IMG/VR virus record: IMGVR_UViG_3300031521_000289
Span: 1-28,709 of that record
Length of the DNA stretch: 28,709 nt
Direction: 5' to 3' (one strand)
DNA from: a virus
Shown here: positions 1-28,709 of the stretch, piece by piece
Layout of the letters: every line of letters begins with the position of its first letter
Numbering within the stretch: position 1 is the first letter of the stretch
The notes under the pieces: model-generated
What the model was told of the DNA's origin: nothing
The model's input: the letters and a program-made list of their open reading frames with translations, nothing else
Database searches by the model: none
Program-made: the position numbers and the translations under genes

Positions 1-43
1 TATTATTATTCTCTTTTTTTTGTTTTTTTAAATTTGTTTTCAT
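1..43 (-). CDS. N-terminal fragment of a gene running off the left edge
   Basis: An ATG at 43 opens a frame MKTNLKKQKKENNN that is still open at the window edge. The 5' side (ACAAAAATATG) resembles the A-rich leaders of neighbouring genes. Lys/Asn-rich, too short to identify. It would follow the RadA-like gene in the same orientation; the 65 nt between them contain a hairpin. Could be chance in such AT-rich DNA. Confidence 0.4.
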   Translation of the reverse strand, partial: MKTNLKKQKKENNN

Positions 44-63
44 ATTTTTGTCTCTTATTTATG

Positions 64-87
64 AAGAATTGCTGAAGCACAATTCTT
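64..87. terminator. Small hairpin after the RadA-like gene
   Basis: AAGAATTG at 64-71 is the exact reverse complement of CAATTCTT at 80-87, with an 8-nt loop. It lies 22 nt beyond the stop of the RadA-like gene on the minus strand. No clear U-tract follows it, so it may be a weak terminator, an mRNA-end stabiliser or a coincidence. Confidence 0.35.
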
Positions 88-108
88 ATCCATAAATATT
101 AAACAAAT

Positions 109-984
109 TTAATTTACCAAACCCAAATTTTTATGTACGACATCAATAAATGTTTTTAACATATCAATATTACTTAAAGTATCATCAATTTGATTTACTT
201 CTTTACTTATTTTTGCACGAAGTTTTTTATCAGGGAGAGCATTAACATATTCCACAATTGAATCAATTGTATGTTGAACCATTGTTTTGTTGTCTGATGT
301 TTTTTCTTCTTTTGATGCAAATGTAATTCCATTATCATTTATTTCATAGTATAACATTCCAAGTGGTCCTTTTCTGTTTTTTTGACCCCATGCAATTGTT
401 CTTATATTTTCTTTTTTATGATGAACCATCTCAAGGTGAGCATCAAACATTTGCATAATTGTATTTGCTCCACGAAATTCTCCATCTTTTGTGTTATGAC
501 CAACCATAATAAGAATTGCATTGTTATCTTCAATCCATCTTCTTAATTTTTGAATTATCATGAAATGGGTTTCATCTTCACTATTGTTTGGGTAATCTTC
601 TTTGGCAATAACTTGAAGAGAATCTACTATTATTATTGTTGGTTTAACTTCGTCTAATTCAATTAAAAAATCTTCAAATTTTGGGCAACTTTTGTTGTCA
701 CAAATATAAGCATTTTTATGATTAATATTTAGAGTTTTTGTTTGATCTTTTACAGAAGATGCAGACATTTCTCTTGAATATAAAATAGTTTTATATTTAT
801 TTAATACCTTCTGAAGATTTACAGCAAATGTGGTTTTACCTGCTCCAGATGTTCCAGTAAGAAATATTGCTGTTTTATAAACAAGTCCACCATTTCTTGA
901 CCAAAAATTATCAACTAATTCATTTCCTGTTTTAATTGAACTTTCTACCTCTATTTCTATCTCGCTATAATTTTTGCTTTTCAT
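109..984 (-). CDS. RadA/Sms-like RecA-fold ATPase
   Basis: A 291-aa RecA-fold ATPase. Seen: Walker A GTSGAGKT at residues 44-51, a Walker B strand TIIIVDS ending near D121, GHNTKDGEFRG at 162-172 (RadA proteins have a similar GHVTKxG), and QKNRKGP at 201-207, which matches the position of the RadA KNRFG motif but lacks the Phe. The N-terminal C4 zinc finger and the C-terminal Lon-like domain of bacterial RadA are absent, so this is the motor core only, as in phage recombination or replication ATPases. A role in branch migration, replication or recombination is inferred from the fold. It starts at an ATG 18 nt downstream of a phage-type promoter motif and appears to head its own unit. A DnaB-type helicase core is the alternative. 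Confidence 0.75.
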   Translation of the reverse strand: MKSKNYSEIEIEVESSIKTGNELVDNFWSRNGGLVYKTAIFLTGTSGAGKTTFAVNLQKVLNKYKTILYSREMSASSVKDQTKTLNINHKNAYICDNKSCPKFEDFLIELDEVKPTIIIVDSLQVIAKEDYPNNSEDETHFMIIQKLRRWIEDNNAILIMVGHNTKDGEFRGANTIMQMFDAHLEMVHHKKENIRTIAWGQKNRKGPLGMLYYEINDNGITFASKEEKTSDNKTMVQHTIDSIVEYVNALPDKKLRAKISKEVNQIDDTLSNIDMLKTFIDVVHKNLGLVN

Positions 985-1002
985 AAATTTTTTAATTTTA
1001 TG

Positions 1003-1033
1003 TTATAACGATATTTGTTTTTGTAAGGAGAAA
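1003..1033 (-). promoter_or_regulatory. Phage-type promoter motif before the RadA-like gene
   Basis: On the minus strand TTTCTCC (1033-1027), 15 nt, TCGTTATAA (1011-1003), then 18 nt to the ATG at 984. One of ten copies in the window with the same 15-nt spacing, always just before a gene at the head of a run. Interpreted as -35-like and -10-like boxes. Confidence 0.75.
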
Positions 1034-1035
1034 GT

Positions 1036-1257
1036 TTATTCTATAAAACTCCACCTATAAATTGAATTGCATGTTTTAAATGTTTGTTCATCTATTATTT
1101 CTTTTACAGGAGAAGTTCTATACCAATTCCCACACCAAAAAGCTTCTCCAATTTCTGGGGTTTTTATGAAATCACCTTCTTTAACATAACCAACCTCAAT
1201 GTTATTTGAATGTTTAGCATCTGGAAGTTCTTTTAATTTTTCTAATTTTATTTTCAT
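1036..1257 (-). CDS. Small hypothetical protein, 73 aa
   Basis: Not recognised. Charged N-terminus (MKIKLEKLKELP) followed by a Trp/Tyr-rich segment (GEAFWCGNWYRTSPVKEI) that looks like a compact beta domain; this type of small acidic protein is common in accessory phage regions. Its stop lies 3 nt from the promoter motif of the RadA-like gene, so it is the last gene of the unit that begins at 4013. No signal peptide or membrane segment. Confidence 0.7.
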   Translation of the reverse strand: MKIKLEKLKELPDAKHSNNIEVGYVKEGDFIKTPEIGEAFWCGNWYRTSPVKEIIDEQTFKTCNSIYRWSFIE

Positions 1258-1277
1258 ATTGTTTTCATTTTATTTAT

Positions 1278-1445
1278 TTAATTGTCACCTAAATATTTAC
1301 TTGGAATTGATGTTTCTAAGCCAAATATTTTAACTTTTGTTTTATGAATTCCCTTTTTTATAATCATAAGTTTTGTTCCAATTAAAATTTCAAAAGGAGT
1401 GCATTTAGCAGATGATAGAACTTCTAAAAATTGTCTATTTTTCAT
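1278..1445 (-). CDS. Small hypothetical protein, 55 aa
   Basis: I start this gene at the ATG at 1445 (MKNRQFLEVLSSAKC); an in-frame GTG at 1478 would add 11 residues (66 aa) and place the start 4 nt after the upstream stop. The ATG has the A-rich leader (TACAAAAAC) seen at other starts here. Basic, one cysteine, no recognised domain. It follows the Nudix gene in the same unit. Confidence 0.6.
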   Translation of the reverse strand: MKNRQFLEVLSSAKCTPFEILIGTKLMIIKKGIHKTKVKIFGLETSIPSKYLGDN

Positions 1446-1482
1446 GTTTTTGTATTTAATTCTTGATTCGCAAATCACGAAT

Positions 1483-1917
1483 CTAGTTCAATAACCCTAG
1501 TATTTCTTTGAATCTCCAAAATATTTTATCTTCAGATTCTTCTTTGTTTAAAAAGCCAGCCCAATCTATCTCATCTAATTGAAGATTATTTTCGTCCACA
1601 ACTAGATTTTCGTTTCCATTTATATTTATCCAATCAGGTGAATTAATTTTAACCAAAAAATAAAAAACTGTTTTATAAACTTTACCGTTTTTATCTTTGT
1701 ATTTTATCTGATACTCAAATTTATCAATCAAATAATCAGGAATATTAATTCCAGTTTCCTCTTTTGTTTCTCTTATTGCGGCTTCCAACGATGTTTCATT
1801 ATCATCAATATGTCCTTTAGGAAATGATAGCCTACTATTCCATGCTGAACCAGTTGGGTGAACCAATAAAATTTTGGTTTCATCTAATATAATTACTAAA
1901 CCTGCTGATTTTTCCAT
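1483..1917 (-). CDS. Nudix hydrolase
   Basis: A 144-aa Nudix-family pyrophosphohydrolase. The Nudix box is complete at residues 35-57: G35, E41, then R49-E50-T-K-E53-E54-T-G56-I57, matching GX5EX7REUXEEXGU. The length is one Nudix domain with no extra module. Nudix enzymes cleave nucleoside diphosphates linked to another moiety, such as damaged dNTPs, NDP-sugars, Ap4A or RNA caps; the substrate cannot be read from the sequence. SAWNSRLSFPKGHID just before the box resembles the bis(5'-nucleosyl)-tetraphosphatase/MutT-like group, as expected for the family. It lies in the run of small genes started at 4013. Confidence 0.9.
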   Translation of the reverse strand: MEKSAGLVIILDETKILLVHPTGSAWNSRLSFPKGHIDDNETSLEAAIRETKEETGINIPDYLIDKFEYQIKYKDKNGKVYKTVFYFLVKINSPDWININGNENLVVDENNLQLDEIDWAGFLNKEESEDKIFWRFKEILGLLN

Positions 1918-1919
1918 GT

Positions 1920-2126
1920 TTAAGGAATTAAGCTATAATTATATAAAATTTCAATTTTACTCATTTTATTCCATTTTTCTTTGGGATTATATTGTTTTAA
2001 AATTTTTATGCAATCATCAATTTGTTTTTGATTAACTTGTTCCAACTCAAATTGTAATTCTTCATAAAATTTTGTAAATTTACCATTGAAGGTAAATTTT
2101 TCTTCAAAAATTTCAGATAGTTCCAT
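1920..2126 (-). CDS. Small hypothetical protein, 68 aa
   Basis: Not recognised. Acidic, apparently helical (MELSEIFEEKFTFNGKFTKFYEELQFELEQ). Its stop is 2 nt from the ATG of the Nudix gene, which suggests co-translation. No cysteine motif, signal or membrane segment. Confidence 0.7.
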   Translation of the reverse strand: MELSEIFEEKFTFNGKFTKFYEELQFELEQVNQKQIDDCIKILKQYNPKEKWNKMSKIEILYNYSLIP

Positions 2127-2131
2127 AATTT

Positions 2132-2302
2132 TTAAGAATCAATATAATCAATTAAACAAAAGAAAACAGCTAATTCAAAACAAAAAACAGAAAATGTATT
2201 CCAATGAGTGGTTGATAAATTCCAATTACATATTGAAAGTACTGTATAAATAAAAAGTAATATAATAAAATACTTTAAAAATTGTTTTAATAAATCTATC
2301 AT
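2132..2302 (-). CDS. Small two-helix membrane protein, 56 aa
   Basis: Start set at the ATG at 2302 (MIDLLKQFLKYFIILL), which is preceded by the local leader TAAAAATAAACAAT; the longer frame back to 2332 would overlap the upstream gene by 19 nt. Two hydrophobic stretches (YFIILLFIYTVLSIC and VFCFELAVFFCLI) separated by a short polar loop predict a hairpin inner-membrane protein. Function unknown. Confidence 0.65.
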   Translation of the reverse strand: MIDLLKQFLKYFIILLFIYTVLSICNWNLSTTHWNTFSVFCFELAVFFCLIDYIDS

Positions 2303-2313
2303 ATTGTTTATTT

Positions 2314-2499
2314 TTAATAGGTTGGTGAACATTTTTTGCAGTTACAGCTTATATAATGGAAACATGTTGTTCCATTTTTCTTTTTGCCTGTTCCAAGACA
2401 TTCTATGCATAAATCGTGGAGACATGTTTTTGAATTTTGATTATTTGAAATACTACTCAAATGTTCTTGTTGTCTTTCTTGTAAGTTTGAATTATTCAT
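2314..2499 (-). CDS. Small Cys-rich protein with a DnaJ-type zinc motif
   Basis: A 61-aa protein: Gln/Asn/Ser-rich first half, then CLHDLCIECLGTGKK, a single CxxCxGxG repeat as in the DnaJ central domain, with further paired cysteines (CNCKKC) near the end. This should bind one zinc ion. DnaJ itself has four repeats and a J domain, so this is not a chaperone. A secreted protein at 12125-12706 carries the same kind of repeat. It precedes the small membrane protein by 11 nt. Confidence 0.7.
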   Translation of the reverse strand: MNNSNLQERQQEHLSSISNNQNSKTCLHDLCIECLGTGKKKNGTTCFHYISCNCKKCSPTY

Positions 2500-2530
2500 T
2501 TTTATAAATTTTTATTATGTTATCGTCAAT

Positions 2531-2656
2531 TCATTTATCACTCCAAACTCTAATTTCATTATTATATCTACCTTGAACAGAATCTAAGTGAAATGCTTTT
2601 GTTATTATTATAACTTCTTCAAATGTAAATGTTTTTTCTTTATTTTTTGTTTTCAT
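2531..2656 (-). CDS. 41-aa hypothetical protein
   Basis: ATG at 2656, stop TGA at 2531. The product runs MKTKNKEKTFTFEEV to RVWSDK. It overlaps the end of the 75-aa upstream gene by 17 nt in another frame, so translation may be coupled. The protein-like composition (Glu, Trp, Arg in an AT-rich context) and the way it fills an otherwise empty gap support it, but no family is recognised. Confidence 0.5.
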   Translation of the reverse strand: MKTKNKEKTFTFEEVIIITKAFHLDSVQGRYNNEIRVWSDK

Positions 2657-2867
2657 AAATTATCATATCTGTTAATATTATTCCTTTGTTATTAACTCCT
2701 GTACAAGTTATGTATGGAGATCCATCTTCGTAAAATTTGAGTTTTTCATCCTCTATTTTACAAAAATGAACAATATCATCAACTTGTTTATATATTGCAA
2801 ATAATCCGTCATTCCAATCAAAAGATTTTTCTGTAGATCTAAAAACAACAACTTTATATTTTTTCAT
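2640..2867 (-). CDS. Small hypothetical protein, 75 aa
   Basis: Not recognised. Alternating hydrophobic pattern (YKVVVFRST, FAIYKQVDDIVHFCKI, KFYEDGSPYITCTG) suggests an all-beta fold. No signal peptide. It sits in a chain of small genes 4-20 nt apart within the 4013 unit. Confidence 0.7.
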   Translation of the reverse strand: MKKYKVVVFRSTEKSFDWNDGLFAIYKQVDDIVHFCKIEDEKLKFYEDGSPYITCTGVNNKGIILTDMIIYENKK

Positions 2868-2873
2868 AAATAA

Positions 2874-3014
2874 TTATTTTATAAATTTAATATCTTGAGG
2901 CCACAGCCACCAAACTTTATTTTGTTCATCTTTGAAATATATTCTACCATCAACAACATCAAATATTTCAGTTTTTAAATCATTTAAAGCTATTATTTTA
3001 TCACCTATTTTCAT
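2874..3014 (-). CDS. 46-aa hypothetical protein, SH3/KOW-like
   Basis: ATG at 3014, stop TAA at 2874: MKIGDKIIALNDLK to WLWPQDIKFIK. The opening 'xxGDKxxxLN' closely resembles the start of the next gene upstream (MEVGDKVRLRN), so the two may share a small SH3-like barrel. A WWLWP cluster lies near the end. It fills the gap between two well-supported genes, 1 nt from its neighbour. Confidence 0.6.
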   Translation of the reverse strand: MKIGDKIIALNDLKTEIFDVVDGRIYFKDEQNKVWWLWPQDIKFIK

Positions 3015-3015
3015 G

Positions 3016-3423
3016 TTACCATTGTTTTAATATTTGATCAAATGAACAAAATGCCGGAATTTTGGTAAAATCATCTTTTCTATACCCCTCTATTCTACCT
3101 AATAAACATGGATATTCTGAAACTACCTTATTTTCACCAATATTATATTTTATAAATTGATTATTAAATATAATTGCAGAATAATATATTTTGTTATTTA
3201 ATCGTTTGTTAAACTCATTATCATTAATAACCTCAAAAATCGAGTCATTTCTGTTTCTTATGCTTAAAATTCTTGGTTTTATAACATTTTTATAAAAATA
3301 AATTTCACATATTGTAAGTTCTTCAGAAACATTAGTTATTATGCCTAACTCATTTTCCATACATATGAATCTATCTCTTGATATATAACTATTTCTTAAC
3401 CTTACTTTATCTCCTACTTCCAT
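3016..3423 (-). CDS. Hypothetical protein with SH3-like start, 135 aa
   Basis: Residues 1-35 (MEVGDKVRLRNSY to ENELGIITNV) have the pattern of a small SH3-like/KOW beta-barrel, a fold common in phage accessory proteins and RNA- or protein-binding domains. The remainder is beta-rich with no catalytic motif visible. Stop and start are 1 nt and 2 nt from the adjoining genes. Function not assigned. Confidence 0.7.
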   Translation of the reverse strand: MEVGDKVRLRNSYISRDRFICMENELGIITNVSEELTICEIYFYKNVIKPRILSIRNRNDSIFEVINDNEFNKRLNNKIYYSAIIFNNQFIKYNIGENKVVSEYPCLLGRIEGYRKDDFTKIPAFCSFDQILKQW

Positions 3424-3425
3424 AT

Positions 3426-3611
3426 TTATTTTTTAACTGGAACCTCATATTCATGAACATCAATTGTTGCACCATCTACTAATTCTCTCCAATCAACCTC
3501 GCTTCCATCGTATACATCAATATCACCACCATAATTTGTAATAATTGATATTCTGTATACTTGTCCTATATTTATACCGTTTTCTATTTTGTCAACTGCC
3601 TTTAATTTCAT
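3426..3611 (-). CDS. Small hypothetical protein, 61 aa
   Basis: Acidic, beta-rich (MKLKAVDKIENGINIGQVYRIS, YDGSEVDWRELVDG). No known family. It follows the secreted protein gene by 9 nt and precedes the SH3-like gene by 2 nt. Confidence 0.65.
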   Translation of the reverse strand: MKLKAVDKIENGINIGQVYRISIITNYGGDIDVYDGSEVDWRELVDGATIDVHEYEVPVKK

Positions 3612-3620
3612 AATTATTTT

Positions 3621-4013
3621 TTATAATTCAAAAGGATTATTTAAACTCAAACTTTGTATAATAATCTTTGGCTGACCATTTTCAATTGCGACTTGCATTG
3701 TTAATCTTCCATTTGTTGCATGTACGTTTTTCTTATATACAACAGTATACGTACCATCATCGTTTTTGTTTACTCCAACTCTTTTTATAACATATCCAAA
3801 TTTCATATGTTGATATAAATTCTTCAGATTTTTTTCTCCAAACTTATCAATTGAAACTTTTGATGTAATTGAAATCATTCCTTCAATATTATTGAGACTA
3901 TAATAAGTTTTAAAAAGTTCACCAATTGTGGTTCCATAAACCATAACTGGACTTTGTGCATTTAAATTAATTGATAAAATAAATGTTGTAATTAAAATTA
4001 ATATTTTTTTCAT
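3621..4013 (-). CDS. Secreted protein, first gene of its unit
   Basis: A 130-aa protein with a clear Sec signal peptide, MKKILILITTFILSINLNAQ, cleaved after NAQ as is usual in Bacteroidota. The mature part has two helices (TTIGELFKTYYSLNN, GEKNLKNLYQHMKF) followed by beta strands (YTVVYKKN, RLTMQVAIENG). No enzymatic motif. Phage-encoded exported proteins of this size can alter the envelope, for example in superinfection exclusion, but that is inference. The ATG lies 11 nt from a phage-type promoter motif. Confidence 0.75.
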   Translation of the reverse strand: MKKILILITTFILSINLNAQSPVMVYGTTIGELFKTYYSLNNIEGMISITSKVSIDKFGEKNLKNLYQHMKFGYVIKRVGVNKNDDGTYTVVYKKNVHATNGRLTMQVAIENGQPKIIIQSLSLNNPFEL

Positions 4014-4024
4014 ACTTTTTTAGT

Positions 4025-4055
4025 TTATAACGACAAAAATATTATTATGGAGAAA
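4025..4055 (-). promoter_or_regulatory. Phage-type promoter motif before the secreted-protein gene
   Basis: Minus strand TTTCTCC (4055-4049), 15 nt, TCGTTATAA (4033-4025), 11 nt to the ATG at 4013. A full match to the shared motif. It opens the long run of small genes that ends at 1036. Confidence 0.8.
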
Positions 4056-4061
4056 TAAAAT

Positions 4062-4328
4062 TTATAATTTTATGTTTTTAGCTATATTTATTTTATAATC
4101 CTCAATTATATCTAAAAATTCAACAGGTTCAAACACCTCAATATCATTAAGTTTATTAAATTCAGATGGACGCAAATCTAATTTTATAACCAAATTATTT
4201 TGATAATTGTTTAGTTTATTTAATAAATTATTACATCCACCATCATTGAATGAGCCTTGATAAGCTGCACTTCTTTTTAATTGGTTTGCTGCTTCTGTCA
4301 CAATTTGTTTTAAAAACGAAAATTTCAT
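4062..4328 (-). CDS. Hypothetical protein, 88 aa
   Basis: Basic helical start (MKFSFLKQIVTEAANQLKRSAAYQG), then a mixed segment (LVIKLDLRPSEFNKLNDIEVFEPVEFLDII). Unrecognised. The last gene of the unit starting at 5224; its stop lies 6 nt from the next promoter motif. Confidence 0.65.
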   Translation of the reverse strand: MKFSFLKQIVTEAANQLKRSAAYQGSFNDGGCNNLLNKLNNYQNNLVIKLDLRPSEFNKLNDIEVFEPVEFLDIIEDYKINIAKNIKL

Positions 4329-4350
4329 ATTGTTTTATTAAATTATGGTT

Positions 4351-4413
4351 TTAATTTGCATTAATAACTTCTGCGTGTTTATATATATCTGATATTAATT
4401 TATGTCTTCTCAT
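4351..4413 (-). CDS. Possible 20-aa peptide in an otherwise empty gap
   Basis: ATG at 4413 to TAA at 4351 gives MRRHKLISDIYKHAEVINAN. The frame stays open a further 13 codons upstream without another ATG, so it could be the tail of a decayed gene. It is the only plausible coding content of 4329-4459. Weak evidence. Confidence 0.25.
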   Translation of the reverse strand: MRRHKLISDIYKHAEVINAN

Positions 4414-4459
4414 AATTTTTCTAATTAAAAACGTTCTATAATACAGTGTAACCTAAATG

Positions 4460-4741
4460 CTAGTCATCCACTCGGATAGTATTACCTTTAAACCAACCTT
4501 TTGTCACGCATCCAGTTACAATTTCACCATTTGGTGATATTGCTTTGAATTTTGTAATAAATACATCATCTTTTGAGCCAGAAAACCAACCATAACCACC
4601 TACTTTTATTGGCTTATAACCGCTTCTTTCTAATACTTTTTTTGCTCCACTTTCGTCAGTACATGAATATATAGTAAAGCAACTAACAATGGCTATAAAT
4701 AAAGCCGAAGTTTTTAATAATTTTGAAGTTTTTTTTCTCAT
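4460..4741 (-). CDS. Small lipoprotein, 93 aa
   Basis: Start chosen at the ATG at 4741 (MRKKTSKLLKTSALFIAIV); the longer frame to 4774 would overlap the upstream gene. A lipoprotein signal ends in the lipobox TIYSC, so Cys should be lipidated after cleavage. The mature part (AKKVLERSGYKPIKVGGYGWFSGSKDD, then TKFKAISPNGEIVTG) matches from memory a widespread small phage/prophage protein pattern of an N-terminal helix plus three beta strands with a 'GY.WF...DD...T.F.A..P.G..V.G' core. Function unknown. Confidence 0.7.
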   Translation of the reverse strand: MRKKTSKLLKTSALFIAIVSCFTIYSCTDESGAKKVLERSGYKPIKVGGYGWFSGSKDDVFITKFKAISPNGEIVTGCVTKGWFKGNTIRVDD

Positions 4742-4760
4742 TTTTACATTTATTTTAAAT

Positions 4761-5069
4761 TTATATAATTTCAAATTTAGATCTCATTCTATATAATGTT
4801 CTCTCTGAAACCCCAAGGAATTTTGATCTTTGATTATCATTATCAAAAATTATATCTGCAAGTTCTAATTGAATTGAAGGTTCACTAACTAATTTTTTAA
4901 TAATATTGCACTCAGAATCAACTTCTAAAATAGTTTTCTTATCAAATTCTTTTAATTTAAAAGAATCCAATATGTCAAAACCTGAAATTTTATCATTATT
5001 CACTTTTGTTCCAGTTGGAATAAAAAGAGAATTCAAATCTTTGGTTACATAAAGAAATTTATTTTTCAT
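4761..5069 (-). CDS. Protein with C-terminal Fis-type helix-turn-helix
   Basis: 102 aa. The last 25 residues (QRSKFLGVSERTLYRMRSKF) fit the Fis/NtrC-type HTH 'aa..LGvsrrTLyrklkk', indicating DNA binding. The first 75 residues are unrecognised. Candidate phage transcription regulator; targets unknown. Its ATG overlaps the stop of the upstream 52-aa gene (ATGA at 5069-5066), so the two are probably translationally coupled. Confidence 0.7.
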   Translation of the reverse strand: MKNKFLYVTKDLNSLFIPTGTKVNNDKISGFDILDSFKLKEFDKKTILEVDSECNIIKKLVSEPSIQLELADIIFDNDNQRSKFLGVSERTLYRMRSKFEII

Positions 5070-5224
5070 AAATTTTCTATTTTACAGATAGCTTTTTTTG
5101 TGGCTTTAATATATTTATAGTATATTCCACTATTATTATTTCCTGATTTATTGGCCAACATTTTTTCTTTTTCCAATATCGTTCTCAATTTTTTAAGTAA
5201 TTTGCTTTTTTTAAACATTTTCAT
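5066..5224 (-). CDS. 52-aa basic protein coupled to the HTH gene
   Basis: ATG at 5224, TGA at 5066; sequence starts MKMFKKSKLLKKLRTILEKEK and ends KKAICKIENL. Very basic and helical. Three facts support it: it begins 11 nt after a phage-type promoter motif, ends in an ATGA overlap with the HTH gene, and fills the gap exactly. Function unknown; a small nucleic-acid-binding protein is possible. Confidence 0.65.
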   Translation of the reverse strand: MKMFKKSKLLKKLRTILEKEKMLANKSGNNNSGIYYKYIKATKKAICKIENL

Positions 5225-5235
5225 AGTTTTTGGTT

Positions 5236-5266
5236 TTATAACGAAAATAATAAATTAAAAGTGAAA
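5236..5266 (-). promoter_or_regulatory. Phage-type promoter motif (weaker -35 half)
   Basis: TCGTTATAA (5244-5236) is exact. The upstream box is TTTCACT (5266-5260) in place of TTTCTCC, at the standard 15-nt spacing. 11 nt to the ATG at 5224. It lies in the divergent region shared with the plus-strand endolysin gene. Confidence 0.6.
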
Positions 5267-5324
5267 CAAAATTATAAAAAAATATTCATTAATTAAAATT
5301 TTTATTTTATATTTATGATAAAAA

Positions 5325-5954
5325 ATGGAATTAACTGTACAACAATTAATAAGCATAATAGGCTCGAATAAAACTGAGCTGGCTAATAATTTAATTAAAT
5401 CACTAAATGACAATCTTAAAAAATATGAAATTAACACAAAACAAAGAATTTGTCATTTTTTAGCACAGGTTTTACATGAAAGTTCAAATTTTTATTATGT
5501 TAAAGAAAATTTAAACTATTCAGCAAAGGGATTGGTTGCTGTTTTTCCAAAATATTTTCCAAATTTAGAAATGGCATTGCAATATCAATATAAACCTGAA
5601 AAAATTGCAAACAAAATCTATAGTTTAAGAATGGGTAATGGAGATGAAGCTTCTGGAGATGGGTATAGATATTGTGGTCGTGGTTTTATTCAAACTACAG
5701 GATTAAATAATTATAAAGCATTTTCAAAATATGCAGGAATTGATTGTGTTAATAAACCAGAATTGTTAGAAACAATACAATATGCTATAGAATCAGCTTG
5801 CTATTTTTGGAAAATTAACAACTTAAATACTTTATCAGATTCAACAAATAAAAATGAAGATGTTGTTTTATCTATAACCAAAATTGTAAATGGTGGAACC
5901 AATGGATATGATGATAGATTACAAAAATTTAATATATGTTTTAACGTTTTGTAA
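5325..5954 (+). CDS. GH19-family endolysin
   Basis: A 209-aa glycoside hydrolase family 19 (chitinase-like) muramidase, the usual phage endolysin fold. Seen: FLAQVLHESSNF with H51-E52 (general acid Glu), ENLNYSA with E61 (second Glu), then MGNGDEASGDGYRYCGRGFIQTTGLNNY (the conserved G.GDG..YRGRG..QlTG substrate-cleft motif) and ITKIVNGGTNG near the end. No signal peptide, so release would require a holin or other pore, none of which is adjacent. It is the only intact plus-strand gene and runs towards the ligase remnant. It degrades host peptidoglycan at lysis. Confidence 0.92.
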   Translation: MELTVQQLISIIGSNKTELANNLIKSLNDNLKKYEINTKQRICHFLAQVLHESSNFYYVKENLNYSAKGLVAVFPKYFPNLEMALQYQYKPEKIANKIYSLRMGNGDEASGDGYRYCGRGFIQTTGLNNYKAFSKYAGIDCVNKPELLETIQYAIESACYFWKINNLNTLSDSTNKNEDVVLSITKIVNGGTNGYDDRLQKFNICFNVL

Positions 5955-5959
5955 AATAA

Positions 5960-6436
5960 TTAAACATCTCTATCATTTTCAAAAATATGTTTTATAGTAG
6001 GAAATCGTAAACTTAAATTTCCATTTTTATCCTTTGATTCCATAAAATATTTTACTGTAACTGTTTTACCAATCAATAATTCTGGATTTTTAAAATATTT
6101 TCTTCTTTGTTCAATAGAAAATCCACTACCAACAGAAACATTATAACCTTTATGCAAGATATTGATATTTGTAAGCATCATTTCCTCAATTTCTTTTCCA
6201 TTAATTATGACTCGAAATATTCCTGTTTCTACAGATTGAACGGTATATTCTGCATCATGAAATTGTTTAACCTTTAAAAGATTATTGCTTCTTCCAGATT
6301 TATAATCAACATCTTTTCGCAACATCAATCCCTCCCATCCAAGTTCGGCAGCATTTTTAATTAATATTTGCAATTCTTCTTTTGAAGATACTATTTTTTG
6401 TTCTAGTATTTCAACAGTATAAGACTTAATAGGAAA
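5960..6436 (-). pseudogene. C-terminal fragment of an ATP-dependent DNA ligase
   Basis: The frame is open from the base after the TnpB stop (6436) to a stop at 5960 (158 codons) and has no ATG; a TTG at 6373 is the only near-start. The product carries ligase motif IV (GWEGLMLRKD), motif V (NNLLKVKQ) and an OB-fold end (TVKYFMESKDKNGNLSLRFPTIKHI) typical of small phage ATP-dependent DNA ligases. The N-terminal adenylation half with the KxDG nucleophile is missing: the sequence upstream is TnpB, and no ligase-like sequence was found beyond it at 7730-7905. The enzyme must be inactive unless the other half lies outside the window. It could retain a DNA-binding OB domain. Confidence 0.85.
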
Positions 6437-7729
6437 TTATATAAATGATAATTTTCCGTCTTTATGTCGGATTTTGTTCACGACTGGAATCACTGCAAAT
6501 TCCTCTATCTCCTCAGCTTTAAAGGCATTGGGGACTACTTTTCGAATAATATTATAACTACCGTTGACATCAGCGTGGATTTTGGTTGGTTTACCGAGGA
6601 TTTTGTACCAGCTTCTACTTTCACGATACCCACCAAATTGGTGGTGTGAGTTATCGTTTTTGTTGAAAGTTGGTATTGGGTCCAGATCCAAGAAAGATGC
6701 TTTGGATGTATAAGATTCTTCATTTGTTAAGGCCAATCTTCCCTTAATTTCCAGTTTATAGGATATTTTATCAAAGAGTTTAGTAAATGGGATTGATTGA
6801 GAATTTTGATTATTTTTCGATCCCATTTCTTTGTTTTGTTTCCAGAAATCGTTTTTGCCAAGGATAATTATATTGATGTCATTTTCCTCCAATTGGTCAA
6901 CGACCAAATTGGCTGCTTTGGTAAAATAATCATCAATTTTATTATTCCTTTTCATTGTGAGTTTCTGAATTTTATTTGATGTATATACTCCTTTTGGTAA
7001 CTGACTTTGGTACTCAGCCATTTTTTTGTTGTAATATTGATTAACGCTCTTAACTGGTCTTCCATTAATGATTTTGGGAGTAAACTCCTTAACATTTGAG
7101 GTTAAAGTCAGTAGATTGTTAACACCTGGGTCTGCACCCATATATTTTTTATTATCTTTTTTTGGTTCCTCTATTTCTTTTTTATATATTGTTTCTATTT
7201 GGTAACACCCAGTTTGCACGGATATTTCAACACAAACAAGTTTGCAATCTGTATGCAGATATGGAATTGATATATTTGTTTTTGATAATTTTATAACTCC
7301 TTTTTTTAATCCTGTTGTTGAAATTGATCCAAGTTCGTAGTTAAGTCCGTTTCTTCCTATTTTTGTGTTTTTATATTTTGGAAGACTTGGTATTCCCGTA
7401 TATTTTTGTGGATGTATTTTCCAGTCTTTTATGGATACGAAAAAACTTTTCCAGTTTTTATCCAATCCTATTAATACCTGATTTGATATTTTTCTTGGTA
7501 ATGCTTTGTAATTTTCATCTTTGATCAGCATCTTTCTTATATCATGATAATTAAGGTATATGGCGTGATCAACCATACCTTTTTCTTTTAATTCAGATGT
7601 ATGTATGAAAACCTGACGGATAATGAAATTTGCCCTGTTATATAATTTTTTTGATTTCCAACATAATTCATCAATTTCTTTATAAAATTCATGATTTGTA
7701 TCTATCCTATGTTTCTCAATCAAATACAT
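6437..7729 (-). CDS. tnpB: IS1341-like TnpB with rearranged RuvC site
   Basis: A 430-aa TnpB/OrfB-family protein, the RNA-guided nuclease family of IS200/IS605 elements. RuvC-I is GADPGVNN (D200). At the usual RuvC-II position the sequence is IIILGKNDFWKQ, with G291 where canonical TnpB has Glu; a Glu pair lies further on in TNEESYTSKASFLD (E337/E338), and RuvC-III is HADVNGSYNI (D387). There is no CxxC zinc finger. This arrangement is typical of the IS891/IS1136/IS1341-like branch, in which the catalytic Glu is thought to have moved. No tnpA is nearby. The stop codon abuts the DNA-ligase fragment. Base composition is less extreme than in the neighbouring genes. Confidence 0.85.
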   Translation of the reverse strand: MYLIEKHRIDTNHEFYKEIDELCWKSKKLYNRANFIIRQVFIHTSELKEKGMVDHAIYLNYHDIRKMLIKDENYKALPRKISNQVLIGLDKNWKSFFVSIKDWKIHPQKYTGIPSLPKYKNTKIGRNGLNYELGSISTTGLKKGVIKLSKTNISIPYLHTDCKLVCVEISVQTGCYQIETIYKKEIEEPKKDNKKYMGADPGVNNLLTLTSNVKEFTPKIINGRPVKSVNQYYNKKMAEYQSQLPKGVYTSNKIQKLTMKRNNKIDDYFTKAANLVVDQLEENDINIIILGKNDFWKQNKEMGSKNNQNSQSIPFTKLFDKISYKLEIKGRLALTNEESYTSKASFLDLDPIPTFNKNDNSHHQFGGYRESRSWYKILGKPTKIHADVNGSYNIIRKVVPNAFKAEEIEEFAVIPVVNKIRHKDGKLSFI

Positions 7730-7905
7730 TCAATAATTCTTTTCTATAAATATATAAAAAAATAAATTTAAATGCTTTTCTATAAACTTAATAATTTTGT
7801 TTTTTAAAAACAAGTTTTTATTTATATATTTTTAAATTATTTTTCTATAAATTTAAATAATTATTGTTTACGGTTATAACATAATAATAACATATTAATT
7901 TATAT
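7730..7905 (-). repeat. Non-coding stretch upstream of TnpB with three TTTATAGAAAA repeats
   Basis: No gene fits in these 176 bases. The minus strand carries three exact copies of TTTATAGAAAA (at 7740-7750, 7776-7786 and 7841-7851) separated by A/T tracts. They could belong to the left end or promoter of the TnpB unit. In sequence this AT-rich, an 11-mer found three times in about 110 nt is suggestive rather than decisive. Confidence 0.45.
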
Positions 7906-8163
7906 CTATTGTTTAATAACAGCCTTCTTAATTACTATACTATCAGAAACAAATTCAATATCTCCTTCTTTTAAACCCAACAAAAACATGGTTCTCAAGT
8001 AGTTTTTATAATCTTTAGTGTTTTTAAACGAAGCTCCAACAATGGAATTCCATACAACTTTGCAATCTTCTTTACCTAACTGCATTTTTTCCCCATTATT
8101 CCTAATTTCCTCAACAGAACCTTGTTTTGATTCATTCGTTGTAATTCTAAGTGATTTTTCCAT
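7906..8163 (-). CDS. Hypothetical protein, 85 aa
   Basis: Unrecognised. The middle (KEDCKVVWNSIVGASFKNTKDYKNYLRTMFLLGLKEGDIEFV) reads as two helices followed by a strand. The ATG at 8163 lies 12 nt after a phage-type promoter motif, so this is the first gene of a short unit whose downstream neighbour is the TnpB insertion and ligase relic; the ligase may once have been transcribed from here. Confidence 0.7.
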   Translation of the reverse strand: MEKSLRITTNESKQGSVEEIRNNGEKMQLGKEDCKVVWNSIVGASFKNTKDYKNYLRTMFLLGLKEGDIEFVSDSIVIKKAVIKQ

Positions 8164-8175
8164 GATTTTTTTATT

Positions 8176-8206
8176 TGATAACGAAATTATTTTTGAGGAG
8201 GAGAAA
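8176..8206 (-). promoter_or_regulatory. Phage-type promoter motif
   Basis: TTTCTCC (8206-8200), 15 nt, TCGTTATCA (8184-8176, one mismatch to TCGTTATAA), 12 nt to the ATG at 8163. Confidence 0.7.
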
Positions 8207-8222
8207 ATTATTGTTTAATCAA

Positions 8223-8585
8223 TTATGGATTTTCGTGCTTATTACCTATTACAGTTCTGAATTCCATATCAGATGAACAACCGCCTCCGAAACTCCACTC
8301 TGAGTTTTTATTGTTCCAACTTACTAAGTGAATATTACCACTCCCTCCCCATTCATTCTTATCAAATTCAATAATATCATTATCGTAAATTTTTGTTCCT
8401 TGACAATCTTCTCTTCCGGTCCAAAAATCATGAGATATTATTTTCCAATCATCACGATCAATAGGAAAAAATGCAATTCCATTTCTATCATCAAAAATAT
8501 CATTGTATATTTTAATTCTATCACCTTTTTTTATGGAACCAAAATCTTGTTTTGCTTCTAATATTATTCTTACATTTGCTACCAT
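8223..8585 (-). CDS. YopX-family protein
   Basis: 120 aa. The second half follows the YopX pattern (PF09643-type phage proteins): TGREDCQGTKIYDNDIIEFD corresponds to 'TGLkDknGkeIyEGDIv', then VSWNNKNSEWSFGG and the C-terminal VIGNKHENP (usual '...viGNihenPelL'). The first 50 residues (ILEAKQDFGSIKKGDRIKIYNDIF) form an extra SH3-like segment not typical of YopX. YopX proteins are common in Gram-positive and Bacteroidota phages; their role is unknown. Last gene of the 10931 unit. Confidence 0.8.
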   Translation of the reverse strand: MVANVRIILEAKQDFGSIKKGDRIKIYNDIFDDRNGIAFFPIDRDDWKIISHDFWTGREDCQGTKIYDNDIIEFDKNEWGGSGNIHLVSWNNKNSEWSFGGGCSSDMEFRTVIGNKHENP

Positions 8586-8586
8586 T

Positions 8587-8826
8587 CTATTTTCTAATTA
8601 TTAATTTGCCTTCTCTTCCACTTTTAACATAAATTGTATCATTTTTCTTTAATAAAAATTGATCCCAATAAAATTGAATTACGTATTTTTTAGAATTTAA
8701 GGATGTTGCAACATATTCGTAAACATCTAACCTTTTATCTACTTTATAAACACCTTCAGCTTCTGTTAATTTTATTGTTGAGCATGAACAAAAAAACAAA
8801 ATTATTACAATTAACAAATGTCTCAT
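8587..8826 (-). CDS. Small lipoprotein, 79 aa
   Basis: N-terminus MRHLLIVIILFFCSCS is a lipoprotein signal with a lipobox ending at C13 or C15. The mature 64 residues are beta-rich (VYKVDKRLDVYEYVATS, KKYVIQFYWDQFLLKKNDTIYVK). The start overlaps the stop of the upstream membrane-protein gene (ATGA at 8826-8823), indicating coupled translation. 'KKNDTIYV' resembles 'QKNDTVDI' in the lipoprotein at 24436-24717, so the two may be distant relatives. Confidence 0.7.
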   Translation of the reverse strand: MRHLLIVIILFFCSCSTIKLTEAEGVYKVDKRLDVYEYVATSLNSKKYVIQFYWDQFLLKKNDTIYVKSGREGKLIIRK

Positions 8827-9188
8827 TTTATTGATTTTAAGATTTCTAAAATTTTCACATCTAAGGTTGTATTTAAATTTTTATAATTATCATAAGGAAT
8901 ATCTACATAAAAATATGTATCTTTTTTTAAAGGCCAAAGCCAATTATTCCTATTTCCCCAAAAAACAACAGAATAATCATTTTCATTATATATTTTTATT
9001 GTTGCTTTTCTATAATAATTATTTTTTATTTCTAATAAATAACAATTATCATGTATCTTAATAATTTCATACCTATGATCAATAATAAATTCTTTATATT
9101 TTTTATTATTTGAATATGTTGAATATAATGAACAAATTATTGCAAAAATACATAATGTAAAAATAAGGTAAAATGTTGTTTTTTTCAT
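8823..9188 (-). CDS. Single-span membrane-anchored protein, 121 aa
   Basis: MKKTTFYLIFTLCIFAIICSLYSTYS is an uncleaved anchor or signal; the rest is a soluble domain rich in Tyr, Asn and Trp (SVVFWGNRNNWLWPLKKDTYFYV). No family recognised. It overlaps both neighbours by 4 nt, forming a translationally coupled trio with the 68-aa and lipoprotein genes; an envelope-related job is a reasonable inference. Confidence 0.65.
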   Translation of the reverse strand: MKKTTFYLIFTLCIFAIICSLYSTYSNNKKYKEFIIDHRYEIIKIHDNCYLLEIKNNYYRKATIKIYNENDYSVVFWGNRNNWLWPLKKDTYFYVDIPYDNYKNLNTTLDVKILEILKSIK

Positions 9189-9391
9189 TTTTTAATTTTT
9201 TTAAATAAACTATTTTTAAAAACGATTTCAAATTTTAAATCACAATCAAAATCAGTTGTTTTTTTAATCATACACGCACAATAGAACATTATGGAATTTG
9301 CAGTTCCTATTAATTCTGTTTCTGAAATTTTTTTGTAGATATCAAATGGTAGTGCTGTTTTACAAATTTCATCGGCTTGGATTTGTGTCAT
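9185..9391 (-). CDS. Small hypothetical protein, 68 aa
   Basis: Contains FYCACMIKKTTDFDCDLKF with three cysteines and a short hydrophobic helix (ELIGTANSIMFYCACMI). Unrecognised. Its TGA overlaps the ATG of the downstream membrane-protein gene (9188-9185). Confidence 0.6.
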   Translation of the reverse strand: MTQIQADEICKTALPFDIYKKISETELIGTANSIMFYCACMIKKTTDFDCDLKFEIVFKNSLFKKIKK

Positions 9392-9406
9392 ATTTTAAAA
9401 TTTACA

Positions 9407-9649
9407 TTACTCTTTATATCCACGTCCTGACCATCCAATTCCATCAAATATTACTCTACCAGATGGATCAACATTTATTTCTCCAAATTTTATCATTTCA
9501 TTGTTAATTGTAATAGTTGTAGCACCATCAATAATTGTGTTATGAGCCATTAAATAAGCATATATAGCCATTGCAATTTCTTTACCAGTTAGGTTTATTT
9601 CAACTCCTGGTCCATATTCAGTTTTTCCTTTACCAAAATTAATATTCAT
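9407..9649 (-). CDS. Conserved-looking phage protein, 80 aa
   Basis: Starts MNINFGKGKTEYGPGVEINLTGKEIAMAIYAYLMAHN and ends in a Gly-rich tail (PSGRVIFDGIGWSGRGYKE). The balanced composition, a regular helix at residues 22-37 and a beta-rich second half mark it as genuinely coding. I recall similar small proteins in other phages but cannot name a family or function. Confidence 0.7.
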   Translation of the reverse strand: MNINFGKGKTEYGPGVEINLTGKEIAMAIYAYLMAHNTIIDGATTITINNEMIKFGEINVDPSGRVIFDGIGWSGRGYKE

Positions 9650-9652
9650 AAT

Positions 9653-9844
9653 TTAAAATTTTATAAAACATAACATATTGTATTCATTGATTATATTCAA
9701 ATCCAAAAAATCATTAGATTCAATATTTTTTTTGATGGTTGATTTTAAATTTTCGATTCTTTTTTGTTGAATATATTTTGGGCACATACCACCGTTTTGT
9801 TCAATTGTTGGAATAATTTCTTCCAGATATTTTCTTTTATCCAT
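9653..9844 (-). CDS. Small hypothetical protein, 63 aa, overlapping the ATPase gene
   Basis: MDKRKYLEEIIPTIEQNGGMCPKYIQQKRIENLKST, mostly helical. Its first 100 nt overlap the 3' end of the DnaB-like gene in another frame. Codon quality in the overlap looks better in this frame, so the ATPase tail may be the newer sequence. If the overlap is avoided, translation could begin at Met20 (9787). Confidence 0.55.
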   Translation of the reverse strand: MDKRKYLEEIIPTIEQNGGMCPKYIQQKRIENLKSTIKKNIESNDFLDLNIINEYNMLCFIKF

Positions 9845-10527
9845 GCTGTAATTTTAATTAAAATATTTCGTTCTAAAACATTAAATGTTGAATATTTAAA
9901 ATCCATTTTTATAGGAATATCAAATCTTTGTTTTCCATATCTGTTTTTTAAAATTTTAATTTTATTTATTTCAATTTTCATTACTGTGTTAGCAATAAAA
10001 AGTGGTTCTGTTGATGAAAAACAAAAAATATCATCGTCAATATTTTTTGTTTGTAATGTAACAATTATTGGAATATTTAAATCAATAGCTAATTCTCTTA
10101 ATTTCCAAAAATTATTTTTTAAATAATGACTCTCATCAATAATTAAAACATCTGGAATAAATCCATTTAATTTATGTTTCTCCAATATTAGTTCTATGTT
10201 TTTATAAAAGTTTTTTTCTGCAAGAGATGGTATCATTTTTTTAATAAAAAAATGTCCTATATATTCTTTTTTAAATTCTGGTATATAATTTTCGTAGAAA
10301 CTTTTAATGCTCTTTTTGTTTAAACATGAATAAGTTTTTTTAAGAACATATGATTCAGGTTCAGAACATGTAATAAATAAAACATCTTTACCTTGCTCAA
10401 TATAATCGCAAGCAAAATTAACTGCAAATGTAGATTTACCAGTTGCACATGCACCACCAATAATATTTATTGAACCAAGTTCTGGATTATTTCCTAATAA
10501 TTTATAAATTTTTTGAATATTTTTCAT
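9745..10527 (-). CDS. DnaB-like RecA-fold helicase core
   Basis: 260 aa. Walker A GGACATGKS at 24-32, Walker B DVLIIDESHYL with D131, a sensor-like strand PIIVTLQTKN, and ILKNRYGKQRF at the place where DnaB-family proteins have 'ilKnRnG'. The N-terminal primase-interacting domain of DnaB is lacking. Most like the DnaB/RadA ATPase core used as a phage replicative or accessory helicase; DESH in Walker B is less usual for DnaB ('DYLQ'). It starts on the last base of the upstream stop (TAATG). The last ~33 residues overlap the next gene in another frame and may be a read-through tail. Confidence 0.7.
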   Translation of the reverse strand: MKNIQKIYKLLGNNPELGSINIIGGACATGKSTFAVNFACDYIEQGKDVLFITCSEPESYVLKKTYSCLNKKSIKSFYENYIPEFKKEYIGHFFIKKMIPSLAEKNFYKNIELILEKHKLNGFIPDVLIIDESHYLKNNFWKLRELAIDLNIPIIVTLQTKNIDDDIFCFSSTEPLFIANTVMKIEINKIKILKNRYGKQRFDIPIKMDFKYSTFNVLERNILIKITAWIKENIWKKLFQQLNKTVVCAQNIFNKKESKI

Positions 10528-10931
10528 TATTCTTTTATATTCAGATTATACCAAATTGCATATTTTGCAACAGCTTCAAAAATTGCATCTTTTAAAAAAC
10601 ATCCTTCTTTTATCACTTTTATTGTTTCAAATTCATTGGGAACGGATGGATGTATTTTGCATTCATCTGCGTAAATTGTAACAAAATCTCTTGTGTTTAT
10701 TTTTTCAACAACAGGCATTAACCAACTATAATCTAGGAAAAAATTAATCGTGTTTGGAAAAAGAGGATCTCCGTTTTTTTCTAAAATTGGAACATTTAAA
10801 TAATTAATTTTATTCACTCTGTCCATATCTTTAACTCCAAGCCACTTCATTTTAAATTCATCAGTTGCCTCTTTATAACCCATAAAAATGGCGATAGCTT
10901 TTTCATATTCAAAAAGTTGATTTGATTCCAT
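10527..10931 (-). CDS. Paralogous phage protein 1 ('YSWLMPVVEKI' family)
   Basis: 134 aa, head of its unit, 13 nt after a promoter motif. Core FFLDYSWLMPVVEKINTRDFVTIYADECKI and C-terminal AIFEAVAKYAIWYNLN. The gene at 10957-11382 shares the layout: an N-terminal helix with a short hydrophobic motif, 'H/Y.S.(D/E)W(L/I)MP(V/I)', a Cys near the middle, and a terminal helix ending '...VV.F.K.Y.N'. This pattern is known to me from many Bacteroidota phage hypotheticals. Function unknown. Confidence 0.7.
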   Translation of the reverse strand: MESNQLFEYEKAIAIFMGYKEATDEFKMKWLGVKDMDRVNKINYLNVPILEKNGDPLFPNTINFFLDYSWLMPVVEKINTRDFVTIYADECKIHPSVPNEFETIKVIKEGCFLKDAIFEAVAKYAIWYNLNIKE

Positions 10932-10944
10932 AATTTGTTTTTGT

Positions 10945-10975
10945 TTATAACGAAATTTATTTAATTAAGTGGGAA
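10945..10975 (-). promoter_or_regulatory. Phage-type promoter motif (weak -35 half)
   Basis: TCGTTATAA (10953-10945) is exact; at 15-nt spacing the upstream box is TTCCCAC (10975-10969), 4 of 7 matches. 13 nt to the ATG at 10931. It overlaps the 3' end of the upstream gene, which constrains the sequence. Confidence 0.55.
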
Positions 10976-11382
10976 TTATTTTTGTAGAATTTTAAAAAAT
11001 CATAAACAACAAGAAAAATACATTCATTTAAATAATACTTGTTTGTACTATATTGAGTAAAAAACAAATCTTTTGCTTCATAACAACCATTTACATAATC
11101 ATAACCTTCTGAAATATCTGTAATTCTAAGGTAACAACTATTATGGAATATAGCAGAATCGTTTTGTTTATAACCTAAATAGTCTGTAAATGTTGACCTT
11201 TCACAAACTAACATCCAAATAGGCATAATCCATTCAAAGGATTGATGGAAAAATAGTTTGGTTGAATATCTTCCTAGGTATTTGTATCTTTCTCCCCCTC
11301 CATAATCCAACTTCCTAAGATCAACAAAATTTGCAATAAGTTGATTTCCTTCTTCTATTTGTTTTGATGTCAATTTTTTCAT
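10957..11382 (-). CDS. Paralogous phage protein 2 ('FEWIMPIW' family)
   Basis: 141 aa, a divergent relative of the adjacent gene at 10527-10931: NQLIANFVDLR at the start, FFHQSFEWIMPIWMLVCE in the middle, and NECIFLVVYDFLKFYKNN at the end. The two are separated only by the promoter of the second, consistent with tandem duplication followed by promoter acquisition. Overlaps the methyltransferase gene by 4 nt (ATGA). Function unknown. Confidence 0.7.
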   Translation of the reverse strand: MKKLTSKQIEEGNQLIANFVDLRKLDYGGGERYKYLGRYSTKLFFHQSFEWIMPIWMLVCERSTFTDYLGYKQNDSAIFHNSCYLRITDISEGYDYVNGCYEAKDLFFTQYSTNKYYLNECIFLVVYDFLKFYKNNSHLIK

Positions 11383-12113
11383 TTATTTATTACAATAATT
11401 AATGATTGAATCATTGTACCACTTTCTTTGAAAGTTCCTGCTGGAATTTCATGAATTTCTGCACCAACTTCATCAAGCCAATTTCTAAACTCAGTTTCTT
11501 TTTTGTTGCTTGAAAATTGCCAATGTTTTGAAGATATTGTGACTAAACGTCCACTTTTTTTTAAACATCCATACATATGTTTAATGTGTAAAATATCGAG
11601 GTTGTTTTTAAAGGGGGGATTTGCAACAATCCTATCATAATAATTTTCTTTATTTAATGTTAAAAAATCATCGCAAAGAAAAGTTATGTTTGGGATTTTT
11701 TGAATAAAACTTAAATTGATGGGCATTAATTCACAATAGTCAACATTTTTGTTTAAAAAATTTCTATGTACTGCATTTATTATTGCTCCTTGTCCGGCAG
11801 AAGGCTCTAAAATTGTATGTTGTTTTTCGATTTCAGCCAATTCAACAACTCTATCAGCCAAACCCAAAGGAGTCCCAAAAAATTGAAATTCTTTTTTAAG
11901 GTTTCTGTTTTCACCATTTGCAATTTGAGCCAATAATTCTGTTGGATCTTCTTTAAAAACAAATCCTTGAATTTTGTTACCTTTCCAAACTCCCCCTATT
12001 AAATTCAGTGCTTTAGCAACATCTTGATATAAACTTCGATCTAATTTAATATTTGGAAGTTTAACAACCAAATTTTCTATTGTACATTGTTGTAAAATTT
12101 CTTGTTTTGTCAT
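11379..12113 (-). CDS. Orphan adenine-specific DNA methyltransferase
   Basis: 244 aa. SAM-binding motif I LEPSAGQGA at 102-110 and catalytic motif IV NPPF at 165-168, the form used by N6-adenine and some N4-cytosine methyltransferases; FFGTP just before the domain is usual for phage enzymes of this type. The first 70 residues (LYQDVAKALNLIGGVWKGNKIQGFVF) form a small extra domain, possibly for target contact. No restriction enzyme is adjacent, so it probably protects phage DNA from host restriction or marks it. Recognition site unknown. Confidence 0.88.
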   Translation of the reverse strand: MTKQEILQQCTIENLVVKLPNIKLDRSLYQDVAKALNLIGGVWKGNKIQGFVFKEDPTELLAQIANGENRNLKKEFQFFGTPLGLADRVVELAEIEKQHTILEPSAGQGAIINAVHRNFLNKNVDYCELMPINLSFIQKIPNITFLCDDFLTLNKENYYDRIVANPPFKNNLDILHIKHMYGCLKKSGRLVTISSKHWQFSSNKKETEFRNWLDEVGAEIHEIPAGTFKESGTMIQSLIIVINK

Positions 12114-12124
12114 TTTTTATATTT

Positions 12125-12706
12125 TTATTGTTTACCACTTCCATAACAATGCCAGCATTTGCCAGTAGCATTACATGCAGAACAAGAACTGCCAGATTGT
12201 CCATACATTCCGCTACACCAACCGGAACCTTTACACACAACACAATATCCCGAACCTCCACATGTATAACAAAGTTTTGGAGTTTCAACAGGAGTATAAT
12301 TTGATGAACTGGAATATGAATTATAATTTGAATATCCATTCATATAATTTACAAAAAATTTATCATAAGAAGAACCTACTGAAGCATATATGTAAACATA
12401 TTCATTATATATTAGATGAATAACATAATCATTAATTCTTTCTATTTGATAGGTGAAAGTTTTTTCATTCACTGTCAATTTTAATTCATATTCTGTTTCT
12501 TTATAAAATCCTTTGTTTGTAATTTGTTGACTTGTTGCAAGATTCATTGAAACCATAGAAAAGTTCCCAAATTTATCAAAATAAATAGAAGAACTTAAAG
12601 ATTTTATTTCTGGATTTTGTAATTGCCATATCGTGTTTTTTAAACTTTGAGAATATACAATTGCAACTGTTAATAATAAAGTTAAACTTAAAATAATTTT
12701 TTTCAT
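12125..12706 (-). CDS. Secreted protein with DnaJ-type zinc repeats
   Basis: 193 aa. Signal peptide MKKIILSLTLLLTVAIVYSQ (cleavage after YSQ). Residues 20-115 are a beta-rich, lipocalin-sized domain (NTIWQLQNPEIKSL to YEYKLTV-like strands). A Ser/Tyr/Asn linker (NGYSNYNSYSSSSNY) leads to three or four CxxCxGxG-type units, CYTCGGSGYCVVCKGSGWC and CSACNATGKCWHCYGSG, which would bind zinc. Similar modular exported proteins occur in Bacteroidota chromosomes, suggesting capture from a host. Role unknown. Confidence 0.75.
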   Translation of the reverse strand: MKKIILSLTLLLTVAIVYSQSLKNTIWQLQNPEIKSLSSSIYFDKFGNFSMVSMNLATSQQITNKGFYKETEYELKLTVNEKTFTYQIERINDYVIHLIYNEYVYIYASVGSSYDKFFVNYMNGYSNYNSYSSSSNYTPVETPKLCYTCGGSGYCVVCKGSGWCSGMYGQSGSSCSACNATGKCWHCYGSGKQ

Positions 12707-12731
12707 AATTTTTATTTTTTAGATTAATAAT

Positions 12732-13409
12732 TTAAATAAAATGTGGAATAAAATTTCCCTGAGATACTCCGACAACAGGAATCAATGAGTCTCCTGAAAT
12801 ATCTTTACCTTCTATTGAATTTATGCTTTGATGCCAGGTTTTTTGAAATTCTGGAGCTATTTTCTTTAGCTCAATTAACAAATGAAAACCCCCTCTTGTT
12901 TTTAAATATTTACAACAATCTTCATTTATTAATGTTTTAACTTTTTCTTTTACAATATTAACATCTATATTATCAAAATCAATATCGTAAAATATTTTTC
13001 TGGAGCAAGCCTTTTGAATTTCAGACATTATTTCTTGGTGAGGATTGTATCCATCATATTCTTTTGTAACAAGATGCGCTAATTTTATGAGACTATTTTT
13101 TGCAGCCTTTTCAAAACTTCTTGGATTTATGCTTATATATAAAGCAAGTGCTTCCTGTGGAATTGGGTTATGTTTTTGGAAATAAGATCCAACTTCACAC
13201 TCAAGTTGTTTTATTTTTTCAAACATAAATTCTTTATTGCTTGTAAATCTTTTTATTTGTTGTTTGTCTGAACTTATTTTATTTGTTTCATTGCAATATT
13301 TTGACCTTGCTAATAAACTCAAATAATACTGTTCACCTTTTTGTAATTCAGGGAGCCATTTAATAAATTCTAAGAGCTTTTGTTTGTCTTTGATAATTTC
13401 GTAATTCAT
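12732..13409 (-). CDS. Putative AEP-type primase-like protein
   Basis: 225 aa. FYDIDFDN (D142, D144) fits the hhhDhD motif I of archaeo-eukaryotic primases, and LKTRGGFHLLIEL (H176) fits motif II 's.H'; a later acidic residue (GDSLIPVVG) could supply motif III. N-terminal 100 residues are helical with EALALYISINPRSFEKAAKNSL, a phrase I associate with a conserved phage protein. AEP enzymes make RNA or DNA primers. It lies near two replicative-type ATPases, which fits a replication role, but the motif match is short and a nuclease or unrelated fold is possible. Confidence 0.5.
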   Translation of the reverse strand: MNYEIIKDKQKLLEFIKWLPELQKGEQYYLSLLARSKYCNETNKISSDKQQIKRFTSNKEFMFEKIKQLECEVGSYFQKHNPIPQEALALYISINPRSFEKAAKNSLIKLAHLVTKEYDGYNPHQEIMSEIQKACSRKIFYDIDFDNIDVNIVKEKVKTLINEDCCKYLKTRGGFHLLIELKKIAPEFQKTWHQSINSIEGKDISGDSLIPVVGVSQGNFIPHFI

Positions 13410-13438
13410 GTTTTTATATTATATGTTTTATAAATTAA

Positions 13439-13660
13439 TTAAAAAAACAATTTATAAATTATTTTTTCTATAAAATTCGTTTTTGTAATATATGATAAAC
13501 CAATGGTATCTTCACCGTAATCAATAACCACAAAATCATTATCTACTTTTTTACATTTAAAATATTTTTTTGGTAATTCTCCTTTTATATATTTTGTATA
13601 TTTCACAATTTCACCAACTTTATAAGTTTGTGGTTTCATATTTTGTTCAATATTATCCAT
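13439..13660 (-). CDS. Small hypothetical protein, 73 aa
   Basis: The middle (YKVGEIVKYTKYIKGELPKKYFKCKKVDNDFVVIDYGEDTIG) is beta-rich and resembles the small SH3/KOW-like proteins near 3000. Unrecognised otherwise. It follows the IS-split gene by 6 nt, so its transcription probably depends on read-through of the IS. Confidence 0.6.
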   Translation of the reverse strand: MDNIEQNMKPQTYKVGEIVKYTKYIKGELPKKYFKCKKVDNDFVVIDYGEDTIGLSYITKTNFIEKIIYKLFF

Positions 13661-13666
13661 ATAAAT

Positions 13667-13759
13667 TTATATTAATTCAAATTTTGTTAATGTATCTCTT
13701 CTTACTTCTTTATTAATTGTTAAAAGATAATTTTTGATATTGTTTATTATTTTACCATT
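13667..13759 (-). pseudogene. 3' fragment of the gene interrupted by the IS element
   Basis: Immediately beyond the right end of the IS, a frame without start codon runs NGKIINNIKNYLLTINKEV to TKFELI and stop (30 codons). Joining base 15286 to base 13759 on the minus strand restores one continuous frame with the 5' fragment (…LDYLQQFY + NGKIINN…), 127 aa in all. The product is unrecognised. See the fragment at 15286-15576. Confidence 0.75.
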
Positions 13760-13764
13760 GTGAA

Positions 13765-14961
13765 CTACCCACCCACGCCAAAGGCGATTGGATGGGCTTC
13801 GGGTTTCATAGAGTGTGCTTTGTTGCCAAAGTCTGATTTACTCTCCACCTTTGTAATCGCCAGTTCCTGACGATATATTTTTAATCCTTCTTTTAGAATG
13901 TTCTTTGCAGCATTAAGGTCACGGTCTAATATATGTCCATTTTTGCAAGTCCATTCTCTTATTGAAAGATTTAAGTCTTGATTTATCCAACCACATTCAC
14001 AACAGGTTTTACTTGAAGGATACCAGCGATTGATTTTAATAATTTGTTTATCATTCCAATCTGCTTTATATTCCAACAATCTTACGAAAGTCCCCCAACT
14101 GGCATCTGATATATGTTTTGCAAGTTTATGGTTTTTAACCATTCCTTTCACATTCAAGTCTTCTAATGCGATTATATCATAATTAGACACTAATTGGTGG
14201 GATACTTTATGTAAGTTATCCATTCGTGAGTTGGTTATCTTCTCGTGAATTAAGGCTGTTTTCCGTCTTTGTTTTTCAAACGAATTACTACCTTTTATTT
14301 TACGAGAAAGATGTTTTTGTGCTTTCGCTAACTTTCTTTCATATCGCTTTGTGTATTTGTTATTTTTGAATTTAACTCCATCAGATGTTATTGCAAAGTC
14401 TTTTAATCCTAAGTCAATTCCACATACAGCACCTGTCTTTTCTTTTGGTTGATATTGTTCTTCTGAAAGTATAGATACGAAATATTTGCCTGTTGGTGTT
14501 TTGCTTAAAGTACATTTCCCAATTTCGCCCTTTACTTCACGGTGAACATTAACTTTAATTCCTTCCTTAAACTTTGGTGCGTAAAATCTATCTCCTTCCA
14601 GTTTTGCAAATTGGGGAACAGTAAACGTATTCTTCTTTTTTCTTGACTTAAATCTTGGAAACTTAGCGTTACCACGAAAAAAATTTACATAAGCAGTATC
14701 TAAGCATCTTAAAGCAAACTGCAATGATTGGCTATTAACTTCTTTAAGCCAAACAGTTTCATCTTTTTTCTTTAATTCTGTTAAAGTTGCTGCTTGTGCA
14801 TAGTAATTATCTGACTTTTTATCTGCTTGATACTGTTCTTTACGCTCATTCAGAAAATGATTATAGACAAATCGGATACATCCAAAATGCTTATCCAACA
14901 GCGTTTTCTGCTCTTGGTTTGGCATTAATTCAAATTGGTATGTCCGAAATATCGTTTTCAT
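13765..14961 (-). CDS. tnpB: TnpB RNA-guided endonuclease
   Basis: 398 aa, full length for IS605 TnpB. N-terminal TYQFELMPNQEQKTLLDKHFGCIRFVYNHF is the conserved OrfB start. RuvC motifs are all present: GIDLGLKDF (D183), IIALEDLN (E267) and DRDLNAAKN (D348). The zinc-ribbon region has C-x2-C (around 320-323) and CKNGH (C339, H343), i.e. a Cys/His variant of the usual four-Cys finger. Known function: cuts DNA next to a transposon-specific motif, guided by an omega-RNA from the element's right end. The stop codon lies inside the RE hairpin, so mRNA and omega-RNA overlap. The protein should be active even though TnpA is not. Confidence 0.93.
   Translation of the reverse strand: MKTIFRTYQFELMPNQEQKTLLDKHFGCIRFVYNHFLNERKEQYQADKKSDNYYAQAATLTELKKKDETVWLKEVNSQSLQFALRCLDTAYVNFFRGNAKFPRFKSRKKKNTFTVPQFAKLEGDRFYAPKFKEGIKVNVHREVKGEIGKCTLSKTPTGKYFVSILSEEQYQPKEKTGAVCGIDLGLKDFAITSDGVKFKNNKYTKRYERKLAKAQKHLSRKIKGSNSFEKQRRKTALIHEKITNSRMDNLHKVSHQLVSNYDIIALEDLNVKGMVKNHKLAKHISDASWGTFVRLLEYKADWNDKQIIKINRWYPSSKTCCECGWINQDLNLSIREWTCKNGHILDRDLNAAKNILKEGLKIYRQELAITKVESKSDFGNKAHSMKPEAHPIAFGVGG
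13768..13796 (-). ncRNA. RE hairpin and probable 3' part of the omega-RNA scaffold
   Basis: Reverse strand: GCCCATCC…GGGTGGG outer stem of 8 pairs, a 2-nt bulge, then CGCC-TTT-GGCG. This imperfect hairpin is the kind TnpA recognises at the right end and the kind that ends the omega-RNA. The RNA would run on through GTAGTTCAC, and its guide would start at 13759 with AATGGTAAAATAATAAAC. The 5' end of the RNA is not determinable here. Confidence 0.65.
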
Positions 14962-14988
14962 TCTTACTATTAAATAGTTTTAATAACG

Positions 14989-14996
14989 CAAATATA
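14989..14996 (-). promoter_or_regulatory. Host-type -7 element before tnpB
   Basis: TATATTTG (14996-14989) matches the Bacteroidota TAnnTTTG -7 element, 27 nt before the tnpB ATG. No convincing TTTG -33 element lies 19-20 nt upstream. Unlike the phage genes, tnpB appears to use host-type transcription signals, as expected of an immigrant. Confidence 0.45.
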
Positions 14997-15010
14997 ATGC
15001 TTTTTTGTAA

Positions 15011-15217
15011 ATCCGCTACATTCCTCGTTTATCCATTGCTCAAATAGTTCGTAGGCTTAAACAAGAATCTACTCGTCAAATATGGTTGCTGCATTCATCT
15101 ACACTTCGTAAGCAATATTGGTATCAGAAGCTACTTTGGTCAGATGGTTATTTCGTTTGTTCAATCTGGGAAGCAAGTCCAAATACTATTCGTGAGTATA
15201 TCCTTTCACAAGGTTAA
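15011..15217 (+). pseudogene. tnpA: C-terminal remnant of IS200/IS605 TnpA
   Basis: A plus-strand frame of 68 codons, opened by a stop and not by a start: IRYIPRLSIAQIVRRLKQES, then IWLLHSSTLRKQYWYQK, LLWSDGYFVCSIWEASPNTI, REYILSQG. This is the second half of a Y1 HUH transposase: 'S.s.iv..LK..Sa', 'fWs.GYFv.svG', and the terminal helix carrying the nucleophile Tyr (REYI). The first ~70 residues with the HUH metal-binding motif are absent, so it cannot transpose the element by itself. Divergent from tnpB, as in IS605. Confidence 0.85.
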
Positions 15218-15240
15218 TTCATTATATTTGTGCCTTACAT

Positions 15241-15269
15241 CCAATCCACGCTAAAAGGCGATGAATTGG
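15241..15269. repeat. LE hairpin of the IS element
   Basis: CCAATCCA (15241-15248) pairs with TGAATTGG (15262-15269) with one G-T pair on the minus strand, then a 1-nt bulge and CGC/GCG around a 6-nt loop. Same size and design as the RE hairpin (core 'ATCGCCTTT…GCGTGG' on the minus strand in both), which supports a matched LE/RE pair. Confidence 0.7.
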
Positions 15270-15285
15270 TTTTACGGCACGTTTT

Positions 15286-15576
15286 ATAAAATTGTTGTAA
15301 ATAATCAAGTTTTAACCCTTTTTTAACAAGAGTTAAATCTTTGTTTTTTATTCTATTGTTTTTGTAATCACTTATTGCAGATAAAATAATATCTTTATAT
15401 CCTATATTAAAATCAACAATATTTATTTTTCTTTCTGTAATTCTACCATTAACAATTACTCTTAATTGGTGTACTTTGTTACTTTTTAAATACATAATCT
15501 CAAAATCATCAAAACCAATGAGGTTAAATACATCATTGGTTTTTTCGTATTTTGCTATTTTTATTATATTTTTCAT
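15286..15576 (-). pseudogene. 5' fragment of the gene interrupted by the IS element
   Basis: ATG at 15576, 8 nt after a phage-type promoter motif. 97 native codons run MKNIIKIAKYEKTNDVFNLI to KGLKLDYLQQFY; reading continues 15 codons into the IS (KTCRKTNSSPFSVDWM) and stops at 15235, giving a 113-aa chimera. Beta-rich with a basic helical end (KNNRIKNKDLTLVKKG); not recognised. The missing 30 residues lie at 13667-13759. As the head gene of its unit, the insertion could also reduce expression of the primase-like and methyltransferase genes downstream. Confidence 0.75.
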
Positions 15577-15584
15577 TTTTTAAA

Positions 15585-15615
15585 ATATAACGAATCATAA
15601 GTTTATATGGAGAAA
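15585..15615 (-). promoter_or_regulatory. Phage-type promoter motif
   Basis: TTTCTCC (15615-15609), 15 nt, TCGTTATAT (15593-15585; one mismatch at the last base), 8 nt to the ATG at 15576. Confidence 0.75.
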
Positions 15616-15617
15616 TT

Positions 15618-16922
15618 TTATTTTTTAGAATCATATTCGAAATTAAGAATTTTAACACTTAAATTGTTAGAAAATTTGCTTCTTACCACAATGCCCTCAA
15701 TTATTTGTCCTGTTTTTTCTTTAATTTCTTTAAAAATTTCATTACATTTTTTTATTAAATCATCATAAGAATATATACCTTCAAATATAGGTTCAGTATA
15801 TTCTAAACCTAATTCTTCTGAAACTTTTTTAAGGTTATGTTCTTGACCATAATGAATTCTTTTAGCACATCCCGATTTCAAATCATCAACTCCAAAAAAA
15901 ATAACTTTAGAATCTCCTTTGGCATCTTGGTTTAAATTCTTTCCACTTCCTTTGCTGCCACCAGAACCTCCTACAAGTTCTCCACGTAAAGCCAATTCTA
16001 CATTATATTTCAAACAATATGTTTCTAATTTATCAAGATAACCATGTTTTTTAGTAGTATCCACAAAAGCATCTCTCACCTCAGTTGTTATTTCTTTTAA
16101 ATTTAAATCAACAACATCTTGATTAGTGTAAAATTTTTGTTTAAAATCATTATACCATCCTTTTTGATTTGTAGCCCTATCAAAATATTGATGTAATATA
16201 TTATTATCTAAGTCAATATAACTAGAAACATAGGTCTGTTCAATTTTCTTTTTTTGATTTCTTGAACATATACCCTTTTCAAATTCATTAATATTAATAG
16301 AATCTTTACGAAAATATTCCGTAATAGATGAACCATCTCTTTTAATAGAACCTGAAATAATTTCATTATCTTCAAAACACCTATCAATATTTGATTTTTT
16401 TAACTGTGCAAGAGGTTCATCTGTTTTATATAAAAAACTTGGAATATCACCATCTGATAATCCTGAACCACCGCTTTCAAAAGAATCTTCTGCCACATAT
16501 TTAATAACTTCTAATTTCACCCGTAAATCAATATCAGAAAAATCATTGGTTTTTAAATATTCTTTTAAAATAGTTAATGGAATAATAATTCCATTTGAAT
16601 ATATTGGTTCAGTACTATTTAACATACTGAAGTTGAACTTTATACTTCTAATTCTCCCCTTTTTACCTAATTTATTTTTAGAAATATCTCCATTTGGTTC
16701 ATGATATTCTCTAAATATCAATGAGTTAGGAATACAAAAATCTGGCATTATATATAAAACATTATCTCCAATTTTATATAATCCTTTGCCTACAACAATA
16801 TCAAATTCACATGAATTCCCATCCGAATCACAAATGTGTGCAACTTGAATATTTAATGCTTCTTCACCATTTTTATAAATGGGAATTAATTTTTCAATTT
16901 TTACAATATCTACAGGTTTCAT
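15618..16922 (-). CDS. RNA ligase of the DRB0094/Rnl5 type
   Basis: 434 aa. Ligase motifs: I KRDG (nucleophile K194), III ALRGELVG (312-318), IV IIEGIVVRS (408-415) and V SVKILNFEY (K424). The first ~120 residues form the OB-like N-terminal domain typical of the Deinococcus DRB0094 family (IVKIEKLIPIYKNGEEALNIQVAHI, VVGKGLYKIGDNVLYIMPDF). Such enzymes seal 3'-OH/5'-phosphate nicks in RNA through an enzyme-AMP intermediate. An insertion around 205-270 and a Gly/Ser loop (VGGSGGSKGSGKN) are present. In phages, RNA ligases undo host tRNA cleavage. Intact; last gene of its unit before the next promoter. Confidence 0.88.
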   Translation of the reverse strand: MKPVDIVKIEKLIPIYKNGEEALNIQVAHICDSDGNSCEFDIVVGKGLYKIGDNVLYIMPDFCIPNSLIFREYHEPNGDISKNKLGKKGRIRSIKFNFSMLNSTEPIYSNGIIIPLTILKEYLKTNDFSDIDLRVKLEVIKYVAEDSFESGGSGLSDGDIPSFLYKTDEPLAQLKKSNIDRCFEDNEIISGSIKRDGSSITEYFRKDSININEFEKGICSRNQKKKIEQTYVSSYIDLDNNILHQYFDRATNQKGWYNDFKQKFYTNQDVVDLNLKEITTEVRDAFVDTTKKHGYLDKLETYCLKYNVELALRGELVGGSGGSKGSGKNLNQDAKGDSKVIFFGVDDLKSGCAKRIHYGQEHNLKKVSEELGLEYTEPIFEGIYSYDDLIKKCNEIFKEIKEKTGQIIEGIVVRSKFSNNLSVKILNFEYDSKK

Positions 16923-16941
16923 TTTTTATTATTTTTATTTT

Positions 16942-17340
16942 TTAAAAAGGAAAATTGTTATCTTCAGAATTGTATATTATTTTTTCATTTGAGATTAAAC
17001 TTCCACATTCTTTTAAAATTTCATCACCGTATTGATGAAATAATTTTTTATATTCATCATATAAATTTTTGATTATTTCAAAATCATCTTTGTTTAATTC
17101 AGAATAAATGATATCAAGAGCTTCAATTTCATGTTGTAAAATAAAAAATAGACAAAACAAATAAAGCTCTTCTTCTGAATATGATTTCATTTCAGCAATA
17201 TCACTTCTTGATTTACCTATATAAAAATTTGTTCTTAAAAAGTCATGATGGTAAGTATATGGAATCCTTGAAATTGAAATTCTATCATTTCCTATTTTTT
17301 TAATTATATCCAACACTTTTTCTTTAATCGTTCTATCCAT
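16942..17340 (-). CDS. Hypothetical helical protein, 132 aa
   Basis: Helix-rich (TIKEKVLDIIKKIG, EEELYLFCLFFILQHEIEALDIIYSELNKDDFEIIKNLYDEYKKLF). Contains YHHDFLRTNFYIGKSRSDIAEM. No known domain. It lies 19 nt upstream of the RNA ligase and 1 nt from its own upstream neighbour, so it is co-transcribed with the ligase. Confidence 0.7.
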   Translation of the reverse strand: MDRTIKEKVLDIIKKIGNDRISISRIPYTYHHDFLRTNFYIGKSRSDIAEMKSYSEEELYLFCLFFILQHEIEALDIIYSELNKDDFEIIKNLYDEYKKLFHQYGDEILKECGSLISNEKIIYNSEDNNFPF

Positions 17341-17341
17341 T

Positions 17342-17758
17342 TTATAATTTTTTAATCAAATCAATATTATTTTTTATAAAATCAAATATTTCTTCATAAA
17401 CATTGTTATCAAATTGTTCAAAAATTCTTTGATATAATTGTTGTTCTTTTGTTAATTTCAGTGATTTGGTTTGTTTTATATAGTCACCTTCTCCAAATTT
17501 ACTATTTGTTTTGATATAACCGCCAAAATATGCAGCAATCTTCTCAATAAGATCAATATTACCTTTTCTGCTTGAAACCTCTAAAGAACATCCTTCATTG
17601 CATTCAGATAACCAAATTGGAATTATATTTACATCTATATTTATAAAAATTGTAGAATTTGATAGCACAACTTTAGTTTTTAATTCTTGCTCAATTACAA
17701 ATTTAACATCAAGAATATTTATTGTTTTGGGAGTTGTAAATTTAATTAAGGTTTCCAT
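17342..17758 (-). CDS. Hypothetical protein, 138 aa
   Basis: First half beta-rich (LIKFTTPKTINILDVKFVIEQELKTKVVLSNSTIFINIDVNIIPIWLSEC), second half helical (KEQQLYQRIFEQFDNNVYEEIFDFIKNN). Unrecognised. The stop is 1 nt from the ATG of the next gene. Confidence 0.7.
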   Translation of the reverse strand: METLIKFTTPKTINILDVKFVIEQELKTKVVLSNSTIFINIDVNIIPIWLSECNEGCSLEVSSRKGNIDLIEKIAAYFGGYIKTNSKFGEGDYIKQTKSLKLTKEQQLYQRIFEQFDNNVYEEIFDFIKNNIDLIKKL

Positions 17759-17804
17759 GTTATTTTTCTCTGTTTAAATTTGATATTTTAAGAAAATTAC
17801 ATAT

Positions 17805-18021
17805 TTATTTGTTTTCTTCGTTATCTAAAATATTACCTAATTCATTACAAAATATGTAAAAATTATAATAGCTTTTTTCAAGTGGATAGGCACGTATGGT
17901 TTTTTTATACTTATCTTTCCAATCTGTATGATAAATTAAATCAACTGTTGTTAATTTTAATATTATAATCCCAATTTATTATTGGTTCATTTTCTACAAT
18001 TTGAATTTTTTTTAAATACAT
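17805..18021 (-). pseudogene. Frameshifted small gene
   Basis: ATG at 18021 reads MYLKKIQIVENEPIINWDYNI, then hits an early TGA. From there a second frame continues KLTTVDLIYHTDWKDKY to GNILDNEENK and TAA at 17805. Removing one A from the four-A run (minus strand, 17958-17955) gives a continuous 71-aa protein with even, protein-like composition. So the gene carries a 1-nt insertion, a sequencing error, or a +1 recoding site. Product unrecognised. Confidence 0.65.
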
Positions 18022-18022
18022 T

Positions 18023-18490
18023 TTAAAAATTTTGGTTTAATTGTATATTATTTGAGTGATTGGTTATTTTATATTGAATTTCATCTAATATTTTCAAATT
18101 TCTTTCATAACAAATTTTAACAGCCTCTTCGTAATCGAATATTTCCTCTTTGTTTAAAGAACCATTTAAAAATTTTATATCTGTTTTAAATTCCATTTTA
18201 ATCTTTTCAATATACCACTCAAGAACCTCATGAGTATTTTTGAAATCATTGTAATTGTAAAATTCTTTCCTTCTTACAACTCTATATTTATTTATAATTG
18301 GTTCTTCTTCTTTTGTATTCCAAACAAAAGCTTCTAAATTATTATTTTTTATAAATTTTTTTGCTTTGCTGGAACTACCAAATATTTTAGCTTCTCTAAG
18401 TTTGTTTGTAAAAACAAAATCTTTTTTAAAAGTTAATTCATTAAAAGCACATTCTTTTAAAAATCCGTTATTGGTTACAATGAATATCAT
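18023..18490 (-). CDS. Hypothetical protein, 155 aa
   Basis: Beta start (MIFIVTNNGFLKECAF), a basic middle (REAKIFGSSSKAKKFIKNNN, a pattern seen in small phage proteins that modify or bind host enzymes, though no specific match) and a helical end (YEEAVKICYERNLKILDEIQYKI). A possible host-type -7 element, TACATTTG, lies at 18526-18519, 28 nt upstream of its ATG, but without a -33 partner. Confidence 0.65.
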   Translation of the reverse strand: MIFIVTNNGFLKECAFNELTFKKDFVFTNKLREAKIFGSSSKAKKFIKNNNLEAFVWNTKEEEPIINKYRVVRRKEFYNYNDFKNTHEVLEWYIEKIKMEFKTDIKFLNGSLNKEEIFDYEEAVKICYERNLKILDEIQYKITNHSNNIQLNQNF

Positions 18491-18564
18491 TTTTTATTGT
18501 TTAAATATTTTTAATAAGCAAATGTAATATTTTTTAGAATTAAAATCATAAATTTTATTATGTT

Positions 18565-18735
18565 TTATTTTCCACAAAATTGAATATGTGATTTTGCAAC
18601 TGAAAGCGCAAGGTTAAGTTTACCTATCTCAATTTTAAAATCTTTTTCTTTTTCAGATTCTAAAGTTTTTATTACTTCTGATATTTGAGATATTATTATA
18701 TTTAATGGATGTTCACAATATATTGTTTTGCTCAT
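18565..18735 (-). CDS. 56-aa hypothetical protein
   Basis: ATG at 18735 overlaps the last base of the upstream stop (TAATG); TAA at 18565. MSKTIYCEHPLNIIISQISE, then EKDFKIEIGKLNLALSVAKSHIQFCGK: helical, two cysteines near the ends. The stop/start overlap and well-behaved composition support it. About 75 nt of non-coding A/T sequence separate it from the next gene. Confidence 0.6.
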   Translation of the reverse strand: MSKTIYCEHPLNIIISQISEVIKTLESEKEKDFKIEIGKLNLALSVAKSHIQFCGK

Positions 18736-18890
18736 TATTTTGCCTTTTTAATTATATATAATTCATCATCATTTTCCACAATAACCTCATTATTAAAAAT
18801 GTTTTTATTTGTTATTTTAGATAATATTTCTCTACTCAAATTTTCATCTTTTAATATTTTTTCAGCTAAAGTACTTTTATGTGCATCCAT
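18735..18890 (-). CDS. 51-aa hypothetical protein
   Basis: ATG at 18890, TAA at 18735. MDAHKSTLAEKILKDENLSR, then NNEVIVENDDELYIIKKAK. Two helices and a C-terminal hairpin; acidic. Starts 2 nt after the upstream stop and shares one base with the next start. Unrecognised. Confidence 0.6.
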   Translation of the reverse strand: MDAHKSTLAEKILKDENLSREILSKITNKNIFNNEVIVENDDELYIIKKAK

Positions 18891-18892
18891 TT

Positions 18893-19378
18893 TTATTTGT
18901 TGTTTAAAAAATAATTAAATCCATCTCTATAAAATTCACCTTCATTTTTTTTACTTTTTAAAATTTTCTCATTTTTTGTATTATTTTTGGAATCACTATA
19001 ACCATTTATCCAAATATCGCTTATTTTTCCAATTCCGAAGTATTGTTTTGTTGGATGATTATAAGCGTAATTAAGTGAAACATTTTCTGGAGTTTTTTCA
19101 ATTTTAACATCTCCAAACAAATGTTGTTGTTCAGATGTAATAAGAAAATCAAAATATTTGTTTTTTGCAAAATATAGATAACCACAAGCATGAAGATTTG
19201 AAATATCAATATCTTCGTGAATTAAATCAACAATTATTGTTCCTCTGTTCCGAACCAAATAATTAATTAATTCAGTTTTTAATTCTTTTGAAGCTTGTTT
19301 AATTTTTAACTTATCAAGCATTTCTGTTTTTGGATCACTTAATTCTTTTAATATGTTATTGAATTCTCTTTTTTTCAT
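18893..19378 (-). CDS. Hypothetical protein, 161 aa
   Basis: Helical, basic first third (MKKREFNNILKELSDPKTEMLDKLKIKQASKELKTELIN), then a mixed segment with ACGYLYFAKNKYFDFLITSEQQHLFGDVKIEKTPE. A short tail resembles 'GEFYRDGFNYFLNNK'. No family recognised. ATGA overlap with the zinc-ribbon gene upstream. Confidence 0.7.
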   Translation of the reverse strand: MKKREFNNILKELSDPKTEMLDKLKIKQASKELKTELINYLVRNRGTIIVDLIHEDIDISNLHACGYLYFAKNKYFDFLITSEQQHLFGDVKIEKTPENVSLNYAYNHPTKQYFGIGKISDIWINGYSDSKNNTKNEKILKSKKNEGEFYRDGFNYFLNNK

Positions 19379-19773
19379 TTTACAAATCTATTCCCACATT
19401 TTTTACATTTAAAATGATCCATTGTCCAGTTTTTACCTTTTGGATCTACAAATTGAATATTTTCCCTTTCTCCACAAGAAGAACAAAAAATATTTTCTGA
19501 AATCAGTGTTTCTTTTTGTTTTGTTTCTACAAATTGAGTAAAATGTAAAACCAAAGCAGGATTATATCCATTTATTTTTAATGGATTATTTTGATCCATT
19601 ATAACTCTTATTAAATTTATATCCCAAATTTTTTCCAATATCTCACTTTTATCTTTAAATTTATCAATAAGATATTTTTTAAATTCTTTTCCAATTTCTA
19701 TAGCTTCTTCATTTGTTAAATTTATGTTTGGAAAATTAATTCTTATAAAATGGGGGAAAAACTCTAAATCCAT
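19375..19773 (-). CDS. Zinc-ribbon protein, head of its unit
   Basis: 132 aa. The C-terminus (FCSSCGERENIQFV, then HFKCKKCGNRFVK) is a four-cysteine zinc ribbon, CxxCG…CxxCG. The N-terminal 95 residues are helical (NEEAIEIGKEFKKYLIDKFKDKSEILEKIWD) with no match. Zinc ribbons of this form bind nucleic acid or bridge transcription proteins. The ATG lies 17 nt from a full phage-type promoter motif; the gene leads the unit that ends with the RNA ligase. Confidence 0.7.
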   Translation of the reverse strand: MDLEFFPHFIRINFPNINLTNEEAIEIGKEFKKYLIDKFKDKSEILEKIWDINLIRVIMDQNNPLKINGYNPALVLHFTQFVETKQKETLISENIFCSSCGERENIQFVDPKGKNWTMDHFKCKKCGNRFVK

Positions 19774-19790
19774 AATTTTAATTTTTTAAA

Positions 19791-19821
19791 TTATAACGAA
19801 TATGTTTTTGTTTTGGAGAAA
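19791..19821 (-). promoter_or_regulatory. Phage-type promoter motif
   Basis: TTTCTCC (19821-19815), 15 nt, TCGTTATAA (19799-19791), 17 nt to the ATG at 19773. Exact in both halves. Confidence 0.8.
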
Positions 19822-19833
19822 ATATATATCTGT

Positions 19834-19860
19834 AAGGTTATAATTGTTGTTTATAACCTT
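19834..19860. repeat. Inverted repeat upstream of the promoter
   Basis: AAGGTTATA (19834-19842) and TATAACCTT (19852-19860) are perfect reverse complements around a 9-nt loop. It lies 12 nt upstream of the TTTCTCC box and downstream of the palindrome ending the previous unit. Candidates: operator for the 19773 promoter, or a second terminator stem lacking a U-tract. Confidence 0.5.
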
Positions 19861-19874
19861 GTGGAGTTATAAAA

Positions 19875-19894
19875 TATCGGTTAATTAACCGATA
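19875..19894 (-). terminator. 20-bp perfect palindrome at the end of the 20611 unit
   Basis: TATCGGTTAATTAACCGATA is its own reverse complement and overlaps the stop codon of the 141-aa gene. On the minus strand it is followed by TTTTATAAC, so it can act as a stem (8 pairs, 4-nt loop) plus short U-tract terminator. A palindromic protein-binding site is also possible. Confidence 0.6.
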
Positions 19895-20310
19895 AATATA
19901 TCTACCAAATCACCTAATGTAAGATATACTTCATAATATCCATTACTATGCGATTTTGAATATGCATAGTTATAAACTTTATCTCTGTATTTTTCAGGTA
20001 TATTATTTAATCCGCTTTGATCTTTAATAAATTCTTCGATTAATGAATTTAATCTTTGTTGTTCCAGATTATAAATTTCTTTCTGTTTGTCGTTTTCTTT
20101 CTTAAGAATTTCATATTGTTTTAGTTCTTCTGCATATTTTATTACATCATCAGAACTGTGTTTTAAACCAAGTGTTGGTTTTGAAATCCTATCAGGATAT
20201 TCATTGTTATTGCTATTTCTAATATCATCAATAACTTCATAAACGCTTTTATCTCTTTTAAGAAAATAAGAATTTACATCTTCTATTGTTTTAAATTGTG
20301 ATTCCATCAT
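19885..20310 (-). CDS. Coiled-coil protein, 141 aa
   Basis: Residues 55-100 (DVIKYAEELKQYEILKKENDKQKEIYNLEQQRLNSLIEEF) are a long charged helix with heptad pattern, probably coiled coil. C-terminal GYYEVYLTLGDLVDIFIG is a short beta/helix end. Unrecognised. It overlaps the upstream gene by 20 nt and ends in the palindrome at 19875-19894. The second Met is an equally good start. Confidence 0.65.
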   Translation of the reverse strand: MMESQFKTIEDVNSYFLKRDKSVYEVIDDIRNSNNNEYPDRISKPTLGLKHSSDDVIKYAEELKQYEILKKENDKQKEIYNLEQQRLNSLIEEFIKDQSGLNNIPEKYRDKVYNYAYSKSHSNGYYEVYLTLGDLVDIFIG

Positions 20311-20611
20311 TTTGTTTTTTAAATTGTTCTAATATATAATTCATTTCTTTGTGTTGAGTGCAATATTTCCCATCAAGCCAAGAAATAAAGTTAATCATGT
20401 CTTGGCTTGAAAATTCATTTTTGTTTTCACAAGCATCATTTGGAATTTCTCTTAATATATTTTTGATTTCATCAATATCTAAAATTGCTTGTTTTTCATT
20501 TTTATCTAAAAATCTTGCTGTTTTATCTGAATTTTCTTTATTTTTTAATATTGAAAAATAATTACAAATTGGAGACATTAAATTTCTCAGTCTTGTTATT
20601 TTTGTATCCAT
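20291..20611 (-). CDS. Hypothetical protein, 106 aa, head of a short unit
   Basis: Helical and mixed-charge (MDTKITRLRNLMSPICNYFSILKNKEN, DEIKNILREIPNDACENKNEF, INFISWLDGKYCTQHKEMNYILEQF). Unrecognised. ATG lies 9 nt after an exact promoter motif; the unit consists of this gene and the coiled-coil gene only. Confidence 0.65.
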   Translation of the reverse strand: MDTKITRLRNLMSPICNYFSILKNKENSDKTARFLDKNEKQAILDIDEIKNILREIPNDACENKNEFSSQDMINFISWLDGKYCTQHKEMNYILEQFKKQNDGITI

Positions 20612-20620
20612 TTTTTAAAT

Positions 20621-20651
20621 TTATAACGAAAATATTTTATTGTAGGAGAAA
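20621..20651 (-). promoter_or_regulatory. Phage-type promoter motif
   Basis: TTTCTCC (20651-20645), 15 nt, TCGTTATAA (20629-20621), 9 nt to the ATG at 20611. Exact in both halves; sits 3 nt after the DHH gene's stop. Confidence 0.8.
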
Positions 20652-20653
20652 AA

Positions 20654-21505
20654 TTAAATTAAATTACCAAAAACTTCTCTTATATCATCAACTTCAAATC
20701 CAGCAGCTTTTTTGTGGCCACCTCCTCCCATTCTGATAGCAAGTTCTGAACAATCAACATTATCTTTTGTTGTATAAAGTGAAAAGTTCCATTTTTTACC
20801 ATTAAATTGAAATGGAATCATAATATCATGTTTTTCTTCTTTAAAAACACTTTTAAAAACATCTGAATTGAAACCTCCACCATTTAAACATATTGCTTTA
20901 AAACCACAGAAATCAAATTCAAAAGAAGATTTTTTACATTGTATTTCATTTATTTGATTTTGATATTTTAATATAATTTTGCCTTCGTTAATAATGGAAT
21001 AAACTAGATTTATATCTGTAAAAACTTCAACAGGAAAATTTTCTGGGCCATTACAGTATAATTTCATGCCAAATTGAAATGGTAAAACCATATTCTCCCA
21101 ATTATAAATATCTTGATTCCTCCATGTATCGTATTCCCCCAATAATTTTACAGCTAAAGGCATTTCTATTTTTGGGAATAAATAATTCCATGTTAGTTCA
21201 CATGCTGAAATTCCATTTTTTAATATTGCATTACAAAAATTCTTATGTTCAAAATTTTCATATTTATTAATTGCAGAGATGTGATGGTCAATCCATGTTA
21301 ATTGATTATTTGAGCTTTTACTTATTTCAAACATTTTTTCCATTGGAAATGAAACATCTGCCATAATTATTGGTTCGTTTTTTATTTTTAATTTTATTTT
21401 ATCTCCGTAATCATATCCTATTAATATGGCTTCTGGATATTTTTTCTTAATTATGGCTCCACTTGTGAAACCGTCCAAATCTTTGCTATGGTAAATTGCT
21501 AACAT
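20654..21505 (-). CDS. DHH-family phosphoesterase
   Basis: 283 aa. Metal-binding motifs: HSKDLDG at 6-12, MADVS (D50), WIDHH (D73-H74-H75), EYDTW, and the DHHA1 signature GGGGHKKAAGF near 262-272. This is the NrnB-like arrangement (a DHH domain starting almost at residue 1, then DHHA1). Such enzymes hydrolyse short oligoribonucleotides (nanoRNA), c-di-nucleotides or pAp with Mn2+. In a phage it could recycle nucleotides or remove cyclic-nucleotide signals used by CBASS-type defences; the latter is speculation. Last gene of the 24717 unit. Confidence 0.88.
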   Translation of the reverse strand: MLAIYHSKDLDGFTSGAIIKKKYPEAILIGYDYGDKIKLKIKNEPIIMADVSFPMEKMFEISKSSNNQLTWIDHHISAINKYENFEHKNFCNAILKNGISACELTWNYLFPKIEMPLAVKLLGEYDTWRNQDIYNWENMVLPFQFGMKLYCNGPENFPVEVFTDINLVYSIINEGKIILKYQNQINEIQCKKSSFEFDFCGFKAICLNGGGFNSDVFKSVFKEEKHDIMIPFQFNGKKWNFSLYTTKDNVDCSELAIRMGGGGHKKAAGFEVDDIREVFGNLI

Positions 21506-21510
21506 ATTAT

Positions 21511-21687
21511 TTATTTTAAATTATTTTTTAACTCAGCTATCTCATTTCTAATTTCTGAAATATATTTTAATCTTTTGCTTGAAAAACCATGTCTCATAGC
21601 TACTGTTTGTAAATCTTTTATCTCTTCTCCTAGCAAACCAACATATTTTTCGTAAAGCTCAATTATTTTATTTTCATTTTTATACAT
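21511..21687 (-). CDS. 58-aa helical protein
   Basis: ATG at 21687, TAA at 21511: MYKNENKIIELYEKYVGLLGEE, then TVAMRHGFSSKRLKYISEIRNEIAELKNNLK. Fully helical, with a possible short HTH-like turn (MRHGFSSKRL). Overlaps the nucleotidyltransferase gene by 8 nt and ends 5 nt before the DHH gene, filling the gap exactly. Confidence 0.65.
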   Translation of the reverse strand: MYKNENKIIELYEKYVGLLGEEIKDLQTVAMRHGFSSKRLKYISEIRNEIAELKNNLK

Positions 21688-22345
21688 AATGGAATTCTTT
21701 AATGTTATTACTGTCTAACATTTTTTGAAATAATTCGTTGTTACATTTTTGAATATAATAATTTTTAATTTCTCCTTTTTCAAACATATTGTTTATTTTG
21801 TTTCTCAATGTATATTCACTAAATATAAGATCATTTATATTTGGTTTATCATTATAAAGTTCCTTTATATGTTTAAGATTTGGCAATCTATTTTCAATTA
21901 ATTCTTTTGCACAATATAAACTTCTGTTTGCATGAAATAATTTATTTTTTTTATCTAAATGTTTTAAATCTCTTTTTGCAAAACCAATAAATGCTTTAAT
22001 TATTTTATATGTTCTACAAAGTTCTAATTTTAATTCATCTTTTACCAAATCTGTAAACATCACAATATCAACATTTATTGTAGAATCTCCAGAATGAAAA
22101 TTTTTCCAAAATTGAAGTTCTGAGCAATAAAGCCAATCTATATTATTATCAATATCTTTATGTTGAAATTGGTGATAATTTGGAAGAGATGAATATAACT
22201 CAATTTCAGGAGTTGAATATATCGAAAGAATATCTAAATCTGAATTTTCATTATTTGTTCCATATAAATGGGAACCAATTTCAAAATTTCTAAGAACAAT
22301 AGAATCAAGTTGTTCTTTTTCTTGTTTATTTATTATTATATTCAT
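21680..22345 (-). CDS. Nucleotidyltransferase-fold protein
   Basis: 221 aa. FEIGSHLYGTNNENSDLDILSIY at residues 21-43 is the polymerase-beta-type nucleotidyltransferase motif: GS (24-25), then D36-x-D38. A further carboxylate should come from NVDIVMFTDL. C-terminal half is helical (RDLKHLDKKNKLFHANRSLYCAKELI), as in the phage/bacterial 'predicted nucleotidyltransferase' group that includes MJ1435-like proteins. It transfers a nucleotide to an unknown acceptor (RNA end, protein or antibiotic-like molecule). With an RNA ligase and RlmN-like enzyme nearby, RNA-end processing is a reasonable guess only. Confidence 0.8.
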   Translation of the reverse strand: MNIIINKQEKEQLDSIVLRNFEIGSHLYGTNNENSDLDILSIYSTPEIELYSSLPNYHQFQHKDIDNNIDWLYCSELQFWKNFHSGDSTINVDIVMFTDLVKDELKLELCRTYKIIKAFIGFAKRDLKHLDKKNKLFHANRSLYCAKELIENRLPNLKHIKELYNDKPNINDLIFSEYTLRNKINNMFEKGEIKNYYIQKCNNELFQKMLDSNNIKEFHYV

Positions 22346-22355
22346 TTTTGCTATA

Positions 22356-22751
22356 TTAAAAAGTGATCCAAATTCCAGTTTTTTCTTTTATTTTATTTGA
22401 AAAACAGACAGCCTTATCAATATCATCAAAATAACAACTGACTTGAATATTATCTTGAAACGTGAGTTTTGCTTTTGCTTTATAAAAAACAAGTGGAATT
22501 GTTGAATTTAATGTTGAGGTTGATCCACTTAGATTTGGTATTTTATTTAAGTCCGGTTTTAAAATAAAATAACTTTTATGATTTTTTTCGAAATCTTCTA
22601 AATTTGAGCAGAATTCAAGATTTTCATAAATTCCCTCTTTTCTAAATGTTATTCCAAAAAATTTTTTAGATTTTTTAAATTTGTATTTTTCTGAAATTCC
22701 AGAATCAGAAACTGAAATATCAATTAATTTATCTAAATTGTAATTTTCCAT
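22356..22751 (-). CDS. Hypothetical protein, 131 aa
   Basis: Unrecognised. Beta-rich with a basic patch (EKYKFKKSKKFFGITFRKEG) and a Ser/Thr-rich linker (LSGSTSTLNSTI). Ten nt from the nucleotidyltransferase gene and in the same unit. Confidence 0.65.
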   Translation of the reverse strand: MENYNLDKLIDISVSDSGISEKYKFKKSKKFFGITFRKEGIYENLEFCSNLEDFEKNHKSYFILKPDLNKIPNLSGSTSTLNSTIPLVFYKAKAKLTFQDNIQVSCYFDDIDKAVCFSNKIKEKTGIWITF

Positions 22752-22762
22752 TTTATGTATTT

Positions 22763-23092
22763 TTAATATAAATCTTCTGAAAATAAATAATCTGTATATT
22801 TTTCTGTTTGTCCAGCCTCAAAAGCAATTGCACCAGCCTCAACTCTATCAACAAACATTCCATCTGAAGTTAAAAATCCTTGAATGGTTGTTTCTCCATC
22901 TTTGTTTTTTAAAATATATTCACGATTTGGGAACATTGCCTCTAATATTGAAATGCAATTACCGTGTCTCCAGCCACCAACCACAATACCATATTCTATA
23001 TTTCTTGGAACATTATGATATTTAATATTATTTTTATACCAAATTGCAGCACAAATTATATGTTTTTTGGTATTTGTGAATTTTTTATTCAT
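22763..23092 (-). CDS. Conserved phage protein, 109 aa
   Basis: KKHIICAAIWYKNNIKYHN, GIVVGGWRHGNCI, then QGFLTSDGMFVDRVEAGAIA and FSEDLY at the end. I recognise this layout as a protein common in dsDNA phages ('...GFltsd..Fv.R.eA..iA...gQ......LfSEDlY'), but its role is not established. A His/Arg-rich centre (RHGNC) and acidic end could bind a ligand. ATGA overlap with the next upstream gene. Confidence 0.75.
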   Translation of the reverse strand: MNKKFTNTKKHIICAAIWYKNNIKYHNVPRNIEYGIVVGGWRHGNCISILEAMFPNREYILKNKDGETTIQGFLTSDGMFVDRVEAGAIAFEAGQTEKYTDYLFSEDLY

Positions 23093-23328
23093 TTATTTGA
23101 AAAATATGTTAAACAAACTCTGTTTCTTGATATATTATCTCTGGTTAATATAATATATTCAAAAACTCTAACTAAATCATCATCATTTAAAATATTAAAA
23201 TCAATATTTGAAATATGTTCAGTTATATTTGTATTGTGTGAAAGGAAAATATTATTCCACCAAGAAGATTTAAAATCATTTTCTTCTGTTTTTATTTTAT
23301 TTATTTTAGATAAAATAATTTCTTTCAT
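23089..23328 (-). CDS. Hypothetical protein, 79 aa
   Basis: MKEIILSKINKIKTEENDFKSSWWNNIFLSHNTN, then FNILNDDDLVRVFEYIILTRDNISR. Mixed helical; unrecognised. One nt from the radical SAM gene and 4-nt overlap with its downstream neighbour, so strongly coupled. Confidence 0.65.
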   Translation of the reverse strand: MKEIILSKINKIKTEENDFKSSWWNNIFLSHNTNITEHISNIDFNILNDDDLVRVFEYIILTRDNISRNRVCLTYFSNK

Positions 23329-23329
23329 T

Positions 23330-24238
23330 TTATTTATTATTATTTTTCATCCAATTCTGTACCATAAAAAGTTGACCACACCCTCCGCCAATATCATCTT
23401 GCCCAGCAGGATTAAAAACCCTTACATTATATCCAGATTCAACAAAACAATTTGATATATTATTTATTTTATCTAATTCTTTATAACCTTTATCTTTCAT
23501 GTTTTCATCATTGGAACAAATTACTGAAAAAGTGAAATTAAAAATAAGAGGAGAAAATAAATCTTTTAATCTATTCATTTCTTCTTCATTTTGATTATTT
23601 TCTCCAATGCAATAATTTATATAAACAGGTCTTTGGGTACATTGATTCCATTTAATTCCGAAATCACGCATTTCACGTAAATTAAATTTGTTCTTATATG
23701 GAATTAATTTATTGCGTTTATGTTCTAATGCCTCATGTACTGAAAACTGAAGCCCAACTTTATCAATTTCATAACTTATATCCAATAATTTTTCAAACGC
23801 TTCTTCGTTTCTTGGGCACATTGTTGAAACTAATAATTCTGCATTTTTATATAAATTGTGTAATTTTCTAATTGCATTTATTACATTATCTATATTTAAA
23901 ATTGGTTCTCCCATACTCATAAACATAATTTGAAATCTTTCTCCGGCAGAATTAACATCTTCAATATCCATATCTTTTAGGCAATATTTGACCTGATCAA
24001 TTATTTCTTCACTAGTTAAATTTCTGATAAATTTTTTACCAGTTCCACAGAATGCACAACCTACTGGACAACCTACTGGACAACCTACTGGACAACCACT
24101 TTGAACTGAAACACACAATACTGTTCTTTTGTAAAAGTTTTCATATTTGTATAAAACTGCTTCTGCAATTGCATCTGGGAATTCAAAAACATATTTCCAA
24201 ACATTTCCTTCAGAACTATCAAATCTTTTAATCAGCAT
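23330..24238 (-). CDS. RlmN-like radical SAM enzyme with expanded Cys loop
   Basis: 302 aa. RlmN/Cfr features: RTVLCVSVQSGC, the [4Fe-4S] loop ending CPVGCAFCGTG (C57-x3-C61-x2-C64), FIRNLTSEEIIDQV, MSMGEP (107-112), LQFSVHEA, and the C-terminal DDIGGGCGQL with C287 at the methyl-carrying cysteine position of RlmN. RlmN makes 2-methyladenosine in 23S rRNA A2503 and some tRNAs. The usual N-terminal accessory domain is mostly missing (about 40 residues remain). The loop holds two extra 'CPVG' units (C49 and C53), created by a 12-bp repeat. Whether it still binds the cluster correctly is unknown. Probably RNA methylation. Confidence 0.85.
   Translation of the reverse strand: MLIKRFDSSEGNVWKYVFEFPDAIAEAVLYKYENFYKRTVLCVSVQSGCPVGCPVGCPVGCAFCGTGKKFIRNLTSEEIIDQVKYCLKDMDIEDVNSAGERFQIMFMSMGEPILNIDNVINAIRKLHNLYKNAELLVSTMCPRNEEAFEKLLDISYEIDKVGLQFSVHEALEHKRNKLIPYKNKFNLREMRDFGIKWNQCTQRPVYINYCIGENNQNEEEMNRLKDLFSPLIFNFTFSVICSNDENMKDKGYKELDKINNISNCFVESGYNVRVFNPAGQDDIGGGCGQLFMVQNWMKNNNK
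24056..24096. repeat. 12-bp tandem repeat inside the radical SAM loop
   Basis: Three perfect copies of CTACTGGACAAC (24061-24072, 24073-24084, 24085-24096) plus a 5-base partial copy on the left. On the coding strand this is GGTTGTCCAGTA, encoding Gly-Cys-Pro-Val, in frame. The unmodified family has one such Cys. Confidence 0.95.
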
Positions 24239-24239
24239 A

Positions 24240-24446
24240 TTAATAATTTATTTTATATTTTACAAATTTTTCCATTTCATCTAAAGCATCAAAATATCCA
24301 CTACAACCATCTTGAGAACCGATAGTTTGTTTTCCAAATTCTATTTTTGTAAGCAATATTTTAGATTTATCTTTATCAAAATCATCTTGAATCTGCCAAT
24401 TATTATAATCATCAATAATTTTATTTAATTCAATTCTACTTGATTT
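24240..24446 (-). CDS. Open frame without a standard start codon
   Basis: 68 codons, KSSRIELNKIIDDYNNWQIQDDF, then FGKQTIGSQDGCSGYFDALDEMEKFVKYKINY, ending in TAA at 24240, 1 nt from the radical SAM ATG. Composition and amphipathic patterns look coding, and nothing else fills the gap. There is no ATG, GTG or TTG near the start; an ATT (about 24434) overlapping the lipoprotein's stop is possible. It may have lost its start or be read after a frameshift from the lipoprotein gene. Confidence 0.5.
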   Translation of the reverse strand, partial: KSSRIELNKIIDDYNNWQIQDDFDKDKSKILLTKIEFGKQTIGSQDGCSGYFDALDEMEKFVKYKINY

Positions 24447-24717
24447 TTAGTTTTAAAATTGAAATCTCCTCGCATTTACAAACAGAAATATGTTTATAAA
24501 TACATATTGATCCATTATCATCAATAATATCTACAGTATCATTTTTTTGAACATCCAATCCTTTAACAAATTTTATCTCAAGTGTTTTGTCTAAAGTCAC
24601 AGCTTTTGTTATTGAATCACTCCTTTCTGTAACAATCCAAGTTCTATGGTAAGAATTCATGTGTTGAATGCAGCTTGTTGAAACAGCAAACAAAATAATT
24701 ATAAATACTTTTTTCAT
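24436..24717 (-). CDS. Small lipoprotein, head of a large unit
   Basis: 93 aa. MKKVFIIILFAVSTSC is a lipoprotein signal with lipobox STSC (C16). Mature part beta-rich with LEIKFVKGLDVQKNDTVDIIDD, resembling part of the lipoprotein at 8587-8826, and an odd CKCEE near the end. ATG 8 nt after an exact promoter motif. Probably anchored in the cell envelope; function unknown. Confidence 0.7.
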   Translation of the reverse strand: MKKVFIIILFAVSTSCIQHMNSYHRTWIVTERSDSITKAVTLDKTLEIKFVKGLDVQKNDTVDIIDDNGSICIYKHISVCKCEEISILKLKIK

Positions 24718-24725
24718 TTTTTATT

Positions 24726-24756
24726 TTATAACGAAAAAAATAAAAAATTGGAGAAA
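24726..24756 (-). promoter_or_regulatory. Phage-type promoter motif
   Basis: TTTCTCC (24756-24750), 15 nt, TCGTTATAA (24734-24726), 8 nt to the ATG at 24717. Exact. It drives the unit running to the DHH gene at 20654. Confidence 0.8.
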
Positions 24757-25149
24757 TTAATAAATTTTAAATTCTAAAAATTGTTTATCTAATTCATTCC
24801 AATCTACCATCATTTCTTTGATTTCTGTTGTTGGCTTAAGTGGAATATTTTCAGTAATATCATCTATGAATATTTCTTGATTCCTCAACATATATTCCCA
24901 ATTCCAAGGAGTGGGAATATGTTTTTTGGGAGTTATTTTTGTAATTGGTTTGATATGTTCATTATTTAAGAAATCAATTGCAGCTTCTAATGTTCCGTTG
25001 TAACATTGAACTCTATATGTATTTAAAATTATTTCGTGGCCAGCTTCTTGTAATTTTCTAATTATTTTAAAGCAATCATGGTTATATTTACCAATTTTAG
25101 GATATAGTTCCTCAACTACAGTATTATCAAAATCTAGATATATTTTCAT
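24757..25149 (-). CDS. HAD-superfamily hydrolase
   Basis: 130 aa. Motif I LDFDNTVVE (D6 nucleophile, D8), motif II-like ILNTYR, and motif IV-like IFIDDI. The small cap-less design with 'GHEIILNTYRVQCYNGTLEAAIDFLN' resembles phage HAD phosphatases/5'-nucleotidases. Polynucleotide 3'-phosphatase or nucleotide phosphatase activity is possible, and would fit with the RNA ligase, but the substrate is not evident. Preceded by a host-type promoter and not by the phage-type motif. Confidence 0.75.
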   Translation of the reverse strand: MKIYLDFDNTVVEELYPKIGKYNHDCFKIIRKLQEAGHEIILNTYRVQCYNGTLEAAIDFLNNEHIKPITKITPKKHIPTPWNWEYMLRNQEIFIDDITENIPLKPTTEIKEMMVDWNELDKQFLEFKIY

Positions 25150-25178
25150 TGCAAAATAATTAAAATGTTAAATTTAAG

Positions 25179-25210
25179 CAAATATAAAAATAAAATTTGA
25201 TTTTGACAAA
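25179..25210 (-). promoter_or_regulatory. Host-type (Bacteroidota) promoter
   Basis: Minus strand TTTG (25210-25207), 20 nt, TATATTTG (25186-25179). This matches the Bacteroidota primary-sigma consensus TTTG-N19/20-TAnnTTTG. 29 nt remain to the ATG of the HAD gene. Probably used early by unmodified host polymerase. Confidence 0.65.
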
Positions 25211-25217
25211 AAATATT

Positions 25218-25724
25218 TTAAGATGTTTCATTTTTAATTTGATTAAATAAACAACGATGAAAATTATCATAATCATCGTAACCAAGAGCAATAATCGGAT
25301 TTTGTTTTATTTCAAGGTTTATATTTAGGGATTTTCTTAATATTTTTGCTGCATAATATCTATGATGACCATCCTCAATCCAAAATTTGTTCTTCGAATA
25401 AGAAACATCAATTGGTTCGGATAAATTAATTTTTTGGGACCATTCTATTTTACTTAAACCGCTTTTTTGTTGTTCGTATTTAACATTTTCCAAATCTGCC
25501 TTCCATTTAATATTTAACTGATTTGGAGATAGTGTTTTTATATCTTCATTGGAAAAACCAAATGCTAAACGGTCTAAAGCCTCAATTGATATTCCTCCTG
25601 TTCTAAGTAATGCTTCAGAAGAATCAAATTTTTCAACTTCATCTTTTATTTCTTTGGTTATATTAATCGGCTTACAATTTTGAGATTCTTTTATTGCTTC
25701 TCTGATTATTTTTCTAATAAACAT
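25218..25724 (-). CDS. ParB/sulfiredoxin-like domain protein
   Basis: 168 aa. IEDGHHRYYAAKIL at 116-129 is the ParB-N/Srx nucleotide-binding motif (GxHR..AA), preceded by LSEPIDVSYSKNK, the usual 'pi.V......i.DGHHR' strand. The first 95 residues are helical and unrecognised (MFIRKIIREAIKE, then LLRTGGISIEALDRLAFGF). ParB-like domains bind or cleave NTPs; phage versions act as nucleases or on DNA segregation, and some are carried on virion-associated proteins. No ParA is nearby. Follows the large inverted repeat. Confidence 0.7.
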   Translation of the reverse strand: MFIRKIIREAIKESQNCKPINITKEIKDEVEKFDSSEALLRTGGISIEALDRLAFGFSNEDIKTLSPNQLNIKWKADLENVKYEQQKSGLSKIEWSQKINLSEPIDVSYSKNKFWIEDGHHRYYAAKILRKSLNINLEIKQNPIIALGYDDYDNFHRCLFNQIKNETS

Positions 25725-25742
25725 ATTTTATATTTAAATAGT

Positions 25743-25797
25743 TATAATTAAAAATGCACAATATATAAAATTATTATATTGTGCATTTTTAATTATA
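25743..25797. terminator. Long perfect inverted repeat (23-bp arms)
   Basis: Arms 25743-25765 and 25775-25797 are exact reverse complements around a 9-nt loop. Each arm contains AAAAATGCACAATATA / TATATTGTGCATTTTT, so the stem has an A-tract on one side and T-tract on the other, the design of a bidirectional intrinsic terminator. It separates the ParB-like gene from the decayed genes to its right. It also overlaps a TTATAA that could be a -10 box for the ParB-like gene, so an operator role is possible. Confidence 0.75.
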
Positions 25798-25807
25798 TCA
25801 TTTTTAA

Positions 25808-26002
25808 TTACACATAATTACGCTCATCAAATTTATTATTTGCTATCAACCAACCAAAATATATTGAGGTATATATTGTCCTTTCTTTATCTCCCCAAAA
25901 CATTGTTGGACTTTCATAATCTTTGTCTGCAATTTTTAACTGTTCATTAAACATTTCATTGTTTTTTGCCTCGTTAAATAATTTTTCAACTTATTTTTTC
26001 AT
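25808..26002 (-). pseudogene. Small gene with an early nonsense codon
   Basis: From ATG 26002 the frame reads MKK, then TAA (25993-25991), then VEKLFNEAKNNEMFNEQLKI and on through MFWGDKERTIYTSIYFGWLIANN to RNYV and TAA at 25808. A change AAA to TAA explains the stop. A 48-aa product could still start at the internal ATG at 25954. The sequence after the stop is clearly coding-like. Unrecognised. Confidence 0.6.
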
Positions 26003-26013
26003 ATTTTCATTTT

Positions 26014-26193
26014 TTAGTTTATATTTTTATCATTTTTCAAAATCTCAATAATTTCATCAATAGATATTGTTTTTGGTATTTCATTGCAACGACTCCACCT
26101 ATCAAATTCACCAAAAAAATCCCATAAAATATTATTACAACCATTGTAATATCCACAAAAATCATTATTAAAAGAACTAAATCGTACTAGATT
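26014..26193 (-). pseudogene. C-terminal gene remnant beside the broken TnpB
   Basis: A frame with no start codon: NLVRFSSFNNDFCGYYNGCNN, then ILWDFFGEFDRWSRCNEIPK and TISIDEIIEILKNDKNIN, stop at 26014. The aromatic-rich, well-formed sequence indicates a real protein whose N-terminal part was cut off by the TnpB element that begins 10 nt upstream. The 5' part was not recognised on the far side of that element. Confidence 0.55.
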
Positions 26194-26203
26194 TCATAGA
26201 AAT

Positions 26204-27264
26204 TTATAGAACGAATCTAAATTTATCTATTACTTTACTTTCTTGTATCATTCTGTGGTTACTTTTTAGGGGCGAAGCCTTGTCATCCATAACCGTGCAG
26301 TCCTCAAGCGTTAATTCGGGTGTAAGTATCCCTATTTTTACTTTGTTATTATTTTGTTTTTCTTCCTCTATAAGAAATAATTTATAAAGTCTGATTCCTT
26401 CTTTATAGATGTTGATAGCAGCATTAAGGTCACGATCAATGTTAAGACCGCAATGTTCGCACACATAAATGCGTTCATCTAGGCCCAATTTTTCTTTTTT
26501 ATGACCACAACAGCTACATAGTTTTGAACTAGGAAACCATCTACTTATTTTGATTACATTGCCACCTTTCCATTTTGCTTTATACTGAAGCATTTCAATA
26601 AATCTACCGAGACCGAGGTCTTGGATTGATTTTGCGAGGTGGTGGTTTTTCATCATTCCTTTAATGTTAAGGTCTTCTAAAATGATAACTTGGTTTTCGT
26701 TTGTCCAACCAATATGGAGGCAAAATACTTTCCTGATGTTGCTTTGGATATTGTGACTGATTTTATATTTTGCTTGTTTTTTAGCAAATAATTTTTGTCT
26801 GAATCTGAACACCTATATTTTAAATTTTTTATTTCTTTCGTCAGATTTAATTTGTTGTTTTTATCTGAAAGGCATTTTTTGCTGACAGCATCAACAGGGA
26901 ATCTTGATCTTTGCCTATCAAATTTCTTTTTAAATTTTGGAAATCCAACTTTTTCTCCTTTGCGCTTATTGGAACAAGAATCAAAGAAGTTCTTGTATGC
27001 TTGGATGAGGTCAATGATAGCTTGTTTCATCACCTTTGTATTCTGTTCAAGCATAAAACTTTTTTCTGGATTTTTTCTTATGTAATCTGTAAAATATTTA
27101 CCCAGATATTTAAGGTTAATAACATTCGTTTTTCCTTCTTTATAAGAATTAATGCAATGTGAAAGACAAGTATTATATACCAAACGATAACACCCGTGAT
27201 TCTTCGCCAATAGAATCCTCTGCCTCTCATTTGGGTAAATCCTTATCTTTTTTGCATTTAACAT
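26204..27264 (-). pseudogene. tnpB: TnpB pseudogene lacking RuvC-I
   Basis: Two frames of one OrfB/TnpB. The N-terminal part (27264 to about 26705) runs MLNAKKIRIYPNERQRILLAKN to SVTISKATSGKYFASILV; the C-terminal part (about 26703 to 26204) resumes NENQVIILEDLNIKGMM (RuvC-II Glu), a full CxxC…CxxC zinc finger (CSCCGHKKE…CEHCG) and DRDLNAAINI (RuvC-III). About 90 residues expected between them, including GIDxGIK (RuvC-I) and the bridge helix, are gone, and the join shifts frame. Nuclease-dead. The start has AGGA 9 nt upstream, a Shine-Dalgarno-like site unlike the phage genes. Confidence 0.85.
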
Positions 27265-27486
27265 TTTTTTATTCCTAAATAATTTTATATATTTGTGCTG
27301 GTATTTATAAATATGTCAAAATTTTGTAAAAACTTAATATAAATCAAAACAATTCTATATATTGTTTATTTGTATACAACCCAATAATATCCTGCTTTTC
27401 TTTGCATAATTTTTTATTTTTTGTTTTTTTCATAACAAATATAAGCAATTATTTTAAATGCTATTGGTTAATAATCATTTACTTAA
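27265..27486 (-). other. Gap with no convincing gene
   Basis: 222 bases between the TnpB relic and the next gene. It must contain the relic's left end and possibly the 5' stump of the gene it entered. An ATG at 27433 preceded directly by a TATATTTG element gives a 29-aa frame (MKKTKNKKLCKEKQDIIGLY to YIELF, stop at 27344); an overlapping frame reads MQRKAGYYWVVYK. Neither can be joined in frame to the remnant at 26014-26193. Confidence 0.5.
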
Positions 27487-27846
27487 TCACAAAATTATTA
27501 TTTTTTTAAATAAGCAACTCACTGCATAATCATCAATTTCATTATTTTTGTTTGCACAAGGTATAAATAATTCACCATCTTCAATAAACCCTTTTGTATT
27601 TACAATTATAAGTTCGTAAGTTTCAACTCCCTTAAATATAACTGTCTCTCCAATTGAGAAACCTTCTTTCTTATTTCTTTGGATAGCTCTCTCAATATCA
27701 ACAATAAAAGCTCGATATTCTGAAGCTTTAGTATCTAATCTTACTTTTCTCTCTATATCAAGTCTACTACCATTATTTGTGTTTTTATCAATAACATCTT
27801 CAATGGTTTTTAATTTTCTTTTGTAATCATCTAATAATATTTCCAT
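27487..27846 (-). CDS. Hypothetical protein with N-terminal coiled coil, 119 aa
   Basis: Residues 1-60 are a charged helix pair (MEILLDDYKRKLKTIEDVIDK, then TKASEYRAFIVDIERAIQR), followed by a small beta domain (FSIGETVIFKGVETYELIIVNTKGFIEDGELFIPC). The beta part resembles the SH3-like small proteins elsewhere in the window. ATG 11 nt after a promoter motif. Function unknown. Confidence 0.7.
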   Translation of the reverse strand: MEILLDDYKRKLKTIEDVIDKNTNNGSRLDIERKVRLDTKASEYRAFIVDIERAIQRNKKEGFSIGETVIFKGVETYELIIVNTKGFIEDGELFIPCANKNNEIDDYAVSCLFKKIIIL

Positions 27847-27857
27847 AGTTTTTTATT

Positions 27858-27888
27858 TTATAACGAAAAAATTTTAAAATAAGAGTAA
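27858..27888 (-). promoter_or_regulatory. Phage-type promoter motif (weaker -35 half)
   Basis: TCGTTATAA (27866-27858) is exact; at 15-nt spacing the upstream box is TTACTCT (27888-27882), 5 of 7 matches. 11 nt to the ATG at 27846. Confidence 0.65.
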
Positions 27889-27906
27889 ATATAATTTTTT
27901 ATTATT

Positions 27907-28341
27907 TTAATCTCTCAAAATTTCTATTGCATATTCTTTTGTAATTTGTTTTCCACAATAATGAAGCACTTTTTTTGTTTCAGTTATTCTATCACAAACC
28001 CTATCAATAATTACTTCATAATCTGATTTCTCAGGAATCCAAGTGTTTTCCCAAAATTTATCATATATTTTCCAATTGTCTTTATAATTTTTTATTTTAA
28101 ATTTCCTTCTCAAACATTCTTCATGTATTTCTATATAACGTTTATAAGTATATTGAGGTTTGTTAATAAAAAACAAAACATGACCAGTACCTAAAGTAAA
28201 TTTATTTGGAATACCTTTAAAATTGTTTTTATAATTTCTAATTTTAAAATTAAATGGCAGTCTTTTAATTTCACGATGTTCAGCCAATAAATGTTCATCT
28301 GTAAGATTTTTTACTGGAATTGATACGTTTATTCTTGTCAT
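27907..28341 (-). CDS. denV: Pyrimidine-dimer DNA glycosylase (T4 endonuclease V type)
   Basis: 144 aa, close to T4 DenV in length and order. MTRINVSIPVKNLTDEHLLAEHREIKRLP parallels [24 protein letters not shown]. Thr2 supplies the catalytic alpha-amine after Met removal, and E24 corresponds to T4 Glu23. LGTGHVLFFINKPQY and IEIHEECLRRKFKI match the following conserved parts. It cuts the glycosyl bond at UV-induced cyclobutane dimers and nicks the abasic site by beta-elimination, starting repair of phage DNA. The second half is longer than in T4, with a less usual WENTWIPEKSDYEVIIDRV. Preceded by a 57-aa membrane protein gene, 48 nt upstream. Confidence 0.93.
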   Translation of the reverse strand: MTRINVSIPVKNLTDEHLLAEHREIKRLPFNFKIRNYKNNFKGIPNKFTLGTGHVLFFINKPQYTYKRYIEIHEECLRRKFKIKNYKDNWKIYDKFWENTWIPEKSDYEVIIDRVCDRITETKKVLHYCGKQITKEYAIEILRD

Positions 28342-28389
28342 TTTATCTGTTTCTAATATTTTAAGATAACCATATTATAAATATTATTA

Positions 28390-28563
28390 TTAACGATTAT
28401 AACACATTTTTATCCAGTAATATGGTTGCATTGCAAAATCAAATTCATGAATATGATAACCAAAAGAGCATAACCAAAATGGTAATGCGAACAACCATAA
28501 TAATGAAATAAATATGCAACTAATCAATATAATAAACCAACGTACAATAATATATTTAAACAT
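28390..28563 (-). CDS. 57-aa membrane protein
   Basis: ATG at 28563, TAA at 28390: MFKYIIVRWFIILISCIFIS, LLWLFALPFWLCSFGYHIHE, FDFAMQPYYWIKMCYNR. One long or two short transmembrane helices (residues 5-33) with a basic-positive start and a His/Tyr/Trp-rich tail. It fills an otherwise empty gap upstream of denV. Could be a holin-like or superinfection protein by size and topology alone. Confidence 0.6.
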   Translation of the reverse strand: MFKYIIVRWFIILISCIFISLLWLFALPFWLCSFGYHIHEFDFAMQPYYWIKMCYNR

Positions 28564-28621
28564 TATATTTGTATTTTTAAAAAATTTTTATAACTCGTTT
28601 ATTTAAAATGCTTCATAATAA

Positions 28622-28709
28622 TTAATTTTGAGTATCTAAGTACCATTCTCCTGTGTGCCAAATAATATAAGACATTATAGTATCCTCATTGATGGGAGAC
28701 TTATAAACA
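28622..28709 (-). CDS. C-terminal end of a gene entering from the right
   Basis: The frame is open at the window edge and reads VYKSPINEDTIMSYIIWHTG, then EWYLDTQN and TAA at 28622. The internal Met (MSYIIWHTG) could be the true start of a 17-aa peptide, but the open frame before it is more like a longer protein. Unrecognised. Confidence 0.5.
   Translation of the reverse strand, partial: VYKSPINEDTIMSYIIWHTGEWYLDTQN

Follow-up and report, generated by a model that had tools for sequence, protein, structure and literature searches.

Ten genes in a stretch of DNA from an uncultured virus are preceded by the same pair of sequence blocks, which raises the question of what reads these blocks. The stretch (hereafter the window) comprises 28,709 nt and is itself a genome fragment. 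A first-pass annotation had taken the blocks for a phage promoter motif, probably recognized by a phage sigma factor or polymerase-modifying protein and giving nearly leaderless mRNAs. Here, the motif, its distribution, and its possible readers were analyzed computationally.

Results

A two-part motif with a fixed spacer precedes ten genes

The motif was scored on the 16 specified bases of TTTCTCC-N15-TCGTTATAA across the window. As shown in Table 1, ten sites were found, all on the minus strand, and the spacer was exactly 15 nt in each of them. Minus-strand counts at 0, 1, 2, 3, 4, and 5 mismatches were 5, 2, 2, 1, 0, and 14, compared to means of 0, 0, 0.005, 0.12, 1.1, and 9.7 in 200 dinucleotide shuffles, such that ten sites with at most three mismatches were observed versus ~0.13 from the shuffles. 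The corresponding plus-strand counts were 0, 0, 1, 1, 7, and 38, and the two best plus-strand matches (10177 and 28057) were antisense, inside the genes 9745-10527 and 27907-28341. The spacing was equally strict when shorter words were used; with k varied from 5 to 31 on both strands, TTTC-Nk-CGTTAT occurred only at k = 19, eight times. Every site carried at most one mismatch in the TCGTTATAA half, and the TTTCTCC half was exact at seven of the ten sites and degenerate at 5236, 10945, and 27858. Thus, the positions, strand, ATG distances, invariant gap, and uneven degeneracy of the two halves were all re-read as first annotated. The site at 10945 overlaps the 3′ end of the gene 10957-11382, which may be the reason for its poor upstream half, and the site at 24726..24756 abuts the stop of the gene 24757-25149. 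The run behind the latter includes radical SAM, RlaP-like nucleotidyltransferase, and DHH genes.

Table 1. Motif sites and other features of the window.
Feature	Position	Strand	Mismatches	Distance to ATG (nt)	Remarks
Site 1	1003..1033	-	0	18	ATG of 109-984 (RecA/KaiC-DnaB-like ATPase)
Site 2	4025..4055	-	0	11	ATG of 3621-4013 (putative secreted protein); run from 3621 to 1036
Site 3	5236..5266	-	2	11	TTTCACT half; ATG of 5066-5224; HTH gene 4761-5069 in run
Site 4	8176..8206	-	1	12	TCGTTATCA; ATG of 7906-8163 (DUF7688, PF24737)
Site 5	10945..10975	-	3	13	TTCCCAC half; ATG of 10527-10931
Site 6	15585..15615	-	1	8	TCGTTATAT; ATG of 15235-15576
Site 7	19791..19821	-	0	17	ATG of 19375-19773 (zinc-ribbon-like protein)
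Site 8	20621..20651	-	0	9	ATG of 20291-20611
Site 9	24726..24756	-	0	8	ATG of 24436-24717 (putative lipoprotein)
Site 10	27858..27888	-	2	11	TTACTCT half; ATG of 27487-27846
A-rich initiation region, example	24718..24725	-			AATAAAAA, between TTATAA and ATG; predicted transcription start
GH19-type endolysin	5325..5954	+			phrog_181, E=6.7e-75

All ten sites lie 8-18 nt before an ATG, and only 4.2% of window positions are situated 20 nt or less before a start. Intergenic gaps were frequently promoter-sized (39, 41, 42, 48, and 51 nt). Most genes within runs had no motif, and it was also absent before other unit starts, such as 14961, 17758, 18490, 24238, 25149, and the plus-strand endolysin, upstream of which no plus-strand motif was found within three mismatches. 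The motif is therefore a marker of one class of starts and not of every unit start; the endolysin presumably belongs to another expression class.

The A-run and the predicted leaders

The conserved sequence extends to TTTCTCC-N15-TCGTTATAA-N2-TAAAAA, in which columns +5 to +7 past TTATAA were A at all ten sites. The A-run first appeared to be clearly anchored to the motif, but this view was weakened since its columns were almost equally strong when the sites were aligned on the ATG; A-richness before start codons is general in the window and partly accounts for the A-run near the ATG. The exceptions were the two sites with the longest ATG distances (1003 and 19791), where two A-runs occur, one adjoining the motif and the other close to the ATG, as would be expected if the former belonged to the promoter.

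Standard sigma-70 geometry applied to these sites predicts leaders of ~2-3 nt for three of them, 5-7 nt for another five, and 11-12 nt for the remaining two. Nearly leaderless mRNAs are thus predicted only at the three sites with the shortest ATG distances, and the original proposal, which covered all ten, is weakened for the other seven (5-12 nt). Even so, the predicted leaders of ~2-12 nt are much shorter than typical leaders of Flavobacterium, whose mean is 33 nt (PMC6847099). The fixed A-run might itself be functional, in that the polymerase would slip at initiation and add untemplated A residues, whereby near-leaderless phage mRNAs would gain short poly(A) leaders satisfying the A-rich start context that Bacteroidota ribosomes prefer; we regard this as quite unlikely.

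Translation starts and host-type promoters

An A at position −3 was present in 80% of the window genes, and Shine-Dalgarno signals preceded 4 of 61 starts versus 6.6 expected, so that the earlier assumption of translation independent of such signals was supported. These A-rich, Shine-Dalgarno-free starts are of the Bacteroidota type, and from them we infer the host phylum. Primary-sigma promoters of Bacteroidota consist of TTTG and TAHHTTTG, the latter being a −7 element located 4-5 nt before the transcription start (PMC6847099). The TAHHTTTG element was not in the conserved motif, which has TTATAA there at the ten sites; as previously noted, neither block of the motif matches the consensus of this host phylum, itself deduced from translation signals. 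Host-type TAnnTTTG sequences between window genes numbered 7 on the minus and 10 on the plus strand, which was not an enrichment, and classical sigma-70 sites occurred in the window at chance frequency only. Three copies of TA[TC]ATTTGC, 27-29 nt before ATGs, look plausible as host-type sites.

Candidate factors in the window and in the nearest relative

Two minus-strand proteins of the window, a small HTH-like one (4761-5069) and a zinc-ribbon-like one (19375-19773), had been put forward as candidates for the factor. Neither proposal was borne out as a sigma assignment: each protein gave only sub-threshold matches to its own fold, with no family above the cut-off and no relative in the phage collection, and their single-sequence structure models were of low confidence, too poor to use. 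No Sigma70_r2 domain was found in the 28.7-kb fragment.

The nearest sequenced relative was LR756500.1, an uncultured phage of 462 kb, whose proteins matched the RNA ligase (58%), radical SAM protein (76%), and endolysin (52%) of the window. It encodes four Sigma70_r2 proteins (two sigma-70-like and two ECF-like) and one T4 gp55-like late sigma, and no match to RNA polymerase beta subunit families was found in it. Because the closest relative has five sigma-like proteins, a phage sigma factor is the likely reader of the motif, as had been supposed. However, LR756500.1 does not use the motif (exact TCGTTATAA occurred 7 times versus 19 for the reversed control), so this link to the window is made by analogy. 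Its own two-part class, AAACA-Nk-CATATAA, occurred 20 times at k = 14 and 0-4 times at other k, and a further promoter-like class was GATATATAA-nnAAAA.

Other genomes were searched for the motif. Exact scans of IMG/VR with two patterns gave no second contig using it; the matches were isolated and had neither a promoter context nor shared genes. In 84,980 prokaryote species genomes, the exact motif with the A-run had only five isolated, chance-like matches, and a nucleotide search of the phage collection returned no match. When proteins were used as anchors, no kin were obtained with the ATPase or with the RNA ligase as a single protein; the radical SAM anchor gave 67 loci, all without the motif, and the RNA ligase anchor gave one locus without it, in a contig resembling LR756500. 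Enriched upstream words in the radical SAM and RNA ligase loci included no equivalent of the motif. The searches thus gave no relative sharing the motif in which its conservation might have been assessed.

Discussion

The sequence evidence suggests that TTTCTCC-N15-TCGTTATAA-N2-TAAAAA is probably a phage-specific promoter class, read by the host core RNA polymerase with a phage sigma factor encoded outside the fragment. TTTCTCC, at about −38 to −32, would be a −35-type element, and TCG(T)TATAA an extended −10-type element, in which the invariant G occupies the extended −10 G position. Transcription would start in the A-run, the putative initiation region, ~7 nt past the −10 element. Two blocks held at a rigid distance of approximately two helical turns would suit a sigma factor that touches both −35 and −10. 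The factor would have both DNA-binding regions 2 and 4; as both blocks differ from TTTG/TAHHTTTG, both recognition regions appear to be replaced. Its gene would lie in another part of the same phage genome, which is probably huge. The controlled genes, for DNA/RNA repair, nucleotide metabolism, and unknown functions, would form an early or middle set.

A non-standard upstream block joined to a −10 block would also result if sigma were appropriated as at T4 middle promoters, with a phage activator on TTTCTCC redirecting the host sigma together with a MotA/AsiA-like anti-sigma/co-activator pair. T4 middle promoters keep the host-type −10 element, however, and the window motif has TTATAA in place of the host-type TAHHTTTG. 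The region does carry T4-like repair genes (DenV family, RNA ligase), and AsiA-like proteins are known from some huge phages (PMC7162821), but an AsiA match was absent from the window, a fragment, and from LR756500; we consider this explanation unlikely. Still less probable is a promoter of a phage-encoded RNA polymerase, either single-subunit or multisubunit as in phiKZ and AR9. Some jumbo phages have their own polymerases (PMC5312081) and the window is only a fragment, yet AR9 promoters are compact, AAATATATATTAT-(6N)-G and AACA-(6N)-TA/G (PMC5312081), versus blocks 22 nt apart here. LR756500 also lacked a beta-subunit family match, and a search for the single-subunit family, run without a positive control, was empty.

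Fixed-spacing two-part promoters are typical of ECF sigma factors, of which Bacteroidota encode many, and the phage could borrow such a host alternative sigma factor. A host regulon should, however, have given many more matches than the five in prokaryote genomes, and we assign this reading a very low probability. The position of the motif, always directly before an ATG, and the importance of A-rich leaders for translation in Bacteroidota (PMC6847099) would suit a non-promoter element, whether the operator of a phage regulator, an RNA-processing signal, or a translation signal. Rigidly spaced DNA blocks with a TATAA core are nevertheless hard to explain at the RNA level, the ATG distance varies by 10 nt but the spacer never does, and most genes inside runs are without the motif, making such an element highly improbable.

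The preferred reading, a promoter class for a phage sigma factor, has parallels in other phages. In Salmonella phage 7-11, the sigma factor gp47 was experimentally shown to recognize GTAAtg-(16)-aCTA at late promoters (PMC8948821). These are likewise phage-specific two-part motifs with a fixed spacer before several gene runs, and start sites lie 6-9 bp from the downstream element, the range also predicted for the window. The sequences and the host phylum differ, and the sigma factor was identified and tested there, whereas here it is predicted. The phiEco32 sigma factor gp36, which is without region 4, recognizes the single element tAATGTAtA at middle/late promoters (PMC8948821). This element likewise contains TATA, is of the −10 type, and is recognized by a phage sigma factor, but it forms a single block without a −35 element, whereas the upstream block in the window is strongly conserved. 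T4-type late promoters consist of a TATAAATA −10 block without a −35 block. Both these gp55-dependent promoters and the GATATATAA class of LR756500 share with the window motif a TATAA core that has an A-rich initiation region downstream of it, but neither has a −35 block, unlike the window motif with its TTTCTCC, exact at 7/10 sites. The AAACA-N14-CATATAA class, found before genes of the related huge phage LR756500.1, resembles the window motif in that its two blocks are separated by a sharply fixed spacer; its letters differ, and its ATG distances are mostly larger and more variable.

Bacteroidota promoters differ strongly from the textbook type, and no mapped promoter classes for Bacteroidota phages were found in the searchable literature. 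The ten-site, fixed-spacer motif predicts start points within a few bases, a phage sigma factor, and unusually short leaders, the last being notable as Bacteroidota mRNAs normally have leaders. Should they be confirmed, sigma/promoter pairs of this sort could find use as orthogonal expression tools in Bacteroidota. The window probably adds a new case to the phages that bring their own promoter-recognition protein. It appears from LR756500.1 that huge phages of this type have several sigma factors as well as several promoter classes, and that these diverge quickly from phage to phage.

Occurrence and Sequence of the Motif

The window was scanned for the motif (TTTCTCC, a 15-nt spacer, a downstream block ending in TTATAA, then N2-TAAAAA), which was scored against the 16 specified bases of its two blocks with 200 dinucleotide-preserving shuffles as the null. 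On the minus strand, 5, 2, 2, 1, and 0 sites were found with 0, 1, 2, 3, and 4 mismatches, respectively, with background beyond; the chance expectation was 0.13 sites with ≤3 mismatches. As shown by direct sequence reading, these ten sites agreed in coordinates, strand, and letters with those of the first-pass annotation, whose observation was confirmed. Against these ten, the plus strand contained only two sites with ≤3 mismatches (10177 and 28057), both antisense within genes. The TTTC and CGTTAT tandem occurred in 8 copies at the expected spacing and in none at any other spacing from 5 to 31 in the window. Furthermore, the motif lay 8–18 nt from the ATG at every site, and 4.2% of window positions were no more than 20 nt upstream of a start. 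The mismatch counts, the fixed spacing, and the position before the ATG therefore indicated that the motif is real and occurs far beyond chance.

In the information profile, T-T-.-C of the upstream block and T-C-G-T-T-A-T of the downstream block were invariant. The upstream block had two more strongly conserved C's, and the spacer was AT-rich, otherwise free in sequence. TTATAA was followed by N N T A A A A A A, in which three columns were A in 10/10 sites. Intergenic gaps often barely fit the element (39–51 nt at five sites), and site 10945, with the poorest upstream block of the set, overlapped the upstream gene's end. If TATAA is placed as the −10 core, the G that never varies in TCG would occupy the extended −10 position, and TTTCTCC would fall at about −38 to −32, as expected with sigma regions 2 and 4 engaged. 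The motif is very probably a promoter class.

Genome Context and Likely Host

The window, a viral contig of 28.7 kb and 25% GC, has almost all of its genes on the minus strand. It encodes a DenV-type repair glycosylase, RNA ligase, radical SAM protein, DHH phosphoesterase, nucleotidyltransferase, and NUDIX and methyltransferase proteins. Upstream of start codons the sequence was rich in A, most of all at −3 (80% A), and Shine-Dalgarno sequences were not enriched in the window (4/61 starts vs 6.6 expected). A Bacteroidota host is likely, because this start context matches the A-rich, SD-free pattern described for Flavobacterium johnsoniae (PMC6847099). TAnnTTTG showed no overall enrichment in the window. 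Three TA[TC]ATTTGC copies were similar to −7 elements of the host type and may serve genes without the main motif as host-sigma promoters; one of them lies ahead of a TnpB gene.

Features of the window and promoter-like classes of LR756500.1
Feature	Position	Strand	Remarks
TnpB-type transposase region	6437–7729
TnpB-type transposase region	13765–14961
TnpB-type transposase region	26204–27264		Split into two reading frames; decayed in appearance
GH19-type endolysin	5325–5954	+	Sole confident plus-strand gene; divergent from motif site 5236; without motif; TTATAAAAAAAT in upstream region
Radical SAM gene	23330–24238		Tandem repeat within cysteine cluster motif (SGCPVGCPVGCPVGCAFCG), which adds 8 residues compared with LR756500.1
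TA[TC]ATTTGC	25182, 18522, 14992		Each 27–29 nt before ATG
LR756500.1 class 1			Long TTATTATATTTA with ACTTTA-like element upstream
LR756500.1 class 2			GATATATAA-nnAAAA
LR756500.1 class 3			Two-part AAACA-N14-CATATAA; spacer sharply fixed (20 copies at 14, 0–4 at each other length)

Predicted Leaders and the A-Run

If transcription starts about 7 nt downstream of the −10 block, the predicted leaders would be about 2–3 nt at three sites, 5–7 nt at five, and 11–12 nt at two. Compared with F. johnsoniae, where 87% of predicted transcripts have leaders >10 nt (mean 33 nt; PMC6847099), this phage class would sit unusually near the start codon. Strictly leaderless mRNAs, however, would fit only some of the sites at the start points predicted here. 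The A-run could act in translation, in initiation, or in both. Where the distance to the ATG was greatest (two sites), there were two separate A-runs, one beside the motif and the other beside the ATG, a hint that signals of both kinds are present.

Candidate Factors Reading the Motif

No near relative of the window was found in the collections searched. The closest annotated phage was LR756500.1, an uncultured 462-kb phage (identity: RNA ligase 58%, radical SAM 76%, endolysin 52%, DenV 40%, and DHH 35%). A genome scan showed that LR756500.1 does not use the window's motif, which was also absent from 20-kb stretches surrounding the other radical SAM relatives. LR756500.1 had its own promoter-like classes, three or more, the second similar to T4 late promoters. 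Sigma70 region 2 scored above the family cut-off in four of its proteins, and a fifth sigma-like protein, similar to gp55, matched PHROGs late sigma families; with these classes, this is a rich set for a phage. In a separate 216-kb viral contig, GTGTTATAAT, an extended −10-like element, occurred five times, each with an ATG within about 40 nt downstream.

RNA polymerase beta had no family match in LR756500.1. Given this sigma set without a beta match, a phage sigma factor acting on the host core enzyme is the best explanation for the window, and the motif is probably read by such a factor. Sigma70_r2 had no match in the window. The factor would be encoded outside the fragment, from where it would direct the host core to this promoter class. 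The HTH (4761–5069) and zinc-ribbon (19375–19773) proteins, proposed earlier as the factor, were not sustained: both gave only sub-threshold domain matches, no relatives in the phage collection, and poor structure models, and their sole link to the motif is that it precedes their own runs of genes. A single-subunit polymerase search gave no match, a weak result since the control genomes gave none either.

T4 middle promoters retain the host −10 element. Sigma appropriation of that type is less likely here, because both blocks are unlike the host-type TTTG/TAHHTTTG, a difference from the host consensus that the first-pass annotation had rightly pointed out. AR9-type phage polymerases recognize compact motifs (PMC5312081). 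For a phage sigma factor, the closest experimental precedent is phage 7-11: its sigma factor, gp47, recognizes GTAAtg-(16)-aCTA, and the related phiEco32 gp36, without region 4, recognizes a single block (PMC8948821).

The earlier interpretation is partly supported. For this phage group, no mapped promoters were found in the searchable literature. Phage-specific promoters are known as a kind, and the motif would join them as a class that probably depends on a phage sigma factor.

What the first reader, a model, noticed from the sequence alone, without database searches (positions are those of the whole stretch)
13667..15576. IS605-type insertion with a reconstructable empty site and a TnpB guide that would target that site
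Seen: joining base 15286 to 13759 restores one 127-aa frame, with no duplication, and TTTAT directly precedes the joint. The right end carries the expected hairpin and TTCAC end. Established: TnpB uses an omega-RNA whose guide is the flank just past the right end, and cuts targets next to the pentamer the element inserts behind. Inference: this TnpB would cut TTTAT + AATGGTAAAATAATAAAC, that is, the uninterrupted gene in related co-infecting phages, so the element can spread by homing repair even though TnpA has lost its HUH half. A phage-borne TnpB persisting without its transposase is a useful test case.
Basis: partly seen in the sequence, partly recalled or inferred. Interest (0 to 1): 0.7.

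Follow-up and report, generated by a model that had tools for sequence, protein, structure and literature searches.

The report
Phage TnpB element missing its transposase
A small selfish DNA element has cut a phage gene in two; it has lost the enzyme that moves it but keeps an RNA-guided DNA cutter aimed at the uncut gene, a good but otherwise ordinary example of a known kind of element.

Summary
A 1,526-bp IS200/IS605-family element lies at 13760-15285. Joining the flanks restores a 127-codon gene. Fourteen viral contigs carry that gene uninterrupted; the 13 complete ones are exactly 127 codons with no gap at the junction. TTTAT lies directly left of the element in 23 of 25 mapped family copies, and the right end is TTCAC in 32 of 33. 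TnpB is intact, with all three RuvC acids. A three-hairpin omega-RNA scaffold ending at the right end is supported by covariation. TnpA lost its HUH half through a deletion of about 280 nt between short repeats.

The predicted target is right, but no known intact allele matches it: all differ at 10-12 of 20 guide positions, and 7 of 13 lack TTTAT. No other allele carries an insertion. Homing is possible only between very close kin and is unobserved. The TnpA loss looks recent, so this copy says little about persistence. TnpA-less copies recur in this family (at least five label changes on the tree), and four also lack a detectable left end; those are better test cases. TnpB homing is already published as an idea, and gene drive is shown for plasmids. 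New member of a known kind.

The parts
13760..15285 (-). whole IS200/IS605-family element, 1,526 bp, reading LE to RE on the minus strand
   Evidence: Empty-site join restores a 127-aa gene; gapless intact homologs; ends shared by family copies with different flanks
15286..15290 (-). TTTAT target motif, the predicted TAM, directly left of the element
   Evidence: Same motif at the same place in 23 of 25 mapped copies; background about 0.8% per position
15214..15285 (-). left end with imperfect hairpin
   Evidence: DNA fold -12.1 kcal/mol, z -3.3; conserved in family copies
15011..15217 (+). tnpA remnant: C-terminal half of Y1 transposase, HUH half deleted
   Evidence: PF01797 positions 55-121 at 15005-15211, one stop inside; 96% identical to residues 69-136 of intact L011 TnpA
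15017..15022 (+). deletion junction at short repeat TACATT
   Evidence: Alignment to L011: about 280 nt between an upstream CCGCTACATT and an internal CGTTACATT are missing
14989..14996 (-). TATATTTG, Bacteroidota-type -7 promoter motif (TAnnTTTG) for tnpB
   Evidence: Present 35 nt before the ATG; such a motif also in 11 of 20 other copies listed; motif consensus from own knowledge
13765..14961 (-). tnpB, 398 aa, RuvC D183, E267, D348
   Evidence: Pfam OrfB_IS605, Cas12f1-like_TNB, HTH_OrfB_IS605; ISDra2 TnpB 8h1j at 1e-74; motif positions; dN/dS 0.06-0.14 against relatives
13760..13873 (-). omega-RNA scaffold with three conserved hairpins (about 13857-13873, 13818-13831, 13768-13797)
   Evidence: 33-row alignment: 95.5% of cells paired, 0 of 500 shuffles as high, slid controls 34-46%
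13760..13764 (-). right-end terminus TTCAC
   Evidence: 32 of 33 aligned copies (TTCAT in L019), different flanks beyond
13740..13759 (-). predicted guide AATGGTAAAATAATAAACAA, in the right flank
   Evidence: Position from established TnpB biology (PMC8612924, PMC10278001); not shown experimentally here
15286..15576 (-). 5' part (codons 1-97) of the interrupted 127-aa gene
   Evidence: Homologous to L005 codons 1-97
13667..13759 (-). 3' part (last 30 codons and stop) of the interrupted gene, the most conserved stretch
   Evidence: 86.7% nucleotide identity to L005 over 75 nt

Best explanation
This is a non-autonomous derivative of an IS200/IS605-family (IS605 layout) element that circulates in Bacteroidota and their phages. 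It inserted 3' of TTTAT in a phage gene of unknown function, cutting off the last 30 of 127 codons. Later a deletion between short repeats removed the 5' half of tnpA, including the HUH motif, but spared the left end, the tnpB promoter, tnpB and the right end. The tnpB transcript most likely runs through the right end into the flank, giving an omega-RNA whose scaffold is the last ~115 nt of the element and whose guide is the adjacent flank. TnpB would then cut TTTAT+AATGGTAAAATAATAA, the empty allele of this same gene in near-identical phages; the occupied allele is safe because TTCAC, not TTTAT, stands before the guide copy. Effect: loss or repair-copying (homing) of element-free sister genomes in mixed infections. 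The element can no longer excise or transpose by itself, though its ends could be moved by a related TnpA in trans. Shown: anatomy, ends, TAM, gene, TnpA deletion, omega-RNA covariation. Inferred: transcription, cutting, homing. Rough step confidences: identity and anatomy 0.97, TnpB cuts the empty site 0.7, homing happens in nature 0.25.
For: Empty site and homologs; family ends and TAM; TnpB domains, ISDra2 similarity and RuvC residues; purifying selection; omega-RNA covariation; TnpA deletion and remnant; the TnpB cutting rule and retention model from PMC8612924, homing proposal and own-mRNA processing from PMC10278001, gene drive in plasmids from PMC11870625.
Against: No near-identical empty allele was found anywhere searched; all known intact alleles are predicted non-substrates. 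No second phage with the element at this site. TnpB activity, TAM use and RNA are not measured. The pairwise dN/dS values cover time before tnpA was lost, so they do not prove selection after the loss in this copy.
Confidence: 0.72

Rival explanations
1. A recently crippled copy that is simply decaying: TnpA was lost a short while ago and TnpB is intact only because not enough time has passed; no current function.
For: TnpA remnant still 96% identical to intact TnpA, with dN/dS about 0.07 against L011; a second TnpB in the window is already a pseudogene; some family copies have broken TnpB (L032, L023, L034).
Against: Several TnpA-less copies in other phages keep an intact TnpB with pairwise dN/dS 0.06-0.16 and a well paired omega-RNA (93.6% of cells paired versus 96.5% in TnpA+ copies).
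Confidence: 0.4
2. Non-autonomous element still mobilised in trans: both ends are intact, and a related TnpA supplied by the host or a co-infecting phage moves it. TnpB then serves the usual retention role after excision.
For: Left end, TTTAT and right end all intact; intact-TnpA copies with matching ends exist in phages and Bacteroidota genomes such as Sphingobacterium.
Against: No copy with the same TnpA deletion at another site was found; the deletion at TACATT is seen only in the window.
Confidence: 0.35
3. Interference rather than homing: TnpB destroys the genomes of near-kin phages that lack the insertion, like intron-encoded endonucleases that exclude co-infecting phages, and the element spreads by survivorship without repair copying.
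For: Same target logic; the plasmid work found displacement of target plasmids and could not separate killing from recombination (PMC11870625).
Against: No data here separate it from homing.
Confidence: 0.2
4. Domesticated, nuclease-dead TnpB acting as an RNA-guided repressor (TldR-like).
For: Phage-encoded TldR proteins are known (PMC13418256).
Against: All three RuvC acids are present and the predicted guide is still the transposon flank.
Confidence: 0.02

Closest known systems
ISDra2 (Deinococcus radiodurans), IS200/IS605 family
   Same: Y1 TnpA plus TnpB, hairpin ends, insertion 3' of a pentamer without duplication, right-end-derived guide RNA, TnpB homologous over residues 8-360 (8h1j, 1e-74)
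   Different: Pentamer TTTAT instead of TTGAT; here tnpA lies on the opposite strand and its HUH half is deleted; cutting not tested
Isolated-tnpB elements of the IS200/IS605 family (IS1341-type)
   Same: TnpB without a working TnpA; isolated tnpB elements are listed as a normal configuration (PMC8612924)
   Different: Here the TnpA remnant and both ends remain, so the loss is recent and the parent layout can be read
Intact copies of the same family, e.g. L011, L010, L027
   Same: Same ends, TTTAT, 88-92% identical TnpB, same omega-RNA
   Different: Full-length 136-aa TnpA with HVH motif present
TnpB gene drive of IS200/605 in plasmids (Mears et al. 2025, PMC11870625)
   Same: Same proposed logic: cut element-free copies of the same replicon
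   Different: Plasmids, with experiments; here a phage and only sequence evidence
Phage homing endonucleases in introns and inteins (own knowledge)
   Same: Cutter carried in the site it cuts, spreading to empty alleles
   Different: RNA-guided, re-aimed at each new site; no splicing, so the host gene stays broken

Membership tests
IS200/IS605 insertion sequence | Y1 HUH transposase TnpA | tested here: not met
   Only positions 55-121 of PF01797, HUH deleted; family relatives have it intact. The element is a defective member, not an autonomous one
IS200/IS605 insertion sequence | Subterminal hairpins at both ends | tested here: met
   DNA folds z -3.6 and -3.3
IS200/IS605 insertion sequence | Insertion 3' of a fixed tetra- or pentanucleotide, no target duplication | tested here: met
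   TTTAT in 23 of 25 copies; gapless empty alleles
IS200/IS605 insertion sequence | Accessory TnpB with RuvC DED and zinc finger | tested here: met
   Pfam and PDB matches; D183, E267, D348; the second zinc pair reads CKNGH rather than CxxC
TnpB/omega-RNA (OMEGA) nuclease | Structured RNA scaffold ending at the right end, guide in the flank | tested here: met
   Covarying hairpins up to TTCAC; expression not testable here
TnpB/omega-RNA (OMEGA) nuclease | RNA-guided, TAM-dependent DNA cutting | not testable with these tools
   Needs biochemistry
Homing element | Empty cognate allele with intact target exists in related genomes | tested here: not met
   13 readable intact alleles all mismatch 10-12 of 20 guide bases; no related exact match in IMG/VR; close kin may be unsampled or left out of the collection
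Homing element | Element at the same site in diverged hosts, tree incongruent with flanks | tested here: not met
   0 of 14 other alleles occupied; same-site copies elsewhere in the family have 99-100% identical flanks

The most novel reading that the evidence does not exclude
In phages of Bacteroidota this TnpB family is kept by selection after repeated loss of the transposase (at least five label changes on the tree, four copies without a detectable left end), working as a transposase-independent RNA-guided homing or exclusion nuclease among near-identical phages.
Probability: 0.25. Interest if true: 0.65.

Novelty: new member of a known kind. Interest (0 to 1): 0.35.

Why it matters
Many TnpB genes lack a transposase, and why they persist is open. 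The window gives one clean case with a known empty allele, and the wider family gives a natural series: intact elements, copies with nested tnpA deletions, and copies with TnpB and right end only, all in phages. Comparing cutting and inheritance bias across that series would test whether TnpB is kept for homing or exclusion, or merely lingers.

Tried and rejected
Exact search for TTTAT+guide in IMG/VR: one hit (L038), no other similarity to the window, taken as chance. 127-aa protein in named phages: no match. Rfam on the window: no match, so no sign of an IStron-type group I intron that would splice the insertion out. RNA-ligase neighbour in IMG/VR: none confirmed. Same-site pairs as a test of homing (L008/L009, L011/L026, L012/L033, L017/L018): flanks 99.9-100% identical, the same phage sampled twice, uninformative. 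TldR-like repressor rejected because the RuvC acids are intact. Structure of the 127-aa protein: mean pLDDT 56, too poor to search.

Full report
What was checked. The window is a 28,709-base virus record, 25% G+C. The claimed join 13759|15286 does restore a 127-aa frame. Seven IMG/VR contigs encode it (L005, L039-L044), each exactly 127 codons and aligning without a gap at the junction. A search for the conserved C-terminal peptide added seven more contigs (L068, L069, L071-L075; L070 is the L005 contig again); L071 is cut short by its contig end but reads through the site. So the target gene is real and the empty site is right. A joint one base over gives the same protein; the exact base is fixed by the element ends below.

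The element. On the minus strand it reads TTTAT | AAAACGTGCCGTAAAACC... to ...GTGGGTGGGTAGTTCAC | AATGG, 13760-15285. Thirty-one viral loci and 16 loci from bacterial and archaeal assemblies carry relatives of its TnpB, the closest named ones in Algoriphagus (89%) and Sphingobacterium (87%), so the family is most at home in Bacteroidota and, by inference, their phages. Across copies in different places the right end is TAGTTCAC almost without exception, followed by unrelated flanks, and TTTAT stands directly left of the left end in 23 of 25 mapped copies (exceptions L020, L045), against a background of about 0.8% per position. Both ends fold as DNA hairpins.

TnpA. Aligned to the intact copy in L011, the window has lost about 280 nt between CCGCTACATT upstream of tnpA and CGTTACATT inside it, a deletion between short repeats. 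What is left matches the last 68 residues of TnpA; the HVH motif is gone. No other Y1 transposase was found in the window. The remnant is 96% identical to L011 TnpA and has dN/dS about 0.07 against it: most of its divergence accumulated while it was still under selection, so the loss is recent.

TnpB and its RNA. TnpB is intact, matches OrfB_IS605, Cas12f1-like_TNB and HTH_OrfB_IS605 and ISDra2 TnpB in the PDB, with D183, E267 and D348 in place. Pairwise dN/dS against 19 relatives is 0.06-0.14; these values include time before tnpA was lost. A 33-row alignment of the last 186 nt shows three hairpins. For the structure I named, 95.5% of cells pair, 13 of 25 pairs show changes on both sides, no shuffle of 500 reaches any measure, and slid partners pair in only 34-46%. 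The structure was partly derived from the same alignment, but the compensatory changes in helices 1, 2 and 4 are plain to see in the sequences. Since these hairpins lie within the tnpB reading frame, this is RNA-level constraint on top of coding.

The target. By the established rule (PMC8612924, PMC10278001), the guide is the flank from 13759 downwards, and the substrate is TTTAT+AATGGTAAAATAATAAAC. In the 13 intact alleles whose site could be read, 10-12 of 20 guide positions differ and 6-9 of the first 12; six carry TTTAC and one TCTAT instead of TTTAT. None is a likely substrate. The only exact 20-mer match in IMG/VR has no other similarity to the window. The C-terminal peptide search could also have caught interrupted alleles; none was found, so 0 of 14 other alleles is occupied. 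Thus homing is possible only within very close kin, which are not in the collections (or are left out as too near). At the occupied site the guide copy is preceded by TTCAC, so the element does not target itself.

The family series. Counting distinct viral loci with complete TnpB, ten lack an intact TnpA (window, L006, L007, L008, L012, L013, L014, L015, L019, L030) and ten have it (L010, L011, L016, L017, L020, L021, L022, L024, L025, L027). My query was TnpB, so this ratio is biased and says nothing of TnpA-only copies. On a TnpB tree the TnpA-less label needs seven changes, five of them forced by well supported branches. L006, L008 and L030 have deletions ending near the same AATAT-type repeats, so some may share an origin (by eye). 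L007, L012, L015 and L019 have no recognisable left end. Omega-RNA pairing is similar in the TnpA-less (93.6%) and TnpA-bearing (96.5%) sets.

Known or new. TnpB as a homing-like nuclease is published as an idea (PMC10278001), and a drive by IS200/605 TnpB is shown in plasmids, where the authors could not separate killing from repair copying (PMC11870625). Isolated tnpB elements are a listed configuration (PMC8612924). My searches turned up no held paper that shows TnpB homing in phages, but the library lacks most subscription journals.

Noticed in passing
window 26204-27264 (-): A second, different TnpB (47% and 33% identical in two pieces) is a pseudogene: an internal deletion removed the RuvC-I region and shifted the frame.
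   Followed up: partly
window 6437-7729 (-): A third TnpB-like protein, 430 aa, has ILGKN where the RuvC-II ED motif usually stands and ESYTSKASFLD downstream, resembling the TnpB group with a rearranged active site.
   Followed up: no
L013 and L034, around 5000-5640: Left flanks 99.9% identical, but L034 TnpB has a large internal deletion and its right end is followed by different DNA, then by a second solo right end with yet another flank; looks like right-end-mediated rearrangement or solo omega-RNA units.
   Followed up: partly
L010 8300-8449 and 10560-10721: Two further right-end-like units (GGGGTAGTTCAC) with their own flanks in the same contig; may be other elements or solo guide units.
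   Followed up: no
L032 and L023: The reverse state: TnpA intact but TnpB frameshifted (L032) or split by an insertion after residue 26 (L023).
   Followed up: no
L053 and L056: Two Sphingobacterium species carry a TnpB piece with the same right flank, 99.3% identical over 3.4 kb; shared descent or transfer.
   Followed up: no
window 15618-16922 and 21680-22345 (-): RNA ligase (58-59% identical to one in the 462-kb uncultured phage LR756500) and an RlaP-like nucleotidyltransferase, suggesting an RNA-repair set in a fragment of a large phage.
   Followed up: partly
window 5325-5954 (+): Glycoside hydrolase 19 (chitinase-like, probable endolysin), the only clear gene on the plus strand, similar to Flavobacterium phage immuto.
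   Followed up: no

Follow-up and report, generated by a model that had tools for sequence, protein, structure and literature searches.

The CX3CX2C cluster loop of radical SAM enzymes is a very rigid motif. The closest described systems to the phage gene analysed here are RlmN, the dual-specificity C2 methyltransferase of 23S rRNA A2503 and tRNA A37 (3rfa, 6fz6), and Cfr, the C8 methyltransferase of A2503 (9p0p). Previous work has dealt with the roles of RlmN C118 and of the transiently methylated C355 (PMC4689488), Cfr loses activity on mutation of any of the three motif cysteines (PMC4689488), and a clinical S. aureus rlmN mutation, given as a 345E insertion, inactivates RlmN (PMC5320569). 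An extra cysteine beside a cluster ligand is also present in the tandem-cysteine motifs of the yeast radical SAM enzyme Dph1-Dph2, although there the cysteines form an adjacent CC, are conserved in eukaryotes, have a non-canonical ligand spacing and are not part of a repeat (PMC11048331). In the open-access literature we found no description of a repeated CX3CX2C unit.

In this work, we have analysed the whole of the virus record IMGVR_UViG_3300031521_000289, a stretch of 28,709 bases referred to below as the window. It carries an RlmN/Cfr-like gene in which the beginning of the cluster loop is present three times:

23330..24238, minus strand: ORF of 302 aa for an RlmN/Cfr-like radical SAM protein of a short phage group, from profile and Foldseek matches
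24113..24115, minus strand: C42, counterpart of RlmN C118 and Cfr C105, invariant in the group and aligned to the RlmN/Cfr family
24056..24097, minus strand: repeat array, (GCPV)x3-GC, from 3.5 exact copies of GGTTGTCCAGTA, by Tandem Repeats Finder and codon reading
24086..24097, minus strand: unit 1, G48-V51, with C49, by its spacing probably one of the two extra units
24074..24085, minus strand: unit 2, G52-V55, with C53, by its spacing probably the other extra unit
24047..24073, minus strand: unit 3 plus GCAFC, G56-C64, with the complete canonical C57-x3-C61-x2-C64 in the native spacing of all relatives
23378..23380, minus strand: C287, counterpart of the methylated cysteine RlmN C355 / Cfr C338, invariant in the group and aligned to the RlmN/Cfr family

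Tandem Repeats Finder gives the array a period of 12, 3.5 copies, 100% matches and a score of 84, the highest among the 45 tandem-repeat rows of the window. On the minus strand its codons read GGT TGT CCA GTA three times and then GGT TGT, which yields SGCPVGCPVGCPVGCAFCGTG in frame within the 302-codon ORF; the translation contains CVSVQSGCPVGCPVGCPVGCAFCGTG, with the loop cysteines spaced as C49-x3-C53-x3-C57-x3-C61-x2-C64. The original prediction, which had described three perfect in-frame copies of a 12-mer, is thus borne out by the repeat search, the codons and the translation, and the ORF translation places the five cysteines where it had put them; of its limits for the array, 24056-24096, the start is right and the end falls one base short of 24097. 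At lag 12, the longest stretch over which the sequence repeats itself exactly measures 30 bases. In 30 sequences simulated from the window with a first-order Markov model, no such match exceeded 16 at lags between 4 and 60, so the array is not a product of chance. The repeat is present in the contig, far beyond chance expectation.

The product had been predicted to be an RlmN/Cfr-like radical SAM protein, and this stands. It matches TIGR00048 (RlmN, NCBIfam) over residues 7-290 with an E value of 5e-31, the first Foldseek matches of its AlphaFold2 model are RlmN 6fz6 and 3rfa (E ~1e-15), and the PDB matches of the group profile are RlmN and Cfr. Radical SAM enzymes are recognised by a CX3CX2C [4Fe-4S] motif within a partial TIM barrel; the motif is intact at C57-x3-C61-x2-C64, Foldseek matches radical SAM enzymes, and the two catalytic cysteines of the RlmN/Cfr family are found at C42 and C287 when the protein is aligned to solved members. 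An outright RlmN label would be too strong, as TIGR00048 demands 290 bits where the match scores 108, and as the N-terminal domain is absent. The matches to NF000424 (Cfr; 86 bits against a cut-off of 530) and TIGR04432 (80 bits against 550) also fall short. Since a one-unit ortholog (L003) is likewise below the curated RlmN/Cfr cut-offs, the low scores are a property of the group and not of the repeat; for Pfam PF04055, the window protein lies slightly under the 29.5 cut-off (26.4 bits, E 8.9e-6) and this ortholog slightly over it (30.2 bits). The TIGR00048 alignment starts at profile position 75 of 355, the N-terminal accessory domain being absent, and the relatives are also ~300 aa long, without the ~75 N-terminal RlmN residues. 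With RlmN the window protein shares the fold, the radical SAM motif, the C118 and C355 counterparts and the GEP motif, but it lacks those ~75 residues, is only ~23% identical and has eight more residues in the cluster loop. With Cfr it has the chemistry residues and the fold in common, but it shows no sign of a resistance function and has the loop insertion. From these comparisons we classify the gene as that of a phage-borne RlmN/Cfr-like radical SAM methyltransferase of a short (~300 aa) group.

The relatives comprise 44 loci in viral contigs, with 44-76% identity over the best segment. Exactly one unit (CX3CX2C) is present in all 42 of them with a readable loop, and in all eight GenBank phage records, most of which are cultured isolates. 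The members of the short phage group (L003-L046, and GenBank phages such as LR756500, MT161459 and OQ632216) are full-length, ~47-78% identical to the window protein where aligned, and have the same invariant residues, but every one of them has a single GCPV-type unit. A loop length that is otherwise fixed, as the original prediction had held, is therefore what these 50 sequences show, and the window protein departs from it by an insertion of eight residues, that is, two units, one GCPV being normal. The further suggestion that slippage varies the copy number between phages did not survive: the comparison proposed as its check, once run, gave a number fixed at one in every relative. A contingency locus, at which slippage would vary the number of units within the phage population and so turn the activity of the enzyme up or down, is very improbable; the array is a perfect in-frame repeat of a slippable kind, but it is short at three units, a 12-bp unit never shifts the frame and no relative has another copy number.

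In the tree, the window nests within these single-unit relatives, in a starred clade of six. Because all relatives have one unit and the window lies among them, we take the expansion to be derived and private to this contig. It also appears to be recent, since the three copies are identical at all synonymous sites, in a gene whose pairwise dS against its nearest relatives exceeds 1.3 or is saturated; this identity points to a late addition, unless the copies have been homogenised. The end branch of the window is 0.22 long, compared with 0.09-0.24 for its sisters, and where dS is finite, comparison with the nearest relatives gives a dN/dS of ~0.14 or less. The protein keeps 62 of the 63 family-invariant residues, the sole loss being W291F, and 31 of the 31 nearly invariant ones. 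On these grounds the insertion would be a late addition to a gene under normal constraint. W291F lies close to the catalytic C287. A reading of the ORF as a decayed gene is excluded by its intact frame and by this constraint.

With every relative at one unit, the main technical rival, in our judgement, is an artefact: the true genome would have one or two units, and the extra ones would have arisen in assembly or library preparation, or else the assembler would have picked a minority variant. The array is indeed known from a single metagenomic contig, and our searches, in which near-identical records may have been masked, found no second contig of the same phage. However, ordinary short reads are much longer than its 42 bp and would run right across it, and the frame is kept with the ORF intact. 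We consider an artefact improbable.

Some individual relatives deserve mention. Four of them (L016, L024, L033 and L035) have an extra cysteine two residues ahead of the first ligand (CGCPVGC), so added cysteines at the edge of the loop do occur naturally. Moorella phage MTATph1 (L216) has a normal CX3CX2C and a glycine at the counterpart of RlmN C118, and the RlmN-like gene of OR529408.1 (L212) is annotated as 'prohibitin family protein', probably a misannotation. Among the relatives, the RlmN-like gene has no shared neighbours apart from two weak matches to the gene at 24760-25149. Elsewhere in the window, a TnpB-like (IS605 OrfB) gene lies in two frames at 26204-27264 (minus strand); aligned to the window's intact TnpB, it is without roughly 85 middle residues and looks like a decayed copy. 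Two further OrfB/TnpB-family genes, at 6437-7729 and 13765-14961 (both minus strand), bring the number to three in 28.7 kb. Weak matches at 15618-16922, 20654-21505 and 21680-22345 (minus strand), to an RNA ligase, a DHH phosphoesterase and RlaP (of the RNA-repair polymerase-beta family), may form an RNA-repair set. Rfam and tRNA scans of the 28,709 bases returned nothing.

How could the array have arisen? The ancestral loop, GGT-TGT-CCA-GTA-GGT-TGT, would have held a direct repeat of 6 bp, GGTTGT, 12 bp apart, and a built-in repeat with this period would probably be enough to start slippage. Replication slippage between the two GGTTGT copies would duplicate the 12-bp unit, and a second slip, or one longer slip, would give three units. 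Slippage, which the original prediction had invoked for a change in copy number, fits the identical in-frame copies.

The pair C61-x2-C64 is the sole CX2C in the loop and the sequence downstream is unchanged, which would fix the second and third ligands; the last unit retains a complete canonical motif, and C57, C61 and C64 are most probably the residues that bind the [4Fe-4S] cluster. Units 1 and 2 would then be the two extra units, an assignment made by spacing, all copies being identical, and with C49 and C53 they would loop out as a bulge of eight residues, bounded by strand beta-1 with its C42 on one side and by the first ligand on the other. AlphaFold2 predicts the same fold outside the loop with and without the insertion. 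In the model of the window protein, pLDDT is below 50 at residues 49-61, 65-68, 242-246 and 286-288; no stretch of the one-unit ortholog falls that low. A low value in the loop is expected anyway, since nothing in the alignment corresponds to the insertion; the fall at 286-288, which takes in the catalytic C287, is suggestive only.

Given a loop whose length does not otherwise vary, and a C42 that must act near the active site, a hypomorphic or inactive enzyme seems the likeliest outcome. The loss of activity in the Cfr cysteine mutants and in the S. aureus rlmN insertion mutant cited above, and the scarcity of longer loops in nature, also speak for impairment. Our best guess, held with a little better than even confidence, is that a recent slippage expansion has left the extra units as a bulge and the enzyme impaired, in a gene not yet decayed; that there are three units and not two, in an otherwise conserved gene, could on the other hand mean that the bulge is tolerated. 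We judge such tolerance to be the main biological rival to impairment: the extra units would bulge harmlessly while C57, C61 and C64 bind the cluster, the enzyme would be fully active and the insertion a neutral polymorphism. The canonical motif and all downstream residues are intact, the modelled fold does not change outside the loop, and the gene is under purifying selection with no signs of a pseudogene. Two other genes with otherwise intact frames, described below, have a similar duplication. Against this, none of the 50 relatives examined departs from the standard loop length, and duplications of this kind are seen only very rarely among genomes, which suggests selection against them. We regard a harmless bulge as unlikely, although well worth weighing, and the three-unit enzyme may possibly have retained activity.

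A gain of function is a much more distant prospect. Here the extra cysteines would offer a choice between ligand sets, bind a further metal or place the enzyme under redox control. They are retained at a regular CX3C spacing, four relatives have an extra cysteine at the loop edge, and in yeast Dph2 a radical SAM-type cluster can be supported by additional cysteines next to a ligand (PMC11048331). However, the copies are identical, with nothing to suggest that a new role has been selected for, the extra units are absent from all relatives, and the sequence can be explained otherwise, since the last unit alone keeps CX3CX2C. A functional three-unit loop, whose added cysteines alter cluster binding through alternative ligand sets or as a redox-active bulge, is for us just as doubtful.

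The search for similar duplications was extended to 84,980 species genomes and 2.9 million viral contigs, scanned for the pattern GCxxGCxxGCxFC. The genomes gave 101 matches, nearly all of them low-complexity or unrelated frames; on inspection, a frame designated L130 and other short or odd ones were set aside, and only two matches, L121 and L129, had genuine-looking radical SAM loops. Among the viral contigs there were 29 matches, none recognisably radical SAM by loop context and ORF length, and five other occurrences of GCPVGCPVGC, none in a radical SAM gene, all being other frames or repeats. The two genes are:

2054-3112, minus strand: L121, in a Thaumarchaeota (archaeal) MAG, Pfam Radical_SAM 2e-11
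2-631, minus strand: L129, in a Clostridia MAG, recognised by its loop and its viral relatives

In both, the homologous part of the cluster loop contains an exact duplication of 12 bp that keeps the frame. The loop of L121 is ECMRGCMRGCGRGCEFC, and in relatives 83% and 74% identical to it the loop is ECMRGCGRGC[ED]FC; that of L129 is GCPRGCPRGCPFC, where viral relatives have GCPRGCxFC, GCPRNCxFC or GCPNRCxFC. L129 has no Pfam or NCBIfam match, and we call it radical SAM-like from its loop and these relatives. The two genes belong to subfamilies unrelated to the window gene and have one extra unit, not two, and their relatives too are single-unit. The earlier statement that no radical SAM enzyme with such a repeat was known therefore nearly holds, failing for these one-unit duplications. 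Single-unit GCxxGCxFC occurs about twice per genome (206 matches in a 101-genome sample of one phylum), from which we roughly extrapolate, if that sample holds elsewhere and with a pattern blind to other ways of coding the motif, that duplications would affect about 1 in 10^4-10^5 loops. The 12-bp loop duplication would thus be recurrent but very rare, which is consistent with slippage at the built-in GGN-TGY direct repeat and with selection against its products.

The repeat is a correct and unusual observation whose cause is most likely ordinary, and what adds most interest is that such a duplication recurs in two other radical SAM-type genes. The mutational route is simple, as GC-x-x-GC motifs can hold a built-in 12-bp direct repeat, and the two extra C-x3 steps of the window gene, with the two independent one-unit cases, make up a natural series for testing how far the cluster loop can be lengthened. 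Should the enzyme simply be broken, an accessory phage gene would have been caught early in its loss. If the three-unit loop is functional, this would be a radical SAM enzyme whose cofactor loop can expand, and together with L121 and L129 it would show loop evolution by recurrent 12-bp duplication.
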